A stretch of DNA of 64,000 bases from Amphirosellinia nigrospora (taxonomy: Eukaryota; Ascomycota; Sordariomycetes; Xylariales; Xylariaceae): assembly GCA_004123355.1 (NCBI GenBank), contig SCHM01000002.1, positions 1,798,001 through 1,862,000 of the forward strand. The letters are read 5' to 3'. Each line of letters opens with the position of its first letter. Within the stretch, counting starts at the first letter, position 1. The notes under the pieces are model-generated. The model did not search any database, was not told the DNA's origin, and saw nothing but the letters and a program-made list of their open reading frames with translations. Positions 1-64,000 of this stretch are shown here, piece by piece. The translations under genes were made by a program, and so were the position numbers.

Positions 1-1005
1 CGGTGTTTTCTAGAAGTTCGAAACCTCGTTGCTCGGCGAACCATTTATTACGTTCCTCCGTAATCATGTCGAAAATATATAAAAAAACGGTCTCAATTTG
101 TTCGTATGCAAGTCCTGTCTCTCGGATCTGGAAAACTGTTATTAATACTTAAGGAGAGCAAGGTATATAATGATTTACCTCGTCCGTCATCATTCGGATT
201 AAATCCGTTAATTTAGAGACCAGCCTGGCAGGAACTCGTCCGCGCTGTTGCTGGCAATCGAGATCCCTTATAACATCGTTCAGTACACTAAGCATACTAA
301 GCTCCTTCCTAGGAAAGGGCTTTTCTTCGCTGCTAAGCAAAGCACGGCACTGTTCTGCTGCAGTTTGATCGTCCCAAGGATAGCATCCTCCCGGCGGTAG
401 CTTGAAACTTCGGCAAAATTCTGAATACGAGCCTAGAGTCCAGTCTGGGATATAGTTGCCAACTAAGAATATCCAGGGCCCGGCGTTGATATTGGGGCAT
501 AGTGCAAGGTGTTGGCGATACGCTAACCCGTTCTGGAACGCAGTATGACAAGTTTCGCAGTACGTGCGACACGTCAAGCCCCCCTTTTGAACTACTCCAG
601 TACATTTTTTGACATGAGCTTGATAGGCATCTTCCATGCGGAACGTAGCTGAATCGCACTTGTCGCATTTCTTTCCGCCTGGTAAACAATGACAATAGTG
701 GCGCAAGAAAGTTGTATCAGGGAAACCCTCGTCTCCGCATTTCGGGCACCTCAATAATCCGCTGTAGGGTCTCGCATAATCACAATGCTTGGATCAGTGT
801 TCCGTGGACATGTTGAGTGCTGCCTTGTTCCCTTTATCAAAATCCCGCACCCTCTAGCGCATAAATATTTCTTTTTTTTACAAAGTTCATGGCCAGAGCC
901 CTCGCACTTCTTGGCATGGTTTCTTTGTCCCCTTTGTAAACAGTAAGGGCACCGTTTATTACCCCTATATGTTTTAAAGTGAGGTTTCTGGCGTGTCGGG
1001 CCCAT
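1..1005 (-). CDS. C2H2-type zinc-finger protein, partial (runs off left edge)
   Basis: Read on the minus strand from ATG at 1005. The protein begins MGPTRQKPHFKT and carries a series of Cys/His pairs: CPYC...KKC, CARGC...HSTC, CPKCGDEGF...HYCHC, CDKC...HVKKC and CETCHTAF...HLALC, so about five zinc-binding modules in the first 160 residues. A non-finger region follows, with WTLGSYSEFC and a helical stretch SKLTDLIRMM. A 51-nt intron (178..128; GTAAAT donor, CCAG acceptor) leads into a further exon (127..1, reading IRETGLAYEQIETVF) that continues beyond the window. Near 755 the frame slips by one base beside a GG pair; both sides read well, so I take this as the consensus base-loss pattern seen elsewhere here. 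The function is unknown; nucleic-acid binding is inferred from the fingers. It could be part of a repetitive family, since a decayed repeat-like coding region lies beside it. Confidence 0.6.
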
Positions 1006-1877
1006 TTTGCGAAGATCAGAGTTGTACCGTTCGGGTCCAGTTGCAATAGTGGGCGGTTGAGGGTGACTTAAGCAAGAGGTTTTTTCTAATAAGGGCAGTG
1101 GGATTTTTTAACTCGCTTTATTTATACATAATCATCCTGTTATAGCTAAACGCACCCTCGCATAAAAGGGATAGCGATCGAAGCCTTTAGTCTGTATACG
1201 TAGCTATACTGTCTTGAATAATGTTTCGAGCCTTTAGTAGAGTCTCTGTATTAACCTCTACATAAATGCACCGCACCTATTTGCTCCAGATGCGCAAGGA
1301 CGTAGCTGGTAAGTTCTACCTAGGTATCTTGATAGACATCAGACAGCTTTCTCTGCCTTTTGTTTTATATTTTTCTTTATTCCGTGCTAATACTCGCCGC
1401 CGTAATAGAAGTTGGTTGTAACATAGGGGGCTGTTGCCTTACGTAAAGATTCTACCAGTGTCTGCTCCTTTGCCCACGGAGCCCTTTCCGCCTATAAGAG
1501 GCATCTATCTAAATTGATAGGATAATAGTTCTTCTAAAAGATCTCTCCTCCAACTAATACTATCTTATAATTATCCGATAAGCTAGCACTTACATAACTT
1601 CGATCTTTGCACATAATGGCTACTGGGTTCACTATAAGGGCTGCTATGTTTTATATCTTTACTGATGCTAAATTATTTTTAACAGTGTTTATCGTGCGGG
1701 GATCCCTGCAGGGGCCTGGATGTCGGGTTCTCACCACTAGACAACCCTCACCTCCGGGACTTGGCACACCCTAAAGCCCCGGTAACCTCTGCAATCCCAA
1801 TTATCGACGGAACAAAAATATACACCAGATTATCCTTGACAAAGAAGTCGCACATAATTTAGTACTAGGAAGTGACC
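1006..1877. other. Intergenic, no gene seen
   Basis: AT-rich sequence between the two divergent coding regions. It has stops in all frames and no recognisable RNA gene. It would hold the promoters of the zinc-finger gene (leftward) and of the decayed coding region (rightward), but no clear TATA element was picked out. Confidence 0.5.
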
Positions 1878-3966
1878 ATGGGTCGGCGGTCTTCCCGTGC
1901 CTTAAAAAGCTCTTCTTCCGGTCCGAAGTTAAAAGGTCAAGCTGGGTTCAATACAACATTGCGCGAGGCGTCAAGTTTGATTAGACAGATAACGCCCACT
2001 TGCTCGGTGCCAGCTTGTCTTGCGTAAAGCACCCACGTAGTATTGCAGCTTTCACAGTCAAGCTCTTCGGAACCGACGATGATAAGCTGCACGAGTATCA
2101 CTACTATATCAAGCCTAGAACGCTCCAAGCTTACTGCGTGGTTTTCCACCCAGAAACGCTGCTAGAACGAAAATAGAACGAGATCTTTCACCGATGCCGT
2201 ACTTATCGGAACAGGTTGCTCTGTAAAATCGGTCAAAAAATACCTGCAGCCACCGGCTATACATTTGGGCTTGCTAAGCAACACGCTATCGTTCAGCTCT
2301 TTCTCGATAACAAGCAGCGGTGTCTTGCTCAAGCCGTGGCCCATGTTGCTAAGGCATACTATGCTAGCCCTAAGCCTGGAACTACGAGTCATTGGGCCGT
2401 CGTTAAGTTCTTACTCAAAAGAAAGTAGTTACAAGGTTTACCTAAGCATAGTCCTCGAAACTGGCCCCTAGACAGGATCCTTCAGGAAAAGACCAGCTTG
2501 CATAACGACCTCGCGAGCAGGTTCCAAGACTACGACAACTTTTCCACCGAAGCCCTAGAAGTATTGACCTATAGGATGCATTGCTACAACTACCAGGACG
2601 TGATTCCAATTTATTACGAACTATAGATCTCCCGTCGTCGAGATATAGCCAACGAGTTCTCATTATATCCATATGCAAAAGTCATCCAGCTCACAATCGA
2701 AAGTGCCGAGTTAAGTCCGGCCCGGCTTCTAAACAGCTGTCGTGCTATAAAACGCGGACGAGCCACCGACGAAGAAAGTAAAACTGTCCAGATTATCTAC
2801 GACAAGTGCCATGAGATCCCTAGGCTACTGCCAAAACCTTCTAACCTCCTTACAGTGGCCAAATAGTTTTCAAAATATGAATACAAATCGAAAGACCCCC
2901 ACTGGGCATAGCTCTACAGCGGTCTAAGCACGCCTAGGACGAATTCGCAGCGGCAGCTAGAAGCGCAGCTAACGCAGCTAGCGCTAACAAGGGCCTTCGT
3001 GCCGTTACCTCGACCCAGTCGCCGGAACCTGACACCAGAAAAAAGCGCAGACTCGATAACGGCTTTCGTAAAGTCTCTTGCCGATGAGATCAGCCATTAG
3101 AAAGATGAAGAAGTCGATACAACAAAGAAAAAGGCATCTTGCCCTGCCCAACTCAACAAACACGTAGCCCTGGCTCGTCAAGAAGCCCAGGTACAGCTCT
3201 TATTCCTACACCTCGAGGGGCTTCGGAGGTCGAGGCGAAAAGCCAAGTTCGGATGTTTAAACTCTCGGTGGCTTAAGGTAAGGGACGCCCTTAACCTGGA
3301 CAAAAGCGTCTCTTCCCTCCGCTTTTTTTCTTTGCCGACATAGAAGCTTGCGGCAAAGGAACGCTACTCTCGGCCTCATTCCTTCGCTGCGATGCGCCCA
3401 GCGTAGACATCGACTGCCGCATTACCCAGGAGGAGCCATCCCGGACTTGTACTCTAAAACGGCTCGATTTCACGGTAGACCACGGGACGCCAATATCCCA
3501 AGCCTTCCTTGGACAGCCCTTTCATAACACGGCATTTATGCCGCGTCTTAGGTGGGCTGCCAAACAATATAACGCGCGAGAAGATATGCCCACTTGGGGT
3601 TTGAAAGAGGCCGATATAGCCGATAAGCTTCGAGAGATCAGGTTTGATAAAACATCTCGGACGAGCAATCTAATAATAACTTGGACTATCGGTACGGACC
3701 AAGGATAGGACCGCCGTATTTTGGCTGCACTTCCAGGAACCGAGGACATCCTTCCTAATGCTCTTAGCCCATGTAATCTTATGCCGCCTTTAGGGTGGTC
3801 GGCCATATTAGCTTTACAAGTTGCTTTCCGAGCTATAACATTATCCGAACAGGATAAAAAGCGACGAACGTATTACCAAAAGCTGGTCTTGAACCATCAC
3901 CTACCCTGGGTCGATAACGAGATGGCACGGATTTCGACAAAAGAACTCCTTAAATTTTACGAATAG
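1878..3966 (+). pseudogene. Decayed long coding region of an unrecognised, repeat-like fungal gene
   Basis: The plus strand carries a series of good protein-like segments: MGRRSSRALKSSSSG from 1878, a stretch with TGYTFGLAKQHAIVQLFL near 2250, LTPEKSADSITAFVKSLADE near 3050, and a well-preserved C-terminal third (about 3320-3966) with DIEACGKGTLLSASFL, FLGQPFHNTAFMPRLRW and MPPLGWSAILALQVAFRAIT. It ends at 3966 with KELLKFYE and a stop. The region is broken in several places (my estimate is five to eight). The C-terminal part resembles, from memory, a multicopy hypothetical protein family in fungi, but I cannot name it and see no transposase, reverse transcriptase or capsid motif. It could be a gene carried by a mobile element. 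No terminal repeats were found, so the ends given are those of the coding trace only. Confidence 0.45.
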
Positions 3967-5260
3967 CCTAGTCTACCTTGCCGTAGTTCTGTCAGGTATA
4001 TTTGCGCCAAAGTGAATAGAGAGACCTGTTTGCAACCAGGGACGTAGTTAGGGCTTAATAAAGTAATCAATTAATTCCTGAACCTCCCTGTCATAATACA
4101 GAACTGCACACTATACCACAACACTACAAAAAGTAGAACGTTGTTAAGTCGAGCACTTAACTGCTTACAGTTAACTATACGTATACTAGGCTCGTAATAT
4201 TCCCAAGTCTAAAGGGGTTACGGCCATATATATATACGAGGGTCTACTAGTAACCAACTACCCTAACAAATTCTAGGGCGGGTAATATTGTTTAAATACG
4301 AAACATAGCTAAACATTAAATATTATTTTAGGTTGTTTATATTTCTATTTCTCTATGTATAATAAATAATCGTTGGTACAAATTTATTTATTTATTCTTT
4401 TTATTTTTTTTTATTTTAAACTGCTTGTTAAACCTCCTTCAATTTAAAAAAGCGAGAGACTTACAAAATAAAATCTCTCCAAGTACTCTATTTTATGCCC
4501 GTCACTCATTAATACAGATATAAATACTTACCTACCTAAATATACTAATACTGCTATCGGGGATTTATACTTGCGTATAAATGTTATAATAGCTGCCCTG
4601 TCAACCACTATGCCTATAACCTTAAAAGGTTAGCCATATCCCAAAGTAGGATACCTAGGGCTCCGCACGTATATATACCACCTCCAACGGCGTACAACCC
4701 TATTATTATAACAATGAAATACTATTTTGCGTACTTGGTAAAGCTTTTATAAAAAGGGAACGTTTACATTTACATAGTCCTTCGAAGCTATAAATAATTA
4801 TTGCAATTACTGCCCTAGCGCACTTAAACCATATAAAACCTAGTGACACCCTTTTACTCCGGCCGCATTTTAAAAGGCCAAGGTAAATAAATTAAAAGAG
4901 AAAACAAAGAAAAAATAAAAAATAATAAAAAGGAAATACTTGAAAAGAAGTGCTAGTTATTAATACCCTCTATGTCACAAGAGGGACTGGCATCTAGGTC
5001 AAGTACAACAATAGTAGTAGGTAGCATACAGAACTAAAGCTTAAAGGAAGGAAAAGTCTACAGTAGAAGATGGGCGGGAGTAATATATATATATAGGCTA
5101 GTACTGCAGCCCAGTAGAACCTAATATTCAAAGAACAAGAAAGAAGAAGCGTAAAAAAACGTGCTTACTTTCGACCACCTTCGGCTACTTTATCTTTATG
5201 CTTCCTTTTCTAGAAGGGGAGGAAAAAAATAAAAAATCAACATAATTTCACTCACGCGAT
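3967..5260. other. AT-rich tract, no gene seen
   Basis: Very AT-rich DNA with many TATATA runs, short T and A tracts, and stops in every frame. It follows directly on the decayed coding region. Repeat-induced point mutation of an old repeat would give this composition, but that is inference. No terminal repeats or target-site duplications were recognised. Confidence 0.5.
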
Positions 5261-6626
5261 GCACAGCTACACAATTCCGTACCGCCCCCAACCTTCTCAA
5301 CGAAGGGTCTCGAAGGGTCATGGATTCCTTACGGCGGCGGCCCGCGCCAATGTCCCGGCCGGCACTTTGCGAAACGTCAGGTATTACTTACCACCGCCTT
5401 AATGGTAAGTTTATTCGATTGTGAGATATTGGGGAGTGGGAAAGACGTGGGGGAGGACTTCACGCTGAAAGGGTTTGGCGGTGGTGTGTCGCATCCAGCT
5501 GGCAAAGTGCCTATGAGAATTCGGCGAAGGACCAAGGGCGGCTTGTGATCAGTTGCCGTGACCCGAAGAACACGGGCACGCCCTATACCGCTACCCTGGC
5601 CGAGGGCAGGCATTATATGCAAGGCCACTACAGTTACAGCCAACATCAATCTTTTAACCTTTGGAATTATCTGGCAGTGACAGTGACAGAACACGCCCAG
5701 TTTTGGTACCACTTGCACACCTCCTCTATGAAGCGATAACGAGAGAACGAATAGAATGGTCTTCTCGTCCCCGATCAATATGCTGACTCGCATCACACTA
5801 TATGCTCGATGTCTCTCCATGGGAATCGGGCGTGCTCTGGCTGAGGTGAGAAAAGAGAACACTTGTCACATGCGCTGACCAAGTCTCACGAAGCCGCAGT
5901 GGGCTAGTTAAGCGTCTTGGCATCGGAAAATGCACCCCGGACCCAGATTGTCGGCACGCCGCGTGGGGGATCGTGGTGTCTGGATCTGACTTGTCCGCTA
6001 TCATAAGTACCCGGCCCGAAATCACAGTCGAGTCACTCGTCCTTGTTACTGGATGGTGCCTGGTCACATGATGAATGAGAGCTCGACATCGTCGCGCTAT
6101 TGCTGACAGGGTAGATAAGCAGTGCCTCATCTCGGCAGCTTTCGGTAGTTTGGGAGCTGTTCCATCGGAACACTTATGCTAGTAAGAAGCCACACAAAAA
6201 AGCCTTGGTGACTGACCCTCCGTCTTAGATGTCGATGTGGGATAGTGCGTCTGACCTGCATGTGAGGTGTACAAGTAGGTGCTCGTTCGGTCGGCGCTTC
6301 CTAAATCAGCCGCATTTCGCACTAGTCGCGAACCATACCGTCATATCCCGGCAGTAGTTCGCAGCCCAGTGTGTGCCCCTTGCTTTTTACATTTTTTGAA
6401 TACGCCATTGCCGCGAAGGCCGCCAAATAAATTAAGCCTTCACTATTTTCACCATCACGCTAAGGTAAAGTGGGATAGTGGAGAGGCTCTGGGACGTAGA
6501 TAAATGGCTCGCTGTTTCCATCTAAGTACGCGTGAACTATAGACATGGCATGATATTAGTCTGTTTGTTTTTGACGACGGTGTAAAATTTGTATGTTGAA
6601 ACTCATCGTCAAAGGACCAACTCTCG
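5261..6626. other. Intergenic, no supported gene
   Basis: The composition returns to moderate GC. Open frames of 110 to 160 codons exist on the minus strand (5377-5862 and 5798-6130), but their translations show no family features and no splice logic. A plus-strand stretch around 5420-5550 (KGFGGGVSHPAGKVP) reads like protein for about 40 residues only. The right end should hold the promoter of the SET-domain gene. Confidence 0.4.
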
Positions 6627-7427
6627 ATGGCAGTCATACGCGGCCCTAGTGAGAAGCAGATGCCCTCGACCGAGAGGGCGAGTGCCCTGCCCGCTTGGGT
6701 GAATCCGGACCTGGATCGGCTCATGGTGGTCAAGAAAGCCGAAGGCGACTTCCAGTCGTGGGCCGAATCACTTGTCGACCTACCAGCCGGCGCTCTCTTT
6801 GCGCGAATCACCGGCGTGACGGAGGTCTCGGTGCCCTCGTGGAGCTCAGTTCAGGTCAGACTCTCCCTCTCTTATTCAAGAGAATATTGACGTAAGAACT
6901 ATGACATCAGCTAATGCTAAACTTGAATTAACTAGGCCGGGCGAAACCTTCATCTGGAACTCAACTCCAACCTCGTTTACGTCAATCATAGCTGCGCCCC
7001 GACGCTCGAATGGGATATGGAACGGATGGAAGTGCGAGTCAGTAGAGACCGCGATCTCAAAAAGGGGGACTGTAAGTGGCAACCTGGACTGACATTTAAT
7101 TCATCTCTGTATTGCGTGAGAGCAAAAGCTCCGTTTTCCCATTGTTAAGACTCTTCAAATTTGTCAAATCGACACATGAAAACTTCCATTAATGATACAT
7201 CTACCCTTGATTTAAGATTTACCATATAGTGACTAACCATAACGACCGTAGTGCTCAGTTTTTTCTATCCAAGTACCGAGTTCAGCATGGCGCAGTCATT
7301 CGACTGCTGGTGCAAGGCTGGGGAGAGGTGTATCGGGAGAATCGAAGGCGCTGGTACGTTGGGTGCTGAGAGGCTGGGTGGTTACTGGATTAATGGGTAT
7401 ATAAAGGAGATGCTGGAAGGAGCATGA
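6627..7427 (+). CDS. Small SET-domain protein (three exons)
   Basis: Exons are 6627-6854, 6936-7071 and 7252-7427. Introns use GTCAGA/CTAG and GTAAGT/GTAG, with CTAAC-like branch sites, and the frame is kept throughout, giving about 179 residues. The SET fold is clear. The NHSCxP motif appears as NHSCAPTLEW in exon 2. The catalytic tyrosine region appears as LSFFYPSTEF at the start of exon 3. A post-SET-like cysteine cluster CWCKAGERC follows, and exon 2 ends RDLKKGD just before the Tyr motif. The protein is short for a histone methyltransferase and has no pre-SET or AWS domain. It belongs to the short stand-alone SET proteins common in fungi, whose substrates are mostly unknown. S-adenosylmethionine-dependent lysine methylation is inferred from the motifs. 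No frame correction is needed. The first in-frame ATG with coding character was chosen; a longer 5' end is possible. Confidence 0.8.
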
Positions 7428-8699
7428 ATAATGAAGAAATGGCTATCATACGTGATGTTGGTGATTGTAAGCTTTTCATATCTCTGTCTGGAGCTTTTTG
7501 AGTCTTTGATGGCATACTTTTATAATAGGTAATTGTCGAAATTAGATGAAGGAATCTATCTTTTACTCCTTTTAGTACTAATGCGTTTACCACCCTAATG
7601 ATTCCAATTTTCAACTGTATACCTTATACATCAATGATCCTATCGGCCTCTTCTCATCAACGCAAGCCTAGTCTCTGCATAAGTGATGTGGGGGTTGTAT
7701 GTCGTAATGATTATTTGAGGTGCGAGAGAGCGTGCCAAGTTTTGTTAGGGTTCGGTTCAACGAAATAAAAGACACGAATCAGTTCCAGGCATTGCCAAAC
7801 ATTCAAGAGCCGAGTCGAAACGACAATATGTACCTAATAAACAGATGGCGTGCTACGCAGGGAAATTTAGTCGGTGGTGGGTGCAACCAATGAGTAGCTG
7901 GTGTGGACTTCACCATGACAGAAACTCTTGAGATCTGGAAAGTTGGTACTGTAGAGGGGTTTTCTCATATCCTATAACTATTTAACTTCTTATCATGTAT
8001 TATGATGCTATATGTGAATAATGCGTTGTACTACCCGCTGTGATATCGGATTATTGGCTAGGAACTAGGTCTGCTTGGGGCCGGAATCTTTGTTACATCT
8101 TGGCGCAGCCGTTGGGACCAACAGTACCAAAGCCCTAGACACAGGTAGTATCTCTCGTGTTCTGTGTTCTCCTATCTCTAGCACTTAGGAAATACATTCA
8201 GAAGAACGATGAGAATGTCGCTATATTCTTACACTCTGCAAAGGCAGAAAAATGACAGCACAGTCTTATCAGTTAGTTCCACGATGTCGTATAACATCCA
8301 CTCCCATTCGTACTTGAGATCGTCAAAAATATAGAGCAAACTCCAAATGCCACCAGGAAAGCGATCTTCTGGTTTTTCGTGTTGGTAGCGGTTCTTGACG
8401 TAGTTATATCGCGGGGATCTTAGGGGCGCCAGCTACTACTTCCGATATATTTGGTACTCTCGGCCTACTGAATGCATTCTGGCCGTCTCATTTCTCTGGC
8501 GGGCGGTAAAAGATTATGTTTCTTAGAATCCAATGCATACCTAGATCTAGTTGGATGGCAATTGTTAGCCACAACGGTCGATGAGAATCCCCATCTCTAC
8601 CTAGGTACCTAGTATATATATGTTTCTGCTTTAGGCAATTGCCTTTTTAGTATTGGGGTACACTCGATTGGATGTGGGGTATATTTACTTAATACCGTA
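7428..8699. other. Intergenic, no gene seen
   Basis: Downstream of the SET-domain gene. Stops occur in all frames, with no repeat or RNA gene recognised. It becomes AT-rich toward the repeat locus at its right end. Confidence 0.5.
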
Positions 8700-8991
8700 C
8701 CAAGATAAGCTGGGTCTAGTAAACTATTGATCAACAGTTAACTTATCTTAATAGTTAATAAATAGTTTATTTAATTAAACGTTTAAAATTATTAGCGTTA
8801 ATATATTTAAATAGTTTATTAGGTTTTAATATTTAAAAATTTTAAACGTTTGAAATTTTTTTGACGTTTAAAAATTTTAAACGTTTAAAATCTTTCAACG
8901 GTTCATCAACAGTTGATCAACGCTTGATCAACGCTTATCAACGCCAACGCTTATCAACATCAACGCTTATCAACGCCAACGTTTGCAACCA

Positions 8992-9140
8992 CTAGCCTAC
9001 AGCCCCTACAGCCCCTACAGCCCCTACAGCCCCTACAGCCCCTACAGCCCACGTAGCCCACGTAGCCCAGCCCACGCAGCCAATACAGCCCACGCAGCCA
9101 ATACAGCCCGCGCAGCCAATACAGCCCACGCAGCCCACAC
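8992..9140. repeat. 9-bp and 18-bp GC-rich minisatellite
   Basis: About five copies of the 9-mer AGCCCCTAC (9001-9045) are followed by two AGCCCACGT units and then 18-bp units AGCCCACGCAGCCAATAC repeated three times with one base change. One frame spells Tyr-Ser-Pro repeats, but only because the period is nine; there is no gene context. Confidence 0.85.
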
Positions 9141-9321
9141 ACAGAAGTCACGATACCTTCGTTCGTGCCTTCGTACGGGCTATTTCAATTGAAATAACGC
9201 AACAGATTCCACATTTAGTAGAATAGTCAATTCAATAAGTGGCTAGAATTCAATACAGTTCGAATCCCACACTGCACCATAATTTTCAATTGCTGTAAAT
9301 TAATAAAAACAACCGTAATAT

Positions 9322-9413
9322 AATAGAACAGCCGTAGTACGTACAATAGAACAGCCGTAGTACGTACAATAGAACAGCCGTAGTACGTACAATAGAACAG
9401 CCGCAAGTACGTA
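9322..9413. repeat. 23-bp tandem repeat, four copies
   Basis: Four head-to-tail 23-bp copies begin at 9322, 9345, 9368 and 9391. Each starts AATAGAACAGCCG and ends with a GTACGTAC-type palindrome. The first three are essentially identical; the fourth has changes (CCGCAAGTACGTA). There are no spacers, so this is a minisatellite and not a CRISPR array. Confidence 0.9.
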
Positions 9414-9640
9414 TAGTGCTTGCGGCCCTTAATTTTTCAGTAGGCTATAGCGGTCTTCAACGTTTGAAATTTTCAACGTTTGATCAACGCTTGATCAACG
9501 CTTAAAATTTTTAACGTTTAAAATTAATTCAACGTTAACGATTTTAAACGTTTAAAATCTTCAATATTTACGCGCGTATTAACGTTTAATACTATTAAAC
9601 TGTTTATTTTCGCAAATCGTCGCTTAAGTATTTATTTTGG

Positions 9641-10230
9641 TTAACGCGTTAAAGATTTTCAACTATCAAATGACTGTCTATTTACAGTTTACTGGCCCCA
9701 CCAAGTCGTGGTACGGTACCAAGGCATATACTCACGGAAAGCGATCAGCAATCGCTCGGCTCAAAAGATTCGAGGCAAAAAGCCTCTCCCGTGTAAATCA
9801 ACGTGTCGACTGAATAGGTTTGTGTGTCTACGACGCTTCAACGGACGAGCCACGATGTACGACCATATCTCGGTTGTAATTGAGCTTTATGTCCATCTGG
9901 GAGATAAGCTTTAAATCGAGAAGTCCGAAGTCCGCCCCACCGCCATGTAAGTAGTATTGTAGATTTGTAACATAGACATTAGACAAAGACAAAGGACATG
10001 CTATCATAGTGATGTTAATGCTAGTAATCTAATTAATAGTATTACAATTCATGGCAGCTTCGGAAACAGATTTTTGAGTATAAATAGGACATGCCAACGA
10101 CCATGCTTTCCTATCATTTCCCCAGAGCATCAGGACTTTTATCTTCTATTGCAAGCTCACTACTCCTTACCTATCTATATCTATTCTGATTTACCTTTTC
10201 ATAACTTTAACAGACCAGATACTTTCCAAA
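9641..10230. other. Intergenic and promoter region of the aldo-keto reductase
   Basis: A 68-codon open frame at 9708-9914 has no family features. The right-hand 150 bases contain the TATA element described separately and a pyrimidine-rich leader before the ATG. Confidence 0.45.
10079..10087 (+). promoter_or_regulatory. TATA box of the aldo-keto reductase gene
   Basis: TATAAATAG lies 144 bases before the ATG at 10231, followed by a CT-rich leader. The spacing suits a fungal core promoter with a 5' leader of about 110 bases. Confidence 0.5.
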
Positions 10231-11542
10231 ATGGCCTTCCTACCTCCAGCTGCCCCCAAGAGTGTCCTTGGACGACACCGACTCCTCGCCCCATCGGCGT
10301 CCGTCCGTGTTAGCCCCCTCTGTCTAGGAGGCATGAGTATGATCGAAAACTATCTCCGTTTTCCCCCTTTGAAAATTAGCTAACTATAGCAAAGGTATTG
10401 GAAATGCATGGTCGTGGGGGATGGGGAGTGTACCAAGGAGTCGGCCTTTGAGCTTCTTGATACCTTCTACGACCTCGGTGGTAACTTCATTGACACCGCC
10501 AATACCTACCAGGCTGGCGAGAGCGAACTCTGGATAGGCGAATGGCTACAGAAAACCAACCGCCGCCCGGAAATGGTTATATCCACCAAGTATACCATGA
10601 GCCCCAAGTCCGACGTCCAACAGAGCAACTACGGGGTACTGGCGCGAAGTCGCTGCACATCTCAATCCACAACAGCCTGAAGGCCCTACAGACAGATTAC
10701 GTGGATATTGTAAGTTCATTGAGGGGATATGAGAACCTTGTCTGACTCCGTTATTCAGCTCTATGTCCACTCTTGGGACTACGCTACCGAGATTCCGGAG
10801 CTTATGCATTCCTTGAACGGCCTCATCAACCAAGGGAAGGTTCTGTACCTAGGCATAAGCGACTCGCCTGCCTGGGTAGTCGCCAAGGCAAACATGTACG
10901 CGCGTCAGAACGGGCTTCGTCCGTTTTCGATTTACCAAGGCCGCTACTCTGCCCAAGAACGTGACATGGAGCGCGAAGTCATTCCGATGTGTCAAGCAGA
11001 AGGCATGGCCTTCCAGCCTTTCGGCGTGATGGGTGGGGTTATTTCAAATCCCCGCGGAAGGAGGACACTGGTGCTCGAAATGTGCCCCAGTCTTTGTTGG
11101 TCGGCCGTGAGGAGCAGTTGTCCAAGGTCCTGGATGCCGTCGCCGCGCGCCGCGATGTACCCATCACGAGCATTGCTTTGGCATATGTTCTCCAAAAGGT
11201 GAGCTGAATCCTGAAGAGACAGTGAGCATCATTAGTTAATAGCTATTACAGTCTCCTCACGTATTCCCCGTCCTTGGAGGGCGCAAGGTAGAGCACCTGA
11301 AGGCCAATATCGAGGCCCTTAGCCTCGAGCTGTCCCCCGAGGATATCAAGGAAATCGAAGGCGGTTACGATTTTGATCTTGGCTTCCCTCATAACTTTAT
11401 GAGCACGACTGGGTCTATGATTCAAGGACCCCAGGACATCCATATCCTTGCTCTCATGGGTCACTTCGATTACGTAGCGCCAGCAAAGGCTATAAAGCCT
11501 CACCAGGGTGAGCTTACCGCGCCCTGGCAGGCTCCGGCTTAA
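10231..11542 (+). CDS. Aldo-keto reductase, aryl-alcohol dehydrogenase / norsolorinate reductase type
   Basis: Exons are 10231-10336, 10395-10709, 10759-11198 and 11252-11542. The protein begins MAFLPPAAPKSVLGRHR and reads LCLGGMSIGNAWSWGMG across the first intron. The AKR catalytic tetrad is visible: Asp and Tyr in FIDTANTYQ, Lys in VISTKYT, His in YVHSWDY. The cofactor region FPVLGGRKVEHL lies near the C-terminus. The length, close to 390 residues, fits the AAD-type AKRs that reduce aromatic aldehydes or act in polyketide pathways with NADPH; the substrate here is unknown. Three one-base frame slips occur, each at a GGGG run (10423-10426, 10633-10636, 11035-11038), and each is resolved by one further G. 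Reading resumes in full family register after each, so base loss in the consensus is more likely than decay. It lies 1 kb upstream of a short-chain dehydrogenase on the same strand. Confidence 0.85.
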
Positions 11543-12606
11543 AGAAGTCTCTCCCGTCGGTTGTATGGCATGAGTCTTTTTAGGACTCGACGCTTGAGGC
11601 ACAATGACAACGGGGCACAACTAGGTTTAAACACTTGAAGGTTGTCCCAAGGCATCTGCATCTCCTGATCTCACGATACCTTGTCTGACACACCAAAACA
11701 CTCACCTTCCCAAGCCTCATATAGACTCCGTGGGACTTACGGCCCTAGGAACAAAGGACCCAGATGTATATAGCCAGGGGATAGCCCCCAGAGACCCTTA
11801 GACTCTCTGCGCAACAACAGATATCAATATACACCCCATACCCTGATAGTGAGGTCCTGGCAAAGGTTAATCTTGTCAGACATTAGAGTTGTCCTCAATT
11901 ATGATATATCAGCCTAGCTTGACAGTAGTATTGTTTCGGAAACGAAGGGACAAATTTCAGACTCAAACTACTACTTTGTAGATCTATTACATATTTTAAC
12001 TAGGTTAAAATAACGCCTGTCGTGTCCCATTTTGATTCTTAGTAGCATAGCTTTATTAGCTTTCTAGCAGTTAGGCACATCTCAAGGCTGGCATCATCAA
12101 ATTAATGTCATTTTCTAAAAGTGTATATATAAGAAGCATGTAATGGAAGGTCTGCTAACGAGAAGTCAAATACGCCCCCTATTATTTTATATAACTTACT
12201 AAACTTGCTACTTATATTATTCGCATGATACTTCTTCTATGTTTCCCTCACCTTCTTATCCTTTATCAGTAACTCTACTGAACCGTCTTGCTACTACATC
12301 GACGTTTATGCCTTACTTACAACCTATCTCCAACTCAAAAATAGACATAGGTGTAGGGTCTGGGTTTAGTTCGTGACTAGAGGCTTGTTAGTAGGGCTAG
12401 CGTGCCTTAAGGGACAGAGTCGATACAGGTTCTTGGCGGACTTAACAATCCTGGACTTCTCGGACTTTTTGCATCGTCTAAAACGTCATCGGCTAAACTT
12501 GCAAGTTATAATTCAAAACACATAAGAGATCCCATTGAATAAGTCCTAGAGACGCGAATGGGCATTGTGACGATCATTCTTAGTACTTATCTACACACCT
12601 ATCAAC
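11543..12606. other. Intergenic, no gene seen
   Basis: Lies between the aldo-keto reductase and the short-chain dehydrogenase, which are in the same orientation. It is moderately AT-rich with stops in all frames. It should hold the terminator of the first gene and the promoter of the second. Confidence 0.5.
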
Positions 12607-13755
12607 ATGGCGACCGCTATTACGAAAACCGTCATTGCTACTGGTGCCTCATCAGGCCTAGTTAGTTCTCTCTTCCCCTCTCTTCGCTAGTTAGTTACGC
12701 AAACTGATCACAAGCTAGGGATTTGAAGCTGTAAAACAGCTGCTTCAGCAAGCACAGCCCCATAGATTCATACTCGGGGCTCGCGATTCAAGATCTACCC
12801 AAGCAGCGTACGACGGACTGGAATATGATGCCGCAATGCACAGCGTCTCGGTCCTCCCTTTAGAGCTAAGTGACTTGAGGGGTAAAGTCCTTCGCGCAGC
12901 AGGCACTGGAGAAGTTGGGGAACGATAACCTGGACGTCCTCTTCCTCAATGCGGGGATGAACAAGCCTGCGACTAGCCCTGGACCACACGGGTCGAAGTG
13001 GTGTGAGGCGTTTGTGGTGAATCATCTCTGTGAGCTCTCCGTGCCGAATGAACTACTCAAGTTTAGGGATCGCAGCTCTGATACATGTCGCGATGGCAGC
13101 GCAACACTACCTCACCCATCTTCTAGAAAAGAAACTCCGGGATTCGCGCTCGCGCATCGTCGTCGTGTCGTCCGGAGGCGTCCGCACCATTCGGGACAAT
13201 GACCCTAGTATGTTTCTCCAGATCAACGTTCCCCAGATCTAGAGGCCAATAAACTAAAACCTACATGGCAGAAACACTCGACATCGATCTAAAAGCAGAC
13301 TCTGGCGCGGAAGGCTTCACTGTCTACAGTGCCTCGAAGTTCACCCAGCTCCTATCAACGCATTGGTGGCGCCGTCGACTGGGCAGCTCAGCTCGAGTCG
13401 TAGCAGTTTCCCCAGGCCTAACCGCCGGGACCGGGCTGGGAAGACACCTAGATCTCGACCACGACGTGAGTAGCCTGCCCGACGCGAAACCGGTCGCCGA
13501 AGGTATGTGCATTTTCCCTTGTCGTCGCGTGTAAATTGAAATACTGACTAGACCACGATTGAAGGCGCCAAGAGCATTCTTCGAGCCTTTACGAGCGACG
13601 ACTTCCCGAGTGACCCGGAGCAGATCTTCCTCACAAGCTGGGGCGAGTGGTGGCCCAAGGACGTGTATAGCCTCTCCCTGGACGAGGCGTTGCAAGATAA
13701 GTGGTCTCCGGACAGGGAACAGATCGAAGAAGAGGAAGCTGTGCTAATGAGGTAA
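12607..13755 (+). CDS. Short-chain dehydrogenase/reductase
   Basis: Exons are 12607-12660, 12719-13029, 13100-13207, 13272-13502 and 13565-13755. The N-terminus MATAITKTVIATGASSGLGFE gives the TGxxxGxG cofactor motif, split by intron 1. FLNAG is the structural NAG motif, IVVVSSGG carries the catalytic Ser, and YSASK is the YxxxK active site. The C-terminus ends EEEEAVLMR. The length is about 300 residues, as for classical SDRs of the retinol-dehydrogenase/WWOX-like type; the substrate is unknown. One frame slip lies at the GGGG run 12879-12882, again resolved by one missing G (LSDLRGVKSFAQQ). It may work with the upstream aldo-keto reductase, but no biosynthetic core gene is near, so a cluster is not supported. 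Confidence 0.8.
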
Positions 13756-14455
13756 TCTCATCTTCAAGACTGTTCATTGAGGGTGCTTGATAGTGTTGTT
13801 GGTGCGTGAGGTGGCCAGTAAAGTGATTCGTGTGGCGATTCGGTTCGGCATTGAGCGGGGGAACTATCAATGCATATAATAGATGATGATTATACATCAA
13901 ATGGCATCTTGTTTATCATATACTTACGTCTTGAGGAGCCGGGAACATAACAAGGTTGAATATTGTGAGTGCACCTTGTGACCGTTCTTGCATGAAAAGG
14001 CAAAATCAAAGAACTAGCAGGTTATCTAAGCCAAGGCTTAGGTGTCGGTTGACTACATGTAGGTATTAGTTACACACGAAGCATAAAATGGGAGAGCTGT
14101 CAAATAGACGGATTATATTACTACTGATTTTTCTAGTCCTGGGTATTGATTATGATATCTTCTGTCCCCCACCTGAGAACTCCACGTCATTACACCGCAC
14201 CGAGGGTATCTGCCGCCGGAAAAAAACGAGGGTATTTGTGTATAATAGTGAATGAAAGCCCATGAACATCATGATTTCGTGAACGAGTGAAGAACACCTA
14301 AGCCTCGGCGTAGGAGAATATGTTACAGCAATTATTAGGTAGTAGTGCGCAATATGATTTGATGTCCTTGTCGCCGAGCGGTGCCGCTTCTCTCAAGGGA
14401 TATTGACGTGTGACGAATGACGATTATTAAGACTTCTGTCTGCCTGTGAAGGAGC
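13756..14455. other. Intergenic between convergent genes, no gene seen
   Basis: Holds the 3' ends of the plus-strand SDR and the minus-strand opsin-related gene. No hairpin, RNA gene or repeat was recognised. Confidence 0.5.
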
Positions 14456-15439
14456 TTATGCGGTCACGGCGGCATCGGCAGGAGCTGCCGTCGTCGTCTT
14501 CTCGGGGAATTGTCCGGCGTTGTGAACACGTCCGTACCGAGTGAAAGCTGAGAGAAACATTAGCCTTGATTCATTGTCGCGCGTCGATAGCCATCTCAAC
14601 CAGAAGTCACTTACCCAAGTTCAGTTGGCTGTAGTCCCATCTGCGGGCGAGAAAGATGAAGGCAAATGCCAAGACGGGGACTAAGAGCACATCTAGGACG
14701 CCGAAAAAGATGAAACCGGGTGTGACACCGATGCGGTTGCCACCATCGGTTAGACCGAATGCGATGGGATACAGAAGCCAGAGCAGATTAACCCAGCCGG
14801 ATAGTAGTGTGTGGTCGCCCGACACGCCTACGCGCTTAGCTGAGGAACCGGCGCTGAAGGTGTTGAAGGCCAACAGCAGCCATGAGACGGTGCCGAAAGC
14901 ATAAAAGCCCCATTTGTAGTTGGAGGTTGTAAATGCTGAGATCAGATATGAGATAACCCTATGTTTGATTAGGACCTTCCCTCAACATCTAGTAGGATCG
15001 AGTTCTGGGATGCGTTACCATGTCCACGACAGGAAGATATTGTAAAGAATGGTCGCCCATGGTACGCCACTGAGGAGACGAGGGCGGTTATAACGGCGGG
15101 GAAGCTGACGACCCAGTTGACGTACTTAGGCCAGAAGATTTGCCGAGTCAATGCTAATCTCGGGCTCGAGTTTACTTCATTGACCAATACGTAGCCCAGG
15201 TCTGATGCTTGGGCGAAGTAGGCGATCGAACCGACAAGCAGAGCAATAGTGAAGAGATAGTGGAAGATCTTCTCACCAGAACGAGCCACGAAAGTTAGAC
15301 CGAAGAAAGCAAGGAACGAAACGACGTATATGGCTGTCACTGCCCATAGCCAATCGCTGCCATTCACGCTGAGCTCCTCACTGCCACTGGGCGGATTGGC
15401 GCCTAGAGCAGCGTTTCCACGGCCTAGTATCGCGGGCAT
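14456..15439 (-). CDS. Opsin-related protein (HSP30/YRO2 type) lacking the retinal lysine
   Basis: Exons on the minus strand are 15439-15019, 14958-14615 and 14547-14456. The seven-helix microbial-rhodopsin fold is clear: SDWLWAVTAIYVVSFLAF, FHYLFTIALLVGSIAYF, KYVNWVVSFPAVITAL, WATILYNIFLSWTWVISYL, WGFYAFGTVSWLLLAFNTF, GWVNLLWLLYPIAFG and FIFFGVLDVLLVPVLAF. Against bacteriorhodopsin, helix C has Asn where Asp85 is and Ala where Asp96 is. In helix G, LDVLLV has Val where Lys216 would be. It therefore cannot bind retinal in the usual way and belongs to the opsin-related (HSP30/YRO2/MRH1) group, plasma-membrane proteins induced by heat, acid or solvents in the fungi studied. One frame slip near 15079 (one G). 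The ATG at 15439 is preferred over an upstream TTG. Confidence 0.88.
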
Positions 15440-15571
15440 GTTGGTCAATGATTTTGAACTAGTTCTTTTAAATGTTGAGAAGCCCTGTGTGTGTGTCGCT
15501 GGATTAATCTGTTGCTGGTTCTGTACTCGATAGATGACCGAAACAAAAGGGGGGGGAGGGCAGACAGATGA

Positions 15572-15579
15572 TATTTATA
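15572..15579 (-). promoter_or_regulatory. TATA box of the opsin-related gene
   Basis: TATAAATA on the minus strand, about 133 bases before the ATG at 15439. A strong TATA element is in keeping with a stress-induced gene. No heat-shock element was convincingly seen upstream. Confidence 0.45.
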
Positions 15580-17334
15580 TCGACTCAGAGTGAGGGGACC
15601 ACTAAGAGACGAGCAATGGCCCAGATCTCGATTCCGAGTAGGTATTGATTCATCTCGCGAGTTGGAGAGCTTTGGGCGAGCAGCTCGAGTGCTGTAAGCC
15701 CGAGCTGGCCGGACAGTCCAATCTGATGATCGACTAACGTCTGACAAACGCGATATGATAAATCATACCCAACCGCATCTTCTTCACCGGACGAGCCAGT
15801 TACGTGCTGGCTTCCCGCTGGGATCGTACAATCGCGAGGTCAGATGTCGACTCGACGCCGGGACGCGAGTGGATCGAACGGCGTTGCTGCATGCGCTTAA
15901 AGTTTAGCGGCCGGCTACCCTGATGGCCGGGACTGAGTGAGCGACACCTACAGTATGCCTGATCGTCATTATTAAAAGCCGAGAACCTTCTACTTAGTAG
16001 ACAGAATACCATCCATTACATTTGGATACTACTCTAAATAGAAGCGATGAACCACCAATGGGCCTGGCGCCATTTGTTTTCCTACATAGTATATGGTATT
16101 TATTGCTTGAATTAATATTACCTGGAGCGTGTTTGACATCGCATTAGTCTATAACATGCGTGGTCTATGAGGACGCCGTAACGAGAATTACAAGGAGAGT
16201 AGGGTAGCTTTCCAAAAGGGTGACCATATCGGCCGTTACATTTAGAAGCGACGCCGAGAGAGAGAGAATGGAATCAATGTTTGCAACGACCGGAAACGTC
16301 GGATGGCATCATTGACAATTGTATGTAGGCAAAAAAAAAAACGCATTGGGAGTCAGTCGAACCAGAGAGCATCAAAAACCGATCAGGGCTAGCATGCCGG
16401 CAGATGCCGGTGGCATCCGAGTAGAAAGTGGTCGATGCCGTGACACATGATGATCGAATCAGGCGTTTGTCAGGGCACAAGGCATGGGAACTGTGTCCGA
16501 CCAGATCCGAATGAGAAAAGAGATACCCTGGCTAGGATCCTGGCGGGGTCCGATCGTCGGCCCAACCGAATTATTACCATCTCGCCCGACTATCGTAGAC
16601 AAGCAACGACGTCAACCTGTGAGGTTCGCACGACGATGCTCGTGACCGGACCGGGCATAGGCATAGGCATAGGCATAGGGCGTCATAAGTAATCAATGTT
16701 ATGCGACAACATTATGCACATGCAGTTCCTTAGTGACGGCCAAACAGAGGATTAGTATCGAGTAACATCCATGATGATGGAGGTGCAGTCACATCGGAGT
16801 CCGAGTGGGGACCAACATCCATTCAGAGCCTCACATCGTGCGTTGTCGCGGGCATGTCGGTAGTTGACGTGATATAACTTAGCGAAGGCACTATGTAGTG
16901 TACGGCATCTCGCGGCGCGCCCCATTCATGCATGGGCTAGAGTTGGGTGGCGATCGGCGACTATGGCTGTCACCTTGCCATTGCAAGCTTTGTAGCTTGG
17001 TACATCTTAGAACGGGAGATGCGAGAGGCTGTCAAGATGACTAAATTGGGGACGAAAGGAAGCTCGGATCCGCCGGCAAAACATTATTTCGTGCATATTT
17101 TAATGATTTTAATGATTTTTCAGTCCCATGATGGCTGCTACTTCTCACGCCAATTGCCTAAGTAAGAAAAGAGGTCACGTGCGATTAAAATAGCTCAATT
17201 CGCACGCACCCCTTAGACTTAGACTATCAGCTATGGCGCACACTCAAGACTTGGGTACTTGGACGTAATCGTCGAGTTGGTTAGGAAACGATTCCCAAAA
17301 ACTTTGAAGCAACTCATTGGCAATCACCATCATA
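15580..17334. other. Intergenic, no gene seen
   Basis: Divergent promoter region between the opsin-related gene (-) and the DUF7704 gene (+). It has a short GGCATA microsatellite (about 16653-16679) and an A run near 16332. Open frames are short and without family features. Confidence 0.5.
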
Positions 17335-17817
17335 ATGTCAGCAGCATCACCCATACCAAGGGCCTACCGTCTCCTATTCACTACATTCGAGCCTCTGCTC
17401 GCAACATCAGGCGCCATCAATGCCTTCTTCTCGCCAACGACGCTCCTCCGCTCGACGGTGCCGAGCGTGCCGTATTCACCGGCGCTGTCCCCGCTCTTCA
17501 CCCAGATGACCGGCGCTTGGTTGATGTTGGCGTTTCACGACTTCGTGACACTACGCTCTGACGACTTCAAGGATGACGTGCGTATCTGGCGGCATACGTT
17601 GGCGGCCTCCGCTGTGAGCGACGTCTTCTATACCGCCAGCCTCATACAGAGCATGGGTCCCGCATGGTTTTTTAACCCATTGCGGTGGGACGTCATGACT
17701 GCGGTAGCTGTTATCACCACCGTGACACCTTTTCTCGGCAAGCTATGCTTTCTTGCGGGTGTGGGATTACCAAAAGTTGGTGCCGTGAGCAGACGGGGAG
17801 CGAGGAAGACGGAATGA
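17335..17817 (+). CDS. DUF7704-like integral membrane protein
   Basis: Single exon of 160 codons. The start MSAASPIPRAYRLLFTTFEP was chosen at the ATG at 17335. Four hydrophobic segments follow: LLATSGAINAFF, TGAWLMLAFHDF, AASAVSDVFYTASL and the pair MTAVAVITTVTPFLGKLCFLAGVG. A basic tail RRGARKTE ends the protein. N-terminal PxxYRLLFTTFEPL followed by a conserved AINAFFSP is what I know from small fungal DUF7704 membrane proteins, often found near secondary-metabolism genes, with no proven function. No frame correction is needed. It is convergent with the armadillo gene, whose stop lies about 290 bases away. Confidence 0.65.
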   Translation: MSAASPIPRAYRLLFTTFEPLLATSGAINAFFSPTTLLRSTVPSVPYSPALSPLFTQMTGAWLMLAFHDFVTLRSDDFKDDVRIWRHTLAASAVSDVFYTASLIQSMGPAWFFNPLRWDVMTAVAVITTVTPFLGKLCFLAGVGLPKVGAVSRRGARKTE

Positions 17818-18106
17818 AAGCACATGTTTTTTTTGTCTCCCATCAAGCGTCCGTGTGGGTATTGGCCCCTGATGCACAATATCAAGTGCCCAGGGGAAGT
17901 AGGTTGTAAAATTATCACGTATTCTTCTGACTATGACACACCAATAAGTACAGCCGTTCGAACCCTTGCGCCAGTTATGAATGTTCCTTTCCGCTGCGTC
18001 TACCGTTGATGCTAATACAAACTTCAAAATACCAATGAAGTGCCCATACTGTGATATAATCACGCCCATGGCGTTAATGTAACTCGCGCCACCAGAATTC
18101 ATTTGA

Positions 18107-21100
18107 TCAATAACCTTGTTTCATTTGCCAGAGGGCTGATTTCGCACGCTCGCGCACGTCTAATTCGTCATCGCTCTGGCTCAGGGCTTCCAACTTCTTG
18201 AGAAACCCCAAGTTCTTCAGCTCAATCGCACGTTGTGAGCACGCACTTGCGTCGCTCATATCGTCCTGCCATGTCAGATTGTTAATCAAGTGGCATAGCG
18301 CCACCCGCACGTCCCGATCTTGGCTGCTGCTTAGCTTGGCGAGTTGTCTGAGCAGATCCTTCTGCGCGATGACCAGTTGCCGATGTCGCGGTATACTTGC
18401 GGCGATATGGACTAGAATATAAAGGACTGATGCTATGATCTTGGCCTGGGGTTGAAGCACTCGAGCCTCGTTACCGCTGGAGCCTCGTCGGCTGAAGGGA
18501 TGCAAAACCTTGGGCTTCAATTTGTTGGCCAAAATCGTAAATAAACGATCCTGGCCTAGGGCATTTAAAAGATAGTCTATCATCTCCATCATGTCGTGGG
18601 CACAATCTGGATTGTTGTTTGTTCCGTGCGCATTGCCAATCAAGTTCCGGATAAATTGGAGTCCTTGTTCTTGTATAGCTAGGTCGTCGTGCCGGACCTT
18701 ACGGACGGGGTTCTGTTCTAATTCTTTGAGAGTTTCCAGCCGAGACTCTGCTAATTGGAGGATTCGAATATTCGACTTCGGTGTGGTTGAGGCGGTCTTA
18801 TAGATGGAGCTTGCAAGCCATGATCGATTTTGCTCATCTACTAAGCCCATATCTATATCCTCGTCCATAACATCCGGCGTAGTTGAGGCCGATGGCCCTT
18901 CGGACCGAGTCTTTGCCGAAAAAAGAGCCTCATCTTCGGTGTCGTCACAAATGAGTCGGACCAGCCAGCCCGACTCAAGCTCTTCCACACATCGTTTCTT
19001 ATAATCTATGCTTGCAGAATCGACCAAGTGTTTTAGAGCCCATAACGCATTTAGTCTCAACATCGGATTGAGAGAATGTGCATGTTCACATAAGACTTCA
19101 AGTACGCCGGCTTCGACCAGAGGCTAGGGTAACGTTATTAGAAGAATACTTTGCGCTACCAGGGCGATACTTACTTCTCTCATTGGACTAAAATCCGTCA
19201 CGAGGTTACATATGCAACCGGTCGCAGCAACTTGAACCTCCACATCGGGATGCCGGAGCAAGCGAAACAAAGGCTCTGAGACGTTGTGGTCAACCAAAGC
19301 AGTTCGTAGTGTATTAACTGACCGTGATAGCATTCGGATGGCATAGCACGCCGCAACTATGACTGATACAGGATTCTGCTCAAGTAGCGATGCTCTATTT
19401 TTAGAGCCGCTGTCTTGCGGCATGTCTTGGTCTTTCGCATGCATGGAACTGCCGCCAGACGGATTTAGGGAGTCGATTATATAGGTTACCACCTGCTGGC
19501 CTACAATCGCTTTACGGAAGTCTTCTTTGAAAGTCGCGAGTGCCCCAATGACCTTTAGTGTAGTTTCTCTGACCCTTGTGTGATGGATAAGTTGGGGATG
19601 TTGGCCATCGTCGCCCAACCGGCACTCGGGTGCGAGGTTAGCTGTGACGCCAACATGATCGTCATGTGGCGACCAAGGACGTGACTCTGCCGTAGATAAC
19701 GGCGTATCATAGCTATTCTTCAGTAGCTTACATATCGTCTTCACAGCGCCGCATTCAAATGCTGCTTTCTGCATAGACTCACTATCTGTGATAAGACGAG
19801 CGAGAACAGCCGGCGTCTCTTCGATGACATTCGGTCTCGTCCTCGCATCACGACTTATGTTGGTATTCCTAGATTCTTTTGTTTTCTCACCCGCATCTTC
19901 GAGCAGCTCCAATAGATCTGGAATTACCAATAGTCCCATGCTGGCTTCTCTCGTCTTGTATACGAATCCAGACTTAAATAGAGAGGTAAGCACTGACGCG
20001 GCCATGAGCGCTTCGCTTCGGTACGCGTGCGTACTAAATGGATAAGCCAGGGTACTAGCGGGGTTTTCGATGTCTCCTGGATCCGAATCCGTGTTGCGTG
20101 CAATATTCTCTTCGGGCGGCGTCCAGGATACGAGACTTGTCTGTAGTTTTGAGGACGGCCGACCATTAGTGGTAGGAGCCTCTCTGGAGGATTGGGCGCC
20201 GAGCGACAAGAATCCTCCACTATTCCCGGATGGACGAGGAAAAGATGGCGTTCCAGGTAGTAGCAAGTCCATTGTCGAATCCATTACTCGGAGTTCCCGG
20301 GGTCTTGTTGGCCTTAAACCCGGTAGTATAATGAACTCAGGTGGAGTATTAGGATACTGGCCGCTGCCAATATTGATGTTTGGGAAGCTGGCGAGAATCG
20401 ACGGAGAGTATACGAATTTACAGACCCGGAAAGGGGAGTCCGTAATGATGGCAGCAATCGCGCCCAGCACCTCGTCCAGGCTTCCAGTAGATAAAGAGGG
20501 TTCTGGCACATACTCTCCCAGCCCTTCTATTCCAGCATGCACCTCAGCTTTTGGGAGCACATATCCCTCGGTCGCAGCAAAGGCCGCTATCTTTGTGGCG
20601 AGTGCGTCCAAGATGCCATAATCCACTAGAATGGTTTGGTGGCGTTCCTCGCAGCAGAGAGTCCTTATAAGGTAGGCGACGATTGTTATCGGGGCGTCGG
20701 TTTCTTGATCCAACCTCCGAGGCAACACTATCCGACGTAAACTCTCCAAATAGCTATCAGAAAATATAATATCTGCCAGAGACTTGGAATTTATAGGTGA
20801 TGATGTCGAGGCGGCTGCTGTGGCGACTGCTAGGTGCTTGATCACGCGTAGGGAGGCGAGGACGATTTGGGGATGCTGGTTTCGGAGACAGGATTCACCC
20901 AAGACGGCGGGCAACGCACCAGCGGCGAAAAGCGGCGAGAGGAACGCGGGACCAGCTACGCAAAGTCATCATTAGCTCGGAGTGATGGCCATTGATAATG
21001 ATCATGAGGCTTGGCGAGACTGATGACATACCGTTCGCAAAGCTGGCCAGTAGTTGAAGAGCTTGTAATCGAGCCGTCACGTCGACGGCCAAGAAGGATG

Positions 21101-21304
21101 GTGGCGCTTCTTTCCCATTGCCATTCCTCCCGAAATCGTCGAGCAGTAGAAGCTTGACTATGTGCGGGAGGAGGCCGTGCTGTACCATAGTTTCTTCTTC
21201 TGGATGTCGCCGATCACATCATTCTTCAGCCGTCGAAGCGCCGCAACACAGTCAATGGGACTCGCATTGAGCTGATCTATAATCGCCTGCGGGTCGAGGT
21301 CCAT
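18107..21304 (-). CDS. GID5: Armadillo-repeat protein, Gid5/Vid28 (ARMC8) of the GID/CTLH ubiquitin ligase
   Basis: Exons on the minus strand are 21304-21032, 20955-19175 and 19123-18107, about 1023 residues. The protein is alpha-helical ARM repeats throughout. The N-terminus has LRRLKNDVIGDIQKKKL, then VQHGLLPHIVKLLLLDD, LQALQLLASFAN, LASLRVIKHLAVA and IVAYLIRTLCCEERHQ. The C-terminus has LYILVHIAASIPRHRQLVI, VRVALCHLINNLTWQDD and KKLEALSQSDDELDVRERAKSAL. These match ARMC8/Gid5 in order and style. Family knowledge: Gid5 is the scaffold that bridges substrate receptors such as Gid4 to the catalytic RING subunits, driving turnover of gluconeogenic enzymes. A Ser/Pro-rich insertion of about 150 residues lies in the middle. 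One frame slip lies at about 21190, after KKKL. The ATG at 21304 (MDLDPQAII) was chosen; an earlier exon cannot be excluded. Confidence 0.85.
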
Positions 21305-22481
21305 CTTGATCAAGGGCGCGTCGGTATCTATAGGTACAAAGTGCGTCAATTATACATCAGACAAGTCCTCCTTGATAAGGTTGTCCGCGAGATAGTCAAT
21401 GGGGAGAAGGAAATCCAGTGAGTGGCGATAGTTGGTGTTGTCGCGCAAATGCCAAAGCACACGCATCCAACGACACCAATCCGGCCTCTTAAGTGTTCCA
21501 ATTGTAGACGGCACGCCAGGGTAGTACCGGGTAGTAGTACAGTGAGTATAGTGTGACTGGTGGGGCTAGCTCGTTGTCTTCAAGCCAATGTCGATCTGGA
21601 TCAGCCCTGCATACTATGTAGAACCCAGCTTAGGTAATCTGGCGCTGTTAATAAAGTAGGCACCTACAGTATCCTGGTTTTGATGGAAGCTGGGGTGGCA
21701 TTGTAGAAGTAGGTATTGAAAGATTGAAGTAATGTGATTAGCATGCAGCTGCCAACGTTTCCTTGTACTTTTTTTTTTAAATAGTTTATCTAATCCCTTA
21801 GTTTATAATGCACTACTTATCTAGATATGCAGAACTAAGACAAGTTGAAGCGCCCCGACGGTTAGGTACTGTAGTCTTAAATCTGTTGTGTTCCTTCGTC
21901 TATCACATATAAAAACATCGTAACGCTACGAGACATAATACTTGTGATTTTAGTACCCACCACTCCAATTGGTAGTTGGGCACAGAGGCAGTCTAAACAG
22001 CAGCAGAATCAAATGACGAGGCAGAGCTAGTCCGCTCGGCACGGCCTAGCCGGTGAACTGTCCTCCTATAAAACCTAGACCGGACCTGTTTTCTCCCACA
22101 ATCCCCAATATTCCAATGTCGATAGCTTACCTAGTCTAGACGCGCTGTTCCTAGTTCAGCGGCCCGAGGCCATGTACCATTGTTTCGTAGGTAGAGATTG
22201 ACCAGCTAGAACGGTGCGACCCCACCATCAAATCACTATCGCTGCGAGCCCTGAAGACCCTGGGGCCCCGAGGCACTGAGGCACTGAGGCATACTTGGCT
22301 GGTAGCAAAAACACCCTACAGTACTCTACCCAAACCACCCCGCCAAAGCCCAAAGCCTGAAGTTGGAAGCTGGCGTGCGAGTGGCCGTAGGTAGCGAGCT
22401 GTCCCGTCTCCCGTCTCCCGTCCCCCGTCTCGCGCGCGTGCCCGACCCGACACGACACACGACCACGATGCCCCGGAGACC
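21305..22481. other. Divergent promoter region (Gid5 / cyclin)
   Basis: No gene seen. The right-hand 120 bases carry CCCGTCTC-type repeats and become GC-rich before the cyclin ATG. Minus-strand open frames here (22228-22635 and others) are low-complexity Arg/Gly runs and antisense to the cyclin 5' end. Confidence 0.5.
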
Positions 22482-23710
22482 ATGTTGACCTCGTCTCCTG
22501 TAGCGCCACGGCCCACGAGCGCTTCTGCCTCCCCGCGAGATTTTCGCTATGCACCACGCCCGGTGTCGCCCTCGACCCGCTCCCCACCAGTCTCCCAAGA
22601 TAACCGCCTCTTTGCGCCGCCGGCCCTCCAAGCACTCGGCCCCTTCACCGCCGCCGCCGCCCGGCTCCCACAAGTCGCCATCGCAGCCCAGGCCGACTCA
22701 ATATGTGGGCGTGGACGCAGCCACGCAGTACTCGCCCATGGAACCCTTCGACCCAACGGTTCCTCTACGAGCCGCCGATGCGCCTGCTCCGCGCAAGCCC
22801 ACGTCGTCTTCCGTGGCCAACAATATAGCAACGCCGCCTCTACCACTGTCTGAGGCCGTAGAACCGCCTGTCGAACCGATCCCGGAAACTGTCCAACCCC
22901 GCAGGGAGTCGGCGAACCCACTCTCCCCTTCAAAACGGCGCAATTCTCACGATCATGGCATCGTATCCGCCGTCGAGGCCAGCCAATCCAGCTCCCCGAA
23001 GCGCACCCGCCCTAACGCGAGCCCTCCTAAAATATTACCATTACGCTACGAGTTATGCGAAGTCGAGGACATGGTTATCCTTATCGCCAACATGATAGGA
23101 GAATTGATTGAAACCAATGACTCTTTGGCGATGAAGAGCGGCAATCTCACGAGGTTTCATTCTCGGTAAGACACCAGACTTCTTGTCTTCGTTGCGTAGG
23201 AATTCTCACCCGTCTATCTGCAGGACCGCGCCAGGCATCTCTGTCTTAGACTATCTACAGCGCCTTGCGAAACATGCCACCCTGACCCCACCTCTCTTGC
23301 TTTCTATGGTATACTATATCGACCGACTGTGCGCATTTTACCCAGATTTCACCATCAACACCTTGACTGTGCATCGGTTTTTAATTACTGCGGCCACAGT
23401 GGCCGGGAAAGGGCTCTCTGATTCATTCTGGAACAATTCATTCTACGCGCGCGTTGGGGGCGTCAAGGTGGCGGAGTTGAAACTCCTAGAGCTGGAGTTT
23501 CTCTATCGGGTGGACTGGCGGATAGTGCCTATCCCAGAAGTTCTTGAAGCCTATTATAAAGGACTGGTCGATCGCTGCGATGGGTATATTATACAGGATG
23601 AGCCTAAGCCGGAGCTGGAGCCGGTGCCCGCTGCGCCAGAAGACGAGACAGATGAGGTTGACGATGAGGATGAAAGTGACGTGCCTTCTAAAGAAAACCT
23701 GACATCATAA
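22482..23710 (+). CDS. Pho80-like cyclin (partner of a Pho85-type kinase)
   Basis: Exon 1 is 22482-23165 and exon 2 is 23224-23710 (GTAAGA donor, TGCAG acceptor). The N-terminal 200 residues are Pro/Ser-rich and likely disordered (SPRDFRYAPRPVSP, SPSKRRNSHDHG). The cyclin box follows: YELCEVEDMVILIANMI, ISVLDYLQRLAKHATL, LLLSMVYYIDRLC, FTINTLTVHRFLITA, DSFWNNSFYARVGGVKV and LLELEFLYRVDWRIVP. VGGV plus LExxFL after an NxxYA-like motif is the Pho80/PREG signature. The family binds Pho85-type CDKs and controls phosphate response and related signals. The tail is very acidic (about 45 residues). The frame of the first 50 codons and that of the cyclin box differ by +1 near 22640 in a C/G-rich stretch. 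The true start is therefore either 22482 with an assembly fault or 22549. Confidence 0.82.
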
Positions 23711-24291
23711 ATCGTGGGGACATGGGGTTTGGAGTTCAGTGAGGCTGGGTTTTGGTCTTCGGGCGGCACAATATTTCAATCGCACAAGGCGGCGTTATAA
23801 CGTCTTGGTGATGTTAGGCGAGTAAATCAAAGCCTACGGCAGGTTGAACGAAACGGGCTGATTATGAGGGTCTAAAAACTTGCCAAGGCTCATCAGCTTG
23901 GAACACTCCAGATCCTGTTACGTAGCTCACTTTGTACCTATAATCTAATAGAATACAAGTACTTAAGGAGTCAATCGGATATACTGGTAGTACCTAGAGG
24001 ATGCAGTCTATACAAATTCATATTACTTGAATGAAATTGGCTAACAAGAAGATGGGATCGCCCAAGACTTCTTTCACAGTCAAGCGGCTGGCTGTATTAA
24101 GGTGCCGCTGTACTATACCTTGCACTAGATAAACCCCTGTCAGCGGCCTCATTCGCCCTACTCCACCCCTTAACGACTACCAACTTATCCACCAAACCCA
24201 TCAGCAAGTCATTCCTGTCTGCCTACCTAAAACAAATCACTTGTCTTTTGCGGCCGGATGAAGCGATATTATCCATGCAACAAGGAACACC
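23711..24291. other. Intergenic, no gene seen
   Basis: 3' region of the cyclin gene and promoter of EMC10. A CACCCCTTA-type pyrimidine-rich leader precedes the EMC10 start. Confidence 0.5.
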
Positions 24292-24990
24292 ATGAAGCCA
24301 GCGACAGTATTATCGGGCCTTGCCTGTCTCGTATTAACAAATTTCGCCAGCGCCAGTGCCAGCGAGCGAACAGCCGCCATCTACATCCAGGCGGTAGCAG
24401 CATCACCAGCGGCGCCTGTCCCGCTCGCCGAACTCCAGTACGACATACTTGCGCCCTCTGAGGCCCAGGTTATCGCATACGAAGCTCCCGAACTACCCGA
24501 TGAGACGAAGCTCGTGCGCGTCGGCGTCTACGACCCCGCGGCCAAACAATGGGTCTCTTCGACCTCGCTTGCGTCAATGGACAACTTCGACAAGGGATTT
24601 TCGCCAGCCCTCATGCTCTCGGTAGATCGCTCTGGCGTACCGATCAGCGCGGCAATCCGCGGCGTTAGGATTGATGCGGGACAAACGAGGGATTTCGGAC
24701 CGCAGGCTATCATTCTCGTAACCGAAGCTGGGAAGCAACCCGATCTGAATAAACCTGTCGTCTTGTCTGCTGAGGGAAGCAGGTTGTTCCTGAGGAGAAG
24801 TCGATGTTTCAGAAGTACGTAGTCCCCAGTTAAACTCGCTGAGGAGAACTCCCTTCTACGCACATCTACATCAAGATGCCTTTTCTTGATTGCAGATTTG
24901 ACTTGCTTGCTAACTATCTACAGGTACTGGTGGGTGATAGCACTTGTTGTCATGATGAGTGTTCTCGGCGGTGGCGACGACAAGAAATAA
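24292..24990 (+). CDS. EMC10: ER membrane protein complex subunit 10 (EMC10)
   Basis: Exons are 24292-24814 and 24924-24990 (GTACGT donor, GCTAAC branch, CTACAG acceptor), 196 residues. The signal peptide is MKPATVLSGLACLVLTNFAS. A lumenal beta-rich domain follows (AELQYDILAP, KLVRVGVYDP, FSPALMLSVD, FGPQAIILVTEAGKQPDLNKPVVLS). After the acidic PEEKSMFQKYWW comes one C-terminal membrane helix (WVIALVVMMSVL) and the tail GGGDDKK. The order matches fungal EMC10, a lumenal/membrane subunit of the EMC insertase that places tail-anchored and multipass proteins in the ER. One frame slip near 24777 (AA where AAA is needed) separates the lumenal part from the membrane anchor. Without correction the protein would lose its anchor. 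Confidence 0.85.
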
Positions 24991-25627
24991 TAAGCACTAA
25001 TTCTTATTCGATGCATTACGGGAAACCTGTTGCCCTCCTACCTCTCCTTGATCAGATATGGGTTTTATCAGTGACTTAGCTATGATTACTTCTCGTTATG
25101 TTACAGGCCTAGCCGGTGACAACATGGATGCCACAGACTGAAAAGAAGAAACAACAATATATATCGTGGCTATTAAGTTGTCTAGCCCGACAACTTATCA
25201 ATTTGTCTCCTTTTATTATCCTCTATCTTATCATCATGGGCTCTACCTAACTATCTTTCCTTACCCCGAGCTTCCATCGCTCCTTCCCTCACACGGAGCT
25301 TTTTGTGTGGGTAGGCGGTACTTGGGTACCTGCCCCCCACCTATCTTGTTTTAGCGTCGGCGTGCTTATCGATACAAGGGCGGTAAAGGTGGGCGCCTGG
25401 CAGAACTCGTGTCTGGTTGGTGGGTAGCCTGGTGGGTAACCCAGCGACGTGAATTGGTTGGCTAGCAGCTGAACTCATCCAATAACACTCGGCCTTCTCT
25501 TGTTCACTTTAACTTTCCTCAAAACCATAACAACTTGCAATTCACCCCTGCACTCTTCCATCCGATTCTCAGCATCCTCCGCACTTTAAGCCTCGTTTAC
25601 ACCAATCCACCCTTGAACCCAGTCACA
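24991..25627. other. Intergenic and CHZ1 promoter
   Basis: No gene seen. It is pyrimidine-rich toward the CHZ1 ATG, with a CAAAACCATAACAAC-type leader. Confidence 0.5.
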
Positions 25628-26119
25628 ATGGCTTCTGAGAACAACACCACTCTCCCCAAGGGCCCCACCCAGGGCGCCGGCGAGACTATCGATCCGAAGG
25701 GCAAGGGCAAAGCTGTCGCAACCGAAGAGCCTGTCGATCAGTCCATGGACGAAGATGAGGATGATGATAGCGGCGACGAAGAGGTGAGCTACAGCAAACT
25801 CAAATAGTACTATAACATAAAATCAACTAACATTTGACTGCCCAGGCCGGTGATGGTAAGCGCCCAGTTCAACTAAGCAATCTAGTTACAATATTAATTA
25901 ACACGTGCCCGTTTCGCAGTCGATGAGGAAGATAATATGGACGAGATTGACCTCAACAACATTGTCGATGGCGGCCGCCGTACTCGTGGTCGAGTTATCG
26001 ATTGGGCCAAGGCTGCCGAAGAGAACCCTGCTGATGATGATGAGGACGACGACGATGAGGACGATTTTCAGCCGGAGGGCGAGGTAGTAGTAGATGCCGA
26101 TAAGATGGATGAGGACTGA
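25628..26119 (+). CDS. CHZ1: Histone H2A.Z chaperone Chz1
   Basis: Exons are 25628-25783, a 10-nt micro-exon at 25846-25855, and 25920-26119, giving 121 residues with the frame intact. The N-terminus MASENNTTLPKGPTQGAG is disordered, followed by an acidic patch (DQSMDEDEDDDSGDEE). The CHZ motif is present as IDLNNIVDGGRRTRGRVIDW. A second acidic block (DDDEDDDDEDD) and the C-terminus VDADKMDED close the protein. Family knowledge: Chz1 is a nuclear chaperone that prefers H2A.Z-H2B dimers and hands them to SWR1. The small size, two acid patches and the CHZ motif leave little doubt. The micro-exon encodes only the four-residue AGDV junction and is flanked by good GTGAGC/CCAG and GTAAGC/GCAG sites. 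Confidence 0.9.
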
Positions 26120-28328
26120 TTGAGGCGGCTCGGTTCACAATCGCGGCTCCAGACACATCCGCACCTTCTTGCACTTTTGATACCACCTCGCATCCCATCT
26201 CTACGTTCCCCAGTGTCAACATGAGATGATGAATGCGTGTTTCTATACCACCATGTTTGCGCGACGATCAATTTAGTTGTTGCTAGCTTGGATCAGCACG
26301 CGTCTGATTCTGCATGAATCTGCCATACATGGTCTGCATACTAGGTAGCTATTGGTCGCGTGTCTAAACATACCACAATTTCAGACAAGAGTCGTACATA
26401 GGATGCTTCAATATTGTGCCTGAATTCCGAATCTCGTAATAGCTACATATTTTGGGCTGTTGAAAAATCGCAACAGCACTGTAGTTGACCAATCTTGGCC
26501 AGGCTTAAACATAGCTGAAAGGTAAACCTTGACACATACAATGCCCCTCACCGCCAACTAAGGCGTTATCACCATGCTCGTCAAAAAGCGCTCAGCTGTG
26601 CAGGAACCAAGTGGAAATACCGTGTACACTATACCAACCTGCAAACAGTACAATAGTTAGTAACACAGTTCGGCTTCATAAATTACATATTTGAATAAGT
26701 ATGTCAGAATACACTCCTGCGGCTAGTACTCACGGGTTCTGAACTCACAAACGCCGACTTGGTTGGTCTTACCCTTCGAACGCTGGCGACTCTCCCACCA
26801 AGAACAGGACAACCCCTCGGTTAGTATGCAGATGTTGCGTTAATACTACGACGTGATTTTACAGATGTGTAACATCTGTTAATCCTTATACAGTACTAGC
26901 TACCCAGCATCAATAAAGTAGATCTAGACAGACAAGAGCTTACACAATGGGTACCAGGCGAACAGTGTATATAAAGACCTCATCCAAAAAGCACAGTAGG
27001 GTTGCGGCGTTCGTTTAAAAGAAGGCTAGCCTTTCCTAAAGCGGCTAATTATCTGTCGGGTAGAATTAAGAGCTTTGGATTGGTGTAGATATTCTGGCCC
27101 ACTGCTAGGAAAGAGCGGTATCGGGACGGATCGTGGTGTAAGTCGGTTTAGACCAAAGTGACGTCGACCTTGCGAGTTCACGATACCTCAATCATGAATC
27201 ACAGCGAGACCTCCATACCTCTGGAAATAAGGCAGTCGATTCTCTAATCACAGAGGCAGAGACGGTGAGACGGCTACCTGATGGTGAGAGGTACTATTCG
27301 ATGTGATTAATCGAATGATCAAAGGTTCTAGTCGAAGCCGAACCTTCATCCACCTCTGTTTTCTTCTTCTTCTGATATGGACCGCGCAGTTTCAGACCAG
27401 TCGACAATTGGTTAGTACTAATTTCCTTGTTAACACAATTGAAGTCATTCTTGGTCATGTGCAACAATAGAAGCGCGACGTCCTTGAGATTAGGTTGTAC
27501 GGTCATGGTATGGATAAAGAAGGGAGACAACATCGCTTCACCTCGTCATACCCAGATAATTATACCATAGTCCACTTAGACTACAGCTGTATACTGAAGA
27601 AGTAGGTTTTTGAGCGAAGCAGAAAAGAAAAGCCTTTATGAAGATCGTCTCGGGTAATTGCGGTCTGTCTATTCCCGAATTTTCTTGTCGCTCTGTCATT
27701 GCCCCGGTTTCCCCACATCGTACTAAACCAACATGGACAAGTCCCATCTGCGCCCAGAATTCCCCCAACCTTCCTTTTACCGGGTCCCGGCAGTCAAACT
27801 CCTCTCCCCAAGCAGACCCCAAGCTCTCCCGTCCTTATGCTGTCATACCACCATACAACCATACAACATGCAGGCGAATGCGTGTATTCGATCTTTGCAT
27901 GATCAACCAAAGACGGATTGATGCGGTGAGCATGTACTGATATGACAAGATATGCCAGCCAGTCCAATTGAGTGTAGGATCGGAGAGCCGTTCATCCTGT
28001 GCAAAACCATGACCAAATCGACTCCATAACCCGAGGACGAGGACCAGGGGGGAGCTGCAATGTTCGTGATCGGCATGCCTGCAGTGGATGGCTAACAGGC
28101 CAAGCTCATCCAACCATACATGTGTCTATCGCCGATCCATCCGTCCACTCTCAGTTAAAAACACCCATCCCTTTCTCCTCTTTCTCCTCAACGCCAGTCA
28201 CCGTTGCAGTGGTACTTTGGAGTCGACTCCTCACTCGCTTCCACGCTTGAGAATAAGAGGCTGTCCATTCTGCGCTCACTTCTATCTGCAGCCACAAGTC
28301 GTGTGAGCCTCTCTCGTCGTACCTCGCC
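26120..28328. other. Intergenic, no gene seen
   Basis: About 2.2 kb between CHZ1 and the transporter. Several open frames of 60 to 100 codons overlap each other on both strands around 27.6-28.2 kb, but none shows family features. The last 150 bases form a CT-rich leader for the transporter. Confidence 0.45.
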
Positions 28329-30071
28329 ATGGGCGTCAAGGATTTCATCCGGAGCCGCTCGCTCAGGGTGAAAGACAGCAAGCGCACCAAAGCAGCTGAG
28401 CTCACCCTCCGGGAATCCCTCTACCCGATTGCTCTCGTGACTGTTCTGTTCTTTCTATGGGGGTTCTCGTATGGATTGCTAGACACGTTAAATGTAAGTA
28501 ATTGACGTTCTGCTTTGTGATCTGTCTGCCAAATTTCGCATGGCGAATGCCTCTGATGAGGCTTGGCCGAGGCAGCGTCAGATTAATTACAGCCGTAAGA
28601 GTATCATATACTTATCAAAGCCATCAGAAACATTTCCAGAATACCCTTCATATTACGAAGTCGAGGTCGGCTGGACTTCAAGCAGCATATTTCGGGTTTG
28701 TCGCGCCTCCAATCTTCTACAAAGCATACGCCTACTAAATTCGTACTTAGCGCATATCCTCTTGCTTCTCTCGGGCACGCCAACTGGATTTTGAGGCACT
28801 ATGGGTACAGGGCGACATTTATATGGGGTCTCTTCTTGTATGGTATGTATAGCTTACTTGTCTTCAAGGCTCGAAACGCAGTCAGCTGATACAAGAGGCA
28901 TATAAGGTGTTGGTGCATTCATTGCCATTCCCTGCATTAAGGCGCATTCTTTCGCTGGGTTCTGTACCGCGATTGCCGTCGTTGGGAGCGGACTGGATCT
29001 CTCGAAACAGCCGCTAACCCATACATTACTGGTAAGTCGAGAGTTCGTTTCCGATTCATACGCGGATCTCTGATTACTGACGTTTCTTTTAGTATGCGGT
29101 CCACCTAAATATTCCGAGATTCGTATCAACATCTCCCAGGCCTTCAATGGGATTGGCACCGTGATTGCACCTGTCCTCGGTTCTTATGTGTTCTTCACTT
29201 TTGATGACTCGACTGCCCTCGAGAACGTACAGTGGTGTACGTAGCTATCGGAATATTCGTCTTCCTCCTCGCCCTTGCATTCTTTCTCTCGAAAATACCC
29301 GAAATCACGGATGCCGATATGGCGTTTCAAGCAAGTGAGACCCATGCCAATGCGGACGACAAGCCCTTCTGGAAGCAGTACCGTCTTTTCCATGCTGCTG
29401 GCGCTCAGTTCTGCTACACGGGCGCGCAGGTGGCCATAGCCTCCTATTTTATCAATTACGTGCGAGATACGCAGCCCTGGTCTACTGATCCGAGTGCTGC
29501 GCGTTTCCTCTCCGGCGCACAGGGTGCCTTCGCAGGAGGTCGCTTTTTTGGGTCGTTCATAATGAATTACATCCGCCCGCGTTGGGTGTTCCTCGCTTTC
29601 CTGACTTCTTGTATTGTCTTTATCGCTCCCGCCATCACGCAAGAGGGCTGGACGGGTATGTCGCTGCTCTATGTAGTGCTGTTCTTCGAGTCTATCTGCT
29701 TCCCAACTATCGTAGCACTCGGTATGCGTGGCCTAGGTAAGCATACCAAGAGAGGCTCTGGATGGATCATTGCGGGTGTCTCAGGTGGCGCCGTCGTCCC
29801 GCCCCTCACTGGTGTTGCGGCCGATAATCATGGCACCGGCAAAGCCATGGCCGTTCCTCTGGCCTTTTTCGTCGCGGCGTTGTCGTACGCCGTAGCGGTT
29901 AACTTTGTACCCGCTTACAGAGACCCCGCTGATGCCTTCTCTACGACGGAAGTAGGCTTGTCAGGTGCTCATGACAATCTGGACGAGGAGAAAGGCATGT
30001 CTGACAAAATTGCTGAAAAGCTTGGTGAGATTGAGCACGACAGCAAGGCACAAGAGAAAGAGATTGCATAG
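28329..30071 (+). CDS. MFS sugar transporter, fucose/glucose-galactose permease (FucP/GluP) family
   Basis: Exons are 28329-28493, 28628-28695, 28751-28842, 28907-29031 and 29093-30071, about 476 residues. Twelve membrane helices are expected. Landmarks are YPIALVTVLFFLWGFSYGLLD (helix 1), the loop KHFQNTLHITKSRSAGLQAAYFG, AYPLASLGHANWILRHYGYR, the CGPPKYSEIRINISQAFNG loop, and APVLGSYVFF in the N-terminal half. The C-terminal half has SGAQGAFAGGRFFGSF and ISGVSGGAVVPPLTG-like segments. These are FucP-family features; the members move sugars with protons, and the exact sugar cannot be read here. Exon 2 has a GTTTGT donor. Two frame slips lie at GG pairs (28995 and 29234), each resolved by one further G. 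The C-terminal tail is charged and cytosolic. Confidence 0.85.
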
Positions 30072-32025
30072 ATATGAACTTCTCAAGACGACTGGTTTAG
30101 GCTCATTGCCAGCCGCCTTGAAACATAGCGCGTGTATATATTTAAGATTTAACTTTATGTGTCTTATTTGTTTATGTCGAATATGTGATATAGGCGCTTC
30201 CAACTTAAATATTCATTCCTATATTTGTATCAACTACTGTAAGTTGACGGCCAATGCACGGCTTCCCGTCCTTGAAAGCTAAAACTAGACAAGTCGTTGC
30301 TCTGGTAGTTAATGTGAAGACAACCGCTCATTGTGTACAACTCCCAACAGACGCTTACAACTCATTCCAACTCCGCTCCCGTTTCTCATCTTATTTTCCT
30401 TGCTCAGAGAAAGAGAGACTTCGCAACATTATATGTCGTAGACTTTACAGTTCCAGCCAAAATGCTCACGATACACTAGTAGAACTTATCTCAGCAGACT
30501 ATCACAAGGTGGTCATAATAAATTTCTCATTCACGACCAAGATGGTCACGGGATCACGTACGCATGTGCTTGAAACGCAAGGTACTTCCCAAACTCAATT
30601 ATGCCGAGCCGGCAGGAGTTTGCCTATTTACGCACATAACCCTCATCTATACTTGACACACGCATGCCAAGTTTAAGAGAGCCAACAAGGAAAGAAAAAA
30701 ATCGCTAATGCCGGTACCTATCAGTTCTCTATGCAGCCCACTAGTTTAGGTTCATGTGCAGCAGCAGTCGATCAACTCAGCCGAGACATTTGAGTAGGTA
30801 ACATCAAAACTCGGCCCCCGGAAGGGCCTGGCCTGGCCTGGCTGGCACTTTTCTTCACGTGGAGTATACGCCGAGGGGGTGTGTCGATGAGCGAAAGATG
30901 AATGAACAAGACACCTCACAACCTTCCGATTCGACTTCCTGATGACCCCGTATAGATGAATATCGCGAAAGAGGTGCTAGCCTTTGAATGTTTCATGCAG
31001 GTGACTTGTGGCCAAGGCTTCTCGCAGCGGGAGGAAATGACTAGTCATCGACGGTTTAGGATGATTCCAGAGTATTTCATGTCTCGAATGTGGTCGGCCA
31101 TCTGTAGGTTGTCGTGCAATCAATATACATAATCTCATTCGTCAGGCTCTAACAACGGCGCATGAGAGGCGACATGAGGAGGTGTGGCGCCTGAACGCTT
31201 GTCTTGGCCGCTAGGTACGGGCCAATGCTCGAGACGCAGGCTGACGTCTCATAAAAATATGTTGCTCCTCATTTCTTTGCTCGCATGATTCACCATTCCT
31301 CCATTGGCCTTCGGCACTTAAGGGCAATATAGCAGCAAATTTCACAGTGGTGAAAAGGCGACGAAAATATCGAAATCAACATTTAAATATCTATCAATAG
31401 AGTACGGTATATAGAGCAATTCATTTTCGCAACCCTCACTCCCCATCACGTACGCCTAGGCAAATGCATTGAATAGAATAGTAATCGCATGTCTTCCTTT
31501 GCTCCGGGCCCAATCAAAATCCCAATAGTGCTCCAAGCCATAGTGTTAACCTCTGTATGAGAGTACACGTATTTTTAGTTAGAAACTGCAAACAGAACCA
31601 TTTTTCCAACCGTTGCGTAGTAATGCCGGATCTTTGTTTCTTCGCCATGAACATGAAAAGGATAGGTGGAATAAGATGAGTCGGATCGGACATCGTCAAA
31701 AAGGTGTCAGTTCATTCGTGACAGTCGTGATACAGAAGAATGGGAAGACAAATGTTGGCTACACGCTAAACAGAGATTCTATCCTGAATTCTTGATCAGC
31801 AAACGCAGCGTTTCTTAACCCAAGTACGCCGAATCCAAGTGAGATGGGCCCCGATATATCTCTACCATGGATTTCCTTCACGAGCGTCGTTTTATACCGT
31901 ACAGAAAAACGTATGATACAGGGGCTCGTAGGCGTATATTTCCCTGAGCCTGCGTATAATGATAGAACATAGTAAGATATACGTTGGTGAAAATCCGAAG
32001 TGCGAGGTAAATGGTGAAACCATAA
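30072..32025. other. Intergenic between convergent genes, no gene seen
   Basis: Contains a 140-codon open frame at 30254-30676 with no family features and no codon pattern. Nothing else was recognised in this 2-kb stretch. Confidence 0.45.
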
Positions 32026-33453
32026 CTATTGCATGCTGTCCAGTCGCGCGCTTGGCATTTGCATCGTTGGATCATCTAGTTCGGGCTTGTAATCCCAACC
32101 CGTGATTAACCCTGAACTATAAGTTGTGACCTGGTCGATTGAAGGCACCCCTATGGGAGGGTTATACGGCATTTCACTATACCAATGTCCGGCGCTATGA
32201 CTTGCTGGTTGTTGGAACGACTCCTGGATTCCATGTACATGTTGTACAGTCGGTGTTTGTGGCAATGACTGCATTGGTGTCGGCATTGGCTGCCGAAACT
32301 GAGCTATAATTTGGTGCTCTAATACGTGAGGAGACTGATTCATATGGTAGTAGCCGCCTTGTGAGGGAGGGCCTCGGATACTGAGAGATGAGAAATTCCC
32401 AGGTATGCTCTGAATAGGCCCGTTGAGGTTATTTGTAGAATAGGTAATTTCTTGGGTAGGCCTCTCCTGTGGCCGACCAGCTTGATATTGCTGGATCGTG
32501 TTTGGATTCATTGTCGCAACAGCCGGGTTGGCCTGGTCTACATAGTAGGTGCTCGTGGGGATCTGTATGGGATTAAGTAATTGGATGCCCCCGTGCTGTC
32601 CTGAAACAGAAGGATCTTGGTACTCGTGAACATCACTGGCTGATATACTGTGGCGGTGGCCGTACTGGGTCTGGGCACCGACGTATTCATCAAGATGCTG
32701 GGCAAAGTGACTGAACGAAGGGGACCGGTGGGAGGGGTGACCAGGTAAGGTTGACAATGATTGAGAAAGCGATGGCCAAGGCATCCCTCTATGTGTCGGT
32801 GTCGTGGGAGACTCGCCACCATCTGACTCAGAGGAACTATCGTCGATTTCAGACGAGTGCATGCCTTTTTGATGTGATCGCCGTAGGTGTTTGGTCATGG
32901 TAATCTTGCGGCAGAAACTAAATAGGAGACGGGAAATGTTAGTGCTTTAGCCAAATAGACACGCGTAGTACGTCTATTACCTTTTCAAACAGCCCTGATG
33001 CGTACATCTATAAGGTCGTTTACCAGTGTGGATACGACGGTGCCGGGCCAGACTCGACGACTATGAAACATTAGCAACTTACTCGATCAAAAGGACATAG
33101 GTCACTTACATCTGAGAAACGCTTGCCACAGCCCACATGTTGGCACCTATGAGGTTTCTCGCCGGTATGTGTTCGGATATGTACCGTCAAGGCACTTCTC
33201 TGGATAAAGCTTTTGTCGCATCCTGGCTCCGTACATTTATATGGCCTATCATTCGTATGTATGCGATAATGTCTCTGTAGGTCTGATTTGCGGTTGAAGC
33301 CCTGTAAGTTGACCGGTCAGCGTGGCTCAGACGCCGACGATAGGTTGACCGAGCACAACACAAGGCAGAGCGACATACTTTAGGACATGAGTTCCAATTG
33401 CATCGGTATGGACGAGCCGCGGGCTCATTTTCGACAAGTTCTAACACCTCCAT
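32026..33453 (-). CDS. C2H2 transcription factor with four zinc fingers
   Basis: Exons on the minus strand are 33453-33379, 33301-33110, 33060-32981 and 32917-32026, 412 residues, frame intact. Four consecutive Krueppel-type fingers lie near the N-terminus: CNWNSCPKGFNRKSDLQRH, CTEPGCDKSFIQRSALTVH, CQHVGCGKRFSDSSSLARH and CTHQGCLKSFCRKITMTKH. They are joined by TGEKP-like linkers (HTNDRPYK, HTGEKPHR, HTGKRPYR). Introns fall inside fingers 1, 3 and 4. The long C-terminal part is rich in Gln, Pro, Ser and His (SPTTPTHRGMPWPS, QQYQAGRPQERPTQE), typical of an activation or interaction region. It is a nuclear DNA-binding regulator by family. I cannot assign a named regulator or its targets. The ATG at 33453 (MEVLELVENEP) was chosen. 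Confidence 0.88.
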
Positions 33454-36400
33454 CGTCTTGTAGGGCCGGGACACCAAGGTCTATCAACTCTCTGCGGCAA
33501 TAGATAGAATATATCTTCACACCACGGAATTGATATATGCAGAGGTGTATTATCCGGGTAGATCAGGTAATGCGCTTCAATAAAAACCGGGGTAACACGA
33601 TCTGTTTGAGGTAACTTGGTGTGTGTGATGGAACCCCTGGTCCAGAAAGGGGCAGGCCAGGCCTCAATGCGATGTGATGTGACGTTGGCTTGGTTCTGTG
33701 CATGAGTAAGCTTTACCTAGGTCCGACCTGCTAGTTCCTCGGCAAGAAGATCATACATCTACTTAGCGAATCTGACCAGCTTGTGGCACGAATTTCGGGT
33801 TCTCTGGCAGGCTCAGACCAATTCCCAGTCCGGTATCACAAGCCAGTTACGTTGTCTGGCAATTTATCCGCTTCGGTGCTTTTGGCTGCGCAAGGGTGTA
33901 TTGTGACTTATTCAAAATGCGCCCTTTGAATTTCTGATGAACTGATGAGATGTCAGTCTTAGCTCCTTTTGAGGCAACGATTGTGCGATGAGTTACTCTA
34001 GACCGTTGATAAACTGGCAACAACGCTCGTCGTTTACCGACATAAAATTGCCTCGATACCAGAATAATCGGATATTAGATCAAATATCCCAATGGGTTTA
34101 ATAACCAAAATCGTCAGAAATTGGCGTAGAAGCTGTCCGTATATAATAGTAGGGTCTGTGCTGGTGCGTATTGAGCACGGGCGAAAGTCGTTCGGATAGT
34201 AGTATGCTGCTTGCTCACTTTTTACACTTCTTATAGCAGTTAGTCGATATCCTAAAACAACACTCTTTGTAAAAGGTTTGCTGTCGTGTGACCTGGGTAT
34301 TCATACCAATATGATGCTGGCGAGGTAGGATCAACAGGCTGCGTGGACCATATGGTCAGAGAAGGAAAGGCGTGGGGCGCAGAACTATCGTGTTATTACA
34401 ACATTCACCTTCGACGTACTCATATCTGAAGTCGACGGTTCTAGAAGCGTTGGCACCAATGTGATGGCCTTTATCACCCAGCTCTAGGTCAAGAAGATAA
34501 ATAGTTTTTTATGTTTCCCGAAGCTAAGGGCAAGTCCCAGTATCCAGAGATCAGAACAGGAGGAACAGGAGAACTATGCCACAGCCCTTAGATTAAAAAT
34601 TAGGCGGTAAAAGCAAAAGGGCAGCTAGATTAGAAAGGTCGTTATTTTGAGTCCTCTCTTGTTGGTGTACGAGCGTTGGTTGACTTTGATGGGAGGCTTA
34701 TGTAAGAGAGATCCAAACCCAGATTTCTACTGAGATTTGGCTTTCTCGAAAAATTATGTGTTCGTCTTAGTTGATGATAAGCATGGGGGAAGGTAATGAA
34801 TGAAGGTTTAGAGTTATGTTTCTCTTGGTAGACTGCAGAAGTGTCGTTGGTGGCCCAACTGAGATTGTCACGGTGCTGGGGTCGAGGTGATGGGGTCGTG
34901 AAACATTCAACAATCGGTGGGCATTCGTGACAGTCAAATATGAAGTGTGAAGCGGGGGTCGTGGTTGAAGAAAGAGCGGAAACTCAAGTAATAATACTTG
35001 GATACAATATCGATATTCGTATGTAGTATAGTACACATATAGGTAGGTAGGTGGTCCCAGGTCGAGCGAGATCAAGACCAAGGCCAAGACCAAGACCAAG
35101 CCTAGAGGCAGGACCCTACAGTGACGATGCCGGGACCACTACAACAGACGTTTGGACCGTAGAGAAGTTTCATACGATTCATCAGGTAAGTACCTACCTA
35201 GTGTGCGCATACACTGCAGCATTTCCACCCGCTGGCGGCGCTGGGTGAACCTGGTTCCCTGCTCGACGGCCATTGCTGAATGGGATGGGCCATCATGGAG
35301 AATGGAGAATACAAGAGAGTATGTACTGAGGGCAGCCCCATCAAGCCATCAAGCAACGGCACACACTAGCAACGGGCCGGGGGGTGCCTGGTCGCAAAGT
35401 AGCATGGAACAGGGGCAGAGAACCGCATGGCAGGGGACTGATTCGAATATGCATGCTAGTGCAGTGTGGTGAAGGCTAGGTGGTGTGTGTGTGTAGTTAC
35501 TTAGCAGCAGTGTAGTAGCGTAGAGGAGTCGGGACGGGAATGAATGAGGGACAGAGTTAGCAAGCATGGGGCATGGGCAAGCATGGGGGATGGCATGGCA
35601 GGCAGGGGTTGGCATGTGGGCATGTGCGTCCTCCCGGCCGGCCGCCAGGCCTGGTGGGTAACCTTAGCTTTGCCAAGAAGCTAGGGTGGCGTCGCCGTCC
35701 GTTGTGGGGCACACGAGCAGCATTCATTCAGCATTCATTACGGCATAGCAGAGCATTCACAAGCCTGAGAGTCGTGGCCTGGACGCCACGCTCCCCTGCT
35801 AACAACAGTGGCCTGCGCAGTGAGTGAGTGCTATTCCATGCGCTACCTAATGCTGTACGTTGTGATGCCACTACCTCTGCTAGGTACGAGTGCACCAACA
35901 GCTATCTACCTCGCATACGCATGTTTTGTCCTCAATTGGCAATAGATAAAAGTTGCAGCATAATTAGAGTCTTGGTAGGTTAGGTAAATAAGTAATTCAG
36001 GAGTTGTACATACATACAGTACATGATGACAGATCCTCTTACATAGTCCTCGCCATGTTTTAACACATGCGGCAACAGAAGTATTCTCCGAGGGAAGTAG
36101 TAGATATAAGCTCGGTTTGGATCTGTATCCTGCACGATGATGCGCCACAAGCTACTATGTACGACATCTCGACAACGTTTACCCGCGAGATGCTGGCAGT
36201 ATACGGTACACACCTCACGCACCTCGGAGAAAAACAAGTGATAGGTGGTGTAACGATAGTCCGATGGATAAGGAATATAAGTCACACCTCCTTCTCGCGC
36301 GGCTTCTTCTTGTGCCGATGAGCTTGTAATTTATGAGCGACGTTGCGTGAGCTAGTGCACCCATCTGCTAAGTTGTTAGACAAGCTACTAGTATCATGAT

Positions 36401-39400
36401 CACCCGGTTTCTAGTTACAGGAGAAGCAGGTCATAGCCCCAGACAGCGTAAGCTACATCGACTTCCCTAGAGGGCAGGTCTAGACAGCTACTGTCATGCT
36501 TTTGCTACTCATTCCTCCCTACCATGACCTAGGCACATGAGAATGGGGCTCCTGAGGTCTGAGGTCTGAGGTATTCCAAGAACAGGACGTGATCGTTATA
36601 GGGCACACCGAACCTGCAGATACCGTCACAAGTATAAAAGGCGAGCCAGAAGTTAGGCCCCTTGTCACGCACATATTGGGACGGCATGTGGATTAGACTT
36701 GCCTATTCCCCAGATAACTCCCTGCAACACCACGACGGGCAGGCCGGTTGGCACGGGATAGGAGACAAGAGGCGGGAAGAAACATCTACGAAGTAAGGCG
36801 GGTGGTTTGGCCAAAAAAGTTTCACGAGTGGCTTCCTACACTACTTATCCAAAAGCATGGGATGTCGACTCTTCCATACAGTACGAATACCCGTTTGTCC
36901 CGTAGACGGTAGTAATTGTCACCCAGCATGGGTACGGAGATGCTTGGTGACGGCGGTTTAGGTAGACCCGAATCTAGCTACCAAACAACCTGCATGACAG
37001 GTAATCCAGGTCACTCGAATAATTGCATTCTTGCAACTCACAGGATTTATAAGAATTTAGCAGTTAGATATCATTATATCAAAATCTAGGAGACTTCCGC
37101 GCCATGTGTTGGATTCAGCATCATTTCCCCCACTGCATGGCGTAGCACTGACCAATATGTTCAAAAAGGTCGTGCTCAACGAGCTGTTATCACAACTAAA
37201 TCACGAAACTCTCACATAATGATGCACCTTTCCTACTATGGATACTATTTTCTCTTATTTAACGCGTAGACGATTTATGGGGTGAGAATCAACAGGTTTT
37301 AAGTAGAAAAGTTTTAAGTAGAAAACAGTGTGTTCTACCTACATGGCACAGAAACAGCTTTATGAGATTATTGACATAAACATTGATTAGAACAAAGACA
37401 TATCCAGACGAGGTTATAAGTAGAACTCGTCCAAGTGAGATAGATAATAATGCAGTATATTGATTGTGGCAATCTACTTTCAATCGCGTTTATAGGCAGT
37501 TCGAGTACACGTTTATCAGATGGTATCGTTTTGGAAATGTTTGTCAATGGGAGTTTGGATAAGTAATGTGTGGGATGATGCGCTACATAGTACTAGTATG
37601 ATTGTGTCTCGGACATGCCAATTTGTTTCAAGCTGGCCGGATTAGGAACCCTGGCTCGCCCCATGGCGCCCCCGCCGCCAGCCAAGGATCACCTATTAAG
37701 GTTGGGAGACATAGAGATGAGTCTAAATCTTAGAGTTCTATACTTAGCCTCATCCTAAGTCTATAAACTCAGAAAACCAATTGGTATTCCTGTTGATCAA
37801 AGGGGTATGAATTGATGAGATTCTAGTTTAGATGAGAAGGGAGACAATACGTAATTTCAGGTTCACCCATGTTCGTCTCTTTTCTCACAAGTATTGTAAT
37901 ACCAGTATTTCAAACGGCCCATACGGGGAATTTCTCATCCATGGGGCTTAGGCTTGGCTTTCTGACTAGGGGAAACTAAAACCGTAGCGTTGTCATCCGG
38001 ACCTGTCACTGTTTCCAATTTCAAGGCCTAACTACATATGTATAGCGTTGCCGAATTACCAGGTCCTCTTCCATCATAGTGCTGCCCATAGCATCAAATT
38101 ATCTAACCTTACAGGTAGTCACCATCTCCACCATCTACAAGCGAAGTCGAGTACTTCGTACCGAAGATACAGGAATGATAGTGGCTACAATCAGCATATT
38201 CATGATACATGTCGAGCGTACTAGGTGTGCCAGTACTATACCCGCTATTGCTTCGAGATATACAAATCCTTCGAATCGACCTCTCAATAAACTACCTATT
38301 AGCCAATAAAATACTGTACGTGAGTTGAACCGCGATGTTAAGCCGGGACCGATTCAACTCCACATATAAGTAAGGCCATAAATGAATGACACGTACTATG
38401 GTAGTGTAAGCTACAAGCGCAGGGGCGTCACTTCAAGAACCATATAACAATGCTTATGAGTAAAATACTAAGCAACACACCACTTGCCTACCTACCTCAC
38501 AAGGTAGACACAGTTATATAGATACCTCAGTACATGCACGCCAGTGGGGATGATGGGAGCAAGGACCAGGAAGGTCAAATCTTTCATCACCCCTGTCCTC
38601 TCCACTCCATAGAAACAACTGCGCAGCGTACTTAAGAAAATAGACAGCAGATTGGGGAATGCGCCTGGTTGCCTGCCGGATTATGACAATAGTTTTCTAT
38701 TGTTTTTATGGGTTTCAGCCGACTTCTATGACGCTACCAAGGCCCCTAGGCACAATCCGTTTTAGGAGGACTTGATATGAACTGATTTCTAGAAAAAGAA
38801 GGGAGATCGGCCATACAGTACTTTGTATCGATGACGAACATCGGAAAGACAGCTCATTCGTCCCTCTTTTCCAATCGTACACGAGAAGAAGTGCTGACAA
38901 TTGTTAAGGGAGATTGCAACCGGCGTGGCCTCGCCGCCCCGCCCTAACGAATGAGAAAAACGATACCGCCTCTTATAATAGTACGCGTAATACTATAAGA
39001 GCATGAATATGCATCTTAATCAACGAATAAGTATCGGGAAGATAGCATGGCCTTACCCAAAGCGTCGAAAGCCCCCGCAAATACCCTGCATCTCAATGTA
39101 ACGACGGCTCGCAATGTAACGGTAACGGAATGTACGACGCCACGGTCCAACTATGGCCGTGTAGAGGACCGTATACTCACCGATTCAGCATGATCAAATT
39201 TGACCTGTCATATTTATTGCCCTAGATCGGTCGGTTCATGCAGTCTGGACTGATTGGTGATCGCGAGATCTCTTCGGCGTGGTACCATGAGCCGTCTGCA
39301 CAACATCGCGGCTTGTTTCGCACTTCAAGTCATGGGCTCAATGATCTAGTATCGAATCTCTGTGGCCTGCTGACTCTTGAAATGAGTTTCGCTCCCTCAC

Positions 39401-40400
39401 CGCCCATTACGGAGCGTCGCAAGACCGGTTGGAAGATAGTCTAAGTCGCCCGTAGTATTGTAACGAGACTGGGACCCTGACATGGTCCATTATTACCAAC
39501 AATACCTGGAATTCTTATATTTTGACAGAGCTTCTCATTGATTCGCAATAATACCAACCAGTTCTAGAGTCATGCTTTGCCATATTATTTTCCTATCAAA
39601 CCGCCATTGGTAACACAAGAGAGCGCAGATGGCCTGACCCATATATGTACATATACCTGAGTATTGGTACATTGTTATGCGTTGAATGCGGGACCGTTAA
39701 ACGTCTGTCGAGAGTAATCCGCTTTCACGGGTTATAAGTTTGTCGGATTTGGCCCGATCCGCAAAGAGCCAGTTGAGGCCAGATGATGTTACATTAGGAT
39801 GGCTGCGTTCATGATCGGTGTCAGGTTCCCCAGACTCTTCTTGCCGCACCTAGAGTCCAAGTAAATGGTCAACCATGATGGGATGAAAACGGCCGGTTGT
39901 TTCCATATGCAGTCTTCGTTGCATCGCCGGTACGGGACGACACAACCAACCGAGAGAGAGCCAGTTCAGAGACGGTACGGCACAGAATGCTGTCGCCATT
40001 CACATGAGTGCAACATAGGTTCCTGGGATGCGCCTACAGGGTTCCTAACGTCCGACCAGGCAACACGTTGGATTGTTATAACACTAGCAACTATAGGTAC
40101 TGACTTGACTGCCTTCACGCATTCCTATCTTAGGTGCATCTAGGTTGTATTATGGCTTTCCGAACCCCAGATCAGCTTGCCGAAATTAGAAAGTGTGGGG
40201 AGAACGGCACAAAACGGGCTTGGGGACCAATCGCCATGGCGGCGCAAACTAGTTTTCTTGACCAGGAGGGAAGGATAGACGGTTAGCGATGCCTGGGTAA
40301 CGAGACGAGGCAAAGCCCAGTCCACAGGATAAAGTGACAAGAACTTGAATAGTCTGCTTAACCCAGCTCATCGTCCCTGCATCCGCTATACTGTCAAGTA
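33454..40400. other. Gene desert, left part: no gene seen
   Basis: Upstream of the C2H2 regulator. It has stops in all frames, and open frames stay under 111 codons. About 35050-35110 is a short AAGACC/AAGGCC low-complexity run, and about 35560-35620 is GGCAT-rich. The 34.1-36 kb part could hold a long regulatory region or leader of the transcription factor, as transcription-factor genes in these fungi often have; that is inference. Confidence 0.45.
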
Positions 40401-43400
40401 GACCAATGCTCACCTATCATGACCAGTACCAAAAATAAGATAGAGCTGTTCCTCGATCTTCAACGATAGGCACGTGCAACGGCTAGTTATAGGACCCCTG
40501 CAGCCACAGATGCCATGGTTGGCCTGTAACCCCCCTCGTTGGAGGCCGGGAATTGTTCCTCGTCCAGACTCTTCAAGAAATGAATGCTGGGGAATCTCTC
40601 TCGGATTGCCAGATTCGTGCTCGATGCAGCCGGATTCGACTTTTTCCTTTCAGTCCTTCTACAAAACGGATGCCGCAAGATATCCGTTCGGGCTGCATAT
40701 TCAATGCAGGAGACCAACCTGCAACATCATCATGCCCCTTGATATCACCCGAGAAGTGGATGTTGCCCTACTGCCGCTCAATAACATGTTTTCGAGCTGT
40801 TAACGACGACTTGGCAAGCATAATTAGCTCCCAGTAAACTTTCAACGTCGACTGCAGATGGCGTCAGGTCGGCGTTGATTTGATGACGAAACGTTAACTA
40901 ACAAGTTAGCAGAAGTTTTGCTCATGCAATCATGCAAGATACCCAGATCCCGAGCCCAGATTGTTGGACGAAGGACAATTGAACCCCACGATCAGCTCAA
41001 AAGAAAAATCATCTGTAGGCTAGTCAGACCCGCTACAGAATCATACGATACCATGCTTCATGGAATATACAGTATTTCGTGACTTACATTTCCATGCTAT
41101 CTATCCCTGCATCTCCTAAATCGTAGGGCTGGGCTAAGGTTGATGATAGTGCCTCCACCAGGTAATTCAACTCGAGAGCCTAGTCGGACCCTCAGGCCGA
41201 TCATCTCTCTCGCTACCTACATGTTACATGTATAACATCGTGAGCCGTGACTAGTCCAAAGTGCCTCGTCACACCATTAGGTACTACAGTGCAACCTCCT
41301 CTTCGTCATGAAACCCTATCTCCGCATTTCATTAGTTCCCGTCCAAGCTGCCGTCAACCCATTATTGGTCTATCACTATGGTGTATGCCGCTTTTCTGCA
41401 CCGCTCAGACTCCCCGCACTGTTCCTCTCTGAATCGGATTATGGTACACGATGCTTCTGTAGGCGTTGCAGGCCGTCTGGTGAGCTCACTATGAACATTC
41501 ACCCGACCGGCACTTGACAAAACAAGTTCGCCTTCACCTCTTACTAAATAGGAAATACGAATTTCCTAAGATCTCCTACACTATGCTTCAGCATACCATA
41601 TATCCTTCCAACTGCCAAGCAGATAGTTGCATGGGCAGCCCACCAAGGGCGAATGTGTGCCAGTAGAGTGCTTGTACGCATTCTCCCTATTTGCAATTAA
41701 TTTCCCGCTGCGCTGTAATCGCGATATGTGCGTGGCATCTAATTAGCCGTGTGTGCTGGTGCTCCCAGAACATTTCCCCTCATTCCGTTTACGGTCGACA
41801 TGGGTAAGTAGTCTTGTTCTACATTAGCAGGGGTGCCGCCATGCTTTTCAACGCTCGTCTGTTACTAAGTGTTAAATCAAGCACTTCGTCTCTGCAAGGC
41901 ATCTCCAACAGACGCACCCGAAGCATACCCACCCACCCTATCAAGCAAGTCTGCTGCGTAACTTGGCGATCGCTTCAAGCTTGCTGCAACATGTTGTTGA
42001 TGGCAAGTACAGCCAGCATACCTACGTTCGACGGTAGCTGCTTGAAATTGGCGGTCTAGAGGCGCGCCTCAGATTGGATATCGCTCCTCTTGGCTCAGGC
42101 CTAGAACTCTCAGCTCTCATGCATTAGCAGCGAATCTCTTCGGCTTCTCTTCGTTTTCGTGCTACGCTAAATATTCAGGGCGACTAGTTCAGATAGCTAA
42201 ATTTGGTATTGTTGTAAACAGGATGAAAGCTTGCGCGTTCTTGATTCCCTTCTATTTCAGTGGACCGTTCAGGCACGGAAGGAAAGCCGAGCGAGTAACA
42301 TAACACCGACAAACCATTTTTAACTTACTAATGTAGTGTGTCTAGCGGATGACTGACATCGCATGCTGAGAGTTCCCCTTCATGATCTGACTACACTAAC
42401 AGGGCTCTAGGTAGCCGAGGCGTCCTTAGTTGCCGCTGTGAATCTCGGTCGAGCGGAGCTTATGCGCGAGCATGACATCTTAAGCGCGCCTCATCTGATT
42501 TCTTCATATCGTGTAGTCTAATTATATACACCAGCACATGAAGAATAGTTCATTGGATGGAAATATCTACACTACTTAGTTACCTACCTACCTACCAAGT
42601 TAACCTTCATGCGCTATTGTACTATATGCTGTTAGCGCGTTATACCATTGAAAAGGCACATTGAGGACTTCTGAAAAAGTCCGAGTTTAAGTCTAGTTTG
42701 GACCAATGAGGGAGAGCAACAATCTTTGAGACGTATTCCTATTTTCATAATGATCTTTCATGTGGCATATCTATTAGTATTCGCTATTCTAGAATGTCTA
42801 CTATAATTAGCTGTTACCCATCAAGGATAGGACAACCGACGCAATGCCGTATGATGGTATGCAACCGACGAGGTTCTGTATGAAGCATTTCCTGGTAGTG
42901 TTTCATTCGCACCTAGTCAATTACGATTTCCTGGATGCCGGTATAGTTCGGTATCTGCGGCATGCGAGTTGCCGCTGCGGGATCAACACCACAGGGCTGG
43001 TTTTCAGGCTTATTCCGTTGTCACTTCATCAAGTTCAGTCAAACTTGCAATTGCTACTCTGCCTATGTTTCTTGTTTCCAACTGCATTTTATAAAAATAG
43101 CTATCGTGACTGCTACGGCCACGTAGCAAGCTCTCGAGTGGCGAACTAGAGATTGGGGGCCCTTAATGCAATATGGATTACACGTAGCTACAAATGATCT
43201 GATATTTCACTTACGCGCCTAGATCAATATGCAGCATTCATGTACTGCAGCTGTCGAGGTTGTATGACTTCGGCGTTCCAAGCTAACACCCTTTAGGAGC
43301 TACCTAGGTACTGCAACCCGAGAGATTACGGCCAAACCCTCTCCGGCGTGTTCCTAGGATTGTGAGCATCCATTTCAATGTTCGACGGGCTTTGGATTGC

Positions 43401-46400
43401 TCGGTGAATGAATTCGACGATATGATGTTCACAAGCATGTAAGCGATCTTAGGATTCCGCATAGGCATACCTACCAACCGTCTACAATATCTCACTAACC
43501 CAGACTTTTTTGTGTATGGTGCCAAAAGATGATGATCAAAATCTCCGATGTACAACAGGGGTGGATTGTTTACTTCCAGTCGTTCCCACCGCATAGGCAA
43601 ACATGCACGTGAGGTGCAGCGCCCCAGATACTCGAGTTCTTTGTCGGCAACATGTTCCTAATTCGAACAGCAAAAAATAGAGTCCGGCAGATCATGGATT
43701 CGAGAACAATGACTAGCTGCACTATTGGTGATACGAGTTAGGAACTTGCCGACTTGCATGCCGGCTTGCATGCCGGCCAGATGCAGTTTACAGCATCTAA
43801 GCAGCAACATAAGCTGCTATCCTTAACCCTGTACTGCTTTGGCGAGGCCGGAAGGGCGCCGATAGTACGGAGACAGGGATTGCCTTTCCTGCAGGTACAT
43901 CCGCTGTCTAGTGTAGTGAAATGATATGATGCCCAGTAGCGTAGCGCTAAAGTCAGGCACGATGGTGTCTAGTAGTGCGTGTATGGAGAAAAAAATGAGG
44001 CTGCTGTCAAGTAGAAAGAGCTAGCTGCGTGTTGATCAATTAAAATCGCCTGATTTCTTAACTCTGCTGCGACATCAAGTTGTGTTTAGTCAGGCTAGAC
44101 TGCGGGACTTTCCATGCAGAATCCCTTTGGCAATTCAACTAGCTAGCACGGAGATAAGAATTGTGGCCCGCTGGTACACTTGCTACATAATCCCATAAGT
44201 ACAGATTTCAACAGCCGAACAGCCATATACCATGGAACAAAGATCCAATCTCATTAGCCATCTCCAGCGCAATAATGGGGCGAGTATGGCGCTTTACTCC
44301 CCTATCTTTAAGATGTTTCCAGACTGGGCTGCTACTTGATGGGTGTTGGAAATATCGAGATACTTCATGATGAGCTCTAAGACGGGACAGAGTTGTTCCA
44401 TTCCCTCAATTGCTTGCAGCAGGTTTGACCTGCAACCGGGTAGCTCCATTGACGCACTAGATGGTTATGCGTTGTCGTCACGGATGACGGGCATGGTGTA
44501 GCGAGCGATCACGCCAAGCGTGCCTCTATGATTCTCCTAGACTAGTCTGTCTGGCAATGATGGTTGACGCATTGCCCTAGTCTAGCCCTCCTATTCTGCA
44601 TTGAATGATATCATGATAGGAGGCACATGGTGCAGGTATTTCATCCAACACATCGAGTACCTTGCACCGCAACAGACGGGAAGACCGTATCGTAACCTGG
44701 TAATTCATCAGTGGCACTTTTGCTCGTTATACATAGCAATTCTCTTCAGGCTCTATCCTTGAAAGTCCTGAGTCTGTTCGAAGTCTCGAAGGCCCACCGT
44801 TCACTAGTAGCCCGGGTAGTCTGTGTCACAGTCCGTGATCTGCGCTGTCAACTTTCAATAGCCGTGTTTCGGGTATGGTCCATCAGCTAACCCTTGGTCG
44901 CTGAGGCAAGCGAGGTTTTGTATTCCTTGCCTCATAAGCTACTCGGCGCCTTTACAGCGCGCGCTAGGTAGAATTTCCATAAGACCTAGTCTCGGCAAGA
45001 GATGTCTGGATTATTTCTAGGGGCGAATCCAAGGTACGCTAGACTAAATCTCCGACCGAACTATCGCGACCCTGTAGAGACGCCAGTTCACCGGTGTGGG
45101 TAAGATTCCCACCTTGTCACAAGCGCCCTAAATCCTCGGTACCTACCGCCCCTGGCAGCAACGTGTCTAGGAATATTAGGTGCCTAGCAAGGCACAGATT
45201 TAAGTAGTACCGTGGGCTAGGTAAAATATTATACAAAATGTATCATCAAGTTACCTGAGCTAGATAGGGCTCTAACAGACATATGCAGATACCACGCGCA
45301 GTAACACCTTTGCTTCAATTCCAGATACGGCAAGCTGAGGTCGTCTAATCCATAACGCCCTTGCCATTTGTAGACAGCCTTGTATTACACCTAGAGCATT
45401 TAGGTTCAGATGTTTTTCCACCCGACTCGTAACTATATGATATGGTGACATCGTCCGTAAGTATGTGATGTATATATTTCATGCGCGGCCCTTTTGCCTT
45501 TTGATGTGGGGAGTCAGATCTGCGACATATCGTGGGACTACTAACTGGTATAACAGGGGCCGAATCACGAACAAAATCCCTACACTCTTGTACTGTAGAC
45601 TAGATTCCATGTCCATAAAGGGCCGCACGATGGGGACGATGAGCTTACTAATCTGTGGACCGACCTCATCTGAATAGTGTACACTCGCCTAGACACATGA
45701 GAGCGTCATCTCGTTTAATCCAACCCCCATATTCCCCTACTAGTCTAATAAGCAGGTCATAGTCGATAGTCCGAACCGATTACACTAAGAGAGACCTGGC
45801 CGCATTATTCATAATTCGCAAAATATTATAGTATCTACATTGCGCTGGGTTCTTCAACGGTTAACCGACGGGCGTATACGATATGAAATGCGATGCTTGC
45901 ATTATGTTAGCTATTTGTCAAGTTTGAACAATGCGAATAGGAGGGACATTAAGAGCCATCATAAGAGTAATGATCCGTCGGTCACTCATTATGGGAACTG
46001 GTGGCCATCTTGACTGCCCGTTCTAGTTATTCACATGTCCAGTTCAGCTCGGCACAGCTACACCTTGATTTAGGCTGAATTAGAAGCCGAAGACCCTTGT
46101 TATACCCGGTCTTTGGGAAACGCGATCTCAATTATCCGGAAGCGAAGCTAAACCAGTTACACAGAAGCTACCTTTTAAGCCATTACAAGAAGACAAGAAT
46201 AGACGCCTTCCGGTATGTCTTTAGTAAATAACCTAATAGCGAAGCTTAGTAAAGATATCTACACAGCCTTCCCAACTACCTACGTGGCGCTTTATCTCCG
46301 AAGACAAGACCCGAAAGCCGTTTTCTAAAAACGGAGACAGTCCCTCTACTCTAACGACTTTGAGTGAAGCTTCTCAGCCCATTCGCGATGAGTCGTCATT

Positions 46401-47300
46401 TTTGGCCAGATATGGGCTTTTCGTCGCCGTGGCTTGCGCTAGATGGTTGAGCTGGGAGGTTTAGCATCAACTAGGTCCCTACACTAGCGTACTAATACTG
46501 CGTATAGGCATCAATCAGCCTACAGCATTTGAACCGGTCTGCGGGTTCTCTCTAGTGTAGCGGATCCATGTTAGCCCATCGCACGCTAGCCAGGCGCTCT
46601 TCCCGGACGGAGGTACTAGTAAATTCATCACCGAAGGTTGCCAGGGCTCGTGGCCCTCATCGGTGTCCTAAAATCTGAGACGGCTATTCCGATTGCATCA
46701 TGCTGGCCGTTGGGTGAAACAAGCTACAGAGCTGAGGTTGGGCAGACATCAAGAATAGAACCCGACGCAAATTAACGCCGCGCGTCTCATTCTCACGGAT
46801 TTCTCCATCGCTCTTCGGAAACCCTTGTTCTCCGGAATCCAAGGTTGTGTAGATGTGTAGATGTCGAGATCGACGAAGATACCCGTACCAGCATAGTTCT
46901 CGATCACCGACAAGGGATGTCGATGAGCAATTCAGAGCTGTTGATTCTCACCATGCCAAGTCACGGTAGAATCCGCATCCCGGGTGTCCTAAACTTTACC
47001 TTAAGCTAAATGCTAGAGTGTATACAGTTATCGTGGCTTCACTAAACTCCTTTCGTAGCCCACTTCCCAAGAGCTGTGGTTGATATTGTTCATTAGTTTT
47101 GGAGTTTTAGGTGACTGAGTGCCATTCAACGCAATGACAATGAGGTTTAGTGTGTTCATATTTAAAACCACATGATATCATGAAGGGAGCTGAATGTTAA
47201 GAACCTTATATGGAAGGAGGTCACAGGCAGTCATTATTTAGGTACGTTAAGTCTTCTAAGACTACATTCATAGTTCAGACTAGATAGACAACACAAGTTT
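40401..47300. other. Gene desert, middle part: no gene seen
   Basis: Open frames at 40474-40803 (+) and 40487-40717 (-) overlap antiparallel and show no family features. Nothing was recognised in the rest. The base composition is near that of the flanking intergenic DNA, not strongly AT-rich, so heavy repeat-induced mutation is not obvious here. Confidence 0.4.
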
Positions 47301-47469
47301 GCTTTGAAATTCTAGGTGTGGCTTGTGGCACTGAACCGACGAGAATTACACTCTGTTCGTAAAAGGAGTTGTCAAGCTTCCCTAGATCACACTAATTTAT
47401 TGAAACCTCATTACTATTACACAATAAGCTCTCGAATCCTGTTCTCAGCTAGTCCTATCCATACATCTC

Positions 47470-48210
47470 TTATGTGTGTCACACGGCTGAGCCTGCTAAT
47501 ACCTATTGGCAACATACATATGTAGCTTGGTTTAAGCGGCTCTTGACTGATGGCAGTCATAAGGATGTTGACTTTCACATGCCTATTCCGCGGCCCGCCA
47601 CGGCTCCTCCCGGGCAAAGGAGATGTGTACATACAACCAGAGATTTGATATTAGTCTATGAAGCGAGGGTATCTAGGTCCTTTGCGCAACAACACGAGTC
47701 AAAGCACACCCGTATTTGGAGACCCTGGTATCAGGCGCCTGTAAAGAGGCCACTAGATGGAGCCCAAGAGAAGGAGGAGGGTATAGATTAGAATTAGGCA
47801 TAAATAGAGGGCTGGTTGCCTTGGCCGAAGCAGAAAAAGAAACCAAGGACTCCCTTAGACCTAAAGAGAATGATGAGCTGAATGTGAACCCTGGTTTAGA
47901 GTCCTTCAGCACATACCCTTGTTACAATGCTCGTCATTCAACATGCTATCAGATGATATTGACAAGGCCATTCACATCCAATGGGGCAAAAATGAGGAAC
48001 GGAGCACGCAGAACACAGGTTTAATCAAGAGACTCGCTTCGAGGAACGTGGTTTGAAAGACCTTCGTACAAGAACTAAGTTAGCGTCTGATGCCTATCTC
48101 AAGTACAGGGTCCTTGACAAGGGCTACTATGCATTATCTCTGTTCCGTGAGATATTTGTGATCAATGCTAGTAGTGAATTTGTCCTAGAGTTAAATTACC
48201 CGAAATAGGA
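47470..48210 (+). pseudogene. Decayed protein-coding patch, family not recognised
   Basis: Several plus-strand segments in changing frames read like protein: FAQQHESKHTRIWRPWYQAP near 47690, LVALAEAEKETKDSL near 47815, DDIDKAIHIQWGKNEE near 47960, and FEERGLKDLRTRTKLASDAY then KGYYALSLFREIFVINAS near 48040-48170. The last runs about 60 residues without a stop. No intact frame or family could be named. It may be a remnant of a gene or of a mobile element. Confidence 0.3.
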
Positions 48211-49890
48211 GACCAGAGGAGTTACTGTATCGAAAAATATCACCAGAGGGCTGTTTATCCTGGGAGGATGAAAGGTCAACTGGACCGGAAGCATCACATT
48301 GCTGCGTTTAATGAATCTAGAGTTATGTGACCGTGACTTACTCATCTGATGTCACTGTACGCAAACTAAGATAAGTATAATCTTGTGAACAGTCAGGCCC
48401 TTGGACGTTTTATAATTGTCAGGGCTTGACTGGTCAGTGTTTAGTATTGTATTGGCTTCTACTGTTGCCAACCCCCTTTGTTAGCTAGTCCCTAGCTGTA
48501 CATATACATATACCCTTACCAATGGATCCAGGGGATTTAGGAATGACATTGTGCGATCTAGGGGTGATGCATCATAATACCCAGTGCCTTCATTTAGTAC
48601 TTGTTGTAGAAACATACAACGTTCATAGAATTTACTTTAAGAAAATTAAGATATACTGTAAATATAGATACCAATGTAGTAGAAGGTAGGTTTAGTTACT
48701 TAAGTTTCAAAAGCGTTGAAAGACTTAGTATAGTAGCTAATAGTTTTTTTTAAATAGGGGTTTATATTGCATCAGTTCATAATTCCAACAACATCTTGAC
48801 AAACAGAATATGCATATCAACAAGTTACTTTTACATATTGCCCTTGTATCGCGACTGGACTAGATAAATAACCTAATTGAATCTATCAGTATATGAGGAT
48901 CCAGAGGTGGCTGAGGCTCTAGACTAACTTGACTTCAGGTACTACTCAGAGGTTCGTTGGTTGGGGCTAGTGAGTGGGATACCATGACGCCAAATGCAGA
49001 ATAATAGTTGATAGCTGTAAAACACACCACCTGAAGTTCCCCCAAACTATATCATGAACGTACGATTTACGTAGCTGTTTGTTTGCATGTGGACTGACTA
49101 GGGTGTTCGTGGGAAAATATTTCCATAGCATCAAGCCTACTTCTTGTGATCAAGGCACGAACAACGGGTGTAATTAACGGAAACGTGGCAGATGAAATTA
49201 ATGGAGATGATGACTTCATGAAAGGCGCTGAAATATATTCTAGTAAACAACAATGTTGCTAAACATAAGTAAGGGCTAGATGCTTAAATTACCTAGGGAC
49301 ATATCATAAACACCTTGTAGAGCATGGAGATAATGCTTGATATCTAGATTTAACTAATTATATATATAGAAGTACGAAATCATTTATAAAAGGCTAAACA
49401 TCTTATTGGGCTCTATTGTCACGCCAATTGTTAGCACTATTCATCCGCTTACTAATATGTGTGCAGATTTGCTTCTTCTGTCTAGACATAAGGGGCTTCA
49501 ATATCGCACAATAATAATTGCCTCGCCACCCAAACCTTATATTCCTAGAGGCACGGGAACATTGCGAGGAATCAGATAAAGGCCAGACGACCTGTGGATA
49601 GGCTCCTAGCCTTTTTACCTGTGTGCGATAGTCATACATGATAGTCTTAAGCCTTCTTACACTGTGGGGTTTTCAATGGCGCTTGATTATGCTTTACCAC
49701 ATTGCATGATTCCCTTATTCGATTTACATTACAAGTAGAGGTGATTTCTTGTGCATATGGTACAGAGCTTCCCAACAATCCCCCTGGAGCTACAGTACGC
49801 GTCCTGAACTCTATGCAAACCTAAGGCGGCCCGAACCTGCCCCCCTTACCTAGCCAGTACTACCTATATATTTAAATTTAACTCTGAAAT
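48211..49890. other. Gene desert, right part: no gene seen
   Basis: AT-rich, with stops in all frames and no repeat or RNA gene recognised. Confidence 0.4.
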
Positions 49891-49894
49891 ATTC

Positions 49895-49987
49895 TGGCCG
49901 AGTTGGTATAGCCTAGAGAGATCCCGGCATCGCTCCATTTTACCTAATATCCTTAATTCGCATCTCTAGGCGCGGGGGTTCGATTCC
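49895..49987 (+). ncRNA. Pol III-like unit with A and B boxes (tRNA-derived?)
   Basis: TGGCCGAGTTGG (49895-49906) fits the tRNA A-box consensus TRGYNNARNNGG. GGTTCGATTCC (49977-49987) is a perfect B box, set in a T-arm with a five-pair stem GGGGG/CCCTC. Runs of T follow (TATTTTATTTT, and CTCTTTTTG further on). A CCTAGAGA/TCTCTAGG hairpin lies between the boxes. The acceptor stem and D-arm do not pair into a normal cloverleaf, so it is not called a functional tRNA. It could be an intron-bearing divergent tRNA, a tRNA pseudogene or a SINE head. Confidence 0.45.
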
Positions 49988-52005
49988 CTCGTCGGTCATC
50001 ATATTTTATTTTCCGGCTATCTTTTATTTGACCGTTTATTACCCCTCTTTTTGTCTTTTTACATTAACATTATTCATACGTGTCCTATGCCACTCGTGGT
50101 TAGATTTATGGCTTTTAGTCAGGTATACGGTTTGAAGCGCCCTAGAGTGACTGATTTCCTTGACAGCAGAACTGTCTGTTAGAGACTCCGTGATATATGG
50201 GTAGGTCATCTACTTGTTGTTGCGCGAATGTCTCTAGAACTTACTCCGTAGGTGTAACTTGGTTATATAAAGATGATCTTTTTGTTCATGGTTTTGTAGC
50301 TCCATGACACCGCCAATTCATCACTGTCTGAGTAGACACATAGCTGGCTAGATGGATGCAAAATAGAGCCAATTTCATCAATCATATAAAAGGTTGTGCT
50401 TCACTGCCTGTTACTTTATGATAAGCCAAATAAATTACATTGTCAAGTGAAACTATTAACGTCTGTCCCTATTTCTTTGTTAAATATCATCAGTAGGTGA
50501 ATATCTCCATCTTTTCGTCTCTTCGTCAAGGGGGTCGGACAATATTGAATTAGCCCGGGTGTTTTCGACTCCTAGCCTACGAAGTAATTTGGATACTACT
50601 CATCCAAGGTCTCGACCGCTACTGAGATATTTAAGGGACTATTGATCGAATATAACTCAATATATAAGCGAATTTTTAAATTCAACAACCAGGTATATAG
50701 TGAGGGATATCAAAAGCACAGTAAAGAAACAGTTTTGGTGTTTTATATACAAATACACACTGTATCGCCTTCTGCCTCTTTTCACTTTATTCTACCTCCG
50801 AGTGCCACCTAAACTACTTTACTACTTGGATAAGCGTCTGCACATTCAAGAGTGAGAGCAAACCAGGATATTGATAACACGAGCCGCTTGAGTCGCCGTG
50901 GTAAAGCCTCCACTTGGTCACAGTTCTAAGGATCCAGAATGCTGAACAACTAGTTTAATACGAGAGGCTACGTTGATGTTTGGTCGTTACAGGCTCCTTG
51001 GGTCGATATATCTCCTGCCGTCTGCAACTTGGTCGGTTAGATATCGTGCTTCTCCAGCCACGGGTGTGTGTAAGATACAGAATTGATGTTCCCAAGATAT
51101 TGGGGAACATACTCTTGCATTAACTATTGGGTGTAATATACGAACCACGGCGTATAAGAGAAGTATTCACGAAGGCTTCCAAACCACTTACTCTACTACT
51201 CCCACAACATCTATCTTCGTTATTGAATTAGCCCGGGGCTCTGAGATCTTACTAAGAGGTAACCCAGCTTCTACTTAACCAAGAACTAGGCTTTTTTTCG
51301 GGTTGTTTTAACTTGAGTGCTATCTATGCTACAGGAGTGAAGATGACGTCTATCGACTCGTTATCACCTGCAAGGTCCGATAAAAATTTCGGCGTTAGGG
51401 TGAGAAAGAGGAGTTAAACGGTGATCCAAAGTTTGATCACGCCTTTTGGGTGGGCAGCGGAGGTTCCATATGGGTAAGGCCGAAGCCGTAACAGGCCGAG
51501 TCCGGCTATATTCCATCGGGCGACCACAGCCGTAAAGCAGTGCAGAGTCAGTTGACGCCGAAGAATGACATGAAGATTCGCTTAATCGCCGTCGGGGCAG
51601 AGGCCGAAACAAAATTCGCTGCCCGAATTCTGCTATATGCACGAAACTCGTAACGCGATTGCGACGACGAATTAGCCGCGGTTTCAACCATTGTTACAAA
51701 GATTATTCATCGTCATCGCCGCGGTTCGAGATTACTTCTCCACTTGATTTGAGGGCCATGCCAATGCTAATCCAGCTAGGCCCATCCATGTGAGCAGTGT
51801 GTGCGGATCCTGATCCTATCTAATGCCGACTTCTCGCGGGGATCCTTCACACATATATACGGCCTATGTAATCATTACCTATCCCCTCCTTTCCCTTTTC
51901 TTCAGATCAATTGAAGAGATTGAACTGTTTTTTACATTACCTTCAAGCTACAATTGGTGGAATATATACAATCGATCACTAGGGACCTAAATTTACAACG
52001 TTACC
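49988..52005. other. Intergenic, no supported gene
   Basis: Contains a 17-bp direct repeat (TATTGAATTAGCCCGGG) at 50543-50559 and 51221-51237, and a GC-richer island at about 51360-51720 whose minus-strand 107-codon open frame is Arg/Ser-rich without family features. The last 200 bases are the promoter and CT-rich leader of the reductase gene. Confidence 0.4.
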
Positions 52006-53244
52006 ATGCCGAAAGTACTTCTTACCGGTTAGTAATAATTGCCAATAATGCCCCTCTACCCCGCATCTTGAGGCGTCAATGTTGCCATGGATTGCGCCTA
52101 AAGCCCCTCCAAGGTGAAGCCAAAACTAGAAATTGACTGACGTGCTTTGAGCCCAACAGGTGGAACGGGCTTCATCGCCAGTATGTGACCCAAACCATAC
52201 CAACGTATTTGTCGATATAGCAATTAGGTGGACGTCGGCACTAACACCAGGCGACCCTGACCAGCCCACATCCTTGAACTCCTCCTGAAAAACGGCCATG
52301 ATGTCGTGACTACGGTGCGAAGCGAGGAAAAGGCAAAGATCGTCCGGGATGCGCACCCAGGGGCCAAGCTGACCGTCGTCCTTGTGCCCGACGTCGCCCA
52401 ACCGAATGCCTTCGACGAGGTTGTGCAGATCCCAGGTCTCGAGTACGTGCTGCACACGGCTTCGCCCTTCCACTTCAAGTTCAAGGACCCGAAGACGGAG
52501 ATATTAGACCCGGCCATTAAGGGAACGACGGAAATCCTCAAGTCGATCAAGAAGTACGCGCCGGGCGTGAAGCGCGTCGTCATCACGAGCTCCTTCGCCG
52601 CCATCGTCAACTCCACTCAGCTCGGAGACTCGAATAAGAAGTGGAGCGAGGCCGACTGGAACCCCGATACCTACGAGGACGGCGTCACGGGACCCCGGGC
52701 ACCACGTACCGCGTGTCCAAGACGCTGGCCGAGAAGGCCGCCTGGGACTTCAAGGAGGCGGAGAAGCCCAACTTCGACATCGCCACCATCAACCCGCCCT
52801 TCGTCTTCGGGCCCGTCGTACCCCACCTCGCCTCGCTAGGCGACATCAACACGAGCAACGGCAACATGGTCGCCTTGGTGGTGGCCGGTGGAAGAGCGAG
52901 ATCCCGCCGACGGGCGTGCACCTGTGGGTTGACGTGCGGGACGTCGCCAAGGCCCACGTCGTAGCCATGGAGCTGCCCGAGGCCGGCGGCAACCGCTTCT
53001 TCGTGACGGCCGGGTTGTTCTCCAACAAGGAGATCGTGCCCATCGTCCGCAAGAACTTCCCCCAGCTCGCTGACAAGCTGCCTGAGGAAGGCGTCCAGGG
53101 CGGCGACTACCCGGCGGCAGCGCCGACAACGTCTACAAGTTCGACAACTCTAAAGCTACCAAGGTGCTGGGCATCAACTGGGCCCCATTCGAGCAGACCG
53201 TCGTGGACACTATTAACAGTATCCTGGCGGCTAGTTCGAAATAG
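52006..53244 (+). CDS. NAD(P)-dependent reductase of the Gre2/dihydroflavonol-reductase (extended SDR) type
   Basis: Exons are 52006-52027, 52160-52180 (21 nt) and 52265-53244, about 341 residues. The start MPKVLLTGGTGFIA gives the TGGTGFI Rossmann motif, spread over the first two small exons. Then come HILELLLKNGHDVVTTVRS, EYVLHTASPF, VVITSSFAAI (catalytic Ser), TTYRVSKTLAEKAAW (YxxxK) and the binding region INPPFVFGP. The C-terminal part is GVHLWVDVRDVAKAHV and GINWAPFEQTVVD. The family reduces aldehydes and ketones (methylglyoxal, cinnamoyl-type, flavonol-type) with NADPH; the substrate here is unknown. Three frame slips occur at 52689-52691, 52887-52888 and 53113-53114, each in G runs and each resolved by one further G; the total length then fits a whole number of codons. 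Confidence 0.85.
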
Positions 53245-54025
53245 ACGCTAAACGAAAATCGTAAAGCAAAAATAAAACGGAGTCGTGAGGAGAAGGTCTC
53301 GATGTAGCTGATTTATAACGGCGCAGCATGTATAGACAATAGATCTCTCTCTTACTGATAAGATCCTCTGATGACATTCCACGTTCACCATGGTCTTGTG
53401 CCGCTTTCATACATGCATATCCCTGGTGAAGCCCACATTTCAAACAATTCCTCGCGTGTGCATATGCATGTTGGGTTCTGAACGCATCGCATTTGTGCTG
53501 ACCGGGTACAAACTGTGATCCCGGTGTTCTAATTAAGTTATTACTCTTTCAGATTTCTACCCTTCCTGAACCTCCCCGTCTTTGTTGTCCTGAGACATGC
53601 TCCTGTTTGTTCTGGCACAGTTATTACTCTTTCAGATTTCTACCCTTCCTGAACCTCTCCCGTCTTTGTTGTCCTGAGACATGCTCCTGTTTGTTCTGGC
53701 ACATAAACTTATGCATATTCGACACCACGTGTTCGAGTCGACTTATTCCTTACCTTTAGTATCTCCCACTTAACTTTTCCAAGTCCAACTCCTGCAGCGG
53801 CACAGCCGTTTTGAACTCCCCCTTTTTCTCCGTGCTTCCTCTTTTCCGACCTGAGGACGTAACGCCAGGCCCGCCTCCTCCAACTCCGCTCCAGCTGCCC
53901 CAGGATTCCCTCTCCTTGGTTTCCCGCGCATATGATTCAGTGAGGTCGCGTAGTTCCTTGGCCGAAATCGAGGTTGGAGGCCTTGAAGTACTCTTGTGTG
54001 GGGACTACGAGGCTATCACCGCGAG
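53245..54025. other. Intergenic with an 83-bp duplication
   Basis: 3' region of the reductase gene and of the minus-strand membrane-protein gene. Apart from the tandem duplication listed separately, nothing was recognised. Confidence 0.5.
53536..53702. repeat. 83/84-bp perfect tandem duplication
   Basis: Two head-to-tail copies begin at 53536 and 53619. They differ by one base (CCTCCCCG in copy 1, CCTCTCCCG in copy 2). Each starts AGTTATTACTCTTTCAG and ends TTGTTCTGGCAC. The near identity means the duplication is recent, or an assembly fault. Confidence 0.92.
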
Positions 54026-55480
54026 TTAGGGTTCTTGCTGGGAATGTGGGAGATCGTGGCGACGCAGAAGAGACCGAGAATGTAGGCGAGTTAGGATGCT
54101 TTGTGGCGGCGGGGGAAGCGCGCGAGTGGGTGGTGGTCCTGCTGGTGTCGCGAAATCCGACGATTCAGGCGGACCTTCAGGTAACCGAGGGAACCTCGTG
54201 GCCGACAATGGTGGCGTGCTGGTTCCAGTTACTGTGGCCGAGCTCGAGTGGACAGAGCTCACCTTGTTCGACTCAACCGTAATGGCGGAACCACCCGGCC
54301 CACTACTTAGGGAGTAGACACTACTCGGTTGAGGACGAGTTGGCACCGATGTTGTTCTAATCGCTGGAGACCCAATTTTACTTGCCGTGTCATTTCGATC
54401 GTGTCGAGGTATAAGTCCGCTTTCCGTAGGGGCGCCGATTGATGACGGCGGGAACGTCTGATTAGCGAAGCTTGGTGAGGCCGGAGATCGCGGGGTTCCT
54501 GTTTTAAGCGGCGGCTCCAGATACCTTCGCTCACTGAGCTTCGCTGGTGGTGTCAGTGGAGCGTTCCTGGATGATATGGATGGGTGGCGTTATCAAAGGT
54601 GTCCCAGAGTTGCTGTTAGGTATAGGATATGGACGATTCACATAAGTTATGAGGCCCGGCCCTGGAGAGCTTCTTCTGGGGCCCCTTCGTCGTCGGCGAA
54701 ATAGGAGGAGGAGAACAGCGATGATTGCTAAAACTGCTATCACTGAGAATATACCTATGGCTGCCTTGGCTCCTTCCGTGAGCCGTGACGAAGTAGCATT
54801 GATCGAGGCGGGTGAGCTCGTACTGCTCGCGCTACTTGCTAAGATTGATGTAGAAGCGAACGACATAGAAGCGTCTTGTGTACCGGCAGTTGGGATAGTA
54901 TTCGGCCCTATTGAATCCGTCGACCATGTTCTGGGAGTTGGAAGAATTGGGGTCCATTAGCTGTAGTATGGGGTGTTGCGCTCGTCGTAATTGTATAGGG
55001 CGTGGACAGAGCGCAGTAGTTGGTCGCAGGCGGGCCTGGGTCTTCAATTGAAAAAAAGCCAAGACTACTCGAGGTTAGTATGTGTCTCACAAAAGACTGA
55101 TGACGGCTTTTACGCACTTCTGACATTCATTAATGATTAGATCAACATTTGCTGTGCTGCTCGTTAGAGAAGACGACTTCAGTTTATCAGGTTCTGTTGG
55201 AACTGACGACTTTGCCCAATGCCTCCAGTATAAACGCCGCAGCTGATAGAATCACAGCAATATAAATCCCAGAGGCGAGTCTGTTGGTGTTCGGGCTGTT
55301 GTAGTTGGCGGCAAGCGTCCTCCACATTGGGAATCAGCTCATTAAAACACGCGGTAACACAAGCGGAGGCATTCTCCTTGACAAATTCCGCGGCGCCACT
55401 TCGACGATCCCCTGTTCTCGGATATCGAATCACCGTCCTATGAATGATATCGTGATCGCTATTGCCCCCTGCTGGCCCAT
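54026..55480 (-). CDS. Cys-rich single-pass membrane protein with Pro/Ser-rich cytosolic tail
   Basis: Exons on the minus strand are 55480-55118 and 55064-54026 (GTGCGT donor, ACTAACC branch, GTAG acceptor). The outer part has ordered cysteines: ASACVTACFNELIPN, EDACRQLQQ, LWDLYCCDSISCGVY, INECQN and ATNYCALSTPY. A Ser/Thr-rich stalk (TSATPHTTANG, SASSTSSPASINATSS) follows, then one membrane helix (AAIGIFSVIAVLAIIAVLLLL) and RRRRRGPRRSS as the inner stop-transfer signal. The tail is Pro/Ser-rich (YLEPPLKTGTPRSP, SRSLLRRHDL) and ends QQEP. This architecture is common in fungal surface sensors and orphan membrane proteins; no named domain is certain. One-base losses fit at about 55215 and 54954, and one more at the N-terminus. 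A +1 shift lies near 54575. The start is uncertain, and no clear signal peptide was found. Confidence 0.6.
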
Positions 55481-58101
55481 GGTGGTTCTCTGGAGGCGAG
55501 TCTTTCCTACGAGTAGAATTCTTTTATATAAGGTGAACCAATAAAGTTAATGAGAGGCATGTTTTGGTAGGTAGGTGAGTGAATCGTGTATTGCCGTGGA
55601 AAGAGTCGCTTGTAAACGAGTGTGAGCAATCTCAGACCCCGATGCTGACGATAGCGAGCGAGCTAGGGAGAAAGACACGGCCGTTAGACAATGGGAACTT
55701 ACATCAAGTTAAGCAACCTAGGTCAGTCAACAAGTCAGCTGCATGATACCTATATATCTACCTGCGCTGCCCATTTCGAAGTTATTGTATACTAGGAGAG
55801 ATTGGGACGTAGGTTCGTAAAGCTTAGTAGGACGATCGCGACGGTCACACGGCATTCCCCATATGCGATCACGTCGTGGCCGAATAATTGGTACTCAGAA
55901 GGTGGTGGTCGTACACTCCCGCTGCAACTTTCCGCCTGAACGATAATGAGCGACCGAAGCTGTGTGACCGTGCTCTGGTAATCTGTCTCGTATGGAAACA
56001 ATTGAGAAGGCTGCTGGTGCCCGCCTCGTGCTTTCGAGTGCAGAAGGGTGCGGTAGGTCATGCTCGTAGCGCCACCGGCCATGTAATAGGCCGCGAACTC
56101 GTAGGGGTAAAAATATATGTTCCAGAACCGAGCAAATGTTCTTTTGCTAGTAGGCGCATGCATATTGCATGTAATGACGATTCCATCCAGACCGAAATGT
56201 TTTCAATCCTCGATCTCAGCTATCAGCTGCTTACGTGCGGTTTCACTATATACAAGCCATAACTTTTGCTAGTCGTTTTTTTCCTTGCGAGAGCTTACTA
56301 GAAAGGTTCTTCCTGGCCCATTCAAGTATCTTCAAGAGACATTGACATAGCCTAAGATGGCAAATCAGTGGCGGCTGGTGTTGCGTTGGCCAGTTTAACG
56401 GATACTGACAGCGTGCGTGATACTGTCACTCCATTTGGCCGAGAAATGGTGATGGCTCTCTACCGCTTCCATAGCAACGAATAAGGGCCACCAAACACAT
56501 TTTTCACGCAAACCGTGCACAGCTAGCTCAAGTGCTTCATATTCTAAGAATGGCCAAGAGGACAAGGGCCAAATGCGGCCTGTGAAAACCGACAGTGAGC
56601 TACAGGAGCACGGAGCCCTGGAGCAATAATGAATCGAGGAGCGACGTCCAATGAATTCCTCTGGTAAACGAGAACCGCAGGTTCATGTGAGACAAAAAAT
56701 TCTGTCAATAGTTAGCTCTGTACCACAAGCTGCGACACAATGTGGCGAGGTGGCTCGACACCGGTACAACCGCTCTTTACATATGCACCTGTTTGCTCGC
56801 TTTACTTGGTGCACAGTCAAGCATGACGCGGAGAAAATGGGAACTCGTTGCTAGGCTGTGGTGATTTCGGCCAGGTTCGCGAACTGGGTGATGAACGTAG
56901 TTGAGATTACGCACATCATAGCAACAAGAAGGGGTTCCACCGGGGATCCCGTGCAGCTGATACTCGTCTGATTACGCCTCAAAGTCTGGGCTGTAGGTCT
57001 TAGTGTGGGGACTCTGAGACACGGACCAGAATGGCGAGATGAGAACCTCAACCGGAGCTGACATAATGTTGTTTACTGAGACTAGGTGTTGTATCTACCT
57101 ATCTTCTAGATACTTAATTGGCAAAGTACCTAGGTTAGTCTAATAGTATAGATAAGGAGAATCGGGAGATAGGTTTAAGAGGACCCCTTCAAAAGTATGT
57201 GCGTTCCCACTTAGAATATCGTATCAAAGTTGGGATTTAGAGATGTTGGAACATGAGTAGACCGAATCTTGCCTATTACCTAATAATAGTTAGAGACCTA
57301 AAGATGTATGCACTGCCCCGCACACACCCACTTTATTGAGAGATCACTCAAAGAGTTCACGGAACCCAACTACTTAAGTATCTACGTGGATAGTATTGCT
57401 CACCAACCATTACAGAATTGCTATGGATGATTCTGGTTCCTGGCCACCAATACATCTCAGACGTTCGATTACCTTAGGTAGCGTCAACATTTGGAAACGC
57501 TAATTAGGTGGACTTTCCCCAACCAGGCGGAATTCCGGCAAGGATCTTGAGGTTAGCATCCTGGTTCTAGCAGGTATGGCTACCTAAGGCAGTCTGAATC
57601 CAAACTTGATACATGCCTGCCTGACGTAGGTATATTATACCTGATAACCAAGGTATTGATTAGTCAAATCCCTGTATCAGGTACCAGCTGACGTTTATAC
57701 CTGGGTAGGTAGTGGGTTGAATACGTTATCGATAAGCGTCATCTACTCTAGCTACATGGGTAGGGGGGGTCCCGTTGCAGTTGCTGCGTAATCCATGATA
57801 ATGGGCTCTTCATAGTTCCATCATCCTCTATCTCCGACAACAGCACCTGCTACCGCCGCCTTACACCATCCGGACTCTCAGCCTATCTGACTTAGGCAAA
57901 CCCAATCTATCAAAGGCCCCAGGCAGGATCACAAAGAGTCATTCTCGGTGCAGATTATTTGCAGTATCATTTGCCATTGCTTATACCTCCATCCCACCTG
58001 GTTTCAACCATCTCGGGTTGCGATGAGGCTTGGGAGCCACCTTGATTGCCGTTATTTGCGCCGCCTCAAGTAGACTCTTGACTCCATTGTAAACTTGCGC
58101 C
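55481..58101. other. Intergenic, no supported gene
   Basis: Divergent promoter region between the Cys-rich membrane protein and UFD2, 2.6 kb long. Overlapping antiparallel open frames at 55792-56262 (about 123 codons each) show no family features. The 57-57.8 kb part is rich in TACCTAGG-like and ACCTAGGTA motifs. The right end is a CT-rich leader before UFD2. Confidence 0.4.
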
Positions 58102-61100
58102 ATGGATCCAAGTGAGCAGCCAGAGCCCACCTTGCCTCCGGCTGAGCAGGTATGTCATTCCCATCCTCACCGTTACGTCCCGAGCCTCCATATTAATAAA
58201 GGCTATGCTAGATGCGCCAGCGGAGGCTTGCGAAGCTAGCTAGCTTGAATGCCGCGTCGTCAAGCCCAAAACCTACTGCCGGAGAATCTAACACAGCTCA
58301 ATCCTCCGAGCCGTCGTCCTCCACGTCGCCCCCATCAAACCAAACCCAACCCCAGACTCAGCAAATCCGTATCACCCCGAGGCCGAAGCCCGCCGAGAGC
58401 TCCGTGCCTAACAATCCATTTTCCCAACTTACAAGTAAGAAGGCCGAATCTGGAATGGATCCTCTATCGATTCAGGTAATATTCGCAGCACCAAAGAACT
58501 ACAACTGCTGTTGACGCAGACTTCAGAAGCCCTCCCTGTCAAGAAGGTTCATACAATTACCGAAGAGAGCCTAGACGACTGGTCAGATCGTGTGCTTAGC
58601 GACGTGTTTCTCGTTACCCTCAACGAGAGAAGAACAGCCGATGTTCGGGGCACAAAGCTCACTTACCTACCAGAATTCGGGCCGAACTCGAGCAGTCTGG
58701 AGAGCCGGTAAAGCTCCGCACGTCGTCTATCGACGCCGCCCTCCTGGAGGCCGCTAAGCACGTGCCGAAAAACAAGGCGCTTCTCGACTACTTATTGCCC
58801 AGCTGGAAGCGTGTAATGAGGGCAAGTAGGCCATCTCGCCGACTATCTCTTGAGAAAGAAGCAGTGCTGGACGAGGCAAAGCGTCTTTGTATGAGTAACT
58901 GTATATTTGCTCTTACCATGCCGGAATATTTTGGGTACAGCCCAACCCTACACCTGTGATGCGTTACTCATGCTAATTACCGCTGCTAGCCGGGACCCCA
59001 ATCCAAATCACGACTCACTAGTCCCTTATCTTCTTCGTAACCACGATAATGAGGATGGGGTGTGCTTGGATTTCTTCACGGAGGCTGTTTCGCGCATCAG
59101 TGAAGACGATACCATAGCGCCAATCTTTACCGAGGCTATGGTTATCATCAGCAGTCGAGTCGCTAAAATGACTATGAACGATGATTATAAGCCTTATATC
59201 AACGTGAGACTTGGCTAAATATACCAGAATGATTAGTGCTGATGTTAGCAGTGCCTTGTGACTTATTCACGCTTTCCTCTCCTTCTCGACGTGCTTGCGC
59301 AGCATCCCACTTTTCAAGTTCAGCCGGACAAATATGCAACAAAAGAGGATTTAGCCAAGGCAACAGAGACGAAGACAATTCTCGGTCCTTTCTTTCGCAT
59401 CTCACCTCTTCAGACTGAGGTGACTAAAACCTACTTCGCTGCCCACGGACCATTGACCCTGGCCATGTCAAGTCTTCCCAAACATCATTACAGATGACGT
59501 TGAAGGCTCACCAAGGAGATTTAATAAGCATTATTAATGCCTTCGTCCGTGCTAGTCCTGCTGCTAAGAATAACACACTTGACTGGTTTGCTTTCAGCTT
59601 AAATTCAAATCACAAAAGGCGAGCTCTTCAGGTCAAAGCCGCTGACGTTGCGTCGGATGGCTTTATGGTGAACATAACTGCAATCTTGGATAAGCTCTGT
59701 GAACCTTTCATGGATGCTACTTTCTCCAAGATAAACAAGATTGATCTCGACTACCTTCGCCGGACACCGCGCGTGGATATGAGCGATGAGACAAAGTTGA
59801 ATGCTGACCAAGCTACATCGGATGCTTTTTACAACAATAAGGCTGAAGGCTCATCCAATTTCATCTCGGAAATTTTTTTCTTGACCCTAGCAGCGCATCA
59901 CTACGGGCTCGGAGCTAGTAACTCAAAGCTCAAGGATTTGGACAAGGATATCAAGTATGTCGAGAAAATTATCAAGCAAATGGAGGAAGAATTGCCGAAA
60001 GTACAAAATGTAAGTTCATTAAACAGACCGTCAAAGCATGAGCCCATACTAACCCGTCAGGATCCTGTTCGTTCAGCTATAGCGAAACAGCACCACCAAA
60101 GGGCTGTAGAAACAGTAGAGAAGTACATGGCCCTGAAGCACGCAATCCAAGCTGTTGTGCTCGACCAGGGCATGCAAACGCTGTCATTGCAGTTCATGCG
60201 ATATGTTGCTGTATGGCTTTTGCGAACTGCTAGTAAAACGGATTATCAACCTGGAAAGCAGATTGATCTTCCTCTTTCGGTAGACAGACCTGCAGCTTTT
60301 AGCTGTCTGCCCGAATATGCACTCCAAGATGTAGTAGAAAACTTCAAGTTTGTTTTTAGGTACGTGGGTTTGCACCCCCACTGATTATTTACTAAGTTTG
60401 GATTAGGTTTCTACCTAATATTCTAATGTCGGCCATTGGAGACGAAATAATTACACTATGCATCACCTTTCTACGATCCTCGGAGTACATAAAGAATCCC
60501 TACCTCAAGTCATCCTTAGTAACCTTGCTCTTCTCTGGCACATGGCCAATATATCACTTGAGCCGTGGTGTACTTGGTGATTCCCTGATAGGTTCAAGTT
60601 TCGCCAACGAGCATCTACTTCACTCGCTGATGAAATTCTATATTGGTATGTACAAGGTGCTTTCTATCTATGTGAACTTACTAACAAGATTAGAATGCGA
60701 ACACAGTGGCGTCAGTTCCGCGTTTTATGATAAGTTTAACATTCGCTATGAGATCTTTCAGGTCATCAAGACTATCTGGCCGAATAATGTATATAAAGAG
60801 AAGCTCAGCAGAGAGAGCAGGTAAGTTCAAAGGAAATTCATTAAGGGATCATTAGTTTCTGACGATTCTAGGGTCAACCGCCAATTCTTCGTCCAATTTG
60901 TAAACTTACTTCTCAATGATGCTACCTACCTGTTGGACGAGGCTCTGACAAAGCTTACAAAAATTCACGAATACCAGAAACACCTCCAAATCAGGGGCTA
61001 TCGCCAGAGGAGCGTGATAAAATCAAAACTGACCTAGAGCAAGCCGAGCAGCAGTGCCAATCGTGGATGCAGCTGGTGAATGACACAATGGGAATGATGA

Positions 61101-61765
61101 AGCTCTTCACCGAAACCTTGCGTGATTCATTTACCATGCCTGAGATTGTTGTCCGGTTAGCCGGCATGCTCAACTACAACCTCGAATCATTGGTTGGCCC
61201 AAAGCGTAGTCAACTTAAGGTTGAGGATGCTAAGAAATATCACTTTGACCCCAAGACATTACTGTCCGACTTCATTGATGTTTACCTCAATCTTGGACCT
61301 AAATCTGAGTTTGTTAAAGCCGTTGCTTCTGATGGTCGTTCGTACAAGCCATCAAACTTCGAGGCAGCATCACAACTGCTCCAAAACAATCTTGGGAAAC
61401 CGCCCGAGATGGTTACGGCATGGAACGATCTGAGAAAAAGGGTAGCCGAAGCTAAGGATGAGTTAGACCAAGCAGAACTGGATCTGGGTGAAATACCTCC
61501 AGAATTTGAGGATCCCATTATGGGAGACCTAATGACTGACCCAGTCATCCTGCCTTCGCGACACATTATGGACCGATCTACAATCGTCCAACAGCTTTTA
61601 TCAACCCCCAAGGACCCATTCTCAAATGTCCAAATGACTATTGACGATGTCGTGCCTGCAGATGATCTTCGCAGACAGATTGAGGCTTGGAAAGCTGAGC
61701 GCATTGCACGCGCCAAGGAAATGGCGAATCCCTCTAGCGATGCAATGGATACAAACGCTGGGTGA
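58102..61765 (+). CDS. UFD2: Ubiquitin conjugation factor E4 (Ufd2), U-box protein
   Basis: Exon starts and ends seen: 58102-58149, 58212-58475, 58520 to about 59201, about 59250-60009, 60061-60359, 60407-60645, 60694-60820 and 60872-61765. The protein starts MDPSEQPEPTLPPAEQMRQRR; a Ser/Pro/Gln-rich N-terminus follows. The Ufd2 core then reads DWSDRVLSDVFLVTL, LLDYLLPSWKRVMR, EAKRLCMSNCIFALTMPEYFG, MTLKAHQGDLISIINAF, FFLTLAAHHYGLGA, RFLPNILMSAIGDE and FVQFVNLLLNDATYLLDEA. The C-terminal U-box is DPIMGDLMTDPVILPSRHIMDRSTIVQQLLSTPKDPF in family terms (about 61510-61625), followed by VVPADDLRRQIEAW. Ufd2 extends ubiquitin chains on substrates for Cdc48 and the proteasome. One-base losses fit at about 58676, 59442 (CCC) and 60989 (AAA); one +1 shift lies near 58935. 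The introns at 60010-60060 and 60646-60693 are multiples of three without stops. Confidence 0.88.
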
Positions 61766-64000
61766 TTATTGGTTTTAGGCTTACGCCAAAACAAGAAGAA
61801 AAATTAGCAAGCCGGAGCGCATGTAAACATATAAGTTTAATCGGAGAATTATGGTGGGGCTTGGGCGATTTCATGGTATTCGGAGATGATCCTTCAGGCG
61901 CTGGGGATATGTGCAGTCATACTTCCTGGCATGATACTCAGGTTAGAGTCTATTTTTAATAGAATAGATACATGGTCATTGTGAGCAAGTAACCATGAGA
62001 TTTCCCCCGTTCCCTCCAGTTACCCCTCGGCACACTTTGCTCCTTCTCCAAGAACTATGAGAAAAACGTTAGGTGTCAACGGGTTTTAGATTTGGATTCT
62101 TAATGGAAGCGGTAGCCACTCTTGTTGGGTTATATGGCTATCCATAAAAGGTTGATATATTTACCTCGCCACGTAAGAGGGCATGTGAATATGGCACGTA
62201 TGCCTTGAAGATTACATGCCGTTCAACCGCCGAGGATAGAAAACACCACGATAATCTCTCAGCTCTCTTTATTATTTGCGTTCCCCCATTGCCTAGCACC
62301 ATCACCGAGCGAGTGACGCCCTGGGCAACCAGACATCGTGATGAGCAGTCACAAATAGCCTGGTTCTGGGACGAGATAGGTAAATCTTACCCAATTATCT
62401 CTTATCTCTCGTTGATAAATTAATAATGGATCAAAGTCATATCGCGCGATTAAAAGTGATTGCTTGAAAGTTGAGGTGACATGCGCTCCCTTAGTTCGTG
62501 GGTTGCTCTGTTGCCATCGTAGGATAGCCGCCAATACGTGGACATAGTCCATTATTGCCGTCCGCAATTTCAAATAATGGGTTGAAGGCTCTATAGGTCA
62601 TTCGACTTAGCAAGGTATCATCTTTACCTATCTGAGGAGAGAGCTCAGGCAACACCGGTCGGTGAAAATAACCAGGTACTATTCTCCCACCGTTGAATAG
62701 CGTGAACTTCCACGTAGCTCCCCGGCCATTCGTTGATCGAACCCACGAACAAGTTATCATGTTGCCTTGATTTGTCGAGTGCTTATGTTTGAATACAATC
62801 AAACTATACTACTTGATATATTACATCGACATGTTGCATGGCATAAATGACATCATACCCAACTGTCTGGCTGACTTCTTCCGAAACAACATGTCCCAGG
62901 ATGAGGCATCTTTAACGATTGCTCCTCAGACGACATCGAGGGCAACTACTCCAATATTGACGTCAGTAGTAGAACCTCGTGTCCTGTTGTTTGATACTAC
63001 ATTTTGTTAGGGACCCTGTGATATACAGCGTAGGCTATATTCAGCTGTCTCTTAGAGATTAATTCCTAATTCATCGACAAAGGCGAGGATCTAAATTATG
63101 GCGTAGACAAAATGTCATCGGGCTCAGGGTACGTGGCAATGAGTGTGAGGAATTGTAGGCTGATTCACTTTGTTACCGCGGTTTGAAAGTTGCCTCTCCT
63201 TTTTGACGTTCTGTTTTTCTACACTAAGCAAGGTAATCTTGGAATGATCTCGCGACGAATTTCCTATACCTCACACTTGCTTTCTAGATGGCTGTAGTTT
63301 ATATAGAAACATTTAAATCTACCAGACCCAGCAGATCTGCCAAATCATACCGTATCATATGGTCCTGCAAGCCCAAGCTTAACATGAATATCAAAGCTGC
63401 AAGCGATTCGGTATAACTATGACGCACATCTGATGTTATACTGCCTATACCGGCCTCGGATATATTGCCTATCGCCATGAAGGCTAGTGCCGGAGCAATA
63501 ATAGTGTGACTGAGTGTTTAACTCTGCGATCTTCAGGGATAGAACCAATGGCAAAGGATCATTAATGCTCTTGAGCACTTAGTATTAATAGATCTGATGT
63601 AGATTCACAACGAAAAGCCACCATTGTGACAGCTGTTTTCTTTGCAACGTGCAGCTTGGTTACGAGTGTTTGAATAGTAATCTCTGTTAAGTATAGTCTA
63701 ATTAAAACGAATTGATCTCACAAGGAATTTCTCAGATCTAGTTGAAAGAGATACAGCAATAGTAGATACATACCTCTTACCTCCATATACGTACCTTGTC
63801 TTAAGATACCTAAGGGAGGTACTTAGTAGGTAGTTACGTGAGGCGACGCGACGCGAGTTACAGCGATTTTATTGAAGGTACTGCATGATATTCGAGGTAT
63901 ATCTATCACCTTATGCATGCTTAATTGAAGATCGATCTCAGTCCACTACGTAATACATGTTGATGACTTGCAGCAACTTCCAGTTATTGTGGCGGGTCTC
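61766..64000. other. Intergenic to right edge, no gene seen
   Basis: Downstream of UFD2. Open frames stay under 104 codons and lack family features. GTACTTAG/TACCTAAG-rich AT sequence appears near 63.8 kb. Confidence 0.45.

What the first reader, a model, noticed from the sequence alone, without database searches (positions are those of the whole stretch)
1..61765. One base is missing, again and again, in G/C runs of nearly every gene
I found 18 places where a well-matched family frame resumes after exactly one missing base. They are 755 (zinc finger), 10423, 10633 and 11035 (AKR), 12879 (SDR), 15079 (opsin-related), 21190 (GID5), 24777 (EMC10), 28995 and 29234 (MFS), 52689, 52887 and 53113 (reductase), 55215 and 54954 (membrane protein), and 58676, 59442 and 60989 (UFD2). 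Fourteen are in G or C runs and all have the same sense. Random decay would give both senses plus stop codons, and housekeeping genes should not all be dead. The likely cause is homopolymer loss in an unpolished assembly. Annotations made from it would be full of false pseudogenes and truncated proteins. Four genes (SET, DUF7704, CHZ1, C2H2 regulator) need no correction.
Basis: partly seen in the sequence, partly recalled or inferred. Interest (0 to 1): 0.75.

Follow-up and report, generated by a model that had tools for sequence, protein, structure and literature searches.

The report
Dropped-base errors in fungal assembly
Many genes in this fungal DNA look broken because the genome assembly has lost single letters, mostly inside runs of G or C, and the same losses appear in ribosomal RNA genes, so this is a sequencing artefact and not biology.

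Summary
The window lies in a 48.1 Mb, 11-contig assembly, fungal by its genes. For 9 of the 14, pieces on both sides match one protein family, several weakly. Similar breaks occur in HSP70, TCP-1, HSP90 and myosin genes genome-wide: 16 of 23 direct junctions are one-base-short, 7 of 23 are the other class, so the bias is strong but not absolute. The decisive test is non-coding DNA. Four tandem rDNA copies show 23 indels and no substitutions against their consensus over 29,550 bases, with G/C-run losses rising with run length. Four of 12 5S rRNA copies read C4 where 8 read C5. G/C runs of 5 or more are under-represented (137 seen, 187.6 expected); A/T runs are not. This is residual consensus indel error in an assembly. 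The artefact is well known and of low biological interest.

The parts
149..1107 (-). zinc-finger-like gene read in two overlapping frames (open frames 751-1107 and 149-793); switch of the one-base-short class inside 751-793
   Evidence: open frames; class; only a sub-threshold zf-met match on one side, none on the other
10390..11395 (+). aldo/keto reductase in several frames; one-base-short switches near 10615-10643 and 11038-11066; intron-like gaps near 10716-10758 and 11199-11248
   Evidence: Aldo_ket_red pieces in profile order, two of them weak (gaps); ordered pieces align to 7utf_A 46-333, E 7.3e-30
12571..13752 (+). short-chain dehydrogenase in several frames; switch within 12879-12925 is of the one-long or two-short class
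   Evidence: adh_short on 12879-13199 (E 0.077) and 13253-13531 (E 0.0034) only; class
14610..15574 (-). opsin-related gene; one-base-short switch within about 15058-15098, then a probable intron
   Evidence: Bac_rhodopsin profile 6-90 then 116-208; frames
18107..21349 (-).
   Evidence: Arm matches on 19127-20965 and 18110-19123; the switch rests on open frames and codon scores only
24262..24990 (+). EMC10-like gene; one-base-short switch within 24762-24819, then a probable intron before the last exon
   Evidence: frames; no Pfam match; EMC10 tail recognised from memory
28257..30071 (+). MFS transporter; one-base-short switches near 28980-29015 and within 29208-29241
   Evidence: MFS_1 profile 118-145 (E 0.076) then 153-345 across the second switch; first switch from frames and a recalled motif
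52261..53244 (+). GRE2-type reductase in four successive overlapping open pieces without room for introns; three one-base-short switches
   Evidence: four pieces align in order, 2-311 to 7xpm_A 15-339, E 1.4e-66; classes
54534..55523 (-). putative membrane protein; the two proposed breaks (55215, 54954) were not resolved
   Evidence: no family match over a cut-off; frames
58439..61765 (+). UFD2 ubiquitin-chain elongation factor; one-base-short switches within 58600-58708, near 59444 and near 60986-60989; intron-like gaps near 60364-60401 and 60822-60860
   Evidence: Ufd2P_core pieces in profile order plus U-box (gaps); 59249-60384 part aligned to yeast UFD2 9kht_A; no family match around 58676
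17308..17817 (+). DUF7704 gene, one open frame, unbroken
   Evidence: PF24803 profile 2-143 of 145, E 2.3e-16

Best explanation
The frame breaks are consensus sequencing errors. During assembly from noisy, probably long, reads the number of identical bases in a run was under-called, most often by one and most often in G or C runs, and not corrected afterwards. Each loss inside an exon moves the rest of the gene into another frame, so intact genes look like pseudogenes. Shown: the frame breaks, their run bias, the same losses in rRNA genes with no reading frame, copies that disagree only in indels, and G/C-run losses that rise with run length. Inferred: that the living strain has the unbroken genes, and that a long-read platform without short-read correction was used. 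The platform itself is not identified.
For: (1) Non-coding test: rDNA copies a, b, d and e show 0 substitutions, 16 deletions and 7 insertions in 29,550 bases aligned to a five-copy consensus. Single-base G/C-run deletions by run length: 1 of 7253 runs of 1; 0 of 2347 of 2; 2 of 909 of 3; 2 of 189 of 4; 2 of 77 of 5; 4 of 18 of 6. (2) 5S rRNA: 8 of 12 copies read C5 and 4 of 12 read C4; seven copies are otherwise identical (4 with C5, 3 with C4), and the shorter run recurs on a second sequence background, L056. (3) Runs: G/C runs of 5 or more 137 seen against 187.6 expected; A/T 329 against 308.7 (158,526 bases). (4) Conserved genes elsewhere in the genome break in a similar way: 16 of 23 direct junctions one-base-short. 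(5) The four reductase pieces align in order, without gaps of intron size, to one solved homologue; AKR pieces likewise but with introns. (6) Density is of one order: 15 frame switches (18 claimed) in about 14.8 kb of the ten genes here (spans, classes); 23 indels in 29.55 kb of rDNA.
Against: Not all in one sense: 7 of 23 genome junctions, 12879 and two of three HSP90 junctions are of the other class. Not all in runs: 21190 and one HSP90 junction. rDNA copy c has 3 substitutions with 25 deletions and 15 insertions in 7,080 bases, and the longest rDNA self-match (copies d and e with more flank) has 13 mismatches in 9,456 columns, which must lie outside the shared segment. Copies of 5S and rDNA can vary genuinely. 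G/C runs of 8 or more are not depleted (3 seen, 2.7 expected). Aldedh, Sugar_tr and tRNA synthetase showed no direct junctions, though for the first two only 11 of 62 and 9 of 272 candidates were scored. No reads were available.
Confidence: 0.95

Rival explanations
1. The breaks are real mutations: a slippage mutator strain (mismatch-repair loss) or widespread gene decay.
For: Run bias and loss bias would look alike; several contig starts are AT-rich and RIP-like, so mutation is active in this genome.
Against: The one HSP90 gene found and several HSP70 and TCP-1 genes carry breaks, which a living fungus could hardly bear. rDNA copies a, b, d, e differ by no substitution. Pieces beside the breaks still match their families.
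Confidence: 0.03
2. Programmed ribosomal frameshifting on a large scale lets the cell read across real one-base gaps.
For: Most breaks are of one class (14 of 15 classed in the window; 16 of 23 genome-wide) and many sit at G/C runs.
Against: The same losses occur in rDNA and 5S genes, which are not translated. Several breaks per gene would leave almost no product. Both classes occur. A shared slippery motif was not sought.
Confidence: 0.01
3. Insertional RNA editing restores bases in transcripts of both mRNA and rRNA genes, as recalled for slime-mould mitochondria.
For: It would affect coding and rRNA genes alike.
Against: Editing sites should be fixed between copies of a gene; here rDNA and 5S copies disagree with each other at the same run, and differences lie also beyond the 18S stretch.
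Confidence: 0.005
4. The switches are introns misread as frame breaks.
For: Several switches in the same genes do fit introns (47-53 nt over the profile); 19 of 56 pairs genome-wide are intron-like.
Against: At the direct junctions the two frames meet or overlap, with no room for an intron (59442 and the three reductase switches; 23 of 56 pairs genome-wide).
Confidence: 0.01

Closest known systems
Homopolymer indel errors in nanopore-only filamentous fungal assemblies (PMC9453082, passages seen)
   Same: Small indels in homopolymer regions of single-copy fungal genes, said to cause frameshifts; more at low coverage
   Different: That paper counts three BUSCO genes at known depth; here platform and depth are unknown
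[quoted passage not shown]
   Same: Most indel errors are false deletions, tied to runs of two to eight bases; real genes look like pseudogenes
   Different: There A/T runs were hit about twice as often as G/C; here G/C dominates
Single-base deletions at run ends in PacBio assemblies (PMC6005640, passages seen)
   Same: Majority of corrected errors were single-base deletions at homopolymer runs
   Different: In that bacterium the runs were A or T, and only 2 to 265 errors per genome were corrected

Membership tests
residual homopolymer indel error of a long-read-type assembly | single-base indels concentrated in runs, rate rising with run length | tested here: met
   for G/C runs in rDNA copies a, b, d, e (small counts); for run link in the window and depletion of G/C runs of 5 to 7
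residual homopolymer indel error of a long-read-type assembly | affects coding and non-coding sequence alike | tested here: met
   rDNA, 5S, genes
residual homopolymer indel error of a long-read-type assembly | few or no substitutions along with the indels | tested here: met
   0 in 29,550 bases in copies a, b, d, e; 3 in 7,080 in copy c
residual homopolymer indel error of a long-read-type assembly | disappears when accurate reads are mapped | not testable with these tools
   no reads available
nanopore-specific run compression | long A/T runs shortened too (recalled expectation) | tested here: inconclusive
   A/T runs of 7: 35 seen against 16.4 expected; 8 or more: 21 against 6.1; no finished relative as a baseline
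programmed ribosomal frameshifting | confined to translated sequence | tested here: not met
programmed ribosomal frameshifting | shared slippery motif or downstream structure | not tested
   not pursued once rDNA and 5S showed the same losses
pseudogene decay | stop codons and substitutions in conserved domains besides frameshifts | tested here: inconclusive
   window pieces were cut from stop to stop, so open by construction; some genome-wide matches hold stops, which frame switches or introns could explain; rDNA copies a, b, d, e show no substitutions
insertional RNA editing | the same sites in every gene copy | tested here: not met
   rDNA and 5S copies disagree at the same run

The most novel reading that the evidence does not exclude
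A living strain with a very strong slippage mutator whose genes really carry short G/C runs, tolerated by relaxed decoding or transcript slippage. Copy-to-copy run-length variation in rDNA and 5S would then be real.
Probability: 0.01. Interest if true: 0.9.

Novelty: not a real feature. Interest (0 to 1): 0.12.

Why it matters
Gene models, pseudogene counts, completeness scores and protein families drawn from this assembly will be wrong for many genes, conserved ones included. The case also shows a simple read-free test of assembly quality: compare tandem rDNA and dispersed 5S copies, where real evolution should leave substitutions and consensus error leaves mostly run-length indels.

Tried and rejected
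A codon-model gene finder with equal costs for both senses was too weak for short exons: in 18 calls scoring 20 or more in the window and four 10-kb loci it placed 6 frame switches, all 6 of the one-base-short kind, but it missed most others, called some switches introns and made one call antisense to the reductase. Telomere repeats as a fingerprint of the platform: no telomeric arrays in the first 3 kb of the contigs (11 starts, that of C2 reads N where shown; the ends fetched were not analysed). tRNA genes as a further non-coding test: none in the window. Rfam at gathering thresholds found nothing in the window. 18S of one copy against the Rfam model: only the first part of the alignment was shown, and it held few gaps. 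Literature on G/C-biased loss as a mark of one platform: no clear statement in the listings of searches or in the passages read, so the platform is left open. The 'no correction needed' claims: DUF7704 confirmed; SET-like and C2H2-like pieces had no Pfam match; CHZ1 was not located. SDR, GID5, opsin, MFS and EMC10 were not compared with solved structures. Of 56 neighbouring pairs, 14 were neither direct nor intron-like by my limits and were left out of both counts. Of 26 loci eligible for the run count, 3 were dropped for low G+C content or N; L047 and L048 in it overlap.

Full report
What was checked. The window is G000:C4:1798001-1862000 of a 48,114,038-base, 11-contig genome with intron-bearing genes and a eukaryotic 18S rRNA that looks ascomycete to me (group recalled, not tested). 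I asked whether the 18 places are frame switches, in which sense, whether they lie at G/C runs more than chance, and whether the same thing happens where no reading frame exists.

The 18 places. Open frames, codon scores and three-frame views give a frame class for 15 of 18 places. 14 of 15 are of the one-base-short class. 10423, 55215 and 54954 stay unresolved. Family evidence on both sides of a switch exists for nine: 10633 and 11035 (Aldo_ket_red), 52689, 52887 and 53113 (Epimerase for the first two; one solved ketoreductase from end to end for all three), 59442 and 60989 (Ufd2P_core; the first also across the join to yeast UFD2), 15079 (Bac_rhodopsin), 29234 (MFS_1). Several of these matches are weak on one side (E 0.03 to 0.23). 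The clearest gene is the reductase: four open pieces that overlap, whose residues in order match 15-339 of 7xpm_A with E 1.4e-66. The UFD2 pieces around 58676 matched no UFD2 family. Other switches in the same genes are intron-like gaps with 47-53 nt more than the profile asks for.

Run context. A G/C run of 3 or more lies within 3 nt of 9 of 18 places where 10.9% of positions in the same genes would have one, and a run of 4 or more at 4 of 18 against 1.7%.

Genome-wide. Eight families were searched over the whole genome, giving places and profile positions. Of 56 neighbouring pairs, 23 are direct junctions (gap under 30 nt, difference from the profile at most 30 nt): 16 of 23 one-base-short and 7 of 23 of the other class; 13 of the 23 differ from the profile by exactly one missing base. 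A few of the 23 are overlapping matches of the same stretch and less certain. Another 19 pairs are intron-like; 14 fit neither limit and were left out. By family the direct ones are 7 in TCP-1, 6 in HSP70, 6 in myosin, 3 in HSP90 and 1 in SET; none in Aldedh, Sugar_tr and tRNA synthetase, where for the first two only the best candidates were scored. HSP90 has three junctions; from the HSP90 sequence as I recall it, two look like gains in A/T stretches and one like a loss outside a run. So gains probably exist too.

Non-coding control. rDNA lies at the start of contig C10 in at least five partly masked copies. Realigned to their consensus, copies a, b, d and e have 0 substitutions, 16 deletions and 7 insertions over 29,550 bases; copy c is noisier with 3 substitutions, 25 deletions and 15 insertions over 7,080. 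An earlier alignment showed 5 substitution columns for copy a that vanish on realignment. A longer self-match of copies d and e, with more flank, has 13 mismatches in 9,456 columns. Counting single-base deletions in copies a, b, d and e, G/C runs of 4, 5 and 6 lose a base in 2 of 189, 2 of 77 and 4 of 18 cases; A/T runs of 4, 5 and 6 in 0 of 118, 1 of 36 and 0 of 32. Insertions at G/C runs of 5 (3 of 77) may mean that the consensus itself is short there. Indels fall in the 18S stretch (introns included) and beyond it. In 12 dispersed 5S genes whose letters I held (of 33 listed), 8 read C5 and 4 read C4; seven are identical but for this run. Lengths of all 33 range from 115 to 132, with 11 of 120 and 12 of 119; some may be pseudogenes.

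Run lengths. In 158,526 bases from the window and 23 other loci (two overlapping), G/C runs of 5 or more number 137 against 187.6 expected from neighbour frequencies, with no deficit at 8 and above (3 against 2.7); A/T runs 329 against 308.7, with an excess at 7 and above. A finished relative was not available as a baseline, so part of the G/C deficit could be natural.

Reading. Losses that occur in rRNA genes as well as in coding genes, come with few or no substitutions, grow with G/C run length and differ between copies of one rRNA gene are the mark of consensus error. Passages read describe homopolymer indels in nanopore fungal drafts (PMC9453082), false deletions that fragment genes (PMC12007338), single-base deletions at runs in PacBio drafts (PMC6005640), higher indel rates in ONT and RS II assemblies (PMC8495745) and under-estimated run lengths in nanopore reads (PMC8486125). 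The G/C preference and the intact long A/T runs fit poorly with what I recall of older nanopore drafts, and I recall G/C-run losses from PacBio CLR drafts, but I found no paper that settles this (search listings 46, 52, 53, 59, 60).

Noticed in passing
L033, L034, L036 (contig C10): The 18S rRNA gene carries a group I intron (RF00028) in each of the three copies scanned, and the 18S match spans about 2.94 kb, so more inserted sequence is present.
   Followed up: no
G000, 33 places: 5S rRNA genes are dispersed over C1, C4, C5, C6, C7, C9 and C10; the 12 read fall into at least two sequence types.
   Followed up: partly
33000-52000: Long stretch with few convincing coding frames; the gene finder called nothing above score 20 between 30071 and 52264, though it was a weak tool.
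   Followed up: no
5246-5545: A piece of a cytochrome P450 near its C-terminal end (PF00067, profile 398-438, E 1.1e-7) without the rest of the gene in the same piece; perhaps another broken or intron-split gene.
   Followed up: no
23138-23707: Cyclin-domain gene (PF08613, profile 47-149, E 1.1e-31); its start may lie in the frame of 22504-23169, joined by an intron or a break.
   Followed up: no
8917-9189: Open frame with tandem short repeats (SPY and AANTA-like units).
   Followed up: no
starts of C1, C3-C8 (L009, L011-L016): AT-rich in the first 120 bases shown, perhaps repeats mutated by RIP; no telomere arrays in the first 3 kb.
   Followed up: no
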